NCBI RefSeq assembly: GCF_023856365.1
Contig: NC_064544.1
Coordinates: forward strand, 22,606,399 to 22,670,398
DNA: 64,000 nucleotides
Reading direction: 5' to 3'
From: Brienomyrus brachyistius
Lineage: Eukaryota > Chordata > Actinopteri > Osteoglossiformes > Mormyridae
Under the pieces are notes generated by a model. It was not told where the DNA came from. It made no database searches and saw only the letters and a program-made list of their open reading frames with translations. Shown in pieces: positions 1 to 64,000 of this stretch. A program made the position numbers and the translations under genes. Each line of letters opens with the position of its first letter. Position 1 is the stretch's first letter.

Positions 1-228
1 TTTGTTTGCAATATGGCTGTATGAAATATCAGTCAGGTTACTGCCCTATATATTAATTCTCAGTGGAACATTTGCTGCTGAATTGACTTGTCAGTGATGC
101 TCCCTGTTTACTACTACGAGTAGTTTTCTCAGGTGAAGCAGTTCACACCTTAAGGTAGGAGAAGTTTCCTGTTTATTGCTGTAGAGACGGCTACAATGGC
201 ATCCAACAGGATATGGCTGCTCAGGCAT
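1..228. other. unassigned sequence
   Basis: No coding pattern or repeat is recognised here. Positions 217-228 are the left copy of the target duplication of the neighbouring SINE. Confidence 0.5.
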
Positions 229-587
229 CCATCCATCCATCCATCCATCCATCCATTTTCTTAACCGCTTATCCTACTGGGTCGCGGGGGGTCCGGAGCC
301 TATCCCAGAAGCAACGGGCACGAGGCAGGGAACAACCCAGGATGGGGGGCCAGCCCATCGCAGGGCACACTTGCACACCATTCACACCTACGGGCAATTT
401 AGTAACTCCAATTAGCCTCAGCATGTCTTTGGACTGTGGGGGGAAACCGGAGTACCCGGAGGAAACCCCATGACGACATGGGGAGAACATGCAAACTCCA
501 CACACATGTGACCCAGGCGGAGATTCGAACCCGGGTCCCAGAGGTGTGAGGCAACAGTGCGAACCACTGCACCACCATGCCGCCCCC
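229..587 (-). mobile_element. tRNA-derived fish SINE, full length, antisense
   Basis: On the minus strand this reads as a tRNA-like head (GGCGGCATGGTGGTGCAG, then a B-box like GGTTCGAATC), a conserved body, and a tail that ends in TGGA repeats; the (CATC)n run at 229-256 is that tail. A perfect 12-bp target-site duplication (CTGCTCAGGCAT) sits at 217-228 and 588-599, so the ends are exact. The same family recurs at least ten more times in the window. It resembles the widespread Mermaid-like SINE type of teleosts; the family name is inferred. Confidence 0.9.
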
Positions 588-599
588 CTGCTCAGGCAT

Positions 600-1615
600 A
601 TTTACATATTTCTACCACCACATTACTGAAGCCTATATTTAATGCCAGGTAAATACTTTTGATACTAAAGTACTGTTACTATCAGTTACTTTAAGACATT
701 TACCCAAGTGGTATTTCGATGGATGACTTTCAGCATCTACCCAGTCATTCTCCTAGTAAGGTATCTTGACTTGTATTCAAGGATGGTTTTCAGGTACTCT
801 ATCTGCCACCGAGGGCATGTCCCTTGATCTCACCTCCGTCATGAATCATTTTGCCTTCCCAGGATTTTACATAGTGGTTCTGAATTTTTTTTTCCAATAT
901 AATGAATTCTCAGTCATGGGTCCTAATCTTTTGGGTTAAAAAGTGTCAACTGTGCCTGTGTTGATATTGTGAGACTGTTAGTTTAGTACAGGGAACTTTG
1001 ACTTGATGTTTTACAGTTATCAGCAGCTATCAAGTCATCTGAGCCAATCATGTCATGGTAAGGAGTTTGATCCTTTCAGGTACTGGAAACACAACCAGAA
1101 CGAGTTCCCTTACTTGGGCAAACATGCTAATATCTAGCCAGATTCCTAATACCTAGACATTCCTGCATCACGTATAACATTTTCATTATTTCTGAAAGAT
1201 ATTTAGGCATGAGAGATGTAATCATAGTTATGCGAAATTTGAACAGGTAATGATTATTTGCTGCAAAAGTGAAAATACATGAGTGAAAAAATATAATTAA
1301 TGAAAGTATATTAATGAATAAATTAAATGTGCTCATTATTTTAATGTTTGAAGCATCTTCTTGTAACAGTCTCGGATACAAAACACCAAATCCTGACAGA
1401 TCACAAAGCGATGACTTTGCCTATAAATCTAACTAATACCAATTATAATAAAAATCTAAACTCATACTGGTAGCTTAATAACTCTTTGCTTTAGAAGGAG
1501 GAAGTTATTGATCAAATAAAGAAAGAAAATCTCATTTTGCCAGGGCTAATGCTACCAATAATTTGGGTAGGTATTGAGAGCTACTTAAATATCAGGCACG
1601 GTAATACTTTATGAA
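600..1615. other. AT-rich intergenic sequence
   Basis: Short reading frames only, none with a recognisable domain or splice pattern. No repeat with clear ends is seen. Confidence 0.5.
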
Positions 1616-2440
1616 ATGTGGTGCTTCTCTTACAGAACGAGAAATGGAGGAGAGAAAAAAATAAAGCTGCGGGTTCCCCTCCGAAGCCTCGTCGCCCTGC
1701 CTCGCTCCCTCCGCTGGCTGATTGTCGGTCGCTGGCGGGCTCGCCCGCTGTGGCTCCTCAGTGGCCTACGGTCCCCCCCACTCCAGCGCGTAGGAGGACG
1801 TCGCCGCCTGCTGCGGCTCCCCCCCCTCCTTGCCCTCGCCGGTGGTCCCTTCAGCTCCCTCGTCCCCTTCCCTAGCTCCCCCTTCGACTTCCTCCTCGTC
1901 CCCTCCGTCGGTCCCTCGCCCGGCCTCCTCTGCCCCTCCGAGGTCCCCTCCTGCTCCTGCCTCCCGTCGCCCGCTGGGGCTCCCTCGGGCTCCCCTGCAT
2001 TACCCATCCTCCTCTCCCTGGCCACCCTGCTTTGTCCCTCCTGTCTCTGCCCCCCCTCGCTTCGTCCCTCCTTCGTTTGCTCCTCGTCCCTCTGTTCCGC
2101 CCTTCTTTGCTCCTTGCTCCTCGATGTTCCCTCCACACACTCCTGGTCCTTTTGTTCCGCCCGATCCTTCTGTTTCACCCTTCTTCCTCTGTCTGTCTGC
2201 CTTCCCTGCCCTCTCTCAGATTTTGTCCTATGTCTTGTCCCTCGCTATGTTCTGTACCTCGGTCTTGTTTCCAGTCCTGCGTTGACCATTTTGTTCTTGT
2301 TTTTGTTTTTCAGGTCCCGTCCGTCGCCTCCTCCTAGGCGCGCCTGGAGAAGCGCGCCTTTAGGGGGGTTCTGTTATGCCCGGCTCGTCGGCTCCTCGTG
2401 TCACGCCCCCTGATTACCCATGTGTGCTTCCCTGATCGTC
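1616..2440 (+). mobile_element. 3' end of a Ty3/gypsy-like LTR retrotransposon with partial 3' LTR
   Basis: A strongly CT-rich, proline/serine-coding stretch (about 1670-2330) is open in several frames because of its composition. It is followed by a purine tract, AGGGGGGTT at 2362-2370, and then TGTTATGCCC from 2372. The sequence after 2372 matches the start of the complete solo LTR at 13061-13347 (shared block CACGCCCCCTGATTACCC). That order, C-rich leader, polypurine tract, LTR start, is what the 3' end of a gypsy element looks like. The LTR breaks off after about 70 bp. The 265-codon frame at 1616-2413 is therefore not counted as a host gene. Confidence 0.6.
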
Positions 2441-2539
2441 TCCAGCTTTGTATTATTCAAGTTACTGAATAATGATTATAAAATTATTGCCCTTTGTTTA
2501 AGCGACAAAATGTAGTCTCACTAAATTATATAACTGATG

Positions 2540-3270
2540 AAACCTAGTTTGGGTTTATGTCTGGCAGGCATATTATGAACAATATTAGGTTAGTTTTAGA
2601 TATTTTGGAATACACTGATCTATATATATACACACACACACAAATTGTGATATAAAACTTCCTTTTGGTGCTATGAAACATTTTAATATTGGTAGAGGAA
2701 TACGTCACAGACGTCCTGTATCACCTTCTCTCTTTTTACTGCCCATGCACTTGTCCATCCAGTACGTAAATTATAATATTAAAGGTCTAAAATTGACCAA
2801 ACATTCATGTCAATTGGCTGATGATACAACCCTCTTCTTAAAATCTCAAATTAGCAAACAAAACCAGAAACTTTTTTTCCCCAGAGGCATTTAAGTAATT
2901 ATTAAAACAGAAAGACCAGACTGCAAGAATGCTGGATAATTTTACACCCTTGCTTACTTCCCTGGAAAAAAGACTCAATCTCTGGCTTCAGAGGGATCTC
3001 TCCATTACAGGTCAGACCTTGTTATCCAAAGTTGAAGGTTTTTCCAGGTTGATTTATGCATCTATGGCTCTTGAGGTATCAGAGGAGTTGTGTGAAAGGA
3101 TAGATAAAATTCTTTAACTTCATCTGGAACAAAATAATTCATTATATTAATAAAACTGGTCATGATTAACACATTTTATTCTGCTGGATTCAATGTTTTG
3201 GATGTTTCCAAATAAAATAAATTAAACACCTCCTTTAAAATTGGTTTTCTATAACAATGTATTTTTTTCA
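2540..3270 (+). mobile_element. decayed L1/Tx1-type LINE reverse transcriptase fragment
   Basis: Two conceptual translations belong together. One (2673-2894) contains NIKGLKL then QLADDTTLFLK, a degenerate form of the reverse transcriptase catalytic box that is usually FADDT. The other (2929-3117) contains PLLTSLEKRLNLW and LSITGQTLLSK, the segment after the catalytic box in L1/Tx1-type elements. They lie in different frames with stops between, so the copy is dead. The extent is judged from the translated similarity only. Confidence 0.55.
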
Positions 3271-3672
3271 AGGATCCAGGGGGGCTTCATTTTCTTTTGA
3301 GGTGTAACTACAATATTTTGAAGCTACCTGAGAAATTCACCACTTAACATAAACAGATGCTTTTATGCTGGTTGTCACGATTGCCGTAGCTGACACAGGC
3401 GATAGAGTGTGCAAGGCGGGCAAGGAGCAGGCAGACAGAAAAATGCTGCGACCTTCTAAGGGCTGTATTGTAATGTTCCACCTGACTTATCTAAATATCT
3501 GAAACACATTTTCAGCAATCCAGATGTCCTTTCAATTAAGCATATCTTAATTCTGATAATTAACTCAAAAGATTTAATGACACGGTTTGTTCTTCACTTA
3601 TTATACTGTACATACATAAATGTATGCAGTGTATAACAGCAAAATGACTTACCCACAATATCACATATAAAC

Positions 3673-4741
3673 CAGGGGTGTCAAACTCAGTTGGACACGG
3701 AGCCAAAACTCAAAACACACTGTTGGTCTCGGGCCAAACAGGATAAACATTTACTGAACAGATTAAAACTAAACGTTTTTTGAATATAAATATAAATCGA
3801 AACAGACAAGATACAATATTATTCCAAAATAAACAAGTTTAAACTTAAAATATTTTACTTTCCATGAAACTGTCTCCTGTCAAAATTAGCTCCACAAATA
3901 AGGCACACGGGTTTACCGGTAATATCAGTAAACATATACTCAGCCTCCCACCGGTTTTGGAAGGTTTCCAGAATCAACTTTTCTCCATTATTAGAGGCTA
4001 GCTTTGACTTGAAATCTGGGTTGTACACGCCAACAAACGCTTGATCGATCTGACAGACGCAGGAATGATGGCAGGTAGCCTATCGTTCGGTAAGGCAGCT
4101 GTTGCGCTGCATTATGGGATTTGTAGTTTGTGTGTTATCGGCGCTTCACATCGCTGGGCCAATAAATAAAAAGATATATAAAACGACTTGGGGCGGCATG
4201 GTGGTGCAGTGGTTTAGCCCTGTTGCCTCACACCTCTGGGACCCGGGTTCGAGTCTCCGCTTGGGTCACATGTGTGCGGAGTTTGCATGTTCTCCCCATG
4301 TCATCGTGGGGTTTCCTCCGGGTACTCCAGTTCCCCCCACCCCCAGTCCAAAACCATGCTGAGGCTAATTGGAGTTGCTAAATTGCCACGTAGGTGTGAA
4401 TGGTGTGTGAGTGTGCCCTGCGATGGGCTGGCCCCCTATCCGGGGTTGTTCCCTGCCTCATGCCCATTGCTTCCGGGATAGGCTCCGGACCCCCCGCGAC
4501 CCAGTAGGATAAGTGGTTTGGAAAATGGATGGATGGATGTAATATATCTATATATACTAATAGAAAGGGATGGATTTAAGAAATAAAAAGGACACTCAAA
4601 TCAGGTCATTACGAAAAGGTAAGTAGTTTACTAACAAATACACAGAGAAAACTAAAACATAATGCATTTTTGGTAGTGACACCAGATATAATTGTACGCC
4701 GGGTGGGACATGTCCCGCGGGCCTTGAGTTTAAAACATGTG
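3673..4741. mobile_element. hAT-type DNA transposon remnant carrying a nested SINE
   Basis: The left end CAGGGGTGTCAAACTCA (3673-3689) is a typical hAT terminus. The right end near 4720-4741 reads, on the opposite strand, GTTTTAAACTCAAGGCCCGC, a degenerate match. Inside, the minus strand over about 3870-4060 translates to a stretch with CLICGANFDRRQFHGK, resembling the N-terminal zinc-finger part of a hAT transposase. A complete SINE (4190-4539) sits inside it. Flanking 8-mers are similar but not identical, so the duplication has decayed or the ends are slightly misplaced. Confidence 0.55.
4190..4539 (+). mobile_element. tRNA-derived fish SINE, full length
   Basis: Head GGGCGGCATGGTGGTGCAG, B-box GGGTTCGAGTC, and tail GGAAAATGGATGGATGG in sense orientation. 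It is inserted inside the hAT remnant 3673-4741, so it is the younger of the two. No confident target duplication is visible. Confidence 0.85.
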
Positions 4742-5165
4742 GTTTAAACAAATACCACAATACATATAAATATAAACAGAGATCTGAATATAATACACAT
4801 CTTAGGATACTCTTGTATTTATAAATACTATTAGTTTTAATGCTTGAAACTGTAGGTCCCCACGCTATGTGGCTACATGCACACGCACGCTCATTAACGT
4901 CCTGTACTGGGAAGCTAAGGGAGAACAATAACCAGCTCTGACAGGAGGGGCAGAGCGATAGTGCAAACTAACAGGGAAAGAGTTGGAAATAAAATAAATC
5001 AGTAGGCAAACATGAATATCAGATGTAACATTAAAGTCCACACGCACAAAGTACATTTCACAGTTTACAATCGGGATGGCTGACTGAAGCGCTAACAGGA
5101 GATAGCTGACTGAACTAACTTGCTAACCGCGACCGTTTACATAAAAAAAACACTTAATGACTAGA
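4742..5165. other. unassigned sequence
   Basis: Non-repetitive by eye, with no supported gene. Confidence 0.4.
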
Positions 5166-6300
5166 TCAGGGGTCACCAACCTTACTGAAACTAAGAGCTA
5201 ATACGCGTACTGAGCCAAACGCCTAACGGAGGGCTGCCAGTTTCATACACTCATCTTAAATCTTGTATATTAAACATCTTTTAAATGCTTTTTTTTTAGA
5301 TATTGTCATTTTCAAATCTAAATAAATGCAATTTATGATTGAAGAAGAATAGTAGGGCCCTAATGCGTTTTGTTTTTTTTCCTAAATTCCATTTTATTCT
5401 TCTAAATTCCATGTTTTACGTTATAATCATATTTATTCACCTAAAATGTGTCTAATTATGGAATGGATGGGAAAAAAGAATAATGCAATAGGAAAAAATC
5501 TCACATTTAATGACTGTTATTCAACAAAGTGCAGGGCTCAGCAGAACATTTACTGCTTTGGTAAAAAAAGAAATGTATGTATTTCACATTAGCATTGCCT
5601 GTGACCACTGCACAGACATAACTGAGATTCAGTTTGTTGTTGTGGAGGGAGCCTAATACTGCTTGGGCAAAGGATGAGTAGTTGCATCACTCCATGAAAA
5701 TTACATCCACCAGGAAGTACTGGCCTTCAAAACCTGCACAAATAAGAGAAAAAAGAAGAAACTTTTAGTTAACTTTATTTTAATTAGCATCAGAATAACA
5801 ATGGATAATCACCAGCAATCACCTAATAATTATTAGTCATTCAGATACAGTTCATTTTTACAAAAAAATTTTCCACAAGAAATATGTACATTTTTACTTA
5901 TTGGCATATACATTCTTATAAGTATAATGTATTTTAATTTACTGGTGTAAATGCTATCTACTTAATTCACTCCCCAATGATGATGTTGAGAACGCTGCAG
6001 TGTCTTGCATTGGTAGTTTCTTCAACAATGACTGATATTTTTTCAGCTTCTGTCGCACAGCCTCCCTATGCTGCTCGAACACACGGGGTAAGTGGATTTG
6101 ACGGAGGCTACTCTCGTGTTCTGGCAGCGCTCCTCCTTGTTTACAGTGCTTGACCGAAAACGGACATAGTTTTTTTTTTCTTCATTTTTTTCTAAAGGAA
6201 TTTCTGACTCTGCACACAGAGCAACGAAATCTTCAGTAAACTTACGTCTTGTTTCAGCTGATTTGTTTGCATGACCAAGACTTTGCTAGAGTGAGCGTCT
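5166..6300. mobile_element. possible hAT-like element, right end not found
   Basis: CAGGGGTCACCAACC at 5167-5181 resembles a hAT terminus. The interval that follows has A/T homopolymers and a minus-strand stretch at about 5960-6110 that translates to a lysine-rich segment (FEQHREAVRQKLKKY) that could be transposase debris. No matching right terminus or target duplication was located, so the extent is a guess. Confidence 0.3.
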
Positions 6301-6427
6301 TGCGCTAATTTGCTTCTTGTCTCTATCTTTCTCATGTGAGTCTTTCACTGTAAGTGGTCGTCACGTGTTTTTGCAGGTCCAGTCTATTGTGTGCTGGCAA
6401 ACTTGGATGTGTTGCTGGAAACAGATT

Positions 6428-6900
6428 AAACATGCCAACTTGAGGGTGGCTAAATCAAATCACTTTTATTGTAATGGCACTTGTCAGCAGTACACAGGTA
6501 CTATATGTCAGTCATATGTTTGTGTGCAAAGCCTCTAGAAGCAGCTGTATGTAACGTCACAAATTAACATGCAAAAGAAATATAATACGTAATATATAAC
6601 TATAACACATAAACATTTGACAAATCTGCGTACGTACAAAAGTGCATGCAGTAAGAATGTACAGTTCAATAATGTGCAGAAGAGAATCATGTGCAATGTG
6701 TAGTAAATGGCTCAGTGTCGGTGCCCATTGTTAATGGTCAGAGTTCAGCAGTCTGATGGCCTGGTGGAAGAAACTGTCCCTCAGTCTGCTGGTCCAGGAC
6801 CGGATGCTGCAGTACCGTCTGCCTAATGGTTTATGACTGGGGTGACTGGCGTCTTTAATGATCTTCCCCACTTTCCCCCAAGTCCCGAAGGGAGGGAAGC
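6428..6900 (-). mobile_element. 3' end of a teleost LINE (clade unresolved)
   Basis: On the minus strand, about 6720-6800 encodes TSRLRDSFFHQAIRLLN, a recognisable C-terminus of a fish LINE reverse transcriptase that is also present as fragments near 26800-27430 and 50600-50830 in this window. The region 6428-6720 is its AT-rich 3' flank. The copy is 5'-truncated. Clade assignment (L2-like or I-like) is not possible from this fragment. Confidence 0.5.
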
Positions 6901-7297
6901 TCAACTCAAATAATCCTCTGAGAACACCGAACCACTCAATCTAAACCATAAAGGGCTGTTGTGTATGAAGGTTTTCACTACAACTCCCTAATTAGATTAC
7001 TAATTAGAGGACTGATTGGCTGAAGAGTCCTCACACCTGGGTTTGAACAGATGACCTAAAGGTTATCCCAAAAACTTGCATACACACCGGCCCTTTGCAG
7101 ATAAGATTAGCCATCCCTGAGCTAACTCATCGGAGACTAAATACACCGAGGATGTTAATGCAGAAAGTTAGTCTCCTCGTGTCACTTAAGGCGTTTTTGT
7201 TAGCAAATTCAGCTACAGATATGCAAGCATACATGGTAGTAGAGAACATGGTATTTAATTCATTATATATCTTATGAAGTTATGACATTTAGCATTA

Positions 7298-8056
7298 AAA
7301 ATATGCAATTAATGTGAATGACACATGTTATTTTCAGTAAGCTATTTAAACATATACGCTAATTAAATACAATGTGAAAAAGGTAGTTCTCTATTTAGAA
7401 TCATGCAACAAAAATACAAGAATATCTGTTATATCGTGTTGTATCGGGACATCTCTAGTGCTAAGGAGTAAGCTAAATACCAGCAATAAGTCATGAGACA
7501 AAATTGATATTTCATTTTGCATTATTGTTTAAGTTTTGGCAACACTGTACCTTAGCTACTCATGCTAGTTAAAAACACAAATCTAAGAGCTCACCACAGA
7601 AAGCTAACAAGTGCAAATGCTAATGAACCTTGGTTAAAATCATTTTAAATAATCTCTAAAATCCAGTAGCAGCATGTGGGAAGTCACTGCATTTGTAGGC
7701 CATATACTACACTAGTAGATGGTGCATTTTTAGTGACAACCGAGATATGGGTCTCTTGTTCAGTCATGACCAAGGAGTGGTCTATCTATCCATCCATCCA
7801 TCCACCATCACTCACTCACTCACTCACTCACTCACTCAAAAAAGCTCTTCCAGCCTTTTCTGGTTATAATATTTGTTTACTCTGTATGGTTATTGTTCGA
7901 TTTAAATTTACATTTAGTACTAAAAATGTACAATTAATGAGAATGACACATCTTATTTTGAATAAGCTATTTAAAAATATACGCTAATTAAATACAATGT
8001 GAAAAAGGTAGTTCTCTATTTAGAATTATGGAACAAAAATACAAGAATATCTGTTA
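7298..8056. repeat. pair of direct repeats of about 137 bp
   Basis: The segment 7298-7436 is repeated at 7922-8056 with a few changes; both contain CGCTAATTAAATACAATGTG and end in AAGAATATCTGTTAT. They bracket about 485 bp that includes the CATC/ACTC simple repeat. The arrangement could be a local duplication or the ends of an unclassified element. Confidence 0.6.
7786..7838. repeat. simple repeats (CATC)n and (ACTC)n
   Basis: CATC units are followed by about seven ACTC units, a compound tetranucleotide microsatellite. Confidence 0.85.
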
Positions 8057-8530
8057 TTGATTTTTCATTTCAGTTGCACAAAATCATTATGTTGGCTACG
8101 CCTATTATTGAGCAGCCCTGATTTACAGTGCTATAATGGGCCAGAGAACGTGATGCTGAGGTTAGTCCACCACATCAGCAGTAAGATTTTCATTTTAGGA
8201 TCCTATAGACAGCGACTGTACTTTTGTGTTTGCTGCAGTTAGGATCTTTATTGAGGCTATCAGCTGGGACTTTGTTCCATGACTAAGATGTTTGCAACTG
8301 GTGTGAAGATTCTGTGCTAATTTGGTGCTAAGCTGTGTGCTATTAGGGTACCAGATCTAGAAAGTACCATATTCTAAGTAGGTACAATTGAGCCCTTATG
8401 TTTTATTATATTTCTGTTTAAACTTTGGTTAAGCTGTGCACTCACTGGAAATACCCTTTCAGTACTATTTAAAGAAGGAGGAAGGTGAAGGGAAATTGAA
8501 AGTGATAACATGGCTTGTGTAATTACCTCA
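8050..8530 (+). repeat. copy of an unclassified dispersed repeat
   Basis: This segment aligns by eye with 48480-48960, and part of it with 25250-25400. Shared landmarks are GATTTTTCATTTCA, GTGCTATAATGGGCCAG and ACTATTTAAAGAAGG. No terminal repeats or coding capacity were seen in any copy. Confidence 0.6.
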
Positions 8531-9552
8531 CCCGTGAAAGCAGAGCATTGACCATGGGAAATGAACCCCCCCGGTCAAGCGAAAGTGATGGTAGATTTCG
8601 GGTCAGGAGGCACTGTGGGAGCCACCAGGACCACAGGGTAAAGGGGAAATGGGGGGGTGTCCCGGCACCTGATTCTGACTAAATGTTTGCACAATAGTAT
8701 ACAGTCAGCATTTGAATACATGTGATTTTCAGCTGTTTCTGTTAATTTCATTACATTATGCAAGTATGGCCATGGTGAGAGATATGGAGAAAAATACGTC
8801 AAAATATATTTTCATAACAAATACAGAATACCCTTTATAAGTGTATCAAAATAAACTACAAAATATAACCACAAAGCGAAGTATCAAAATAAGCTACAAT
8901 ATTTTGTATTTAAAAAATACAAAAATATATTTCACATATCAGTTTCTTTACAAGCACATTTACTCAAATAGTCAAGCAAAAGAGTAACATTTTTTCATTG
9001 CTTAACGAGATGCAACAGAAATATGAAACTGAACAAAGAATCTTTTGGGAAATCTGCCGTTTCCATAGTGATGCCGATTCCATAATGATTTCATTGGCTC
9101 ATTCACTATACCTACTTGTAGAAGAGATCTCAAAGTACCAGTATGTGAGATGTTTATAATTCATTTTTAAATCTTTCCCACAAAGCAATCTTTAATTTTC
9201 CACAGAATAAAAACAAACAAAACAATGTAAAGCCATTTCATTAATCTGCACTGGTAAACTTAAGTTTCACTGCCGACCACCATAATTTGTTAATATCCAC
9301 TTTTTATGTGGGATTTTGTCTGTTCATTCACCTCCTGGATGAGATATCAAAGTACTGGCCCATGACAAAATTATAATTTATTATTAAATGTAGGCCACAG
9401 ATTCAGTGCAACCGATACATACACATGCATCACACACCCTGTGTAAGGCACCAAGTGCTGGAGGGGAAACAAAGATAGGCGAATGATCATCATCCATCCA
9501 TCACTGTAACCTCTTAATCCCCACTGGGGTCATGGGGAAGGGGGGGATTTAT
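8531..9552. other. AT-rich intergenic sequence
   Basis: No gene supported. Around 9490-9535 there is a short CATCCATCCATCA run followed by CTTAATCC, which looks like the very 3' tip of an RTE or SINE copy. Confidence 0.45.
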
Positions 9553-9553
9553 A

Positions 9554-9587
<34 letters not shown>
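9553..9587. repeat. (CTTT)n microsatellite
   Basis: About eight uninterrupted CTTT units. Confidence 0.9.
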
Positions 9588-10774
9588 ATCATCACTCACC
9601 ACTTTTTCTGAAGATAAAGAAAATATCTGATTATCTTCTTGCAACTCAGTTTTCCTGCTTATTGTCATGCACTGCAACTTGCAATGCTATTTCAAAACCC
9701 ATTTTCAGTAAATTTAAAAGGATATGTTCCTTTTTATAAGATCAATAGATTTGAATGTGTAGTATTTTTTACTTTTGATACTTAAAGACTTTTATGGTCA
9801 GGCTTTTTTTTACTGGATGTATTTTACCTTTTACCTTTACTTGAGTAACATTGTCTGTATTTTTACTAAAGTATATTAGTTTGAGTACCACTAGTAGAGG
9901 CATTGAAAAGAGCATAGATGAACACAGTCTACATAAACAATAGGGACTTTGGAAATGAAACTACATTTTTCTTTTAATATATTTAATTTTATTTGCTGTT
10001 AATGCCTACTGATAACTGATAACTAACTGGAACTAAAAAAAGTGTTTTCTTTTACATATAACCAAGCACATGGTTCATGAATTCTGTAAAAAATAAAATT
10101 AAACAAAAATGAACACTGAAATGTAATATACGAAAAATAGTTTTTATGTCTTTCTTCAGTAGTAGTAGTTTAAAAAAATCTGATATCTTGCCAATTTATG
10201 CAACGTTGCTGTAAAAAGAGCACATTGAACTCGACAAGCTGCATCACAAATTTTTAGAGAAGTTGCTGCAACTGAAAGGGAAACTAAACTGAAATAACAT
10301 ATTAAAACAAAAACTTTTTTCAAAAGGAGTTAAAACTACTACTGTACCTTGTTAGCAATACATAGAGAGGGTTCACAGCCCGGGTTCATCTGACATCCAG
10401 CTCTCCTGTAGCAGCCAGGATTTGTTTAATTGAAAAGACTGATGTGGGGTTGTGACCTTAAATCACTTACAGTACCATGACCTGAACAAGGTAACAAAAA
10501 CGTTCAGTTTCCCTCTCTCTCCGATTCTCTGAGTCTGGCTGCTTTAGAACAAGTTAAGTTTATCCTGTAAGAACGTTTTTTTTTCTTTTAGAAAATTAGA
10601 TTTACAGATTACCTAGAACCTGATTCATATTCTAGTGGAGGATGGGTAGAAAACCACATGTTACCAGCCACCATCACTATGAGTATTTTGTAAGGCCATT
10701 CAGGCTCACTATCACCCCCTCTTCTGTGCCAGTGCTTTATAAATGCCATCTTCCAGGACCTCATTGACAGATGC
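9588..10774. other. AT-rich intergenic sequence
   Basis: No reading frame or repeat with recognisable identity. Confidence 0.45.
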
Positions 10775-11880
10775 CTAAACTTCTACATTGCCAATTAAAC
10801 ATGGAGCTACTTTACATGAGGTAACATCTAGAGGAATGTCACCAGTGGAGAGCCAAATGTTCTGTCCAGGGTAATAGACTTGGGGGGGGGGGGGTCCAAT
10901 GACAGCAATCTGCATAACACATGAATAGAACCACAGAGTTCTAGGTTCTGTGACACTGTGGAGCAAAGGACTGGGCAAATGGGGATGTACTCTCTTGTTC
11001 CTGGGCTGATAAGAGGGTGGCCAACAGAACACTGGAAAAGACAAACCAGTAATGGATACAAGCATGGAACTGTGGACCTGCTCCACCTACAGCAGCTGCT
11101 GAGAGCAGGAAAAGGGATTCTGAAATTCCAGGCAGCAAAGAGCTACCTCTAGTTCTTGACTGGTGCGTTAAATTTAATCATGAGTCTGAGGGTGAAATCC
11201 TGATGAGTGATTGTCCAGCTCCATAATAAGAGAGCTGAAAGTTTTCCAAAACCCAGCAGTGAACTACTGATCTCTTTTGGACACTCATTGAGCCTGAAAA
11301 TGTGGAGGATGGTGAGTTGCCCGTCTCCTTAGAGGACGAGTTTGGGAAGAGATATGAAATTGGCTGCCATGGAGAAGCCATTGATGATGGGTCATAAACA
11401 CAATGTTACCATCTCAATCTGGATGGCCTGAAACAAAATGCAGGGCAATATGGGACCATAGTCACTTGGGACCTGGTAGAGAGGAAGGTCAACTGGTAGT
11501 CGGTTGCCGCTCATACACTGACAATCTAAGGCCAGGCTATGAAATACTCCCCGACATCCCCCTGGATGGATAGATACCAAAAACACAGTAACAAAGGCTA
11601 CCATGGCAATGGCAGGATTCCAGGATGGACAAGACAGCCTGGAGGAATGGGCCCACTGCAGAATCTGTGAGTGGACAGGGCAGAGAACATAGAGGCAATT
11701 GGGCAAGCCATTATCTGATCCAGACTCTCATATTCCCACCTCCTGCAGAAAACAAGCACTGGAATGATAGAATAGTTTCTGGGTTTGAAGGCAAACTCCA
11801 AGCATGGCTCCAGACAAAAAAATCTGAGTTGAATTCCAGCAAAACACTAATTATGACATCCCTAATTAATCCTCGTGGGT
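10775..11880 (-). mobile_element. decayed Ty3/gypsy pol (integrase) remnant
   Basis: Minus-strand frames carry pieces that resemble the end of a gypsy integrase, including YYPGQNIWLSTGDIPLDV near 10800-10860, which matches the C-terminal region found before the GPF/Y motif. Upstream pieces (about 11390-11800) look like the zinc-binding and early core portions, in shifted frames. Several frameshifts and stops show it is dead. A G12 homopolymer at about 10881 interrupts it. An LTR-like sequence in the same orientation follows at 11932-12168. Confidence 0.5.
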
Positions 11881-11931
11881 TCTGCCTGAGTGTGTCTATT
11901 TAAGTCAGAGTCTCCCCTTTGTCTTTGTTTG

Positions 11932-12168
11932 TGTAATGACCGTGTGCAAGGGGAGCGAGCAGGGAGCAGGGAATCAGGGTCAGGCAGACGGAAATCCAAA
12001 GACAAGGGGTTTATTGCAGGCAAAGCATATAAACACGGTGAAAACTTCTTGAACACGGACTGAAATACACTGGACTCAATGGGAATAACAAGAAATGGCT
12101 GATAACAATTGGGATTGTACGTGAGGTTAATAAGGGGGCGTGGCACATGAGACGAGCAGTTTATGACA
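11932..12168 (-). mobile_element. LTR (237 bp) of a Ty3/gypsy-type element, antisense
   Basis: Read on the minus strand it begins TGTCATAAACTG, has GCCACGCCCCC near its start like the LTR at 13061, contains AATAAACCCC, and ends GGTCATTACA: a TG..CA unit. The flanks are GTTTG on the left and GTTTC on the right, a near match to a 5-bp duplication. Whether it belongs to the integrase remnant next to it or is a solo LTR cannot be decided. Confidence 0.6.
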
Positions 12169-12785
12169 GTTTCCTTATGTCTGTTCAGTGCAGAAATGGT
12201 TCCTCTATATTGAGTAGAGCTAACTGAGAAGTACAGCTTGGGGGGAAAATTGTTTTTCTTCATCTGATCCAGAGGAGCAGAATATTGTAAGCGCTTTGAG
12301 ACAATAATAAGCGCTTTGAGACAATGTAATGTTGTGATAATGCGCTATATAAAAATAAATTTGTTGTTGTTGTTGTTGTATTGTGATTCTGAGTAACCTT
12401 TTCTGGGCTATCTCACAGGGACAAGGCCAATTATAAGGCCCTATGCCACTGAGTTCACTATCTTTCACTTACAGCTATACGTAGGTTATGGGCTAGGCAG
12501 GCCTCTTGTTGGAGTGAGTCCTGTTACTCATTCCCTCAGTCCTACTCAAATGACCTTTCCTTTTCATTTTTGGTTTCACCACCAAACATTTCAGTGATTT
12601 TCATTGTTTCTGTTCTGAATTGTCTCAGTCTCACCAAATTCCATAAAAGCTGAGAAAAAAAATTAAATAAATTGTCAAAAAAAGAAGCTGAAGGTCTACT
12701 CCTCCTTCAATTTGGTTCCCACCAAACATTTTGTCCAATCTTGTTTTGTTCAAGCTTCTGATTTACTGATTTATTTTTTTCCTTT
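12169..12785. other. intergenic sequence with a short duplication and (GTT)n
   Basis: Holds a short tandem duplication, TAAGCGCTTTGAGACAAT at about 12288 and 12307, and a (TTG)n microsatellite at 12361-12381. Otherwise nothing is recognised. Confidence 0.6.
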
Positions 12786-12789
12786 CAAT

Positions 12790-13013
12790 TGTATTTTTCC
12801 TCCCCCCACAGTGCAAAAACATGCTGAGGCTAATTGAAGTAAATTGCCCATAGGTGTGCATGTGTGAGTGACTGGTGTGTGAGTGTGCCCTGCGATGGGC
12901 TGGCCCCCCATCCTGGGTTGTTCCCCGCCTCGTGTCCGTAACTTCCGGGATAGGCTCCAGACCCCCTGCAACCCAGAAGGATAAGCGTTTGGGAAAATGG
13001 ATGGATGGATGGA
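12790..13013 (+). mobile_element. SINE, 5'-truncated
   Basis: Starts within the body of the element (CCCCCCACAGTGCAAAAAC) and runs to GGGAAAATGGATGGATGG; the tRNA-like head is missing. Same family as 229-587. Confidence 0.85.
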
Positions 13014-13060
13014 GGCACCATGCATTCCTGCTCATTATACCAATCTGACCCAGCCGTCAC

Positions 13061-13347
13061 TGTGATGCCCGACCCGTCCGCTCCTCATGTGTGCCACGCC
13101 CCCTGATTACCCACGTGTGCTTCCCCGATTGTTTCCAGCCCCATCTGATTATGTTGCCCAGCTTTAATGTATTTAAGTCCTGGTCTCCCCTGTTTCCATG
13201 TCTGTCATTAATGTTACTAACGTTACCTGATGTTTCCTGCTCCCTGTTCATCGAATAAATCCCCGTTCGCTCTACTTTTGCCTGCGAGCCTGTTGCTTGG
13301 TTGCTCACACTGCCTGAGCATTGCCCCGTCCAGCGTTTCACGTGACA
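13061..13347 (+). mobile_element. solo LTR, Ty3/gypsy-like (287 bp)
   Basis: Begins TGTGATGCCC and ends CGTGACA (TG..CA). It has TATTTAAGTCC at about 13168 as a possible promoter and AATAAATCCCC at about 13254 as a polyadenylation signal. Flanking 5-mers are GTCAC (13056-13060) and ATCAC (13348-13352), a decayed 5-bp duplication. No internal region flanks it, so it is a solo LTR. Its start matches the partial LTR at 2372. Confidence 0.7.
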
Positions 13348-13352
13348 ATCAC

Positions 13353-13889
13353 TATGCGACAAAATAAATCAAGATTTATTAGACTAGACAAGACATTTTT
13401 CCACTCTTAAACATTACAGTTTCTGTCACCTCATGTCCTCTGTAGCTTCCTCTGTTTTTAGTTCCTCTGTTCCCATTATGGTAGAGTGTTGTCACTCTTC
13501 TGCTATAACATTTAATGAATTTCCAGAGAAAGCTGCATTAAAAAAACAGAGAGGTTAGAGGAGAATGGCCAGACTTATTGGAGAACAGGAAGATTTGAAG
13601 AACAGGAAGGGAAAAATATATAAAAAAATTTCGGTTAACTGAAATTTGTTTGATTTTATTTTAAATTATATTGATTCTTAGATGATACTAATTATACTGA
13701 ATCTTGGGGGAATCTATGGGGACCTGAAGCAAAATTTGTCTTAGACCAGGTGTATCCAAATCCAGTCCTGAATATCTGGCCTGTGTTCTTGACCTTCCTG
13801 TTGACTGTAACAAAAATATTTTTGATGGACTGGCACCATGGCCTTTATGTTTTTAATGTATAATATTATGATTTTATCATTATCAAATT
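13353..13889. other. AT-rich intergenic sequence
   Basis: No gene or repeat end recognised. Confidence 0.4.
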
Positions 13890-13921
13890 GTTAATGAAAA
13901 ATCCATCCATCCATCCATCCA

Positions 13922-15658
13922 TCATCTCCCACTTAATCCGGGGTCGGGTCGCGGGGGCAGCAGCCTCAGCAGGGAGACCCAGACTTCCCTCTCCCCAGCC
14001 ACTTCGTCCAGCTCCTCTGGGGGGATCCCGAGGCGTTCCCAGGCCAGCCGAGAGACATAGTCTCTCCAGCGTGTCCTGGGTCTTCCCCGGGGCCTCCTCC
14101 CAGTGGGACATGCCCGGAATACCTCCCCAGGGAGGCGTCCCGGAGGCATCCTGATCAGATGCCCGAGCCACCTCATCTGGCTCCTCTCGATGCGGAGGAG
14201 CAGCGGCTCTACCCTGAGTCCCTCCCGAATGACTGAGCTCCTCACCCTATCTCTAAGGGAGAGCCCAGCCACCCTGCGGAGGAAACTCATTTCGGCCGCT
14301 TGTACCCGCGATCTCGTTCTTTCGGTCACTACCCATAGCTTATTACCCCAAGGGACACGGTCGAATGCCTTCTCCAAGTCCACAAAACACATGTAGACTG
14401 GTCGGGCAAACTCCCATGAACCCTCCAGAACCCTGCTGAGAGTATAGAGCTGGTCCACTGTTCCACGGCCAGGGCGAAAACCACACTGCTCCTCCTGAAT
14501 CCGAGGTTCGACAATCCGGCGGACCCTCCTTTCCAGGACCCCCGAATAGACCTTGCCAGGGAGGCTGAGGAGTGTGATCCCCCTATAGTTGGAACACACC
14601 CTCCGGTCCCCCTTCTTAAAGAGGGGGACCACCACCCCGGTCTGCCAATCCAGAGGCACTGCCCCCGATGTCCACACGATGCTGCAGATGCGTGTCAACC
14701 AGGACAGCCCCGCAGCATCCAGAGCCTTGAGGAACTCTGGGCAAATCTCGTCCACCCCTGGGGCCCGGCCACCGAGGAGCTTTTTGACCACCTCAGCGAC
14801 CTCCACCCCCGAGATAGGCGAGTCCACCCCCAAGTCCCCACACTCTGCTTCCATATCGGAAGGCGTGTCGGTGGGATTGAGGAGGTCTTCGAAGTACTCC
14901 CTCCACCGACCCAAAACGTCCCGAGCTGAGGTCAGCAGCGCACCATCCCCACCATAAATAGTGTTGATGCTGCACCGCTTTCCCGCCCGGAGCCGCCGGA
15001 TGGTGGACCAGAATCTCCTCGAAGCCGTCCGGAAGTTGTTCTCCATGGCCTCACCAAACTCCTCCCAGACCCGAGTTTTTGCCTCAGCGACCGCCAAAGC
15101 CGCATCCCGCTTGGCCTGCCGGTAGCCGACAGCTGCGTCTGGAGTCCCACAGGCCAGAAAGGCCCGATAAGACTCCTTCTTCAGCTTGACGGCATCCCTT
15201 ACCACCGGCGTCCACCAGCGGGTTCGGGGATTGCCGCCGCGACAGGCACCAACCACCTTACGGCCGCAGCTCCGGTCAGCCGCCTCCACAATGGAGGCAC
15301 GGAACATGGCCCATTCGGACTCAATGTCCCCCGCCTCCCCCGAGATATGGGAGAAGTTCTGCTGGAGGTAGGAGTTGAAACTCTCCCTGACAGGGGATTC
15401 CGCCAGACGTTCCCAGCAGACCCTCACTATACGCTTGGGCCTGCCAGGCCTGGCCGGCTTCCTCCCCCACCAGCGGAGCCAACCCACCACCAGGTAGTGA
15501 TCGGTTGACAGCTCCGCCCCTCTCTTCACCCGAGTGTCCAAAACATGCGGCCGCAAGTCCGACGACACGACTACAAAGTCGATCATCGAACTGCGGCCTA
15601 GGGTGTCCTGGTGCCAAGTGCACATATGGACACCCTTATGCTTGAACATGGTGTTCAT
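13922..15658 (-). pseudogene. RTE LINE ORF, reverse transcriptase part (core deleted)
   Basis: Conceptual product of 578 codons, open throughout. It starts inside the endonuclease C-terminus (SSMIDFVVVSSDLRPH, then ELSTDHYLVV, the catalytic SDH-like box). It continues through the linker to the early reverse transcriptase motifs: GVDEICPEFLKA, FKKGDRRVCSNYRGITLL, and CFVDLEKAFDRVPWG. At about residue 447 it jumps from VPWG straight to LWVVTERTRSRVQAAEMSFLRR, a C-terminal segment. The missing stretch would hold the remaining palm motifs and the catalytic aspartates. The sister copy at 46450-48400 still has about 600 bp of sequence at this point. The first ATG is accidental, because the true upstream coding lies in the preceding frame. 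Confidence 0.8.
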
Positions 15659-16569
15659 TATGGACAGTCCGTGACGAGCACAGAAGTCCTCGGGTTCAGA
15701 TCGGGGGGGCCGTTCCTCCCAATCACGCCCCTCCAGGTCTCACTGTCGTTGCCCACGTGAGCATTGAAGTCCACCAGCAGAACAAGGGAGTCCCCAGGAG
15801 GAGCGCTCTCCAACACCCCTTCCAAGGACTCCAAAAAGGGTGGGTATTCTGAACTGCTGTTTGGCGCATAAGCCCAAACAACAGTCAGGACCCGTCCCCC
15901 CACCCGAAGGCGGAGGGAGGCTACCCTCTCGTCCACTGCAGTAAACCCCAATGTACAGGCACCCAGCCTGGGGGCAATAAGTATGCCCACGCCCACTCGG
16001 CGCCTCTCCCCGCGGGCAACTCCAGAGTGGAAAAGGGTCCAACCCCCCTCAAGGAGACTGGTTCCAGAGCCCAAGCCGTGGGTCGAGGTGAGTCCAACTA
16101 TATCTAGCCGGAACTTCACAACTTCGCGCACCAGCTCAGGCTCTTTCCCCATCAGAGAGGTGACATTCCATGTCCCTAGAGCCAGCTTCTGCAGCCGAGG
16201 ATCAGACCGCCAAGGTCCCCGCCTTTGGCCACCGCCCAGATCACCTCGCACCCGACCCCTATGGCCCCTCCCATGGGTGGTGAGCCCATTGTAGGGGGGA
16301 CCCACGTGCCTTGTTCGGGCTGCGCCCGACCAGGCCCCATGGGTGCAGGCCTGGCCACCAGGCGCTCGCCATCGAGCCCCACCCCCAGGCCTGGCTCCAG
16401 GGGGGGGCCCCGGTGACCCGCGTCCGGGCAAGGGAAACCGTGGTTCTAAAATTTTCTTCATCATGAGGGGTCTTTTGAGCCGCACTTCGTCTGGTTCCTC
16501 ACCCAGGACCTGTTTGCCTTGGCATAAAGCCCCAGACAACATAGCTCCTGGGATCATTGTAACACGCAA
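15658..16569 (-). pseudogene. RTE LINE ORF, N-terminal and AP-endonuclease part
   Basis: A 303-codon frame. The first 130 residues are proline/glycine/arginine rich; the endonuclease follows: [29 protein letters not shown], a [11 protein letters not shown] segment, VVWAYAPNS, and [11 protein letters not shown]. The usual catalytic glutamate position in the T-H-G-L region appears altered ([10 protein letters not shown]). The frame then terminates at [15 protein letters not shown] 1-nt shift near 15694 would connect it to the frame that starts [11 protein letters not shown] and runs into 13922-15658. So the copy has at least one frameshift as well as the RT deletion. Confidence 0.75.
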
Positions 16570-16619
16570 ACCCCTCCACCACGATAAGGTGTCGGCTCCA
16601 GGAGAGGTTAATGAAAAAT

Positions 16620-17328
16620 AAAATTACAAATTTTTTTTTTTGTATTTCAGTTTTTAATTAAAAATTTTTTTTTAATGAAAAATAAAATTTTAAATTAAAA
16701 CTGAAATACAAAAAATGCTATAACCATTGCTTCAAAACTAGCCAAAATGCAATAAAAACAAATGTGAAATACTTCCCATTACTAGTTTTTAACACTATTT
16801 ACAGCAGAATGTGTCATGTCTGGCCACATCAGGAGTGAAGCAGTGCCAGATACTCGAATTACTTAATCTGAAACTAAAACATACAAAAATAAATAAAAAT
16901 ATTTTTAAATAAAAACTAATAAAAATGAATGATCCCATACTAAAAACTAGGCTGGATTTCAAATGAAAATAATATGAAATAAAAACTAACTAAAAAAAAA
17001 TTTAACTATGAAAACACTGCATCATATATAACAGTAGGCTGTAGATGAACTGGAATAAAATAAACATCTTTACTTAAAACATCTGTGATACCCAGTTCAT
17101 AGCAGAAGTGATAGATGAGTATGGTAATATATCTAAATAAACAGTGTTGAAAAACTGGTTAAATGTAAATGTAGTACATATAAATATGCTTATTTACACC
17201 AATATTTATGTATTTAGACAATAATTACATAACTTCAGCATGTAAATGTTGATTCCAAAGCAATCAATCAGTCACACCTTTGGTATTCTTTTGCCTTTCA
17301 GTTTTTGTACTATTCAGAGTTTAGCAGG
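16620..17328. other. AT-rich sequence
   Basis: Very A/T-rich, with repeated AAAATAAAAT-type words and an imperfect inverted repeat around 16640-16720. No gene supported. Confidence 0.5.
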
Positions 17329-17530
17329 GCAGAGCAGTGGCTCAGTGCCTTACTGTACAGTATTGTGCTGTAGCGTCCAGACTTGTGGATTTGATTCTGA
17401 CGCAGCCTCACGGGGTGTTGACTTTGCAAGGGGTGTTTGAATGAGTTTCCTCCCCAAGGCTTCCTGTTATATTAATTCATGTCACTAAGCTGCCCATAGT
17501 GTGTGGGTGAGTCATTGATTTATCTGTTCT
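17329..17530 (+). mobile_element. diverged tRNA-type SINE ending just before gene 1
   Basis: GGGCAGAGCAGTGGCTCAGTG at the start and GGATTTGATTCT about 55 bp later look like an A box and a B box. The rest (CTTCCTGTTATATTAATTCATGTC, then CTAAGCTGCCCATAG) is a diverged SINE body. The same body segment lies directly upstream of gene 2 (about 52040-52200), so this insertion probably predates the gene duplication. Confidence 0.5.
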
Positions 17531-17550
17531 CACTTCTTCCTGGAGCAGCG

Positions 17551-17677
17551 ATGGATGGCCGGTATACGAACATCGAGATGAATTTCGCAAATGATCATTT
17601 GCAAAAGTGCAGCATGTCGTGTGAACAAAAAACAGAATACAGTCATGTTGGAGAATTGTGTACCCAGCCAGGCTTTG
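17551..17677 (+). CDS. gene 1 exon 1: cytoplasmic tail
   Basis: Encodes residues 1-42, starting MDGRYTNIEMNF; the donor is G|GTGAGT. An upstream in-frame ATG at 17503 exists, but the 17551 start is preferred because the paralogue starts at the same position (MDNIYENMELNL) and its exon is also exactly 127 nt. Tyr5 lies in YTNI (YxxPhi; YxN). Residues 28-33, TEYSHV, match the switch-motif consensus TxYxxV. No signal peptide. Confidence 0.75.
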
Positions 17678-20600
17678 GTGAGTGTAACTCTGGTGTTGTT
17701 ATATCTTCTAGGAGCTCAGATGTATTTTGTTACACAGATTACCAGCTAAAATTATAGTTAGTGTGGCATTTACCGGAGATTCAACCGACACTGAAAATCG
17801 ACTAAACTGTCGACTAACAATCGACTAAAATATCTCAGTCTCTAATGATCAATCTCTTGCTGAAGGTGAACTCATCATCGTGAACCACTGATCACTGAAT
17901 GTTATCATATGAATATAAATCTGAGAAAAACTTTCAAGATATATGCAAGAATCATTTGTTAGCCAGAAAAATTACTAATAATAATTAATGGGATTGCATG
18001 GAGAGGCAATAACCATTTTTTAAAACTCTCAGAGCCACAAAGCACTTCTGGGAGAGAGTCTCTGTACAGAAGGACAATGGTGGTGTTCATCTCTCTGTGG
18101 ATCATCACACTGATCATTCTTGGTGCTGTACTCAGTGTCTCATGTAAGTAGTGTTTGCAAAAAGTTTTACAATGTGAACACTGGCAAAACTATACTTCAA
18201 TGGGCTATATGTGTAGAGTAAATTTTTATTTTCAAAAAAGAATTTTCATATGTAAATCTGTAAATCTCTGTTACAACTCAAATCTATCCATTACACGACT
18301 GCAATTTTATATGTATAATATAAAATTAAATGCATAATACAAAACTGTATAATACAATAAATAACAATGAGTAAATCATATATACCAAAGTGCAACTGTT
18401 CCATGGATGTGATATTTATAATTTTTGTGTGTGTACTTGCCTGGTGATGCACTGTATGGTATACCCTGGAGGTTCACCGAAAGGAGGGTTTGGATAAATC
18501 GTGATAAATATTAGCTTGACAGAACTTGGAAGAAGACAGCCTCACATATTCTGAGAACTTACTGTTAACTTTTCCTTTGGCTCTTCTAGTTCTACCAGGA
18601 TCTGGCCTGCAGAATGAGATGACAGACTTACAAAGGATGACATCAAGCAGTATCTTGGGTGAATGTCACTAATTCCACTATATTTTCCATAATCATACAG
18701 GATTGGTACTTTACACCTACTGTCAGTGTTTATCTGTATGAATGCTTTTCTGTCAGAAATACAAGCACGCTTGGAAGACAAGAACAAGCAGCTGGAGACT
18801 AAGAATAGAGAAAACTCAAATCTGAGTGAGTGTTTAACAGGCTGTCCGTACATTTTCCACTAATCAGTCTTGAGACGCATTTTCCTTGTGTTGAAATCCA
18901 TTTTATAATAACAGTCTGGCAGTGGTGGACTGTGATTTTTAAAATGGATGAAAGCAGACTGTGGACTGTTGGCAGTATGACCACAAAAAAGTCTTTCTTT
19001 CTCATGTTAGCAGATAAACTTCTTATATTTAAATTTTGTTCTCCTTCATCAAAGTACTTCTTTCGAATGAAGTCAACATTAGCTACACTACCTGCCAAGT
19101 TGCTTCAAAACCTCTAGTTCAGCTTGAAAACACAAATAGCTTAGTTAGCATACAAGTCAGTATTTTGTGAAACATAATTCCTGTTCTGAAATCCATGATG
19201 TTCAAACAGTGTCACAGTGATTTGAAGTCCGAATCTCTTTAGTGCGCCTCCCACAAATATCACAGCTAATTTTTACTTTGGTCATCTAGTCCAAGAGAAA
19301 TCTGGCCTGCAGAATCAGCTGAAGGAGCTACAAATGAGGACCTCAAACAATATCTCTGGTGAGTGTCACTCAGTTCACTATCTTTCATTTACTAACCAAA
19401 CAGTACTCAACACCTGCTCTCAGTATTTACCCATCTCAGTACTTGCCTATCAGGACTGCAGGTACAACTGGAAGACAAGAACAAGCAGCTGGAGACTAAG
19501 AACAGAGAAAACTCAAATCTGAGTGAGTGTTTAACAGGCTGTCCGTATATCCCTCCATCCATCCATGTTCCAAACCGCTTATCCTACTGGGTTGAGGAGG
19601 GTCCGGAGCCTATCCGGGAAGCAACGGGCATGAGGCAGAGAACAACACAGGATGGGGGGCCAGCCCATCGCAGGGCACATTCATACACCATTCACTCACG
19701 CATGCACTCCTACGGACAATTTAAAAACTCCAATTAGCCTCAGCATGTTTTTGGACTGTGGGGGGAAACCGGAGTACCTGGAGGAAACCCCACGACGATA
19801 TGGGGAGAACATGCAAACTCCGTACACATGTGACCCAGGTGGAGACTCAAACCCGGGTCTTGTAGGTGTGAGGCAACAGCGCTAACCACTGCACCACCAT
19901 GCTGCCCCCGCTGTCCATACATTTTCCACTAATCAGTCTTGAGAAGCATTTTCCTTGTATTGAAATCCATTTTATAATAACAGAGTCTGACAGTGGTGGA
20001 CTGTGATTTTTAAAATGGATGAAAGCAGACTGTGGACTGTTGGCAATATGACCACAAAAGGTCTTTCTTTCTCATTTTAGCAGATAAACTCCTTATATTT
20101 AAATTTTGTTCTCCTTCGTCAAAGTACTTCTTTCGAATGAAGTCCACATTAGCTACACTACCTGCCAAGTTGCTTCAAAACCTCTAGTTCAGCTTGAAAA
20201 CACAAACAGCTTAGTTAGCATACAAGTCAATATTTTGTGAAACATATTTCCTGTTCTGAAATCCATGATGTTCAAACAGTGTCACAGTGATTTGAAGTCC
20301 GAATCTCTTTAGTGCGCCACCCACAAATATCACAGCTAATTATTTCTTTGGTCATCTAGTCCAAGAAAGATCTGGCCTGCAGATTCAGCTGAAGGAGATA
20401 CAAATGAAGACCTCGAGCAATATCTCTGGTGAGTATCACTTAGTTCACTATCTTTCACTTACTAACCAAACAGTACTCAACACCTGCTCTCAGTCTTTAC
20501 CCATCTCAGTACTTGTCTATCAGGACTGCAGGTACAACTGGAAGACAAGAACAAGCAGCTGGAGACTAAGAACAGAGAAAACTCAAATCTGAGTGAGTGT

Positions 20601-23600
20601 TTAACAGGCTGTCCGTATATCCATCCATCCATCCATGTTCCAAACCGCTTGTCCTACTGGGTTGAGGGGGGTCCGGAGCCTATCCGGGAAACAACGGGCA
20701 CGAGGCAGAGAACGACACAGGATGGGGGGCCAGCCCATCGCAGGGCACAGTCATACACCATTCACTCACGCATGCACTCCTACGGACAATTTAACAACTC
20801 CAATTAGCCTCAGCATGTTTTTGGACTGTGGGGGGAAACCGGAGTACCTGGAGGAAACCCCACGACGACATGGGGAGAACATGCAAACTCCGTACAAATG
20901 TGACACAGGTGGAGACTCAAATCCGGTTCCTAGTGGTGTGAGGCAACAGTGCTAACCACTGCACCACTATGCTGCCCCCGGTGTCCATACATTTTCCACT
21001 AATCGGTCTTGAGAAGCATTTTCCTTGTATTGAAATCCATTTTATAATAACAGAGTCAGACAGTGGTGGACTGTGATTTTAAAAATGGATGAAAGCAGAC
21101 TGTGGACTGTTGGCAGTATGACCACAAAAAAGTCTTTCTTTCTCATTTTAGCAGATAAACTCCTTATATTTTAATTTTGTTCTCCTTCGTCAAAGTACTT
21201 CTTTCGAATGAAGTCAACATTAGCTACACTACCTGCCAAGTTGCTTCAAAACCTCTAGTTCAGCTTGAAAACACAAACAGCTTAGTTAGCATACAAGTCA
21301 ATATTTTGTGAAACATATTTCCTGTTCTGAAATCCATGATGTTCAAACAGTGTCACAGTGATTTGAAGTCCGAATCTCTTTAGTGCACCTTCCACAAATA
21401 TCACAGCTAATTTTTACTTTGGTCATCTAGTCCAAGAGAAATCTGGCCTGCAGAATCAGCTGAAGGAGCTACAAATGAGGACCTCAAACAATATCTCTGG
21501 TGAGTGTTACTGAGTTCACTATCTTTCATTTACTAACCAAACAGTACTCAACACCTGCTCTCAGTATTTACCCATCTCAGTACTTGCCTATCAGGACTGC
21601 AGGTACAACTGGAAGACAAGAACAAGCAGCTGGAGACTAAGAACAGAGAAAACTCAAATCTGAGTGAGTGTTTAACAGGCTGTCCGTATATCCATCCATC
21701 CATCCATCCATGTTCCAAACCGCTTACCCTACTGGGTTGAGGAGTGTCCGGAGCCTATCCGGGAAGCAACGGCACGAGGCAGAGAACAACCCAGGATGGG
21801 GGGCCAGCCCATCGCAGGGCACAGTCATACACCATTCACTCACGCATGCACTCCTACGGACAATTTAACAACTCCAATTAGCCTCAGCATGTTTTTGGAC
21901 TGTGGGGGGAAACCGGAGTACCTGGAGGAAACCCCACGACGACATGGGGAGAACATGCAAACTCCGTACAAATGTGACCCAGGTGGAGACTCAAATCCGG
22001 TTCCTAGAGGTGTGAGGCAACAGTGCTAACCACTGCACCACCATGCTGCCCCCGCTGTCTATACATTTTCCACTAATCAGTCTTGAGAAGCATTTTCCTT
22101 GTATTGAAATCCATTTTATAATAACAGTCTGACAGTGGTGGACTGTGATTTTTAAAATGGATGAAAGCAGACTGTGGACTGTTGGCAGTATGACCACAAA
22201 AAAGTCTTTCTTTCTCATGTTAGCAGATAAACTCCTTATATTTAAATTTTGTTCTCCTTCATCAAAGTACTTCTTTAGAATGAAGTCCACATTAGCTACA
22301 CTACCTGCCAAGTTGCTTCAAAACCTCTAGTTCAGCTTGAAAACACAAACACCTTAGTTAGCATTCAAGTCAATATTTTGTGAAACATATTTCCTGTTCT
22401 GAAATCCATGATGTTCAAACAGTGTCACAGTGATTTGAAGTCCGAATCTCTTTAGTGCGCCTTCCACAAATATCACAGCTAATTATTTCTTTGGTCATCT
22501 AGTCCAAGAAAGATCTGGCCTGCAGATTCAGCTGAAGGAGATACAAATGAAGACCTTGAGCAATATCTCTGGTGAGTGTCACTGAGTTCACTATCTTTCA
22601 CTTACTAACCAAACAGTACTCAACACCTGCTCTCAGTATTTACCCATCTCAGTACTTGTCTATCAGGACTGCAGGTACAACTGGAAGACAAGAACAAGCA
22701 GCTGGAGACTAAGAACAGAGAAAACTCAAATCTGAGTGAGTGTTTAACAGGCTGTCCGTATATCCATCCATCCATCCATGTTCCAAACCACTTATCCTAC
22801 TGGGTTGAGGGGGGTCCGGAGCCTATCCGGGAAACAACGGGCACGAGGCAGAGAACGACACAGGATGGGGGGCCAGCCCATCGCAGGGCACTGTCATACA
22901 CCATTCACTCACGCATGCACTCCTACGGACAATTTAACAACTCCAATTAGCCTCAGCATGTTTTTGGACTGTGGGGGGAAACCGGAGTACCTGGAGGAAA
23001 CCCCACGACGACATGGGGAGAACATGCAAACTCCGTACAAATGTGACCCAGGTGGAGACTCAAATCCGGTTCCTAGAGGTGTGAGGCAACAGTGCTAACC
23101 ACTGCACCACTATGCTGCCCCCGCTGTCCATACATTTTCCACTAATCGGTCTTGAGAAGCATTTTCCTTGTATTGAAATCCATTTTTTAATAACAGAGTC
23201 AGACAGTGGTGGACTGTGATTTTAAAAATGGATGAAAGCAGACTGTGGACTGTTGGCAGTATGACCACAAAAAGGTCTTTCTTTCTCATTTTAGCAGATA
23301 AACTCCTTATATTTAAATTTTGTTCTCCTTCGTCAAAGTACTTCTTTCGAATGAAGTCAACATTAGGTACACTACCTGCCAAGTTGCTTCAAAACCTCTA
23401 GTTCAGCTTGAAAACACAAATAGCTTAGTTAGCATACAAGTCAGTATTTTGTGAAACATAATTCCTGTTCTGAAATCCATGATGTTCAAACAGTGTCACA
23501 GTGATTTGAAGTCCGAATCTCTTTAGTGCGCCTCCCACAAATATCACAGCTAATTTCTACTTTGGTCATCTAGTCCAAGAGAAATCTGGCCTGCAGAATC

Positions 23601-26600
23601 AGCTGAAGGAGCTACAAATGAGGACCTCAAACAATATCTCTGGTGAGTGTTACTGAGTTCACTATCTTTCATTTACTAACCAAACAGTACTCAACACCTG
23701 CTCTCAGTATTTACCCATCTCAGTACTTGTCTATCAGGACTGCAGGTACAACTGGAAGACAAGAACAAGCAGCTGGAGACTAAGAACAGAGAAAACTCAA
23801 ATCTGAGTGAGTGTTTAATAGGCTGTCCGTATATCCATCCATGATCCAAACCGCTTATCCTACTGGGTTGAGGGGGCTCCGGAGCCTATCCCGGAAGCAA
23901 CGGGCACGAGGCAGGGAACAACACAGGATGGGGGGCCAGCCCATCGCAGGGCACACTCATACACCATTCACTCACGCATGCACTCCTATGGGCAATTTAG
24001 CAACTCCAATTAGCCTCAGCATGTTTTTGGACTGTGGGGGCAAACCGGAGTACCTGGAAAAAACCCCACGACGACATGGGGAGAACATGCAAACTCCGTA
24101 CAAATGTGACCCAGGTGGAGACTCAAACCCGGTTCTTGGAGGTGTGAGGCAACAGTGCTAACCACTGCACCACCATGCTGTCCCCGCTGTCCATACATTT
24201 TCCACTAATCAGTCTTGAGACGCATTTTCCTTGTGTTGAAATCCATGTTATAATAACAGTCTGACAGTGGTGGACAGTGATTTTTAAAATGGATGAAAAC
24301 AGACTGTGGACTGTTGGCAGTATGACCACAAAAAGGTCTTTATTTTTCATTTCAGCAGATAAACTCCTTATATGTAAATTTTGTTCTCCTTCATCAAAGT
24401 ACTTCTTTCGAATGAAGTCAACATTAGGTACACTACCTGCCAAGTTCCTTCAAAACCTCTAGTTCAGCTTGAAAACACAAACAGCTTAGTTAGCATACAA
24501 GTCAATATTTTGTGAAACATATTTCCTGTTCTGAAATCCATGATGTTTAAACAGTGTCACAGTGATTTGAAGTCCGAATCTCTTTAGTGCGCCTTCCACA
24601 AATATCACAGCTAATTATTTCTTTGGTCATCTAGTCCAAGAAAGATCTGGCCTGCAGATTCAGCTGAAGGAGCTACAAATGAAGACCTCGAGCAATATCT
24701 CCGGTGAGTGTCACTGAGTTCACTATCTTTCACTTACGAATCAAACAGTACTCAACACTTGCTCTCAGTATTTACCCATCTCAGTACTTGTCTATCAGGA
24801 CTGCAGGTACAACTGGAAGACAAGAACAAGCAGCTGGAGATTAAGAACAGAGTAATCTCAAAACTGAGTGAGTATGTTATTAAATATCAATATTTTCAAG
24901 TGCTTCAATCAATGCAACCCAAACACAAACATTTTTGAACCATTTTCACTGTGCTGAAACAATGTATTATAGAAACTGTTTCAGACTGATCTGTATGAGG
25001 AATCTCTTTTCAATGAGCCTCTGAAACATGTTATTGCTACTTTTTATTTGATTTTACAGTCCTACAGAAGTTTGACTTGCAGAATGAGGTTCGGGAGCTA
25101 CAGACCATTGGTGAGTGATGCATACATTCTCCCATTTCTTCGCTGTTTGTTTTAAGCTTCCATTATGATTACATAAAAATGAATCATGTCTGGTCATATG
25201 ACAGCTATATTGCCAGAATTTTGAACACCCTATATTTTATCATTTTTGGGTAAACTCTGGCTAAGCAGTACAGTCAATGTAAATACCCTGTCAGAACTAT
25301 TTAAAGAAGGTGGAAGATAAAGGGAGTGACATGAATGAATTGAAAGTGATGACATGGTCTGTACAATTACCTGACCTTAACCTCATTGCGCTGATTTGAG
25401 GTGGAATGGAAAGAAAGGTCAATGCAGTGAGTTACGTGATGCTCACCACTGATGGCTGCCTTGCTCTGCACTTACAGGCATCCCTTTCACCCTTTTCCCC
25501 CCATCCATAGTGCCTTAGCCACTTCCATGTCAGTAAATTAGCTCAGATTTGCTGGACCATCTGGTTGTCCCTCCTGATGGCTGCTAGTCAGCGCCGACCT
25601 CATCTGCTCTTTGCAGTCCGGAGAACAATTCGCCGTGCTTTGATGGCGATGTAAGTGAGGACGCCCTTGCCTGGCTCCTTTACATGAGGAGATGAAAAAC
25701 GTCGGGCAATGCTTTACATTAACTGTACCTTCATAAAGCATTCATTATGCATTAATAGAACATTCAGTGCTCTGTCATAATACATTCATATGCATGTTTT
25801 TAGTGTATATTAAGGCTGTTAAGGTATGTTAGGATATTAAGGTATACTTACATGCTTCTTTTGAATGCTCTATAAATGCATTATGTAGGGGCACTGAATG
25901 TTTGATGAATGCATTATAAAGGCATCATGAAGGTGCAGTTAAGGTAAAGCGTTACTAAACGTTGTATCCGAGCAGGTAAACTCACTAGGTGTCTTACTCC
26001 TGCAATACTATTTGGAGCTTGAAGTTGACTTGAATGCACCTCAGTAAAGGCTGAAACCAATCAGCACTCCAAGGAGCTGGCTGATTTTAATAAGGGACTG
26101 CTTTCTCTGGACAACAGAATAACAGATTAAAGACAGAAGCTGTCGCCTTGGCCCGAAATTAATTGGTGTTAAGCTTGGTTGCGAAGCTGTAGCCTACTAT
26201 TTTCCCTCATCTCTCTGATTTTCACCCAGTCATTGACCTTACTCACAGGCTGTACGGTATATCAGAAAACTCTTCTCGTCCCCCTCTCATCCTTATGCAC
26301 TTCATGGACTTTTGTGACCAATGGACAGTGATTTGCGAAGCCCACAAAATCCAAGACCTCAACTTTGAAGGCGGGAGAATCTTCTTTTTTTTTTACACGA
26401 CTTTAGCGCTAAAACAGCTGTTGCTGGGAAAGTGATAAATGCCCCAATCAGGACAACAAAGGAGTTGGAGTTTCTCTTTTTTTGATCTTTCCCGTGCACC
26501 TGAAGCTCTCCTTTGAAAGTCTGCATATTTAGTATATTAATCCTGAGGATCCAAAAACCGCCATGGATCATTTCCAATCTCTTGAGACTGTCCCTACTTG

Positions 26601-29600
26601 ATTCTTTTGATCTGCACCGAGTTTGCCGGTAATTTCTTGCAGGTTACTGTGATTACCATGGGCTCTGTGCTTTGTACTGCCCTGTTGTGTGATGCTTTTG
26701 ACTTTCAGCTTATTTTTGTCCTGGAGTGTCATTTTTCAGAATAATATAAATAGTCCTAAAAATTCCATTCATCAGCCAACGCAATTTAAATTTATTTGCA
26801 GACTGTACCCCACTCCCAGGAACCGCTATCTCATGGGATGAGAGTCAGACCTTCTTTGTCATCTCTGGCCCCTTAAAGCCTCTGGTACCTTTCTTCATAT
26901 GTTCTGGGACTCTCCTCCTGTTGTTGCTCTTTGGTATCATGTGACCAGATCTCTCTAATCTCTAATCTATTCCTCTGTCCCCTGCAGTCCTTCTTCTTCA
27001 TCTGGACTTCTCTTCTCTTTCCCTTTCTCACTCCCAGCAGAAGCTTCTGACGTTTGCCTCCTTGGCAGTTATCCTAAGTTGTTATTAGCCTCCTGTTGGA
27101 AATCTTCTGACCGTGCAATTCCCTCTGTCTGGAAGTCTACCTTCTTTAATTTGACACTCCTTGAATATTCTGCAGCCTGGATGAATAATCCTTTCAGCAA
27201 AGTGAATGTCCAGTTATTTGATGCTTTCTGCCACTGATGTATAGAGAGCTTTACTCCCCCTGGGTTCCTCTGAAGCACATAAACATCTTTTTTGTCATGT
27301 TGATGCTGAGAATCATATTGTGGACCTTGCATCACTCCAGCAGCTCTCTGACCTCCTTTCTCTCCCACTTTTGAGGCTGATCATGGTGGCGTCATCTGCC
27401 AACTTCGTTGTCCTTTATTGCCAATTCGCTATTTCTTATTCCTTTTGTGTGTGGCACTGATAGTGCATAAACTATATTAGTAAAAAAAACATCCATCAAT
27501 CCATTGGCTTATTCAGGGCCAGAGCACAGGGGCAGTCTGAGCAGAGATGCCCAGACCTCCCTCTCCCCAGCCATCTCCTCCACCTTCTCCAGGGGTATAA
27601 TCAGATATGATCTCCAGTGTGTTGGATCTGCCTCATGGTGTTAATCATGACATGACCAAAGTGCCTTCCTAGGGTGCATCCTATACCAGATATATCAGAT
27701 ACCCGAACCACATCAGCTGGCTCTTTTCGACACAGAGGGGCAGCAGCAGAGCTTTGAGCCCTTCCGGTTCTCTGAGCTCCTCACCCTATCCCAAAGGCTG
27801 AAGCCAAACATCTGCAAAGGATTCCCATTTCTGCTGCTTGCATCCAGGATCTCATTCTTTCGGTCACAACCCAGAGCTTGTGACTATAGGTGAGAGTTAG
27901 AAGACTGATCGGCCAGTAAATCCAAAGCTTTGCATTTTGACTCTGTGCTCTCTTCACCATGACAGACCACTACAATATCTGCATAATTTCTGATGCTGCA
28001 CTGATCCACCTGTCAATCTCCTGCTTCAGTTCTCTCTCACTTGAGAACAAGATCCCAAGATACTTACACTCCTCTACTTGAGGCAATAACTCATCCCCAA
28101 CCTGGAGGGGCCAATCTACCCTTCTAGAAATTCTGAATAGACTTGATTAGAAAGGGCAGCCCTGGCAAAGTCCACCACCCTCTGGGAATGAGTCTGACTT
28201 ACTGCTGGTCATGTGAAACAAGCTCACATTCACTCCAGTTATGCAGGGACCTAATGGCCCGGCACCCACAATTCCCAAAGGAGGACCCCCAAGGGACAAG
28301 CGCATATGCCTTTTCCAAGTCCACAAAACACATGTAGCCTGGTTGGACAAACTCCCATGAACTCTCCAGTATCCTTGTAAGGGTAAAAAGCTGGTTAAGA
28401 GTCCCACAACCACAATGAACTCCACATTGCTTCTTCTGGATCCAAGGTTTAACCAATGGATGTGCCCATCTCTCCAATACTGTGGCATAGACCTTTCTAG
28501 GGAAGCTGAGGAGTGTGATCTCCCAGAAGTTGGAACACATCCTCTGGTCTTCATCCTCCGGACCACCACCCCAGTCTGCCAGTCTAGCCTTCACATAAAT
28601 AGTATGGACAAAGCCCAGCTCCTCCCCTCCTAAGTCACCTGACAGTTTTCCAGAATTTCTTCAAGGTCAACAAAAAGTAATTTTCCATGACATCATCAAA
28701 CTCCTCCCACTCCTGAGTTTTTGTTTATTCAACTGCTAAAGCTGCACTCTGCTGGGCCTGCTGGTGCCTGTTAATTTACTGCCTCCAAAGTCCCATGTGC
28801 TCGCTAAGTTCCCTTTACTGCTGGCGTCCACCACCAGGTTCGGTGGTTGCTGCTGTAACAGGTACCAACACTTATGGCCACAGTTTTGCACAACCACCTC
28901 AGCAATGGAGGCCCTGAACATTGTCTATTCTGGTTCAGTGTCTCCAGTCTCCCTTGGAATGCAAGAGTAGTTCTGCTGAAGGTGTGATCTGAAGATCTCC
29001 CAGACACGGGTCTCTATCAAATTCTCCCAATACATGCTTACTATGTATTTAGGTCTGCCAGGTCTGTCCAACATTTTCGCCCACCAGCTAATGAAACACA
29101 CCACCTAGTGGTCATTAGTTGACAGCTCAGGTCCTTTCTTCACTCCAGAGTCCAAGAGATATAGTTTCAGAACCAATGATATTTCAAGCTGCGTCCTAGG
29201 GTGTTATGGTGGCAGATGATGTTCATTATGGACACACAATAATTACCACCGAACAGAGCACTGCTCAGGTTCAGATTGGGCAAGCCGATCCTCCAAAATC
29301 ACACCCTTCCAGGTTTCACTATCATTACCCATCTGAGCATTAAAGACCCCAAATACAACAATGGTGTCCAAGGCAGGGGTACCTTCTAGCACTGCGCCGA
29401 GGGTCTTCAAGAAGGCCAGATACATAAGCACATAGAACAGTCAAAGCCCATCCCCTGACCTGAAGTTGTAGGGAGGTTACCCTCTTATTAACTCCAATGT
29501 ATAATTACTAATCTTATCCTATGAGTAAACCCATTCTTGGCTGACACCTCTCACCCAGGGCAACTCCAGAGTGGAACAGAGTTTGGCCCATATCCAGGAG

Positions 29601-32396
29601 TTTGGATCTTGAGCCGCCTCTGTACCTTAAGATATCTCTCAACCACATGCACTCGTTCAGGTTCTGTTCTCACCGGAGGCCTTATGGTCCATACCTAACT
29701 ATGGTTATAGTTTCGGTAGCCAGGGATCACTCCACTATGACTCCTGCCTTCAGCTGTCGCCTGATCCACATTGCAATGGACCCTTATGGCTCCTCCTGCA
29801 AGTGGTGGGGCCACATGACAATGATCCCATGTATGATTATTTTGAATTGCACTTATTCTGACCCCCCACCTATAGGACCAGTTTATTGTGAGTCCCTACC
29901 AGGGGTGTAAGTGACAATCCTTCTTCTTCTTTATGCCACTAATGGGGCAGGTGTTCAGCAAATAGTCTGACGCGACAAAAAGTTCCAGAACTCAAAATCG
30001 TCATTTAAAAAACATTTACTAATAAAATATATCAAAAGGAAACATTTACAAAACAAAACATTTAAGATGTTTATACTTCCACTAATTAATTTGTTAAGTT
30101 TAATCGTAGTCAGTAGGAAAACATGTATATCATGTGACATATTGCGTGCCGTTACGCAAGTGCTTTCCACCTAGTGGTTAAACTAACAAATGCACTCCAC
30201 AATAATGAACTAAACAATACTGTTTCACATATTCTAATGAATAACATAATAATTTAAACAATGAACAAAAACCTATTTTTCCCATATGGCTCTTACATGG
30301 GGAAAACAGCTTCTAGGATCACTGAGACACAAAAACACCTCCACGATGATTAGGTGGCGATTCATAGAGGGTACATGACCTCAAAATGGCAACAAAAATG
30401 TTTTAGTGGCAATATGAATGTTGCCGATTCAACTACATGATACAATGAAGATTTAAACAGGTATCATTGTGTTTGATTAACTTATAAAAGTATAATTTAA
30501 ATAAGGGTCAGTGAAAATCATAATAAAACAGTAACAAATATAGTGATAAATAGAATCTATTAAAGATTCAAGATTTGGAGCATTATTGAAATGTGCACAG
30601 AACACAATGTTCAAAATAGTATTAAATTTGGTAATCCTTCACTTAAAGCCATCATCTATAATGCATTATAGATACCTTCATCGTGCATTATAATGTCTTG
30701 TATAACAATTAACAAAGAATTACAGCATCTTCCATTGACAGTCATGAGGCATTATACTGTTCATTATAATACTTCATAAGCTCCAGTGAAACTGTCATCT
30801 AAAATTCACTATAGATACCTTCATAATGAGTGAATGAGTGAATGTTACATTTCTATAGCGCTTTACAAAACCAATGGGAGCCATTTCATTCAGCACCACT
30901 GTGTAGCTGACACCTATAATGATGTAGCACCCACCTGAATGATGTGACAGCAGCCATTCGGTGCCAGCATGCATCCCACACAGTAACAAAGGTGGTGAAG
31001 GGGCAGGAGAGAATTCACCAGCTAGATATAGGTTATGATTAGGAGGCCAGATTTTATAGGGCCACAGTGGGCAATTTTAGCCAGGACATAAGGAAATGCA
31101 TTATAGTGGATGGAATAAGGATTAAGGATGCAAATACATTTTATTTACACAAGATGTTTTATTTCAGCTGAAGATGGATTTGCCAAATGGACAAGTAAGT
31201 TTTTCAATATTCAAATGTTATCTTAATGTAACTCATTATTGGTTTTCACTCACTTGAAAGCCACTTTCTATATTTTTGTTTTCAGTGTTATTAAATTAAC
31301 CTTCTGACTTGTCAGATGGATGAAGGTTTTCTTTTTCTGTCTCTCAAAATATACTGCCAGCATTTTTCTGCTGAGAGTATCAAAAGAAAGTAGACGGTAT
31401 AGACTTGTTTAAATGAATTTATATAAATTATTTATTAAATAACTGTCCCAACATTACTATATTAGGAAAAAGGAGGGAATCATATATGAAAAGACGTTGC
31501 ACATTTAATAATTTTGAACGAGAGTGAGCCTGCAATCTGACGTCATTAATGGAATCTGTTTAGATAAACAAGGAATTGTCCGACAAGAAGTGTGGAAGTG
31601 GATCCGTAAAGCAGCAGGTAGGACTGAGTTGATTCAGGGTTTTTTTTAGGTAATTAATATTTATATTAGAAAAATAAGTCAGAAAATTTTGTAAATGTAT
31701 GAATGTATTATTTAATTGAGATGCTTCGACAGCTAAATTTGTTCAATCAGCTTTAAAGCATAAAGGAATCATTCGTAGATGTACCATACTGTACTGTCTA
31801 CTGTGTCCTCTCTGTTGCAGGGTGATCTATGAAGGAACCTAAAGTAACACTTATATTTATTATTTGCAGCTAATGTCATTCTGGACCCCAGAACAGCACA
31901 TCGTAATCTTACTGTTTCTGAGGACGGCAAACAAGTGACATTCAGTGGTGGCCTCCTACCTGACAGCCCATTGAGGTTCAGTAATTGGTACGGGATCCAG
32001 GGAAAAGAGAGTTTCTCTTCAGGGAGACATTACTATGAGGTTCAGGTTGGGACAAGGGGATGCTTTTCAGTTGGATTTGTGAAAGAGTCTGTTGAAAAGA
32101 TGAAGTATACTGTAACTTCAGAGAGTGGCTTCCTGATGTTCATACTCGAGAAGAATGTGTACAAAGTTTCAACAACCCCCCCCACCTCCCTCTCTCTGAA
32201 CGAGCCCCCTAACAATGTGGGGGTGTATGTGGACTATGACAAGGGGCAGGTTTCCTTTTACAATGTGGGCACCAGGTCCCATATCTACTCTTTTACTGGT
32301 TACAACTTCAGTGAGAAACTCTATCCAGCTGTTAACTCCTGTAACAGTATGACATCAGGTCCCCTGATCATTTCTCCTGTCAGTCACACAGCCTGA
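17551..32396 (+). CDS. gene 1: type II membrane protein, long coiled-coil stalk, C-terminal PRY-SPRY
   Basis: A spliced model of 20 exons adds to 1863 nt (620 aa plus stop). Exons: 17551-17677, 18033-18143, 18590-18658, 18757-18825, 19290-19358, 19454-19522, 20360-20428, 20524-20592, 21431-21499, 21595-21663, 22503-22571, 22667-22735, 23574-23642, 23738-23806, 24635-24703, 24799-24867, 25060-25110, 31168-31194, 31564-31617, 31870-32396. All junctions are GT..AG and phase 1. The protein has a 57-residue N-terminus with no signal peptide, a transmembrane segment at about 58-79 preceded by YRR (N-terminus inside), 14 stalk units of 23 residues (80-401), linkers (402-445) and B30.2 (446-620). The role is inferred to be a cell-surface immune-type receptor. 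The N-terminal plan resembles fish CD209/CLEC receptors, but no lectin domain is present. The family was not identified. Exon choice is by eye; alternative skipping of stalk exons would stay in frame. Confidence 0.75.
18033..18143 (+). CDS. gene 1 exon 2: transmembrane exon
   Basis: Encodes EPQSTSGRESLYRRT followed by the hydrophobic run VVFISLWIITLIILGAVLSV (about residues 59-78). The acceptor is CTCTCAG and the donor T|GTAAGT; 111 nt, phase 1-1. Basic residues lie only on the N-terminal side, predicting a type II orientation. The gene 2 counterpart is the same length and almost identical in sequence. Confidence 0.85.
18590..24867 (+). CDS. gene 1 stalk: 14 exons of 69 nt in tandem array
   Basis: Seven pairs of exons, each exon exactly 69 nt (23 residues) in phase 1. 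Type A exons (18590, 19290, 20360, 21431, 22503, 23574, 24635) encode versions of SGLQNQLKELQMRTSNNIS. Type B exons (18757, 19454, 20524, 21595, 22667, 23738, 24799) encode versions of LQVQLEDKNKQLETKNREN. They are rich in Leu, Gln, Glu and Lys, with no Cys or Pro after the first exon, as expected for an extended coiled coil. Six A exons end in an N-I-S glycosylation sequon. The last B exon has diverged at its end (NRVISKLS). All acceptors (CTAG or ATCAG) and donors (GTGAGT) are intact. Confidence 0.8.
19549..19909 (-). mobile_element. SINE in gene 1 intron, array unit 1
   Basis: Antisense full-length SINE flanked by GCTGTCCGTAT (19538-19548) and GCTGTCCATAC (19910-19920). The uninterrupted target is visible in the older unit at about 18840-18850. 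Confidence 0.9.
20619..20979 (-). mobile_element. SINE in gene 1 intron, array unit 2
   Basis: Same insertion as in unit 1, copied by tandem duplication. It shares private variants (GAAACAACG, GAACGACAC, ACCACTATG) with the copy in unit 4. Confidence 0.9.
21690..22053 (-). mobile_element. SINE in gene 1 intron, array unit 3
   Basis: Same insertion, closest to the unit 1 copy (GAAGCAACG, GAACAACC). Confidence 0.9.
22762..23122 (-). mobile_element. SINE in gene 1 intron, array unit 4
   Basis: Same insertion, near-identical to the unit 2 copy, including ACCACTATG at its head. Confidence 0.9.
23833..24185 (-). mobile_element. SINE in gene 1 intron, array unit 5
   Basis: Same insertion with a shortened CATC tail (ATCCATCCATGATCC) and private changes. 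This copy explains the shorter 1061-bp spacing to the next unit. Confidence 0.85.
25060..25110 (+). CDS. gene 1 exon 17: 51-nt stalk-end exon
   Basis: Encodes LQKFDLQNEVRELQTI, a shortened A-type unit; acceptor TTTTACAG, donor G|GTGAGT. The gene 2 counterpart (60442-60492) is the same length and reads QQRSDLQNEVKELHTI. Confidence 0.75.
25250..25400 (+). repeat. fragment of unclassified dispersed repeat
   Basis: AATACCCTGTCAGAACTATT followed by AAAGAAGGTGGAAG, then GACCTTAACCT, aligns with 48860-48960 and 8450-8530. Confidence 0.55.
25706..25955. mobile_element. MITE of about 250 bp with long terminal inverted repeats
   Basis: The left end GGCAATGCTTTACATTAACT and the reverse complement of the right end (GTAACGCTTTACCTTAACTG) pair over 30 bp or more, including TACCTTCAT / CACCTTCAT. 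Outside, AAACGTC and AAACGTT form a likely target duplication of 7-8 bp, which would suit a hAT-type nonautonomous element. No coding capacity. Confidence 0.65.
25956..26600 (+). mobile_element. possible decayed L1/Tx1-type ORF1 fragment
   Basis: A frame near 26280-26385 reads LILMHFMDFCDQWTVICEA then HKIQDLNFEGGRIFFF, which resembles the end of the ORF1 RNA-binding domain of fish Tx1-type LINEs. Stops and frameshifts are common and no ends were found. Confidence 0.35.
26800..27430 (-). mobile_element. decayed teleost LINE reverse transcriptase fragment
   Basis: On the minus strand, near 27385-27420, a frame contains KLADDATMISLKS, the catalytic box of a LINE reverse transcriptase. It continues in broken frames through the following palm/thumb region (about 27070-27370). 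It looks like the same LINE family as the 3' pieces at 6428-6900 and 50471-50830. Confidence 0.5.
27490..30365 (-). mobile_element. decayed RTE LINE copy inside gene 1 intron
   Basis: It aligns along its length with the RTE element at 13903-16606, in the same antisense orientation. The 3' end CATCCATCAATCCATTGGC lies at about 27490. Reverse transcriptase pieces at 28147-28594 include CSNFWEITLLSFPRKVYATV and CFVDLEKAYALVPWG. Endonuclease pieces follow to 29890, and the 5' leader segment is at 30290-30365. Unlike the 13903 copy it retains sequence between about 27880 and 28290 that covers the region deleted there. An AT-rich block (about 29905-30285) interrupts the 5' part. Many stops; dead. 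Confidence 0.65.
30640..31090. repeat. fish-type repetitive debris in gene 1 intron
   Basis: 30640-30830 contains repeated words TATAGATACCTTCAT and CATTATAATG in both orientations. 30830-31090 starts with (GAATGAGT)n and TTCTATAGCGCTTTAC, a word common in fish dispersed repeats. No ends were fixed. Confidence 0.35.
31168..31194 (+). CDS. gene 1 exon 18: 27-nt microexon
   Basis: Encodes AEDGFAKW plus split codons; acceptor ATTTCAG, donor A|GTAAGT. The exact counterpart in gene 2 is 60813-60839 (AEDGFAKW), which supports this very short exon as real. Confidence 0.75.
31564..31617 (+). CDS. gene 1 exon 19: 54-nt linker exon
   Basis: Encodes KQGIVRQEVWKWIRKAA; acceptor GTTTAG, donor G|GTAGGA. 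Identical in protein sequence to gene 2 61888-61941 apart from the split first codon. Basic and aromatic; likely forms the end of the stalk before B30.2. Confidence 0.75.
31870..32396 (+). CDS. gene 1 exon 20: PRY-SPRY (B30.2) domain
   Basis: Encodes residues 446-620. PRY: VILDPRTAHRNLTVSEDGKQV, split here as LDPRTAH and VSEDGKQV. SPRY: SGRHYYEVQV, VGFVKESV, VGVYVDYDKGQVSFYN and YPAVNSC, the usual B30.2 landmarks in order. The length of about 175 residues is normal. Two N-glycosylation sequons (NLT and NFS) are present. Ends at TGA 32394-32396. B30.2 domains are protein-interaction folds, usually cytosolic in TRIM and butyrophilin proteins; here the membrane topology predicts an extracellular position. 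Confidence 0.9.
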
Positions 32397-33146
32397 TCTG
32401 AAACAGCAGTTTACACACAGACAAGGATTAATAACTGTCCATTTGATATAATATTGGGCTTATTTTTTTCTGTGATATTTGTTTTTCTAAATGTTTTGCC
32501 AGTGCCAACAGCATTAACTGAACTGAGAGATTATAATGATTGCATACAGTACATACTATCTCTACTTGAATCTACCAAAGATCACCTGCCTGTTAATAGT
32601 GATCGGGTAATTTTAGTGGATGCAGATATTTAATGATTTTAAATACAATTACAGGCTGCTTGCACATTTCTTTGAACTATCAGTTTTTTGCAGTAATTCT
32701 GTATGTCTGCTGTTAAAAAATTATTTCCTTGGTTTGTTACCTCGTCTCATTTTATACTAAATGCAAGTTTGTTTACTTATAATTTTTTAAGTCTAACTTA
32801 TTGAAGAGTACCAGCTTTTTTGATACCAGCATTATTGTGGTACCTTTACCTTTCTTACAGATTATTCTGGTATAAGGACCAAAGACTAACCTATGTTTTA
32901 GCATTATTTTGTCAGGAAGTATGTCATGGCTCAGTTTCATCACCTGATGGCAGCAGAGAGTTCACTCCAGCAGAACACAGTGTCAATGTGTAATTCCTGA
33001 TGCTTGCTTGCCATTAATTATCCAACCTTTAAATACAGGCTTATCCATCTGTGGTGTATTGAATCTTGACATGTTAATTTCTGTATTTTGTATTATTATG
33101 TTCACTAGACCTATACATGTGGTTTTGGGATCTGCCCGTCACATTG
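32397..33146. other. gene 1 3' UTR and flank
   Basis: Starts like the gene 2 3' flank (TGATCTGAAACAGCA) and stays alignable to it in patches to about 32920 (GTTTTAGCATTATTTTGT). The gene 2 polyadenylation signal position is changed here (AAAGACTAACC). AATAAA words occur only further on, at 33275 and 33342. Confidence 0.5.
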
Positions 33147-33450
33147 TAGGGGTGTAACAATGCACTGTGGCATGAAATCATTCATTTATTAACATTAATT
33201 CAAAGAGGCGTAATAGGCATAACTTGAGTTTTGCTTTGAGATTTTATTTTTGAATTGTGCACTGGAGTCTGCAGAATAAAGAAAAAACTGTAAGCAAAAA
33301 GAAATGGTTTGGAAACTGTTTTTTTTAAGCACATGTATTTGAATAAAGAACTATGAGATCTTAATATATTTTCAGTCTTATTTTGTTTGAGCCATGAGCC
33401 CTGAATCATCTGTCAAACCAAATTGTGAATAGACTATCGTTACACCCCTA
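33147..33450. mobile_element. MITE of about 304 bp, TAGGGGTGTAAC termini
   Basis: The left end TAGGGGTGTAACAAT and right end ATCGTTACACCCCTA are inverted repeats of about 15 bp. No coding capacity. Inserted in the gene 1 3' flank; it supplies the two AATAAA words at 33275 and 33342. Confidence 0.7.
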
Positions 33451-33657
33451 TGGCACAGACACTTATTTCTTTTAGTGTCTTATTACCATTTTGTCATTTT
33501 GAGACAAATTGCAGCAAAAGTGAAGCAGCAGCACTAGATGGCAGCAAAGGAAGGAAAGGACAGCTCTAGAAGACTCTTGAACTTTTGCACACAGTAACTT
33601 TAAAAGTATTTCATGGATCTTTTTCAAGAAACATTGTATAAATGATGATCAGTGATC

Positions 33658-34010
33658 GGGGGGCGGCATGGTGGTGCAGTGGTTAGCACTGTCGCCTCAC
33701 ACCTCTGGGACCCGGGTTCGAGTCTCCGCCTGGGTCACATGTGTGCGGAGTTTGCATGTTGTCGTCGTGGGGTTTCCTCCGGGTACTCCGGTTTTCCCCC
33801 ACAGTCCAAAAACATGCTGAGGCTAATTGGAGTTGCTGAATTGCCCATAGGTGTGCATGTGTGAGTGCATGGTGTGTGAGTGTGCCCTGCGATGGGCTGG
33901 CCCCCCATCCTGGGTTGTTCCCTGCCTCGTGCCCATTGATTCCGGGATAGGCTCCGGACCCCCCGCGACCCAATAGGATAAGTGGTTTGGAAAATGGATG
34001 GATGGATGGA
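33658..34010 (+). mobile_element. SINE, full length, perfect target duplication
   Basis: Sense-orientation SINE with A-box TGGTGCAGTGG (about 33671) and B-box GGTTCGAGTC (33715-33724), RNA polymerase III promoter elements. A perfect 12-bp duplication, TGATCAGTGATC, sits at 33646-33657 and 34011-34022. Confidence 0.95.
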
Positions 34011-34022
34011 TGATCAGTGATC

Positions 34023-34110
34023 AATTTCATTTTGAGACAAATTGCACAAGAATTAGAGCAGTGTCACTTAGTAGTGGCACATGAAAGGGCAAATACAGAT
34101 CTGGTGAACA
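34023..34110. repeat. left copy of an 870-bp-spaced duplication
   Basis: GACAAATTGCAC, then GTGTCACTTAG, then ATGAAAGGGCAA recur at about 34885-34980 and partly at 33495-33600. It is likely a local duplication of the gene 1 3' flank. Confidence 0.45.
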
Positions 34111-34114
34111 TGAT

Positions 34115-34575
34115 GACACAGACACAAAGTTGGGCTTTTAATGAAGATTATTTGGAGAGGGGAGACAGTGTGTGGGGGGGGGGTCTACAGATTGTAGTGG
34201 TTGGGGGATGTACTGTAGGAGGATTAGGGATGAGATGGGGAGGGGGTTTTACATCTAAGGAGGGAACAACTTCAAGGCAGCCAAAGGGCAAACAGAAAAG
34301 GACTTTATTATTATAAACAAAGTTAAACAAAACAAAGGACCATGAGAGGTACAACCTAGAAACTAATGACACCTAAGGGGGAGGCCTGACCAAATCAGGG
34401 AATATTCACATAGGGAACAGTGCAGAGAATGACAGAGCTGGGAGATGGGAAGTGCGGGCACGTATACACAGGGAATAGGATTGGCAGATGAGCCACAGGT
34501 GTGACGGAGCAAGACATGATAAGGAGATGAGACCACAGGAAAACCAAGAGGAACTAGACATCTGAACAAGTCTGA
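34115..34575 (-). mobile_element. LTR-like sequence, antisense
   Basis: On the minus strand the block has a CT-rich start, a region with CATCTCCTTATCATG, and AATAAAGTCC before the 3' end, the layout of a fish LTR. It sits inside the duplicated 3' flank. Ends and duplication were not resolved. Confidence 0.35.
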
Positions 34576-34589
34576 GTTATACCTGGTGA

Positions 34590-34980
34590 TTGTTTGCCAT
34601 TAATTATCCTCCTTTTAAAAATAGGCTTATCCAACTGTGGTATATTCAGTCTGGATGTGCTAACTTCTGTATTCTATGTACAGTAATTATTGATATTTTC
34701 CATATTTCTGATGGGGAACACATATGGCTTTGTGTCTTTTGGCACAGACATTTATCTCTTCAGGGTGATAACTTAAGAATAGATCATTTTTGACATGTGA
34801 GGTGCTGTGTGGTGCTGCTCCAATTTTGGTGTGACTTGTCCTAAAATTCAATCAGTTCCAAAATTTGATAAAATGTTGATGATCTGAGACCAATTTCATT
34901 TTTAGACACATCACACCAAAATTGAAGAAGTTTCACTTAGCGGTATCAAATGAAAGGGCAAGAACAGATTCAGATCAGGT
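34590..34980. repeat. second copy of gene 1 3'-flank segment
   Basis: CCATTAATTATCC, TTAAAAATAGGCTTATCCA and TGGCACAGACATTTAT align with 33010-33100 and 33450-33470, without the MITE 33147-33450. Confidence 0.5.
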
Positions 34981-34989
34981 GAACCTGAT

Positions 34990-36200
34990 TATCCAGGTCC
35001 GGCGCTGGAGAAAGAGCACTTCCGGGGGTTCAGCCATAGTCCTGCCTGCTGGATTGTGGAGAACACAGTCCTTACAGTAGGTTCCAGATTACCCCAGCAA
35101 AGTCAGGAGCGTGGACCAGGAGATCGTCAACGTAGACGATGCACTTTGTTTATGGGACGTGGGAGAGGATTCTCCTCATGAGCCTCTTCTAGGCGTTACA
35201 CAGGCTGAACAGTATTAAATGAAAGTGCCTTAATCTCTGCCCGATGGAGAATGTTGTCTTGGGGCGAGCTCCCAGGGCCAGTTTTACTTGCCAGTAGCCA
35301 GTCTGGAGGTCCATGGTGCTGAACCACGTCAACCCAGCAATGTAGTTCAGTGCATCATCGATGCGTGGCTTCAGTCTTTCTTCATCACCACGTTCAGCCA
35401 TTGATAGTCGACGCAGAACTGCCATATTCCATCCTTATTGGACTGCTAGGGCCACCCCTAGGCTGTTGGACAGTTCTATGACTCCTGCCACTGCTATCTC
35501 TCTGATCCTCTGCTCCGTCGTTTGTCACTTCGCCAGGGGCAGTGTGTGAGGACACAGACGAATGGGCGGGGCAACCCCCTGTGGTGCTGCACCAGGGAAG
35601 TGGGATGGCAATCTCTGTCTCTGGTGGCAAAGATGCCCTGGAATGAGTCCAGTAAAGCTTGGAGCTCGTTCTACAGTTCTGGCATCAGGTCCCACCTGCT
35701 ACGCTACCACACATCCTGTACAGCTTGCACCGTCTTCAGAGACACCCCCGCTGCAATTTTCCGTGATTGGGGCAGGGCTTGGGGCTGTGTTGGTAATGTT
35801 CTTCCCCAGGTGCTGCAGGCCACCCCCTCTCCACAGCAAGTGGTCTTCCTCAGTCTCCGCCAGCGGCAGCCACTGCCATGCTGAAGGGGCACCACGTCTG
35901 CGCTGAGGTGGAGAGCTGCCCCTGGCATGTCAGTGGTGACCCCTAGTCAAGTCAGCAGGTCCAGCCCAATGATGCAGGGGCCGCCGATATTGACAAGCCA
36001 GACACCTTGCATTAATTAATCTTTGCAGACTCCGGCCAGCTGTACAGGCAACCGCCTCTTCCCTCTTATGGCCTTACGCCTCTTACGCTCACCAACGTTA
36101 ACTGGATGATTGGTGCGGCTCCAGTGGTACCTGGTAGCATGGGCTGGATTAGGGTGATGGTGGATCCCGTGTCCACCAGGGCTCAGCAGGGTGTTTTCGC
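34990..36200 (-). mobile_element. decayed Ty3/gypsy pol (protease-RT) remnant
   Basis: The minus-strand frame at 35189-35425 holds an early reverse transcriptase stretch: RIDDALNYIAG, TWFSTMDLQTGYWQV, ARPKTTFSIG and LCNA. Farther upstream (35700-36200) broken frames contain VWLVNIGGPCIIGLDLL, which fits a retroelement aspartic-protease region. Frames are interrupted, so the copy is dead. No flanking LTR in the same orientation was fixed. Confidence 0.6.
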
Positions 36201-36204
36201 TACC

Positions 36205-36950
36205 AGGCTGTCAGGGTCAGCTCCTGTTGTCTCAGTCTTTTGTGTCCCTTCCCCGTTTGGCCAGCAGGTGTCGCTGGCTATCCTGTCCCTCCTGTCAGTC
36301 TTTGTGATTTCCCTGTTATCTATCAGCCGCATGAGTCAATGTATTAAGCATGCAGCTACCTACAAATCCCTTTTGTTGTGTGTTCGAATTATGCCTCCTC
36401 TGTTTTTGTATTATGTTTTATTGTATGAGTTTTCCTGTGTCTTCTGATTTGTATTTGGTTTTGGTTAAATTCTTTGTGCCCGTGCTTGTCTGTTATTCCC
36501 CCAGTGTTAGATTCTGTTTTTCTGGTTTCTTGGTTAGTTCTTGGATCCCCCATTTAGTTCCTTTTGAGTTAGTTAGTTAGTTTAACCTGTTTTCCCAACC
36601 CTTGTTAGTTAATCGCACCTGCCCCTTGTCTGTCTTATCACCCCTCTGTATTTAAGTCCCTGCCTCTCTTTAGTTTGCTAGTGGTTTGTTGAATATCTGA
36701 TGTTCGTGATAGTTGATGTCAGTTAAGTTTGTGAATATTCTGTTTCTAGCTTGTCTGCCTCAACCCTTTTGTAGATTTAGTCTTTGTTTATCCCCTTTTG
36801 TTTTTGAACCCTCGTGATCCTTTTGTTCTTAGTGTTTCTGTTTTGTTTAATAAACCCCTTTCTGGTGAGCCGCGAGTGGGTCGTCCACATTTCTGTTCCG
36901 ACCTGCACTATACCTCGTCCTTGCACGAGATCTGTCTGGAACTGGCAGTT
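36205..36950 (+). mobile_element. possible LTR-like or repeat-derived sequence
   Basis: T-rich sequence with TATTTAAGTCCC (about 36651) and AATAAACCCCTTTC (about 36849), the promoter and polyadenylation layout of fish LTRs, but in the opposite orientation to the adjacent gypsy pol. Ends unresolved. Confidence 0.3.
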
Positions 36951-37951
36951 GATGTGCAGAGCCGTGGCCTGACCAAACTAGTTCCCTCTAGGTGGAGCTG
37001 TTGGGGTTTAACTGGCAGGTGATCAGCTTGATGTTGCCGCTAATTTCCATTAAAGTATTTAACGTAAGATAACGTGCAGTTACATGATAATCCATGATTA
37101 GATATGGCAATAGTGACAACCAGGGGGTTGAGTACAGTGAAACCACTGTAGAACTGCTAAAATGAAAGCAAAATTACTTACATTCATTTAATAACGGTTG
37201 TAAATAAGCAGCATAAAATGAAGCTGGTTCAGAGTTAAAGTTAATTCCCGTAACATGTTAACAAAGTTAAGTTCCTTCCCAACTTTCCAAAAGGAGAGAA
37301 TGAGGCTACTCTGAAATAGATGAGCAAATCATACAAGAAGTTGAAACCAGTTTAATTAATAGAAAAACTCATGCAGAAAACCTTTGCTCTTCATCGACAA
37401 GAAATTAAGGGAGACCTACTGGTTAGGGACTTTTTGAATAGCTGGCTGGCCCTACTGGAATGGAATCACAGATAAAAACTGTTTTTCTTAGTCTGCCCTT
37501 CCTCAAACATTTTTGTAAGGCATTGAAGTCTTGGTTTATTGTTTGTTTTAACGTGTGATTTTGGCAATAGCACTTAAAATAACACCGCCCTTATCTGTAC
37601 AGTTTGTATGTGAAATATGTTCATAATTCAGTTGACTATAAATTCAGTTTACTATTTATGCTTTTTTGAATTGAAGGTTGTGTGTTTGGTCTGTTTTCAT
37701 GTGAAATTATTTAGAAAACTAAATGAAGTTGCTTACTGCATCAAATAAATTGTAATAGGACCAATAAAATGATTGTAATGGAATCTATAAGGAAAGGTGG
37801 TTTGTTGTTTTAATTAATTGGTCTGTCTACAATTGAACCTCACAATGATTTTTGATGCATCTCAATACTGGTAAAGTATTTAGTTTTATGCAATTTGGAA
37901 TGGGACTACATCCAACAAAATACTTTCCCAGTGGTAGGTGCATGAAAACGA
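36951..37951. other. intergenic sequence
   Basis: No gene or repeat recognised. Confidence 0.4.
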
Positions 37952-38118
37952 GGGTGTGTTGGTAGTCTAGTGCTTAGGATGCTTGCTTTTGAACCAAGAG
38001 GTTATAGGTTTGAGTTCCACCTATAATGGCATTGCCTCCTTGAGTAAAACACTTAATGTTAAGTTGAAAATGGAAGTTGCTCTGGATATGAGTGTCTGCT
38101 AAATGCTGTAAATGTAAA
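37952..38118 (+). mobile_element. tRNA-derived SINE with L2-type 3' tail
   Basis: The A-box region GTTGGTAGTCTAGTGC and B-box GGTTTGAGTTCC form a tRNA-like head. The 3' part GTTGCTCTGGATATGAGTG then TCTGCTAAATGC is the tail shared by several fish SINEs and L2-type LINEs. It is a different family from the TGGA-tailed SINE. Confidence 0.75.
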
Positions 38119-38590
38119 GGGTGTGTCCACCTCAAGAAGACAGTACCCACCCTGCACCAGACGTCCATGGACATTGGACTTTTGTTGTTTTTAAACACAT
38201 TTGAAACCTGATCAAGGACTGTATGTAGTTCCTGTTGAAAAGTAGCTTTTATGAGGTTTATGTCTGTGAGATTCTAAACCTGGTAATGGGTCACAATAGG
38301 GCCAGATCTCAGACAGAGCTTGGCCAATTGTGGCTAACATAAGGCCCTGCTCTGACCCAGATGCGGCAACTGAGAGTGGTCCGCTCAATCGCCATCATTC
38401 CATGTGGTATGTGGGCCACATCCGGGCCGAAAAGATTTTGTTATCTGGGTGGGGATCTGCCGCCCTAAATCTCAAAAATGTGAAGAGGTTACTATACTAT
38501 TGTGTTATATCATTCTTATATTATCCATACATAATTATATGCATTATTCACCTGCATTTTGGATTTGACTGTCTTTCATTTTGTTACATG
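38119..38590. other. intergenic sequence
   Basis: No supported feature. Confidence 0.4.
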
Positions 38591-38591
38591 T

Positions 38592-38865
38592 TTGTCACGC
38601 CCCACTTGCCTTTTTCCCCCGTGTTCCCTGTGTTCCCTGTTGTGTGCCTCTAATGAACCTCACCTGTTCCTCGTTTCAGCCCTCGTGTGGATGATCCCAG
38701 GTGACTCTTGTCTGTTTCCTTGTCTGTGGTGTATATAGTGCCTCCTTGTCTTGAGCTCCCCAGTCCAGTCATTGTTGTGTTACTGACTGCATGTGCCCCT
38801 CTGTTTGTCCTGTGCCTCTAGCTTTCCCTGCCTACTTTTGACCCTTTGTGGTAGAGTCATGTAGA
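38592..38865 (+). mobile_element. LTR-like fragment
   Basis: Begins TTGTCACGCCCCAC, reminiscent of the CACGCCCCC motif at the start of the LTRs at 2372 and 13061, and continues with C/T-rich sequence and GTATATAGTGCC. No end found. Confidence 0.3.
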
Positions 38866-39060
38866 GGCGCATGACTTAACACAGCCCTCCAGAGCATGTA
38901 CTGAAAAATGCATTCAATTAGTGGCAGAATACAAGTAAGGATCATTTACAGACACCGTGCCCATATCTTATGTTTCTCTGCTCAAAATATTTATCTGACC
39001 CAAGACTCCCCAACTAAAGTTACAAGCAGCTATGCTCTTTTCTGATTTATTCTGTAGTCC
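38866..39060 (+). repeat. left part of an unclassified repeat split by CR1
   Basis: TTAACACAGCCCTCCAGAG, TGAAAAATGCA, TTAGTGGCAGAAT and CAAAATATTTATCTG align with 49180-49330. The remainder of the repeat continues at 43738-43866 on the far side of the CR1 element. Confidence 0.55.
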
Positions 39061-39865
39061 CGTCCAAAAAGACAAAGGATCTAGGAAATCGTTCCGCTCT
39101 TTATAGGTCCTCTGACTTATAGCTTGTAGACCTTTCATCCTGGGGCATCCTGGGATTGCTGCGAGAGATTGCTGGGATACTGTGAGAGAGTGGTATTGAG
39201 CTGCAGCGATTGTTTTGGGATTGTTTGTGATTGTTTTTGGGGTGTTTGGAACGTATTTTCTGAGTGTTTGTGTGCTTTAATTGTTTAGTGGGTGGCTGTG
39301 TTATTTCTATTTATTGTTCTTATTTTGGTCGGCGTGAGTGCTTGTCTGTCCTGTCTGTTTATTAACAGCGCGATTGTTACGGGCAGTGAGCTGCGTTTTC
39401 TGTTCGCGTTTAACTCCGTAAAAAACACCGGCGGGGCGAAATAGCTAATAATATCTAACGTCGGTAACGTTACTCAGCGCCAGAAAAGGACAGTTGCTCC
39501 TGAGCTTTGCTCGGTCGCCAGTCGGGGCCGGGAGGACATTTTCCACTTTTTTCCCCGCTCCGGCAGTAGCCTGCTGTGAGGGGGTTTTTGTGGTTTTTCG
39601 ACCTCCTAAGAGCAACTTCGATTTCGTTTTGTTTTTAGTTCATACTTGGTTCAGGCAGAAGTTCTTTTGGTAAGTAGTAGTAAATTTATCGGATTTAAAA
39701 TTTTAAACAAAAATAATAATTAAGTTCCGTTTCAACCCAAGTAACTTATTTTAGTGTACTCGGCACTTTATTGCATTTAACGGTACGCGAATTAATCTTT
39801 AAAGTTAAATACGCTATATAAATTTACTGGGCTGGGAGTACGGGGTCATAGTGAGTTAGTTAATT

Positions 39866-40801
39866 ATGGGGCCGGCTCAGTGTTGCGTTTGCAACATGTT
39901 TGCCCTTCTGGACGTTAGTGTCCAGTCGGACTTCATCTGCGAGCGATGTAAGCTAGTGGACTCGCTCATGGTCAAGGTTCGCGACCTTGAGGAGCAACTG
40001 GCTCTCATCCAATGCAACAGTGAGTTAGAGGAGCAAGTTCATACGCCTTTTAGGGAGAAGGTGTGTACGCCACTAGCCGGGAGGGGGGAGAATGAAGAGC
40101 AGAGAGGTCGAGAGAGCTGGGTGACTGTAGGTCGTAGACGCAGGAAGGGGCGTACACACGTTGCAGAGGCGGCATCACCTGAGGTGACTGTGTCGAACAG
40201 GTTTCAGGTTCTTCCAGCTTTAGAGCCGGAAGGGACTGGGGAGGCAGGTGGGCCCTTGGGCACTGAGGAGCCCCCTCCCCCCAGGAAGAGGGAGGTTGTG
40301 GTAGTGGGGGATTCCATTATTAGGGGAGTAGACAGTTATGTGTGCACGCGTGATAGAGGGTCCCGTACGGTGTCTTGCCTGCCTGGTGCCCAGGTAGGAG
40401 ACCTTCCAGATCGTGTGGATAAGCTTTTGGCCCCAGCTGGGGTGGATCCAGTTGTCGTGGTGCATGTTGGCACCAACGACATAGGCAAGGGTAGAAGGGC
40501 TGTTCTGCAGGATAAATTTATAGAAGTTGCCAATAAGCTTAGAAGCAGAACGTCCACGGTGGTATTCTCCGAAATACTCCCCGTGCCACGTGCAAGTCAG
40601 GCTAAGTTAGCTGAGATAAGGAAATTAAATGCGTGGCTAAAAGGATGGTGTAGGAAAGAGGGGTTTAGGTTCATGGGGCATTGGAGGACCTTCTGGAACA
40701 GGTGGGACCTGTTCAAGCCGGATGGGTTGCACCTGAACCAGAGGGGAACCAGTGTATTGGGGAGGCGTATGTGTAGAGTCGTTGAGGAATGTTTAAACTA
40801 G
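39866..40801 (+). CDS. CR1 LINE ORF1: Cys-rich motif plus SGNH esterase-like domain
   Basis: 311 residues. The N-terminus has a zinc-ribbon or PHD-like cysteine set (CCVCNMF...ICERC, residues 7-33) followed by a short coiled coil (VRDLEEQLALIQ). The C-terminal half is an SGNH hydrolase: GDSIIRG (about 148, nucleophile Ser), VVHVGTNDIGKG (about 201, Asn block) and DGLHLN (about 290, Asp-His block). ORF1 esterases of this kind are known from CR1 elements and are thought to help retrotransposition, perhaps at membranes or in RNA-protein particles. The catalytic residues all appear present. Ends TAG at 40799-40801, overlapping the ORF2 start. Confidence 0.85.
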   Translation: MGPAQCCVCNMFALLDVSVQSDFICERCKLVDSLMVKVRDLEEQLALIQCNSELEEQVHTPFREKVCTPLAGRGENEEQRGRESWVTVGRRRRKGRTHVAEAASPEVTVSNRFQVLPALEPEGTGEAGGPLGTEEPPPPRKREVVVVGDSIIRGVDSYVCTRDRGSRTVSCLPGAQVGDLPDRVDKLLAPAGVDPVVVVHVGTNDIGKGRRAVLQDKFIEVANKLRSRTSTVVFSEILPVPRASQAKLAEIRKLNAWLKGWCRKEGFRFMGHWRTFWNRWDLFKPDGLHLNQRGTSVLGRRMCRVVEECLN

Positions 40802-43653
40802 GGACTGGGGGGGCAGGGAGGTTAGTTAACTATGTCAGTGGGGGGAAACGGAAAGCCCCAAATCATATTGTAAGTGGGCACCGTAATAGGCCTACCCTTT
40901 GTTGTCTGTATTTAAACGCCAGAAGTATTAGGAATAAAATTCATGATTTAGAGGCTTTTATCTCATCGGACTCTTATGATATTATAGGAATAACTGAAAC
41001 GTGGTTGAGTGAAAAGGATGGACAAGAATATAATATGGATGGTTACACGTTGTTCCGTAAGGATCGTATAGGAAAAAAGGGAGGTGGTGTTGCAGTATAT
41101 GTAAAGGAAAACTTGCAGGCAAGGGAACTTACTGATATAAATAAAACTACGGAAGCAATATGGGTAAAATTAGATGCTAAAAACTCAAATAGCCTAATTG
41201 TCGGTGTTTGTTACAGAACACCTAATATAGCTGCTGAGGAAAGCAGATTGTTATACAGTGATATTAGGACTATGAGCAATAAAAATGATGTGGTAGTTAT
41301 GGGTGATTTTAATCTACCAGGAATGCAGTGGGACATTGTCACTGGCTCTTCAGAAAATGAACTGGAGATGGTGGAATTAGTACAGGATTGTTTTTTTACT
41401 CAGTTTGTTAACACCCCTACCAGGGGAGATGCCATTCTTGATCTTGTTCTCTCTAATAACCAGGACAGGATTGGTAAATTAGACGTTTTAGAACCACTTG
41501 ACAGTAGCGATCATAACATGGTCAAATTTGAGGTTAAGTTTAGTGTTCGAAGAGCTAAGTCCAAATCAAAAATATATAATGTTAGGAAGGCTGACTTTAA
41601 GTGTATGAGACTAAAACTAGAAACTGTGAACTGGATGGAGTTAAATAACAAAACTGTTGAAGAGGCCTGGGAATTTTTTAAAAGCACATTATTGCAAGTG
41701 CAAGAGGACTTCATACCTGTTTCCAGCAAGAATAAATCTAGGAAATTGCAACCTAGGTGGTTTACTAGGGAAATAAAGCATAAAGTAAGGAGGAAAAGGG
41801 CTTTGTTCCAGCAATGGAAAATAACTGACGATGACAGAATTAAGCAGGAATATCTAAGTCTACAGACTGAGTTAAAAAATGATATTAGACGAGCTAAAAG
41901 AAATGTCGAAAGGATGGTTGCATTGGAAGCTAAGGATGACGTTAAAAGTTTCTTCCAGTATTTTAACTCTAAAAGAGCTCTAAAACCTGAAATTACTAAT
42001 CTGCAGGATAGTAAGGCTCTTATAATAGTAAACGACATTGATATAGTAAATGAGTTCAATGATAGTTTTGCACGGGTATTCACTGTTGAGGACCTTAGTA
42101 ATTTACCAGTTATTACCTATCCAGCATTGTCTATAGCTAATATATATATAACTGAAGCAGATGTTTTGCAAAGCCTAGCTAAGCTCAAAATAAATAAATC
42201 ACAGGGTCCTGATGGCATCTTACCTATAGTGTTAAAAGAGATGAGGGATATTATTTGCCGACCCTTAACTTTACTGTTTCAAAAATCCTTATCTGAAGGT
42301 GTGGTACCTTCTGATTGGAAGCACGCCTTCATAACGCCTATTTTTAAAAAAGGGGATAGAAGTAATTTGTCTAACTATAGGCCAATCAGTCTAACTTGTA
42401 TAACTGGTAAAGTTATGGAGGCTATAATCAAAGAGAAAATGGTAGATTACCTGGACTCTAATAACATTTTGCGGGATAGCCAGCATGGATTTAGGAGAGG
42501 TAGATCCTGTTTAACAAATCTGTTGGAGTTTTTTGAGGAAGCTACTCAGGAAGTTGATGATAAGAAGGCCTATGATGTCATCTACTTAGATTTCCAAAAG
42601 GCTTTTGATGTTGTCCCCCACAAGAGGCTCCTACTTAAACTCAAAGCGACAGGTATTTTAAGTACCGTAGCGACCTGGATTGATAACTGGTTAACAGATA
42701 GGAAACAGCGAGTAGTTATAAGAGGCACAATGTCAAAGTGGGCTTGCGTTCATAGTGGGGTACCGCAGGGTTCGATTTTAGGACCACTATTGTTCCTAAT
42801 TTACATAAATGATATGGATACCAATATATACAGTAAACTGGTGAAATTTGCAGATGACACCAAGGTGGGTGGTGTAGCAGATACTGAATTAGTGGCTCAG
42901 CAGCTACAGCGGGATCTTGATTTAATTTGTGACTGGGCCGATACCTGGCAGATGAAATTTAACATCGATAAATGTAAGGTACTCCATCTAGGGAGCAGAA
43001 ATATAAAGTACAGGTATTTCATGGGTGTCACTGAAATAAAGGTAGCTGATCATGAGAAAGACCTTGGTGTGTATGTTGATGCTTCCATGTCCCATTCTCG
43101 CCAGTGTGGGGAAGCAATAAAAAAGGCCAATAGGATGTTGGGGTATATCTCCAGGTGTGTGGAGTTTAAGTCAAGGGAGGTAATGCTAAGATTATACAAT
43201 TCCTTGGTGAGACCTCACCTAGAATATTGTGTGCAAGTTTGGTCACCATATCTTAAAAAGGACATTGTGGCCTTAGAAAAGGTGCAGCGTAGGGCCACAA
43301 AAATGATTCCTGGTCTTAGAGGAATGTCATACGAGGAACGGTTACTTGAGCTAAATCTGTTCAGTCTCAAGCAAAGGAGACTGAGGGGGGACATGATCCA
43401 GGTATATAAGATTCTAACAGGTTTGGATGCTGTTCAAGCAAATAGTTACTTCAGCATTAGTTTAAATACACGAACTCGTGGCCATAGGTGGAAATTAGCG
43501 GGAGAACACTTCAAGCTGGATTTAAGGAAGCACTTCTTTACACAGCGTGTAGTCAGAGTATGGAATACCCTTCCTGATAATGTAGTGCAAGCTGAATCCT
43601 TGGGTTCCTTTAAATCAGAGCTAGATAAGATTTTAACGACTCTGAGCTATTAG
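40789..43653 (+). CDS. CR1 LINE ORF2: AP-endonuclease and reverse transcriptase
   Basis: 954 residues, no internal stop. Endonuclease: LNARSIRNK, GITETWLS (catalytic Glu), GGGVAVYV, VVMGDFNLPG, LDSSDHNMV (Ser-Asp-His). Reverse transcriptase: KINKSQGPDGILP, PIFKKGDRSNLSNYRPISL, QHGFRRGRSC, VIYLDFQKAFDVVPH, GVPQGSILGPLLFLIYIND, and the catalytic KFADDTKVGG. The C-terminal half carries the CR1-typical thumb (SLVRPHLEYCVQVWSPYLKKD, RRATKMIPGLRGMSYEERL). The chosen ATG overlaps the last 13 nt of ORF1 in another frame; initiation could also be internal. The product cuts target DNA and copies the element RNA. The intact reading frame suggests recent insertion. Confidence 0.9.
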   Translation: MFKLGTGGAGRLVNYVSGGKRKAPNHIVSGHRNRPTLCCLYLNARSIRNKIHDLEAFISSDSYDIIGITETWLSEKDGQEYNMDGYTLFRKDRIGKKGGGVAVYVKENLQARELTDINKTTEAIWVKLDAKNSNSLIVGVCYRTPNIAAEESRLLYSDIRTMSNKNDVVVMGDFNLPGMQWDIVTGSSENELEMVELVQDCFFTQFVNTPTRGDAILDLVLSNNQDRIGKLDVLEPLDSSDHNMVKFEVKFSVRRAKSKSKIYNVRKADFKCMRLKLETVNWMELNNKTVEEAWEFFKSTLLQVQEDFIPVSSKNKSRKLQPRWFTREIKHKVRRKRALFQQWKITDDDRIKQEYLSLQTELKNDIRRAKRNVERMVALEAKDDVKSFFQYFNSKRALKPEITNLQDSKALIIVNDIDIVNEFNDSFARVFTVEDLSNLPVITYPALSIANIYITEADVLQSLAKLKINKSQGPDGILPIVLKEMRDIICRPLTLLFQKSLSEGVVPSDWKHAFITPIFKKGDRSNLSNYRPISLTCITGKVMEAIIKEKMVDYLDSNNILRDSQHGFRRGRSCLTNLLEFFEEATQEVDDKKAYDVIYLDFQKAFDVVPHKRLLLKLKATGILSTVATWIDNWLTDRKQRVVIRGTMSKWACVHSGVPQGSILGPLLFLIYINDMDTNIYSKLVKFADDTKVGGVADTELVAQQLQRDLDLICDWADTWQMKFNIDKCKVLHLGSRNIKYRYFMGVTEIKVADHEKDLGVYVDASMSHSRQCGEAIKKANRMLGYISRCVEFKSREVMLRLYNSLVRPHLEYCVQVWSPYLKKDIVALEKVQRRATKMIPGLRGMSYEERLLELNLFSLKQRRLRGDMIQVYKILTGLDAVQANSYFSISLNTRTRGHRWKLAGEHFKLDLRKHFFTQRVVRVWNTLPDNVVQAESLGSFKSELDKILTTLSY

Positions 43654-43737
43654 TTTAGTTCTCCCCAAGCGAGCTTGATGGGCCGAATGGCCTCCTCTCG
43701 TTTGTATAGTTCTTATGTTCTTATGTTCTTATGTATA

Positions 43738-43866
43738 TGGGAGAATTGAGCCTAAAATGCAGAAGTTGGTTACTAACCACAGTGTGCAGCTGTGACCCTT
43801 CTGATTTCACAAATGCCTTTTTGCACACCACTGTTCTAGTTATTTTTGCACTTGTGGCCACTGACC
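43738..43866 (+). repeat. right part of unclassified repeat split by CR1
   Basis: GAGAATTGAGCC, CACAGTGTGCAGCTGTGAC and TTGCACACCACTGTTCTAG align with 49400-49545. Confidence 0.55.
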
Positions 43867-44136
43867 AGGGGCCTCATGTAAAACGACGTGCATAGAATTC
43901 ACACTAAAACATGGCGTACAGACAAAACTAGGAATATGCGTAAACAAGAAAAAATCTAGATGCACAAAATTGTGCGTAAGCACAGATCGACGCACATTCC
44001 CTTATAAATCCCAATGAGTGTGAAATTTTACACAACGAGCCCACAGCCACCCCCCCAACCCGTCCATAATTATGTATATTTGCATATGTAAATCTGTATA
44101 AAAACCCATTTTGTTCTATGTTTTTCTTAAACAACA

Positions 44137-44826
44137 ATGGATAAACCACGTGGGAAAAATAAGTATTTCAGCGAGTGCGAAGTGGAGGTCATGTTATCAG
44201 AAATTGAGAAAAGCGATATTATTTGGTGGTTTAAGTAGTGGCATCAGCAATAAACGAAAGTTGACGGAGGGGTAGAGCGTGGCGGAGTCAGTTAAAAGTG
44301 TTGATTCTGGAATTCACACAGCGGCCAAAATTATAAAGAAGTGGATGGACATTAAAGTTGACGTGAAAAGACGAGTGGCTGCTCACCGTAAGAGTCTTAA
44401 CAGCACAGGCGGAGGGAGCAGAATTCCCGGTCTCACAGTCTTTGAGTAACGAGTCGCTGCGATGATTGGGGGGACACTTTTATCGGGTGAGGGGGACGCC
44501 GATGTCAGCGCGGGTTTTTTCTCGTACCATCCGTCTTTGAATTACTTGCATGTTTATGAATAACAAGTAGGGCGCAGATGCGGTGTTACTTTTGTTTATT
44601 CTGTTTGTTTATTCTTACAGACAATAGTACAAGAGGTGCCCCCAGTGCCGAGGACGACACAGACGGCGATGGTGCTGCTGTGCCGAGCACATCTTTGGGC
44701 GCTGGCTGCACACATTCCCGTGCTTCGGAAACCGGGGGGCGACCATCCGCCTGTGTGCTAACTGAAGCTGTGCTGCAGTCACAAAAAGAAATCATGAATG
44801 CTGTGAGAGATGTTACCAATGAATGA
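44137..44826 (+). pseudogene. Harbinger Myb/SANT-like protein, broken
   Basis: Starts MDKPRGKNKYFSECEVEVML; later segments include IIKKWMDIKVDVKRRVAAHR and VAAMIGG. Between them are a frameshift, two internal stops (near 44236 and 44274) and a stop where FEQRVAA is expected (about 44448). A probable second exon begins after the CTTACAG acceptor at 44620 and ends VLQSQKEIMNAVRDVTNE. The domain resembles the NAIF1/MSANTD type carried by Harbinger elements, which binds DNA and brings the transposase to the nucleus and target. Dead copy. Confidence 0.6.
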
Positions 44827-44899
44827 AAACATATAAATGATTCGCTGTGTGATATTAACAACACATTAAAAGAATTAGTTAAAAAATAAATGCAGTGTT

Positions 44900-45064
44900 T
44901 GGTTACCTTTACATTCTTGCTATTACATTCAAAGGAATTTGTAACGCTGTTCCATTTGGCGGAAAATTAGGTGGCTCAGGGTCAGGTTCATCTTGCCTAA
45001 GCTCTTCAGATACCGGCAAGCCACAATTTTGTTCCAGATTATGCAGCACGCTACACACGAAACT
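44900..45064 (-). pseudogene. Harbinger transposase C-terminus, truncated
   Basis: The minus-strand frame reads VCSVLHNLEQNCGLPVSEEL, then RQDEPDPEPPNFPPNGTALQ. The VLHN motif is near the end of PIF/Harbinger DDE transposases. Everything upstream has been replaced by SINE sequence. Confidence 0.6.
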
Positions 45065-45280
45065 CCGGTTTCCCCCCACAGACCTAAACAATCTGAGGCT
45101 CATTGGAATTGCTAAATTGCCCGTAGGAGTGCATGTGTGAGTGAGTGGTGTGTGAGTGTGCCCTGCGATGGGCTCGCCCCCCATCCTGGGTTGTTCCCTG
45201 CCTCGTGCCCATTGCTTCCGGGATAGGTTCCGGACCCCCCACGACCCAGTAGGATAAGCGGTTTGGAAAATGGATGGATG
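45065..45280 (+). mobile_element. SINE, 5'-truncated
   Basis: Begins CTCCGGTTTCCCCCCACAG and ends GGAAAATGGATGGATG. It lies between the Harbinger remnant and an RTE copy. Confidence 0.85.
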
Positions 45281-45404
45281 TTACCCCAACTGGATTGGGG
45301 AGACCGGGGCCTTGTCATGGAGCCAGATCAGGGGTGGGAGGTTGAATGCGAATGCCTGGTAGCTGGACCTCCACCCTTGGAGCACGGTCAGGCATAGCCT
45401 GAAG

Positions 45405-45712
45405 CAGGGATGGATTACGGACCGGGCCAGCGGGGCCGCTGCCCAGGGGCCCTTGGGGTGCAGGGGGCCCGTGGGGCCCCTAGCCCAAAACAATTTGCAA
45501 CGCTTATCAACAATGTATTTTCGTTTGTCTATTTTAGAGGCCCTACATTCTTTGATCCTCTGCCTACAAGGGCCCCTGACCCTATATGGAGGGTGTTTGG
45601 CTGACAAGGGCCCTTGAATTGTGGTGGTTGTGGTGGTGGTGCTGGTGGTGGTGGTGGGGGGGGCTCACAAATGTTTTGCCCAGGGGCCCACACAACCCAT
45701 AATCCGTCCCTG
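45405..45712. mobile_element. hAT MITE, 308 bp, perfect 8-bp duplication
   Basis: Terminal inverted repeats CAGGGATGGATTACGG and its counterpart CAGGGACGGATTATGG. An exact 8-bp target duplication, GCCTGAAG, at 45397-45404 and 45713-45720 is diagnostic of hAT. The interior is GC-rich with GGGGCCC words and a (GGT)n run. Noncoding. Confidence 0.92.
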
Positions 45713-45793
45713 GCCTGAAGGGATAACATGGGTTTGCCCTCCTTTGGACCTACAGGGAGAGCCATGGAGGTCGGGTGCAACGTAGATCTTTAA

Positions 45794-46445
45794 CCCTCTG
45801 TAGTCGACGGTATCGTCAGCGATACCACATATCTTAATTCAATTCATAACTCGCTGAAATCGTATTGTAGAAACATGAAAAAAAACATTGACTAAATCCA
45901 TAATCTTTCTACATCGGGGGCGTGTAGTACCTCCCTCACCTTGAAGATCACAATTCGCATTCTAAATATCCACATTATCGCATATTCAAATTGCATTCAT
46001 ATGGTAATTTGATGAACAACGCAACAGTGAAATGCAATCCAGCGCCATAAAAGACGGGGGATGTGGTCAGGTGTGAATGGCTCATGCATACACATAGGAG
46101 CTGAACTGAATGTTGCAACCTTTAGTCATCTTCATGTAGCCAAGACTTTGCTGTTCAGATATCTGGGATCAAAACAAACTGCCACTATTGCTTACTATGT
46201 ACTTATATAATGTTTCTGCAAGTGTTTCAAATTGCATCTTGCAATGTCTATACTTGGATATCAGATTGCGAACTTAACATAAATCTGACATATATGCAAT
46301 ATACATTAAAATTAAGATGAATGTAATGCCAAAACAAATATATAACAAATAATTTATTTGCCATGAACTGATATGATATAGAAAGACATGTGTGATCATG
46401 CCCCAATCAGCCAAAGTGTGTTTCCTACCCCAAGTTCTCAGAGGG
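45794..46445. mobile_element. piggyBac-type MITE, 652 bp, TTAA flanks
   Basis: Begins CCCTCTG and ends CAGAGGG, flanked by TTAA at 45790-45793 and 46446-46449, the piggyBac signature. It shares sequence with 56569-57503, which is in the opposite orientation. No transposase frame. Confidence 0.85.
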
Positions 46446-48399
46446 TTAACTCACACCTCTGGCACAACTTCTCTTGCATCCTGAGGGAGTCAGGGCACAT
46501 TGAGCCTGAAAGGGCCATGTTCCAGGACTCCATTGCTGAGGCGGCTGTAAGGTGGCAATCCTCGAACCTGGTGGTGAACACCAGCGGTAAAGGGAGCTGT
46601 CAAGCTGACGAATGGGAGCCTTCTGAGCTTGCTTAGCTTGAAGCAGCTGACAGGTATTGGCTGGCTAAGCGGAAAGCAGATTTACTGGTTTCTGGAGGAA
46701 GGAGTTTGGTGAGGCTATGGAGATGGATTTTTGGCCGGCCTAAAAAAGGTTCTGGTAAACAAATCCGACGACTTAGGATGGAGATGCAGGGTTTGAACCA
46801 TGCTATTTACAGGAGAACTATTGACTTCAAATGGGGATACAGTCAGACAGTGGAAAGAATATTTCTCCTGAATCCCATTGATGTGCCTTCCTTGGAGGAA
46901 GTGGAGCTGGAAGACTCAGAGGGGGGTTTGCCTAGAACTCTAGAGCTAAGGTCACTGACGTACTGTAGTCAAAAAAAATCTTTGGTAGTGAGGCTCTGGG
47001 GGTGGATGAGATTTGCCCTTGAGTTCTTGAAAGCTCTTGATGTTGTTGGCCTGTCTTGACTGATTTGCCTTTTCAACATTGCATGGTTGTCAGGGAAGGT
47101 GTCTTTGGATTTCCATATTGGGGTGGTGGTTCCAATATTTAAGAAAGATGACCAGGGGATATGTTCCAACTTCAGGCGGATCATGCTCCTCAGCCTACCT
47201 TGGAAGGTCTATGCCGGCATACTGTAGAGGAGGGTCTGCCCGTTGATCAAACCTTGGATACAGGAGGAACAATGTGGATTACTTCTTCGTTGTGGAATTC
47301 TGGACCAACTTTTCACCCTCACAAGGATAGTGGAGGGTTCTTGGGCATTTGCCCAACCAGTCTACATATATGTTGTGCACTTGGATACGATCATGTCCTT
47401 AAGGAGGTCCTGTGGAAGGGTGCTTCAGTAATATGGGGTACAGGGTCCATTGTTAAAGGCCATCAGGTACCTGTACAAACAGAGCAAGAGTTTGGTTCAA
47501 GTTCACGCCTCGTTCCTGGTGGGTGTTGGACTCCACCAGGGCTACCCTTTGTCACAGATTCTGTTCATAGCTTTTGGACAGAATTTCTAGGCATAGCCAA
47601 GGGGCAGAGAGGGCTGTACTACAGGGGCCTCAAGATTGCATCTTTGCAGATGACGTGGTCCTGTTGTTGTCATCAGGCAGTGACTTGCAACATGCCCTGG
47701 GGTAGTTTGCAGCTGTGTGTGAAGCAATGGGGATGAGGATCAGCACCTCCAAGTCTGAGGCCATGGTTCTTGACCAGAAAAGGGTAGATTTCCCTCTACT
47801 GGAGGGAGTTTAAGTAGCAGAGGAGTTTAAGTATCTTGGAGTCATGAGTTCATGAGTGAAAGTTCAGGGGAGTGGGAAATGGGTCGGTGCAGCATCGGCA
47901 TCATTGTGGATGCTGTACGGTTCTATTGTGATAAACAGGGAGCTGAGCTGGAAGGCGAAGCTTTCGATTTACCAATTGATCTACATTCCTGTCCTTACCT
48001 ATGGTCATAAGGACACAAGTGGCAGAAATGAATTTCCTCTGCAGAGTGTTTGGGTTCAACGTGAGGAGCTCGGACATTCGGGAGAGACTCAAAGTAGCGC
48101 CACTGGTCTTCTGCATCAAAAGGAGCCAGTTGAGGGTGATTTGGGTAACTTTCTAGGATGCCACCTGGGTGGCTCCCTAGGGAGGTGTTTTTGGCATGTC
48201 TATGCAAGAGGAGGCAGACCAAGGACACACTAGAGAGATTATATCTCTCGGACGGCCTGGGAACACCATGGTGTTCCCTCTGTGGAGCTGAAGAAGATGG
48301 TTGGTGAGAGGGTGGTCTGGGCATCGCTGCTTAGACTGCTCCCCCAGTGCCCAAACCCCAGATAAGCGGTGGATAATGGATGCTTGGATGGATGGATGG

Positions 48400-49560
48400 A
48401 ACATATAGGGATATAAAATACCACACAAATATGATAGTTCTCTGTTTATAATTATGCAACAAAAAAACAAGAATAATTGTATTACTGATTTTTCATTTCA
48501 ATATTGTATAAAATCATATTGTTAGCTATTATCGAGCAGCCCTAATTTGCATTGTGCTATAATGGGCCAGGGTGCATGATGCGGAGGTTAGTCCATATCA
48601 GGAATAAAAGTTTAATTTTAGGACCCTATAGAGGGTGTCTGTACTTCTGTGTTTTCTGCACTTACGATCTTTTTCAGGGTTAGGGACTTTTTTCTGTGAC
48701 TAAGATGGTTGCAAATGGCATTAAGGTTCTGTGCTAACTTGGTGCTAAGTTGTGCACTACTAGGGTATCATCTCTGGAAAGATGCATACCTTGCAATTTA
48801 CCCCTTATTTTTTATAATAATATTTTTGCTTAAATTTTGGTTAAACAGTGCATTTACTGGAAATACCCTGTCAGTACTATTTAAAGAAGGAGGAAGGTGA
48901 AGGGAAATTGAAAGTGATACAGTAACATAGCTTGTGTAATCACTTGACCTTAACCTAAATGAGTTGCTTTGTAATGGAATGAAAACAAAGGTGAAACCTA
49001 CAGGGCTGAATAGTGCAGATCATTTGTGGGGACTTTTCAAGTGGCAATTTGGAGTAGATTTTCAGAAATATAACTGTGAGTCTAAGAGTCATCATGCGTT
49101 TTATTACATAAAAAGTCAACAGGTTTCTCCTGTTTTTCGTTAACTGCCATTCTTATTTTTTTCTTTTATGTGTGGTATTGAACTAAACTAGTTAATACAG
49201 CCATCCAGAGTGTGTAATGAAAAATGCAATTAACAGCACTTATGTTAGTGGCAGAATGCGAATAAGAATCATTTCCATGCGACCCTCCCCTGTCTTGGTC
49301 TTTCTCTGGTCAAAGTACATATCTGGCCTAAGTCCTTGACTTAAAGCAATGTGAGAATACATGTATGACTGAGTGCACTTTTTCATCTTGAAGATGAGAA
49401 TCGAAACCAAAGAGCACTACTGGGAAATTGATCACAGTGTGCAACTGTGACGCATCCGCTTTAGGATTTCATAAAAAATGAGCTCAGAGATCCCTTACTG
49501 CACACCACTGCACACCACTGTTCTAGCGTTATTTTTCACTTGACCGGATGAATTTTTCAT
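48400..49560 (+). repeat. longest copy of an unclassified dispersed repeat
   Basis: Contains in order the blocks found separately at 7960-8530, 25250-25400, 38866-39060 and 43738-43866. No open frame, LTR or TIR recognised; a tandem duplication CACACCACTG lies near 49500. Confidence 0.55.
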
Positions 49561-50470
49561 TGCATAGTGTAAAAGCTGTACATGCTGTATTGAACAAAAA
49601 TCCAAGAGCATTTTTTTTCTAACATGCAAAAGCCAGTGCATCTGTCACCAATAATGATACCATTAAGGTGACCAGGATAATTCCTGTTAGGGAGGACACT
49701 ACTTTAGGTTTTATTACTACTGAAAAGCTCTAGTTCTTCTTGTACTTTGGTTTATTTCCTTGATTGAAAGATTCATCTAGCTGTGTCACATTAGCATTAG
49801 TGATGTATGCCTGGTTTTAGAAGACTGACCAATCAGTTCAAACAAAAATTTGCTGCTTAATTGAAATCCAGGTCCTTTTAATTAAAATGGTAGTTTACAA
49901 ATCCTGTCCTAGCTCAAAGTGTCCCCTGACATGGATTATCTGGTCACCCTTCATACGATATTCATTCACTTAGATGATGTGTCTTGCTACCTGAGACCTC
50001 TAGACCCCATGCTGCATATACATAGTTGCAACCACATGATTCACTAAATGGAGGAGCAGGCTGTTTGTTGAGATGTTTGATCTAAGTAACTTTAAATACG
50101 ATAGGATTGTTGGTGCCAGATATTTTGATTCTATCATCTCAGAAACAGCTTCCCTTCCAGAGCCTGTCACATTTTACAATGTCTACAGTTTGCAAAGAAT
50201 GTTGCAAGAACAGTGTTGCAAAATGACTCCCCTCATTACTGGGAAAAGTCAGACGAGAACGGCCAAATTTGCGACAGCTAGCAGGAAACCACAAATGTAA
50301 AAGTGACAGCTCAGTGCTGTGAAGAAATGCTTCTCCAAAGACACAACTTGTTAACATTAAAAGTGATGTGGTCACTTAGGCCTTGTTCACACCTGGTAAT
50401 AACATGATTAATGTGATCCAATCACAAGTGGACAGGGCTAAATACAGGTGTGAAAGACCCAAAACCTATT
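49561..50470. other. intergenic sequence
   Basis: No supported feature. A 75-codon frame at 50073-50300 lacks recognisable domains. Confidence 0.4.
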
Positions 50471-50580
50471 AAGGTAAGGTAAGGTAAGGTAAGGTAAGGT
50501 AAGGTAAGGTAAGGTAAGGTAAGGTAAGGTAAGATAAGATAAGATAAGATAAGATAAGATAAGATAAGATAAGATAAGAT
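50471..50580. repeat. compound pentanucleotide array (AAGGT)12(AAGAT)10
   Basis: Twelve uninterrupted AAGGT units followed by ten AAGAT units. On the minus strand it is the 3' tail of the LINE fragment next to it (ATCTT repeats after GATCAATAAAGT). Confidence 0.95.
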
Positions 50581-50830
50581 AAGACTTTATTGATCCCACA
50601 GTGGGGAAATTAGTGTGTTAACGCAGCTCCAGACAGATAGCAAGAAAGAGTTACAAGAGTAAAGAATATAAAAAATACAAGAATAAGAATACAGAATAAA
50701 AATAATATAAAATAAGATAGAACACTAATACAATAGTAGTAATAATGCCTATGTACACCCATACCCCGTATGAAATATGGATAGTGGGTTGTGGAAAAGT
50801 GCAAGTAATAATAAATATCAACTATTTAAC
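50581..50830 (-). mobile_element. LINE 3' tail, antisense
   Basis: The minus strand reads CCCCACTGTGGGATCAATAA, then AGTCTTATC repeats, a common end of a fish LINE whose coding fragments are seen at 6428-6900 and 26800-27430. Only the untranslated tail is present. Confidence 0.5.
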
Positions 50831-51216
50831 TACTATAGCTACAATTTACTATTGAGAAAGTATTGAGATCCAATCACTCAAACCACATTTGAAGGTGGTC
50901 TGGAACACATATGGCCACATTTTTATAGATGTGTGAATGCAAATGTGTTCCAGGCCCCTCTGCACTGCCTACTCAGTTGACATCCTCTTGTGAGCAGAAG
51001 TATGTTCGTACTCATTACACGTGTGAACAGTATTTGACATATGATTTGTGTCAGAATGAAGCTTCCTTATTTACGTCAAAGGTGCTCCATGCTTTATTAA
51101 TATTGGTGAAACGCACCAGTAAAAATTAGGCAAAATTAAATTGTGCAGGTTAGAATGTGCATTCAATATAATGGATATGTCAATAGAAACATATGATACT
51201 AGTGTGATGGTTTATA

Positions 51217-51611
51217 GGGGCAGCATGGTAGTATAGTGGTTAGTACTGTTGCCTCACAACTCTGGGACCAGGGGTCCATGTGTGTGGAGTTTGCATGCTC
51301 TCCCCATATCATCATGTGGTTTCCTTCTGGAACTACAGTTTCCCCCCGCAGTCCAAAATCATGCTGAGGCTAATTGGAATTACCAAAATGTCTATAGGTA
51401 TGTATGCATGTGTGAGTGAATGGTGTGTGTGAGTGTGCCCTATGATGGGTCGGCACCCCATCCTGGGTTGTTCCCTGCTTTCTGCCCTATGATGGGTAGG
51501 CATCCCATCCTGGGTTGTTCCCTGCCTCGTGCCCATTGCTTCCGGGATAGGCTCCGGACCACCAGCGACCCAGTAGGATAAGCGATTTGGAAAATGGACG
51601 GATGGATGGAT
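51217..51611 (+). mobile_element. SINE with internal 57-bp duplication
   Basis: Head GGGGCAGCATGGTAGTATAG; tail GGAAAATGGACGGATGG. The segment around GCCCTATGATGGGT...TTGTTCCCTGC is present twice in tandem (about 51438 and 51484), making this copy longer than the others. Confidence 0.85.
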
Positions 51612-51679
51612 ATCCCATATCCTATAATAATTTATTTTATTTTACGTCTATAATAATTTTGTCTCCATTCCTGAAATTT

Positions 51680-51935
51680 GCATAACGGCATTCTCTGGCC
51701 AGGAGTGGAGGTCATGTGATTTCCAGCCCCCCACAGTGGAGATCCTCCTAGGAAAGGATACCCAGTGTTCTGCAGCCAGGTTCTCTTGGCCCTACCTGGT
51801 GGGTGCTCCAATGGAGCATGAGGGGGTGAATGTGCTGGGTCTCTTCTCCCGCACTGAGGCTGGGAGCTGCTACATACTCATGGCCATGGATGAAGTGGCC
51901 TGACGCAGTTCCCAAGCAGAGCGCCACTTAGGACC
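51680..51935 (+). mobile_element. Ty3/gypsy integrase fragment
   Basis: The frame VGAPMEHEGVNVLGLFSRTE then GSCYILMAMDEVA resembles the start of the integrase catalytic core of gypsy elements (usual V-D-V-L-G-P; here the Asp is Asn). It ends at TGA 51901-51903. Short and dead. Confidence 0.5.
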
Positions 51936-52039
51936 CCAGAAGAGTTGTAGAATATTATACCTTCAGAATTGTATACAACAATATGTTGTATAAGGACTGG
52001 AATAAAACAGCTGCCTTTGAACCAGCCTTGATTCTCATG

Positions 52040-52200
52040 CTTCCTCTTTGCATGTGGACCATGCATGTTCTTTCTGTATCTGTGTGAGTCCCTCCCCCCA
52101 CAAACCAACACCACCAGCCCCATGACCAATGCTTCCTGTTATATGAATCGGGGTCTCTAAGCTGCCCATAGCGCATGAGGGAATACTCATAGTTTTATCT
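52040..52200 (+). mobile_element. SINE-derived sequence upstream of gene 2
   Basis: GGACCATGCATGTTCTTTC and CTTCCTGTTATATGAATC then CTAAGCTGCCCATAG match SINE body sequence and the flank of gene 1 at 17460-17510. It ends about 25 bp before the gene 2 start. Confidence 0.5.
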
Positions 52201-52225
52201 GTTCTTAATTCTACTTATACCAGAA

Positions 52226-52352
52226 ATGGATAACATATATGAAAACATGGAGCTGAATCTCACAACTGATCATTCACAACATTCAGTTAATTTATCTGGA
52301 TCAGGAAAGCAGTTTACTCCTGCTAGAAAAATCAGTGCCCAGCCAGACCACG
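52226..52352 (+). CDS. gene 2 exon 1: cytoplasmic tail
   Basis: Encodes MDNIYENMELNL and on to ISAQPDH; donor G|GTGAGA. Tyr5 lies in YENM, which fits both YxxM (PI3-kinase p85 SH2) and YxN (Grb2 SH2) consensus and YxxPhi endocytosis signals. The TxYxxV motif of gene 1 is absent. Confidence 0.75.
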
Positions 52353-55300
52353 GTGAGAGTAACTTGAATGCTTTTCATACCTTGCATGTATCGGCAAATT
52401 TCTGATTTGTTTTGTTAGTGCACAAATTATTAGTTGTGAGTAAACAGGTTTGGTGTTGATCATAGATTAGGTTTGCATTGGGGTTCATCTACTAAAGATC
52501 TTACTCTTTAGATTAATCTCTTGCTGCAACTCCTGGATGTAACATCCTCGACCTAGATTGGCTCCTTGAATGCTGTATGTGTGTAGCACACTGTCTGTCT
52601 CATTTTATATGTTGCTTTGAACAAAAACTTCTGCTAAAGAAATGTCATCATTGTGAGGTGCAATGGCTTCTGATGCTGAATACTGGATTTTTAATGTGAA
52701 TTTCATTAAATTAAATCAAGATATGTGCAAGAATCAGTTCAGAAAAACATATGTCTGAATAGGACAGCATGGACATGTGACTCGGTGTGCTAAGAATTAC
52801 ATAATTTAATTTGAAACCCTCAGAACCACAAAGCACTTCTGGCCGAGAGACTCTGTATAAGAGGACATCGGCAGTGTTCATCTCTCTGTGGATCATCACA
52901 CTGATCATTCTCATCGCTGGACTGAGTGTCCTGTGTAAGTAGTTTAAGTGATTAGCTTAACCGTTAAAGTGTAAACACTGTAAATTATACTGCAGTAAGC
53001 TTTAGCTCTAGGGTAAATGAACTTTTAGAAGATTATAAAACATCTATTGTGTATTGTTTTATGTGTGCACCCATGATAGAGGGTCCCGTATGGTGTCTTG
53101 CCTGCCTGGTGCCCAGGTAGGGGACCTTCCGGCTTTTGGCCCCAGTCGGGGTGGATCCAGAGGTCGTGGTGCATTTTGGCACTAATGACTTTGGAAAGGG
53201 CAGGAGGGCTATTCTGCAGGACGAATTTAGTCGCGGATATGCTTAGAAGCAGAACATCCATGGTGGTATTCTCTGGAATACTTTCCGTGCCACGTGCAAG
53301 CCAGGCTAAGTTAGCTGAGATAAGGGGATTAAATGTGTGGCTAAAATGGTGGTGTAGGAAAGAGGGGCTTAGGTTTATGAGGCACTGGAAAACCTCCTGG
53401 AACAGGTGGAACCTGTTCATGCCGGACGGGATACATCTGAACCAGAGGGGAACCAGTATGTTGGGGAAGCATATGTGTAGAATAGTTGAGGAATGTTTAA
53501 CCTAGTGACTGGGGGGGCAGGGAGGTTAGTTAAGAATATAAGTGGGGAGAGACGGAAAGCCCAAATTAATATTAAAGACACTGTAAAAGGCCTACCCTTG
53601 TCGGTCTGTATCTAAATGCTAGGAGTATTAGAAACAAAATTCATGATTTAGAGGCTTTAATTTCATCAGACTCTTATGACATTATAGGAATAACTGAAGC
53701 ATGGATGAGCGACAATGATGGAGAAGAATATAATATGGATGGTTACACGTTGTTCCGTAGAGACCAGATAGGCAAGAAGGGAGGTGGTGTTGCAATATAC
53801 GTAAAAGAAAATTTGCAGGCAAGGGAGCTTACTGGTAAAAAATAAAAGTACAGAAGCTGTATGGATAAAAGTAGATGCTAAAAACTCAAATAGTCTAATT
53901 GTCAGTGTTTGTTATAGAGCATCTAATGTAGCTGCAGAAGAAAGCAGAATGTTATATGACGATATCAGGATTATGAGTAATAAAAATGATGTGGTGGTTA
54001 TGGGTGATTTTAATTTACTTGGGATTCAGTGGGACACAGTCTCTGGCTCTTCTGTAAATGAACTTGAGATGGTAGAATTAGTACAGGATTGTTTCTTTAC
54101 TCAGTTTGTTAATACCCCTACCAGGGGAGAAGCCCCTCTTGGTTTTGTTTTCTCTAATAAACAGGATAGGATTGGAAAATTAGAGGTTTTAGAACCACTT
54201 GATGGTAGTATTCATAACATGGTTAAATTTGAGGTTAATTTTAGTGTCCGAAAAGCAAAGTTCAAAACAAAAGTATACAATGTTAGGAAGAGTAACTTTA
54301 ATGGTATGAGACTGAAACTAGAAAATGTAAACTGGATGGAGTTAAACAGCAAAACAGTTGAAGAGGCATGGGAATTTTTTAAAAGCTCATTGTTGCAAGT
54401 GCAAGAGGACTTCATACCTGTTTCCAGCAAAACTAAATCTAGGAAACTACAAGCAAGGTGGTTTACTAAGGAAATTAAGAATAAAGTCAGGAGGAAACGG
54501 GTTCTGTTCCACAAATGGGAATTAACTAATGATTTAGATACAGGAGTATCTAAGTCTACAGGTCGAGTTAAAAAATAACATTAGATACTCCAAGAGGAAT
54601 ATAGAAAGAAAGATTGCATTGGAGGCTAAGGATGACAATAAAAGTTTCTTCCAATACTTTAACTCCAAAAGAGCTCTAAAAGCTGAAATCACTAATTTGC
54701 AGGATAGTAAGGGCCTTATAATTGAAAATGAAATTGATATAGTAAATGAGTTGAATGATTATTTTACACAGCTGTTCACAGTAGAGAACACGATTAACTT
54801 ACCACCATTTAGTATGAATACAGCGTTGTCTATGACCAATATATGTATAACTGAGGCTGATGTGGTACTAAGCCTAGCTAAGCTCAAAATAAATAAATCA
54901 CAGGGGCCTGATGGCATCTTACCTATAGTTTTAAAAGAGATGAGGGATATTATTAGCCAACCTTTAACTTTAATATTCCAGAAATCGTTATCTGCGGGTG
55001 TGGTACCTTCTGATTGGAAGCATGCTAATATAACACCCGTATTCAAAAAAGGGGATAGAAGTAATCCAGCAAACTATAGGCCAATCAGTTTAACTAGCAT
55101 TACTGGAAAAATAATGGAAGCTATAACCTAAATGAAAATGGTAGATTACCTGGATTCAAATAACAATCTGAGGGATAGCCAACATGGATTTAGGATAGGT
55201 AGATCCTGTTTAGCTAATTTATTTGAGTCCTTTGAGGAAGCTACAAGAGAATTTCATCACAAAAAGCTTACGATGTTATCTGTGTAGATTTACAGAAGGC

Positions 55301-58300
55301 CTTTGAAGTTGTCTGCCACAAACGGCTTCCATGTCTCACTCTCGCCAGTGTGGGGAAGCAATTAAAAAGGCCAATAGGATGTTGGGTTACATCTCTAGGT
55401 GTGTGGAGGTCAAGGAAGGTGATGCTACGATTATATAATTCCTTGGTAAGACCTCACCTAGAATATTGTGTGCAGGTTTGGTCACAATACCTTAAGAAGA
55501 ACATTGCTGCTTTGGATAAGGTGCAATGTAGGGCTACGAGAATGGTTCCTGGTCTTAGAGGAATGTCTTATGAGGAGAGGTTACCTGAGCTGAACCTGTT
55601 TAGCCTCGAGCAAAGGAGACTAAGGGGGGACATGATCCAGCTATATAAGATTCTAACAGGTCGGGATGCTGTTCAGCCAAATGACTATTTTAATATTAGT
55701 TTAAATACTAGCACTCGCGGCCATAAGTGGAAATTAGCGGGAGAACATTATAAAACGAATTTGAGGAAGCATTTATTTACACAGCGTGTAGTTAGAGTAT
55801 GGAATAGTCTTGTTGCTAGTGTAGTGCAAGCTAAAACCTTGGGTTCCTTTAAATCAGAGCTAGATAAGATTTTAACAACTCTGAGCTATTAGTTAAGTTC
55901 TCCCCAAATGAGCTTGATGGGCCAAATGGCCTCCTCTCGTTTGTAAATTTCTTATGTTCTTATGTATTTATATGCACTAGGGTGGTCCAAAATGTTTGAC
56001 TTTCAAAAAGTCCACTTCCTACACTATTATTTTCATCTGCCACCAGAATTATAAATGTGGGGAAAATTGTTTCAATATTACTTAATATTTAGGTATACTC
56101 AATGTAAGAAAAGTTTCACATATAAGTGATTATTGCTGTCCATGGCTGATAATTCTCACTACACTGATATACACATATCCCAACATGAAATACAGATACA
56201 TACAATAAAACCATTTAATTACATCTACGTTTTGGGTGTTGGTGCCGGAATTGGCACTCCAGCCACTGTCAAACAACTCACAACAGCTTGAAATAAACAA
56301 GCATGATACCCTTCTGCTCTACGTTTGAGTGTCTCTGCTGCAGCCACCCACAGGAAGGTGCAATTCTGGTGGTTTAGCAAAGGAGATTGATGACATCCTC
56401 GTAGGCAGACGCTGGAAACTCCTGCAGAACTGCAGGGTCTACACAAGTGCCCAGTTTGTTAATTTTGTCCACAGACTTGTTGTTGCTACTTTGAAGATTC
56501 AGCTTAAATCCAGTAGACTACCACCTACGAGGTGAATGAGGCTAGACTTCGCAAGACTCCAATATTAACCCTCTGGGGTCCATGGGTAGGGAACACACTT
56601 TCACTGACTGGGGCATGGTCACACATTTCTTATTATATCATAATATCAATTCATGGCAAATAAATTATTTCTTCTATATTTGTTTTGGCATTACATTCAT
56701 CTTAATTTGAATGTATATTGCATATATGTCTGATTTATGTTAAGTTTGCAATCAGACATCAAAATATAGACATTGCAAAATGCAGTTTGGAACACTTGCA
56801 GAAACATTATAAAAGTACATAGTAAGCAATGGAGGAAGTTTGTTTTTGATCCCAGATATCTGATCACCAAAGTCTTGGCTACATGAAGATGACTAAAAGT
56901 TGCAGCATTCAGTTCAGCTCCTATGTGTATGCATGAGCCATTCACACCTGGCCACATCCCCCCCGTCTTTTATGGCGCTGGATTGCATTTCACTGGTGAA
57001 ATGGTGTAGTTGCAACATTCAGTTGGATAAATAAATAAGAAACACCAAACTAATGTCACTATTTCTGGGCTCCTTTCATTGAATATGTAGCAACTTTCAT
57101 ATGTATACATGAGCTATTGACACCTGGCCACATCCCCCTTCCTGTTTTATGGCCCTGATGGGGATGTATATGAATTGCGTTTCACCGTTGCGTTGTTCAT
57201 CTAATTACCATGCGAATGTGATTTGCATACGCGGAAAAACGGCTATTTTGTAATGCGTATAGCGATCATCAGGTGAGGGCGGCACTACACGCCCCTGATG
57301 CAGGTAAAACAAAGAAAGGTGACATGCTTTACTTTTTTGGTGGTTTAACCTAATTTTTAAAACTTTTGACAATTGACATTTTGAAAAGAAGACAGATTAC
57401 GGATTTAGTCAGCATTTTTTTCATATTTCTACGTAAAGATTTCAGCGAGTTATGAATTGAATTACACGAGAAAGATACGCGGCATGCCGTCGACTCCAGA
57501 GGGCTAGGATGTTTCTAATGAGCTTGCATGCAGTTTGTGTGAGGAACTTACAGAGTTGGGTGTGACTGCTGACTCTAATGTGATGTTGGAGACCTTCTGT
57601 GATAAGGCCCTGAAGGTTGCTGAGGGCTCCCAGAAGGAGGTGTTATATCTCGCAAGGCACCCTGGACATTATCGAGAGGAGTCACAGTGCACGACTTGGT
57701 GGCAACTTCAGTCTGTACAGGGAACTGAGGAGGATGGCTGTGAGGGCTCTGAGTGCAGATAAGCAGGCGTTTGTTAGACAAATCTGTAAGCAGGTAACAC
57801 ACCATTTGTGGTCTAGTGACCCACGTCCTGCTTACATAAGAATCAAAACATTACGCACATCTAAATCTGTTCCTCAGAGACTTGCAGTAAGGGTGGGTGA
57901 TGGAACAGTTCTTTCGGATGACACTGCAGTTGTGACCCGCTGGGCTGGCTACTTCCAGCGGTTATTTAAACCTGACCCTCCGGCTAGGACGTTGGACATC
58001 TCTGGGTCCATGATTCTCGAGGCTGATCCTCCAATCAGCTGTGAACCATCCAATCTCAAAAGACCAAGATCCAGGCATTTAATGACTTTTAGGCATAGCC
58101 ATCAGGAGTGTGTTTGTCTGCAGAGAAAATGTCAACTTTGTCGAGAGATTTACTTACCTTGGCAGCGACATTCATTTCTCTGGTGACTCTTCCTATGAAT
58201 TCAGCAGATTTATTAGGAGAGCATGGGGGGGTCATGAAGTCACTGGCACTCCCGATATCTTTGCAAGAGGACAAAGAAAGTCTTTAGAGTCCTGGTGTTC

Positions 58301-61300
58301 CCATTCATGCCGCATGGACCCCTTTGGTACTGTATCTCTTCAGAGAATCCTTGGGTACCGCTGGTTTTACTTTGTGTTGAACAAACGTTTGCTAGAGGAG
58401 TCCCGATTGAGGCACATTGTGCAATGTGAAGGAGCGTCAGTTATGACATTACGCCAGCATGTGGCGCGTTTCCTTGAGGGTGATCCGACTCACAGGATCC
58501 TCATTGTTGAAAACCCAAGCGGCTGGATCAGGCTTGAGCAGACATGCACGTAACACCTGGCTGCGGCAGATGGATGGCTATTTCCGGACTGTGGGACTTG
58601 ACCATGTGTCTGCCTGGGGGGTTTCGCCGTGTGGTGGGTGTGGCGACGCACTGCGTCAGCGCATTCTCCCCAACCTGACCTCACCTGACCTGACCTACAT
58701 TGCTGTATCATGTTTGGTTCTGGCTAACTTCAGCTTATGCATATTAAGTTGCAGAACATCACCGATGGAGGGTAACTTTGAACCAGAGAGAGCTTCTTTG
58801 TTTGAGCCAGACATGAAGCAGATATACTTCTGTTTGTTGACGTTACCATGACTGTGAAACAAAAACAACATTGTCAGTATTTAGCAATTTACCATATCAC
58901 CAGTGCTGACAAATGACAAAGGTATTGTCTATTAAAATACATAATACTGTTAACATGCAAGTTGTAAGCATTTGAGAATCCATACACTGTTTAATAGAAA
59001 CTTTGCTATACATTGCCTAATATATGAATAGATAAAACACTCTAATGACTGATTGCCTGCCAGCCCAAATAGCGTGAAATACTCAATTTGTTTAATTCAC
59101 ATATGGATTCTCATTTCACTTGAACTGAACATTCCCCAAATATCAAGTTATCTTGATAATAAATGACACTTCTACATTCCTGTAATTTTTTTCCCATACA
59201 TTTTTGGACCACCCTAATGTGCCCTTTCAAATCGGTTTCACTGATTTATCACTAAAGCAGAAATATAACTTTATATTCTATGTTATCTAAAAAAAAAATC
59301 TGGTTATAACCCACTGGAATTTTGTATGTAAAATGTAGGAGAAATACAGTCTGAGTCAGACCAGCTTATTAATACAATATATAACAGCGAGTAATACATT
59401 TATACCTGTGTACTGTTATACACCACAGTCTAACAACTCCATGGTTGTAATATTCATTTTTGATAGTTGTTCTATACATGGCCGAGGCTGCTCGGGCGGG
59501 GAGTACCCTCTAATTCCTTAGATAGGGTACAAGTTCACAGAAACCTTGGTGTGGATGGTGGTGGTACTGGATGGTAGAAATCACTATTAAAATTTCTTTT
59601 GGTTTCCTAGTAATACAAAAATCTGACCTGCAGAATCAGCTGAAGGATTTACAAAGGATGACCTCAAACAATATATCTGGTGAGCATTACTGACAGATAC
59701 TGTACACCTACTCATAGTATTTGCCTGTATGAATACTCACCCATCAGAAATACAGACACAGCTGGAAAATAACCAGCCAATGACTAAGAACCAGGAAATC
59801 TCAAGAATATTTACAAATTATCTGTACCTACATGTGCACTAATCCATCTTAGGCAATTATAAAGTGTTTTCCACGTCACAAAAAAGTGTCACAGTGAGCC
59901 TCCCATAGATATTGCTGCTAACTTATACTTTGGTCGTCTAATCCAAGAAAGATGTGACATGTATGAAACAGCCAATCAGATTTATTTATGTACTTAACCC
60001 CTGTTGTTTCATCTGTGTTACGACAGACATTAAATGAAAAAATCCGATGTCATGCACACGATCGTAAAACTGAAAAATATCACAATGTTATTCTCATTTT
60101 TTATTCTTTAGCCCTAAATAGATATCTGTTCATGTACTGAGGATGTGATCCTGGGGGGGGGGGGGTCATAAACAATACCTCTGAGTTCACTATTTTTCAT
60201 GTACATGCAAGTTTGGTATTCTGCATCTGCTCTCTGTTTTTACCCATCTTAATACTTGTCTGTCAGAAATGCAGGCACAACTGGAAGACAAGGACAAGCA
60301 GCTAGAGTCTAAGAACAGGGAAAACTCAAATCTGAGTGAGTGTTTAAGCTGCTCATACATAAGTCATGCTAATCAGTAATAAATATTTGTGAAATATTAC
60401 GATTGTGCTTAAATCCATTTTGTAAAAAGACTTTCTAATAGTCCAACAGAGATCTGACCTGCAGAATGAGGTGAAGGAGCTACACACCATTGGTAAGTTT
60501 CATTAACATTAACCTTCACCCATTCGCCTGCTTATCTGCCCTCAGTTTGTACAAATCATGGGCTTCCTTTACCAATATCATTCTAATTGTACATCAGTAT
60601 AATGAGGAGGTTGAAATGTTGTAATGTTTTCTGTAATTGATGTAATGATGTGTTTGTATGGTTTGTTATTGTAATATATTGGAATCTTAGATTTATGTTT
60701 GATTATCTAAGGTGTCCCTGTTTGCTCTTCTGTTGAAATATGGGTTATTCATGCAATGTAAACAGTATTGCTTTATAAAATACATTTTTTTGTCACTTGA
60801 TTTTTATTTCAGCTGAAGATGGCTTTGCTAAATGGTCATGTAAGTTTTTCAATCAGATTTTTTTCCAAGTTATATATATATATATCCATCCATCCATCCA
60901 TTTTCCAAACCGCTTATCCTACTGGGTCGCGGGGGGTCCGGAGCCTATCCCGGAAGCAATGGGCACGAGGCTGGGAACAACCTAGGATGAGGGTCCAGCC
61001 CATCACAGGGCACACTCATACACCATTCACTCTCACATGCATTCCTACGGGCAATTTAGCAAGTCCAATTAGCCTCAGCATGTTTTTGGACTGTGGGGGG
61101 AAACCAGAGTACCCGGAGAAAACCCCACAACGACATGGGGAGAACATGCAAACTCCACACACATGCGACCCAGGCGGAGATTCGAACCCGGGTCCCAGAG
61201 GTGTAAGACAACAGTGCTAACCACTGTACCACCATGCCACCCCATGAGAACACATACCTTTGTGAAATCAATAGAGAACACATTCGGAAATATAATTATC

Positions 61301-61592
61301 ACCGTAAGACCAAGCCTAACAAGGGAGAAATAAACTGAGATAATGTAGGCTGCTTTACAAGAATACGCAGCTGCAAAACAATGTGGCTAGCTGGTTAGCT
61401 ATCCCGTGCTCCCAAATTCCACTTTAGAAATAAAAGTTACACAAAACAACCCTCTTCTCAAGCCCTCATATCATGTATGTAATAATCAATGTATAAATTA
61501 CTTTTAGAAATAAGAAGCTGGTATTCTTTTCTATCAAGCTGCCTGAGATACATAAATCTCAACGTCAGGTAGAATTTTATTTTATATAGAAG

Positions 61593-61640
<48 letters not shown>

Positions 61641-62716
61641 TAAATTAAGTTTCTGACTTCTGAGATGGATGAAAATTCCCTTTTCTGTCTCGCAAAATAT
61701 ACTGCCGCCATTATTCTGCTGAGAGTATTAATGGAAAGTAGACGGTATAAGCTTGTTAAAATGAATAAATATCTAAACCTGATTGTTAGAAAAAATGAGG
61801 GAATCATATATGAATAGATTTTGCACATTTGATAATTCTGGATCAGAGTGAGGCTGCAATCTGACGTCATTAATGGAATCTGTTTAGATAAACAAGGGAT
61901 TGTCCGACAAGAAGTGTGGAAGTGGATCCGTAAAGCAGCAGGTAGGACTGAGTTGATTCAGGGTTTTTTTAGGTAATTAATATTTATATTAGAAAAATAA
62001 GTCAGAAAATTTTGTAAATGTATGAATGTATTATTTAATTGAGATGCTTCGACAGCTAAATTTGTTCAATCAGCTTTAAAGCATAAAGGAATCATTCATA
62101 GATGTACCATATTGTACTGTCTACTGTGTCCTCTCTGTTGCAGGGTGATCTATGAAGGAACCTAAAGTAACACTTATATTTATTATTTGCAGCTAATGTC
62201 ATTCTGGACCCCAGAACAGCACATCGTAATCTTACTGTTTCTGAGGATGGAAAACAAGTGAGATTCAATGACCACCTCCTACCTGACGGCCCACTGAGGT
62301 TCAGTAATTGGTACGGGATCCAGGGAAAAGAGAGTTTCTCTTCAGGGAGACATTACTATGAGGTTCAGGTTGGGGCAAAGACATGTTATGTAGTTGGTTT
62401 TGCAAAAGAGTCTGTCAAAAGGAAGGAGAAGTTTAATAAAACCTCAGAGGAAGGCTTCTGGACCTTCAAACGGCAGACGGGGTATGAGGTTTCTACAACC
62501 CCCCCGAGCTCCCTTTCTCTCAACGAGCCCCCTAACAAGGTGGGGATTTATGTTGACTATGATAGGGGGCAAATATCCTTCTACAATGTGGGCACCAGGT
62601 CCCATATCTACTCTTTTACTGGTTACAACTTCAGTGATAAACTCTATCCAGCTTTTAATCCCTGTAAAAGTTTGACAATTCCACTGATCATCTCTCCTGT
62701 CAAACACACAGACTGA
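52226..62716 (+). CDS. gene 2: type II membrane protein, short stalk, C-terminal PRY-SPRY
   Basis: Eight exons add to 1032 nt (343 aa plus stop): 52226-52352, 52824-52934, 59611-59679, 60267-60335, 60442-60492, 60813-60839, 61888-61941, 62193-62716. All internal junctions are GT..AG and phase 1. Exons 1 and 2 and the three linkers have exactly the same lengths as in gene 1; the SPRY exon is 3 nt shorter. The protein has a cytoplasmic tail with YENM (1-57), a transmembrane segment (58-79), one A and one B stalk unit (80-125), linkers (126-169) and B30.2 (170-343). Two further stalk exons have decayed (59748, 59943). The CR1 copy and a TIR element sit in the 6.7-kb intron 2. It likely has the same role as gene 1, with a much shorter reach from the membrane. 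Confidence 0.75.
52600..52645 (+). mobile_element. SINE/L2-type tail fragment
   Basis: TTGCTTTGAACAAAAACTTC then TGCTAAAGAAATG matches the tail type seen at 38080-38118. Confidence 0.45.
52824..52934 (+). CDS. gene 2 exon 2: transmembrane exon
   Basis: Encodes SLYKRTSAVF-like juxtamembrane sequence (TLYKRTSAVF) and the hydrophobic run ISLWIITLIILIAGLSVL. Acceptor CCCTCAG, donor T|GTAAGT; 111 nt as in gene 1. Confidence 0.85.
53060..55970 (+). mobile_element. 5'-truncated, internally deleted CR1 LINE in gene 2 intron
   Basis: It aligns with the intact CR1 from ORF1 position about 40350 onward. The remaining ORF1 end (about 53064-53505) and ORF2 pieces (53949-54578, 54619-55131, 55350-55892) are split by frameshifts and a stop at 55131. 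At about 55327 the sequence jumps from HKRLP-coding to the segment matching 43085, removing about 455 bp that include the GVPQG and FADD boxes. It ends in TTCTTATG-type repeats at about 55965. Confidence 0.85.
56569..57503. mobile_element. piggyBac-type MITE, 935 bp
   Basis: CCCTCTGGGGTC at the left and GACTCCAGAGGG at the right are inverted repeats. TTAA flanks the left side (56565-56568); the right flank has changed to CTAG. Much of it matches 45794-46445 in inverted orientation. Confidence 0.75.
57510..58700 (+). mobile_element. decayed LINE fragment, clade unknown
   Basis: Broken frames read like a LINE reverse transcriptase C-terminal region: ERFTYLGSDIHFSGDSSYEF and RAWGG, IFARGQRKSLESWC, FGTVSLQRILGYRWFYFV, RLLEESRLRHIVQ, HVARFLEGDPTHRILIVENP and WLRQMDGYFRTVGLDH. 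The upstream part (ALSADKQAFVRQICKQVTHH, RLAVRVGDGTVLSDDTAVVT) corresponds to the pre-RT linker. The palm with catalytic residues is missing. It ends in (TGACC)n-like words at about 58690. Confidence 0.6.
59217..59610. other. gene 2 intron sequence before the first stalk exon
   Basis: No feature besides the intron end; acceptor GGTTTCCTAG at 59601-59610. Confidence 0.5.
59611..59679 (+). CDS. gene 2 exon 3: A-type stalk exon
   Basis: 69 nt encoding IQKSDLQNQLKDLQRMTSNN and IS; donor G|GTGAGC. Ends in an N-I-S sequon like the gene 1 A exons. Confidence 0.75.
59748..59820 (+). pseudogene. decayed B-type stalk exon in gene 2
   Basis: Acceptor CCATCAG is intact and the frame starts EIQTQLENNQPMTKNQEIS, but the expected donor GTGAGT is replaced by AATATTTAC, so it cannot end as its gene 1 counterparts do. 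Skipping it keeps the frame. Confidence 0.65.
59943..60011 (+). pseudogene. decayed A-type stalk exon in gene 2
   Basis: TCCAAGAAAGATGTGACATG aligns with the start of gene 1 A exons (TCCAAGAAAGATCTGGCCTG), but the acceptor CTAG has become CTAA and the exon body is lost after about 20 bp. Confidence 0.55.
60267..60335 (+). CDS. gene 2 exon 4: B-type stalk exon
   Basis: 69 nt encoding MQAQLEDKDKQLESKNREN and SNL; acceptor TGTCAG, donor A|GTGAGT. Very close to gene 1 B exons. Confidence 0.75.
60442..60492 (+). CDS. gene 2 exon 5: 51-nt stalk-end exon
   Basis: Encodes QQRSDLQNEVKELHTI; acceptor CTAATAG, donor G|GTAAGT. Same length and position as gene 1 25060-25110. Confidence 0.72.
60813..60839 (+). 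CDS. gene 2 exon 6: 27-nt microexon
   Basis: Encodes AEDGFAKWS; acceptor ATTTCAG, donor T|GTAAGT. Confidence 0.72.
60886..61243 (-). mobile_element. SINE in gene 2 intron, antisense
   Basis: CATC tail at 60886-60902, tRNA-like head at 61225-61243. It is inserted beside a (TA)n run. The matching intron of gene 1 (31195-31563) lacks it, so it postdates the duplication. Confidence 0.9.
61589..61637. repeat. (TTA)n microsatellite
   Basis: About sixteen TTA units in the gene 2 intron. Confidence 0.9.
61888..61941 (+). CDS. gene 2 exon 7: 54-nt linker exon
   Basis: Encodes KQGIVRQEVWKWIRKAA, as in gene 1; acceptor TGTTTAG, donor G|GTAGGA. Confidence 0.75.
62193..62716 (+). CDS. gene 2 exon 8: PRY-SPRY (B30.2) domain
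   Basis: Encodes residues 170-343: LDPRTAH, VSEDGKQV, SSGRHYYEVQV, VGFAKESV, VGIYVDYDRGQISFYN and KLYPAFNPC, ending TGA. It differs from gene 1 mainly in the central loop (KRKEKFNKTSEEGFWTFKR) and at scattered PRY positions. NLT and NFS sequons are kept. Confidence 0.9.
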
Positions 62717-63534
62717 TCTGAAACAGCAATTTCCAAACAGACAAAGATTAGTGACAGTCTGATTATTATAATAATATTGGCCTTATTTTTTTCGTTTGCA
62801 ATTATTCTGTATGTCTGCTGTTAAAAAAAGTCATGCTTATTTCCTTTGTGTTGCATCTCATCTCATTTTATATTGAAAACTCATACTTACACTAAGAGTT
62901 TGCGTGCATTTACTTATTAATTTTAGCTTGTTATAGAACACTTCCAACTCTTTGATAAATAATAACTGTGCTCCAAGGACCACAGAATAAACCATGTTTT
63001 AACATTATTTTGTTAATTTTTTAAAGACGATTTATAGTAGCGTCAAGCATTCTGTTAGAAGTGTAGATTTAAAATTAATCTTAGGCACACAGCTGTGTAG
63101 AGAATTGTACATCGTATTTACATTAAGACGCGACTTTATCATATTAGCTGTACAACTTAAAGCTGTGGTTTTGGTTTGTGGTTGTGTGTGATTCCCTTGA
63201 ACGTGAATATAGAAGGATATTAGTGGGTGTATCTCTTAGTGTAAGTATGAGTCATTATACTATTAGCTGTATAATGACCCGTACTCCATTTCTAACTTGT
63301 AATATAGTATGCATACAGTAATGTGTATGTGACTGCAGCTCTATGCAAGGCTGTTCTTTTGGCTAGATTTAATTTTCCAATTGTAAAATAACAGCCTTAC
63401 ATCAACTTTGGGAGCAGGACCACTGGAGGCAGAGTAATTTGGGCATTGTCAATATTGTTGCTGATTATCTGATATAGGTGTGATAGGACTCAATCAGGTA
63501 TAACTTTATGTAAGACTGTATGTGATTCTAATCT
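62717..63534. other. gene 2 3' UTR and flank
   Basis: AATAAA at 62986-62991 (ACAGAATAAACC) is the best polyadenylation candidate. The rest is AT-rich with no recognised repeat. Confidence 0.5.
62986..62991 (+). promoter_or_regulatory. candidate polyadenylation signal, gene 2
   Basis: AATAAA about 270 bp after the stop codon; the aligned position in gene 1 has lost the motif. Confidence 0.45.
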
Positions 63535-64000
63535 GAACTCTATAGTTCTATAGCTAATTATGGGGCCAGCTCAGGGTTGTACTTGCAAGATATTTGGATG
63601 CTTGTGTCCAGTCGGACTTTATCTGCAAGTGATGCTAGCTGGTGGACTCACTCATGGTCAAGGTTCGTCATCCGACAAACAGGGGGGAGAATGAGGAACA
63701 GAGAGGTCGCGAGATTGGGTGACTGCAAGTCCTAGATGGAAGAAAGTGTGTACACAGTTCACAGATGTGGCGTCACCTGAACTGACTGTGTAAAACCACT
63801 TTCAGATGCTTTCAGCTTTAGAACCAGAGGAGACTGGGGAAGCAGGTAAGTCCTTGGGCACCGAGGATCCCCCTGCACCTAGGAAGAGGGATGTTGTGGT
63901 AGTGAGGGATTCAATTATTAGAGGTGTCCTGATAGAGGGTCCTGTATGGTGTCTTGTCTGCTCAGTGCCCAGGTAGGGGACCTTCTGGAATGTGTGCACA
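63535..64000 (+). mobile_element. CR1 LINE, 5' part of ORF1, cut by window end
   Basis: AATTATGGGGCCAGCTCAG and CCAGTCGGACTTTATCTGC align with the start of the intact CR1 ORF1 at 39863-39945, and the match continues to the end of the window (GATAGAGGGTCC, GCCCAGGTAGGGGACCTTC). Short deletions and frameshifts make it non-functional. Confidence 0.8.

Follow-up and report, generated by a model that had tools for sequence, protein, structure and literature searches.

Two genes of Brienomyrus brachyistius belong to a predicted family of ray-finned fish membrane proteins with a probably outward-facing B30.2 domain

B30.2 (PRY-SPRY) domains are chiefly known for acting as sensors in the cytosol. A membrane-bound arrangement was published in 2011 for zebrafish btr31, described as RING-TM-B30.2, with the membrane between RING and B30.2 and with consequences that were called unknown (PMC3137616). 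FinTRIM and NLR genes have earlier been reported to swap B30.2 exons (PMC2657112), and the neck of human CLEC4M consists of 23-residue, 69-bp repeats which influence tetramer formation (PMC5794141). An initial annotation of a 64,000-bp stretch of the B. brachyistius genome (NC_064544.1, positions 22,606,399 to 22,670,398; hereafter the window) proposed two genes joining a transmembrane (TM) segment and a stalk to a C-terminal B30.2 domain, and knew of no described family with this layout. Our literature search, covering titles and abstract openings with subscription journals thinly represented, likewise found, among the papers listed, no description of a short tail-TM-stalk-B30.2 layout, but the statement has to be qualified by the earlier publication of btr31.

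Reading and splicing the DNA at 17551-32396 (gene 1) and 52226-62716 (gene 2) confirmed that both gene models contain a tail, a TM exon, a stalk and a B30.2 exon. The two genes follow a common plan, consisting of a short tail, one TM exon, stalk exons mostly of 69 bp and a B30.2 exon, with fewer stalk exons in gene 2 (Table 1). The initial annotation had placed exon 1 and the TM, stalk and B30.2 exons correctly, but had overlooked a 54-bp phase 1 exon ahead of B30.2, which encodes KQGIVRQEVWKWIRKAA and which both annotated proteins, P0002 and P0003, contain. With this exon counted, the predicted products are 620 residues (gene 1) and 343 residues (gene 2) long. Pfam recognised PRY and SPRY in gene 1 (1.2e-13 and 5.9e-23) as well as in gene 2 (8.1e-14 and 2.1e-25). 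All internal exon borders of both genes are of phase 1, with AG/GT except at the degenerate candidate exon of gene 2, in a single open frame up to the stop. Because every internal exon both starts and ends in phase 1, any one of them can be skipped with the frame kept. Within the gene 1 array, similarity among units 1-5 is 92.8 to 98.2%, and the second exons are identical in five of the six units. Two types of stalk exon alternate in the array (QEKSGLQNQLKEL and QERSGLQIQLKEI/L), as from duplication of a two-unit block. The array units also include a stretch that looks like a repeat and that, judged by eye, has counterparts elsewhere in the window. Two long open frames (40786-43653 and 13922-15739), whose translations were read by eye, resemble non-LTR retrotransposon proteins.

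Table 1. Features of the two genes and of related loci. Positions are those of the window, except in the last line, which gives contig coordinates.
Feature	Position	Strand	Basis or remark
Gene 1 exon 1, tail (MDGRYTNIEM...)	17551..17677	+	DNA reading, splicing; part of P0003
Gene 1 TM exon	18033..18143	+	DNA reading, splicing; part of P0003
Gene 1 stalk exon, 69 bp	18590..18658	+	Splicing; part of P0003
Gene 1 stalk exon, 69 bp	18757..18825	+	Splicing; part of P0003
Gene 1 tandem array, six ~1,070-bp units, two 69-bp (23-residue) stalk exons per unit	19290..24867	+	P0003 takes 6 of 12 exons
Gene 1 stalk exon, 51 bp	25060..25110	+	Splicing; part of P0003
Gene 1 linker exon, 27 bp (AEDGFAKWT)	31168..31194	+	Splicing; part of P0003
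Near-identical counterpart of gene 2 at about 61874-62222; gene conversion is probable	31550..31899	+	Alignment of gene 1 with gene 2
Gene 1 linker exon, 54 bp (KQGIVRQEVWKWIRKAA)	31564..31617	+	In P0003; VWxW motif in relatives
Gene 1 PRY-SPRY (B30.2) exon and stop	31870..32396	+	Pfam, splicing
Gene 2 exon 1, tail (MDNIYENMEL...)	52226..52352	+	DNA reading, splicing; part of P0002
Gene 2 TM exon	52824..52934	+	DNA reading, splicing; skipped in P0002
Gene 2 stalk exon	59611..59679	+	DNA reading, splicing, comparison with P0002
Gene 2 degenerate candidate stalk exon, without GT donor	59748..59804	+	Absent from P0002
Gene 2 stalk exon	60267..60335	+	Splicing, comparison with P0002
Gene 2 stalk exon, 51 bp	60442..60492	+	Splicing, comparison with P0002
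Gene 2 linker exon, 27 bp	60813..60839	+	Splicing, comparison with P0002
Gene 2 linker exon, 54 bp	61888..61941	+	Comparison with P0002
Gene 2 PRY-SPRY (B30.2) exon and stop	62193..62716	+	Pfam, splicing, comparison with P0002
Two further family genes	Same contig, 22346802-22359424 and 22571320-22586032	-	Match P0004 and P0121

P0003 (B. brachyistius, named TRIM39-like isoform X20) corresponds letter for letter to a subset of the gene 1 exons, with which two exon choices are compatible, and runs in one predicted model from the tail of gene 1 through its TM, stalk and linker to its B30.2. P0002 (B. brachyistius, named ERMAP-like isoform X2) reproduces gene 2 minus the TM exon, again letter for letter. 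Among the proteins fetched, none joined tail, TM and B30.2 for gene 2 itself; its Paramormyrops relative P0001 joins all three. P0002, P0003 and all relatives are gene predictions. The family tail is present and the TM exon absent in P0002, P0006 and P0082; P0006 (Scleropages) carries the tail and linker with two B30.2 domains. In-frame skipping of the TM exon would yield a second, cytosolic form of the protein.

At least four genes of the family are present in the Brienomyrus genome, all on one 27.9-Mb contig and within about 322 kb. A search of this genome, in which 120 of 819 candidates were scored, gave four close B30.2 copies; these share 75-87% identity with the query, compared with 51% for the copy that ranks after them. 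Two of the four lie inside the window. The other two have lower coordinates and the opposite strand, and both carry tail and TM exons, which match P0121 and P0004 to 100%. Judged by eye, the pairs of stalk exons in the gene matching P0121 are about 700 bp apart, as against 1,070 in gene 1.

A protein search gave 15 models of this layout from eight species: Brienomyrus P0003, P0004 and P0121; Paramormyrops P0001 and P0005; Albula P0016, P0017 and P0027; Megalops P0026; Amia P0020, P0022, P0023 and P0029; gar P0021; and sturgeon P0024. The best 120 of 1204 matches were examined, P0121 being added from a search with the front part only, and members were picked by hand for an N-terminal hydrophobic segment with no RING and no Ig; models with a tail or linker but no TM exon were excluded (the tail-bearing P0002, P0006 and P0082, and other, partial ones). 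Fourteen models, two of them from Brienomyrus, thus stand beside P0003 of gene 1, and the layout extends over sturgeon, gar, bowfin, tarpon, bonefish and mormyrids. Pfam found PRY and SPRY in all 15; of RING, B-box, Ig and C-type lectin domains it showed none, either in the columns covering all 15 members or in the domain tables of ten (for P0020, 25 of 28 rows). Two features were invariant in the alignment of the 15: a tryptophan in the TM segment (W57 in gar) and the V-W-x-W motif in the linker. VWxW occurred in 24 of the 121 fetched proteins, namely 23 family or linker-bearing proteins and the Ig protein P0031, and in none of 63 RING proteins (RING status counted by hand from the Pfam column). 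It stands directly ahead of PRY in 22 of the 24; the P0018 model is broken there by an apparent unspliced intron, and in P0031 the motif lies at the TM and not ahead of PRY. Most members have a tail with a YxN-like motif, which we take to be of the kind bound by SH2 adaptors, and the tyrosine of the first tail motif is replaced by cysteine in Amia P0020, P0022, P0023 and P0029. As judged from these gene predictions, the layout is real and common to several early-branching ray-finned fish lineages, and both window genes fall into a family of predicted membrane proteins that is unrecognised in its names, which were assigned automatically as TRIM38- or TRIM39-like, A33-like, ERMAP-like, butyrophilin-like or hypothetical.

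The side of the membrane on which B30.2 lies was approached by the charge-difference rule, which placed the C-terminus outside in 14 of the 15 members (mean -2.47) and inside in 10 of 11 butyrophilin controls (mean +3). The butyrophilin exception, P0035, was scored on a stretch not resembling a TM segment. The family exception, P0005, with a charge difference of +1 against the rule, has an extra hydrophobic stretch at its start; the equivalent place before exon 1 of gene 2 has, by eye, an in-frame stop, and therefore the matching region is probably untranslated there. The structure model of P0001 (mean pLDDT 80, pTM 0.59) consists of a disordered tail, a single helix (51-138) across TM and stalk, a linker helix (150-157) and a confident B30.2 domain. 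The predicted type II layout of the initial annotation and a helical stalk find support in the charge rule and the P0001 model, by which B30.2 is placed probably outside the cell, a likely but not certain position.

Sequons in B30.2, of which NLT and NFS had been read as suiting an extracellular position, turned out to be near chance when compared with shuffles (gene 1: 2 observed, 2.17 expected; gene 2: 3 observed, 1.53 expected). On average a B30.2 domain has 1.27 sequons in the family, against 0.93 in RING proteins and 0.5 in butyrophilins; neither difference is clear (p 0.34 and 0.11), and the sequon test was set aside. In the stalks of the ten non-mormyrid members, 28 sequons against about 16.4 expected (hand sums) are suggestive only; those of mormyrid stalks are near chance. 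Cysteine counts were likewise rejected as a test: the family mean of 1.27 per B30.2 domain is lower than that of RING proteins (2.88) but not clearly below that of butyrophilins (1.5), and the usable domains (15 of 15 family, 60 of 63 RING and 10 of 11 butyrophilin) come from related rows, so topology is left undecided by them. A disulfide between C225 and C318 of P0001 was also discarded, since among 120 domains the second cysteine occurs in 13 of the 15 that have the first, most of these being close relatives, but also in 57 of the 105 others.

An outward-facing B30.2 is the reading that we consider best, and a likely one. The hydrophobic segment would act as a signal anchor that stays uncleaved and keeps the tail inside, the stalk would form an oligomer, and several B30.2 heads would point outward and bind ligand by variable loops, much like the heads of DC-SIGN-type lectins; clustering by ligand may then signal via the tail tyrosine. 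Taken as a whole, this explanation of a type II protein with an outward B30.2, an oligomeric stalk, ligand-binding heads and a signalling tail has good odds in our judgement, its receptor function and tail signalling being what we infer. Between gene 1 and gene 2, dN/dS was 0.31 for the TM exon, 0.49 for the B30.2 exon and 0.89 for the tail exon; the fast tail, together with the cysteine replacement in Amia, argues against a strictly kept signalling tail. The low value for the TM exon, its presence in models from eight species and the C-out charges of 14 of the 15 members speak against a cytosolic sensor, in which the main product would lack the TM exon or the segment would be inserted the other way round. 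P0002, P0006 and P0082, all TM-less, agree with such a sensor, as do B30.2 sequons near chance and the solved B30.2 relatives, which among the matches listed are mostly TRIM, pyrin and butyrophilin intracellular domains and so mostly cytosolic; on balance we regard it as unlikely. Derivation from a butyrophilin by loss of its Ig exons appears highly improbable: the charges flanking the TM are opposite, no Ig domain occurs in the family models, and VWxW is found in just one Ig protein, P0031, at its TM rather than before PRY. Such a loss would agree with the best Foldseek match, the intracellular domain of BTN3A1, with the small linker exons ahead of B30.2 and with the clustering of the Albula P0016 B30.2 with that of an Albula butyrophilin.

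The initial annotation derived the genes from an exon shuffle that joined a CLEC-like front to B30.2, for which no support was obtained: searches with the front only, whose reach is short, returned family members alone. Descent from a C-type lectin gene whose lectin exons were swapped for a B30.2 exon is compatible with the outward-facing receptor preferred above, and seems to us doubtful. The general layout is that of CD209-type lectins as commonly understood, and Lectin_N (E 0.005) and Ly49 (E 0.22) were weak Pfam matches of P0001, both below cut-off. The 69-bp, 23-residue stalk unit matches the CLEC4M neck (PMC5794141), in which, however, the repeats share one exon, as against one exon per repeat here. 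Moreover, Lectin_N is found in at most one of the 15 members, and the front-only searches gave six family proteins among 73 candidates and one among 68, with no lectin homologue of tail and TM at a reach of close relatives. The search giving one of 68, made with gar, returned its own query alone and missed known family members, so that absence from it is weak evidence. The 23-residue repeat length shared with CLEC4M is a likeness of design, with no homology to lectins found by these short-reach searches.

Gene 1 and gene 2 are identical at 249 of 252 positions in the intron ahead of B30.2 and at 447 of 527 in the B30.2 exon, a pattern of the kind left by gene conversion; a recent conversion tract probably ends within the B30.2 exon. 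Codons 58-87 of B30.2 (dN/dS 0.96; remaining blocks 0.14 to 0.76) form a fast patch in this comparison, without proof of positive selection. For a B30.2 tree, 116 domains were extracted, 5 proteins having no usable domain, and 84 were used (the family, ids below P0045, even ids and some butyrophilins). In this quick tree, with many weak forks, grouping was more by fish lineage than by layout and the family rows were scattered, which gives no support to a single origin of the family as read from B30.2. Albula P0016 paired with an Albula butyrophilin (support 82) within a group of more butyrophilins from Albula and Megalops; the partner of Amia P0029 was P0039, an A33 protein of Amia (support 87). 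The lineage-wise grouping suggests exchange of B30.2 exons. A class of extracellular oligomeric B30.2 receptors, with B30.2 exons swapped with TRIM and butyrophilin genes and with TM-exon skipping switching sides, is a wider proposal that we offer tentatively, with rather more doubt than belief.

If an outward B30.2 on an extendable stalk is true, these proteins, hidden behind automatic names, would represent a new way of building a surface immune receptor, from sturgeon to mormyrids; a shared exon pool, if true, would mean one set of recognition modules for both sides of the membrane. Of the published layouts encountered, that of btr31 (PMC3137616) comes nearest to the family, in having a TM ahead of a C-terminal B30.2, so that the membrane would lie between the N-terminus and B30.2, but btr31 carries a RING and no longer has the coiled coil, whereas the family models lack a RING and combine a short tail with a long helical stalk. 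An N-terminal RING, a hydrophobic segment and B30.2, as in btr31, were seen in P0007 (Umbra) and in the percomorph P0033, P0053 and P0062, named TRIM or hypothetical; three of these four also match the TRIM coiled-coil model, and the charge rule gave N-in for two and a tie for two. With butyrophilins and ERMAP the family shares one TM and a B30.2 domain, the best fold match being BTN3A1; unlike them, its models have no Ig and the flanking charges are opposite (14 of 15). TRIM39/bloodthirsty and finTRIM proteins likewise have a coil followed by a C-terminal B30.2, but the family models possess a TM and no RING or B-box. The CD209/CLEC4M lectins are alike in the 23-residue repeat unit and in the type II layout, which for the family is predicted by charges; they differ from the family, which has B30.2 in place of the C-type lectin domain and its 69-bp repeats as separate exons.
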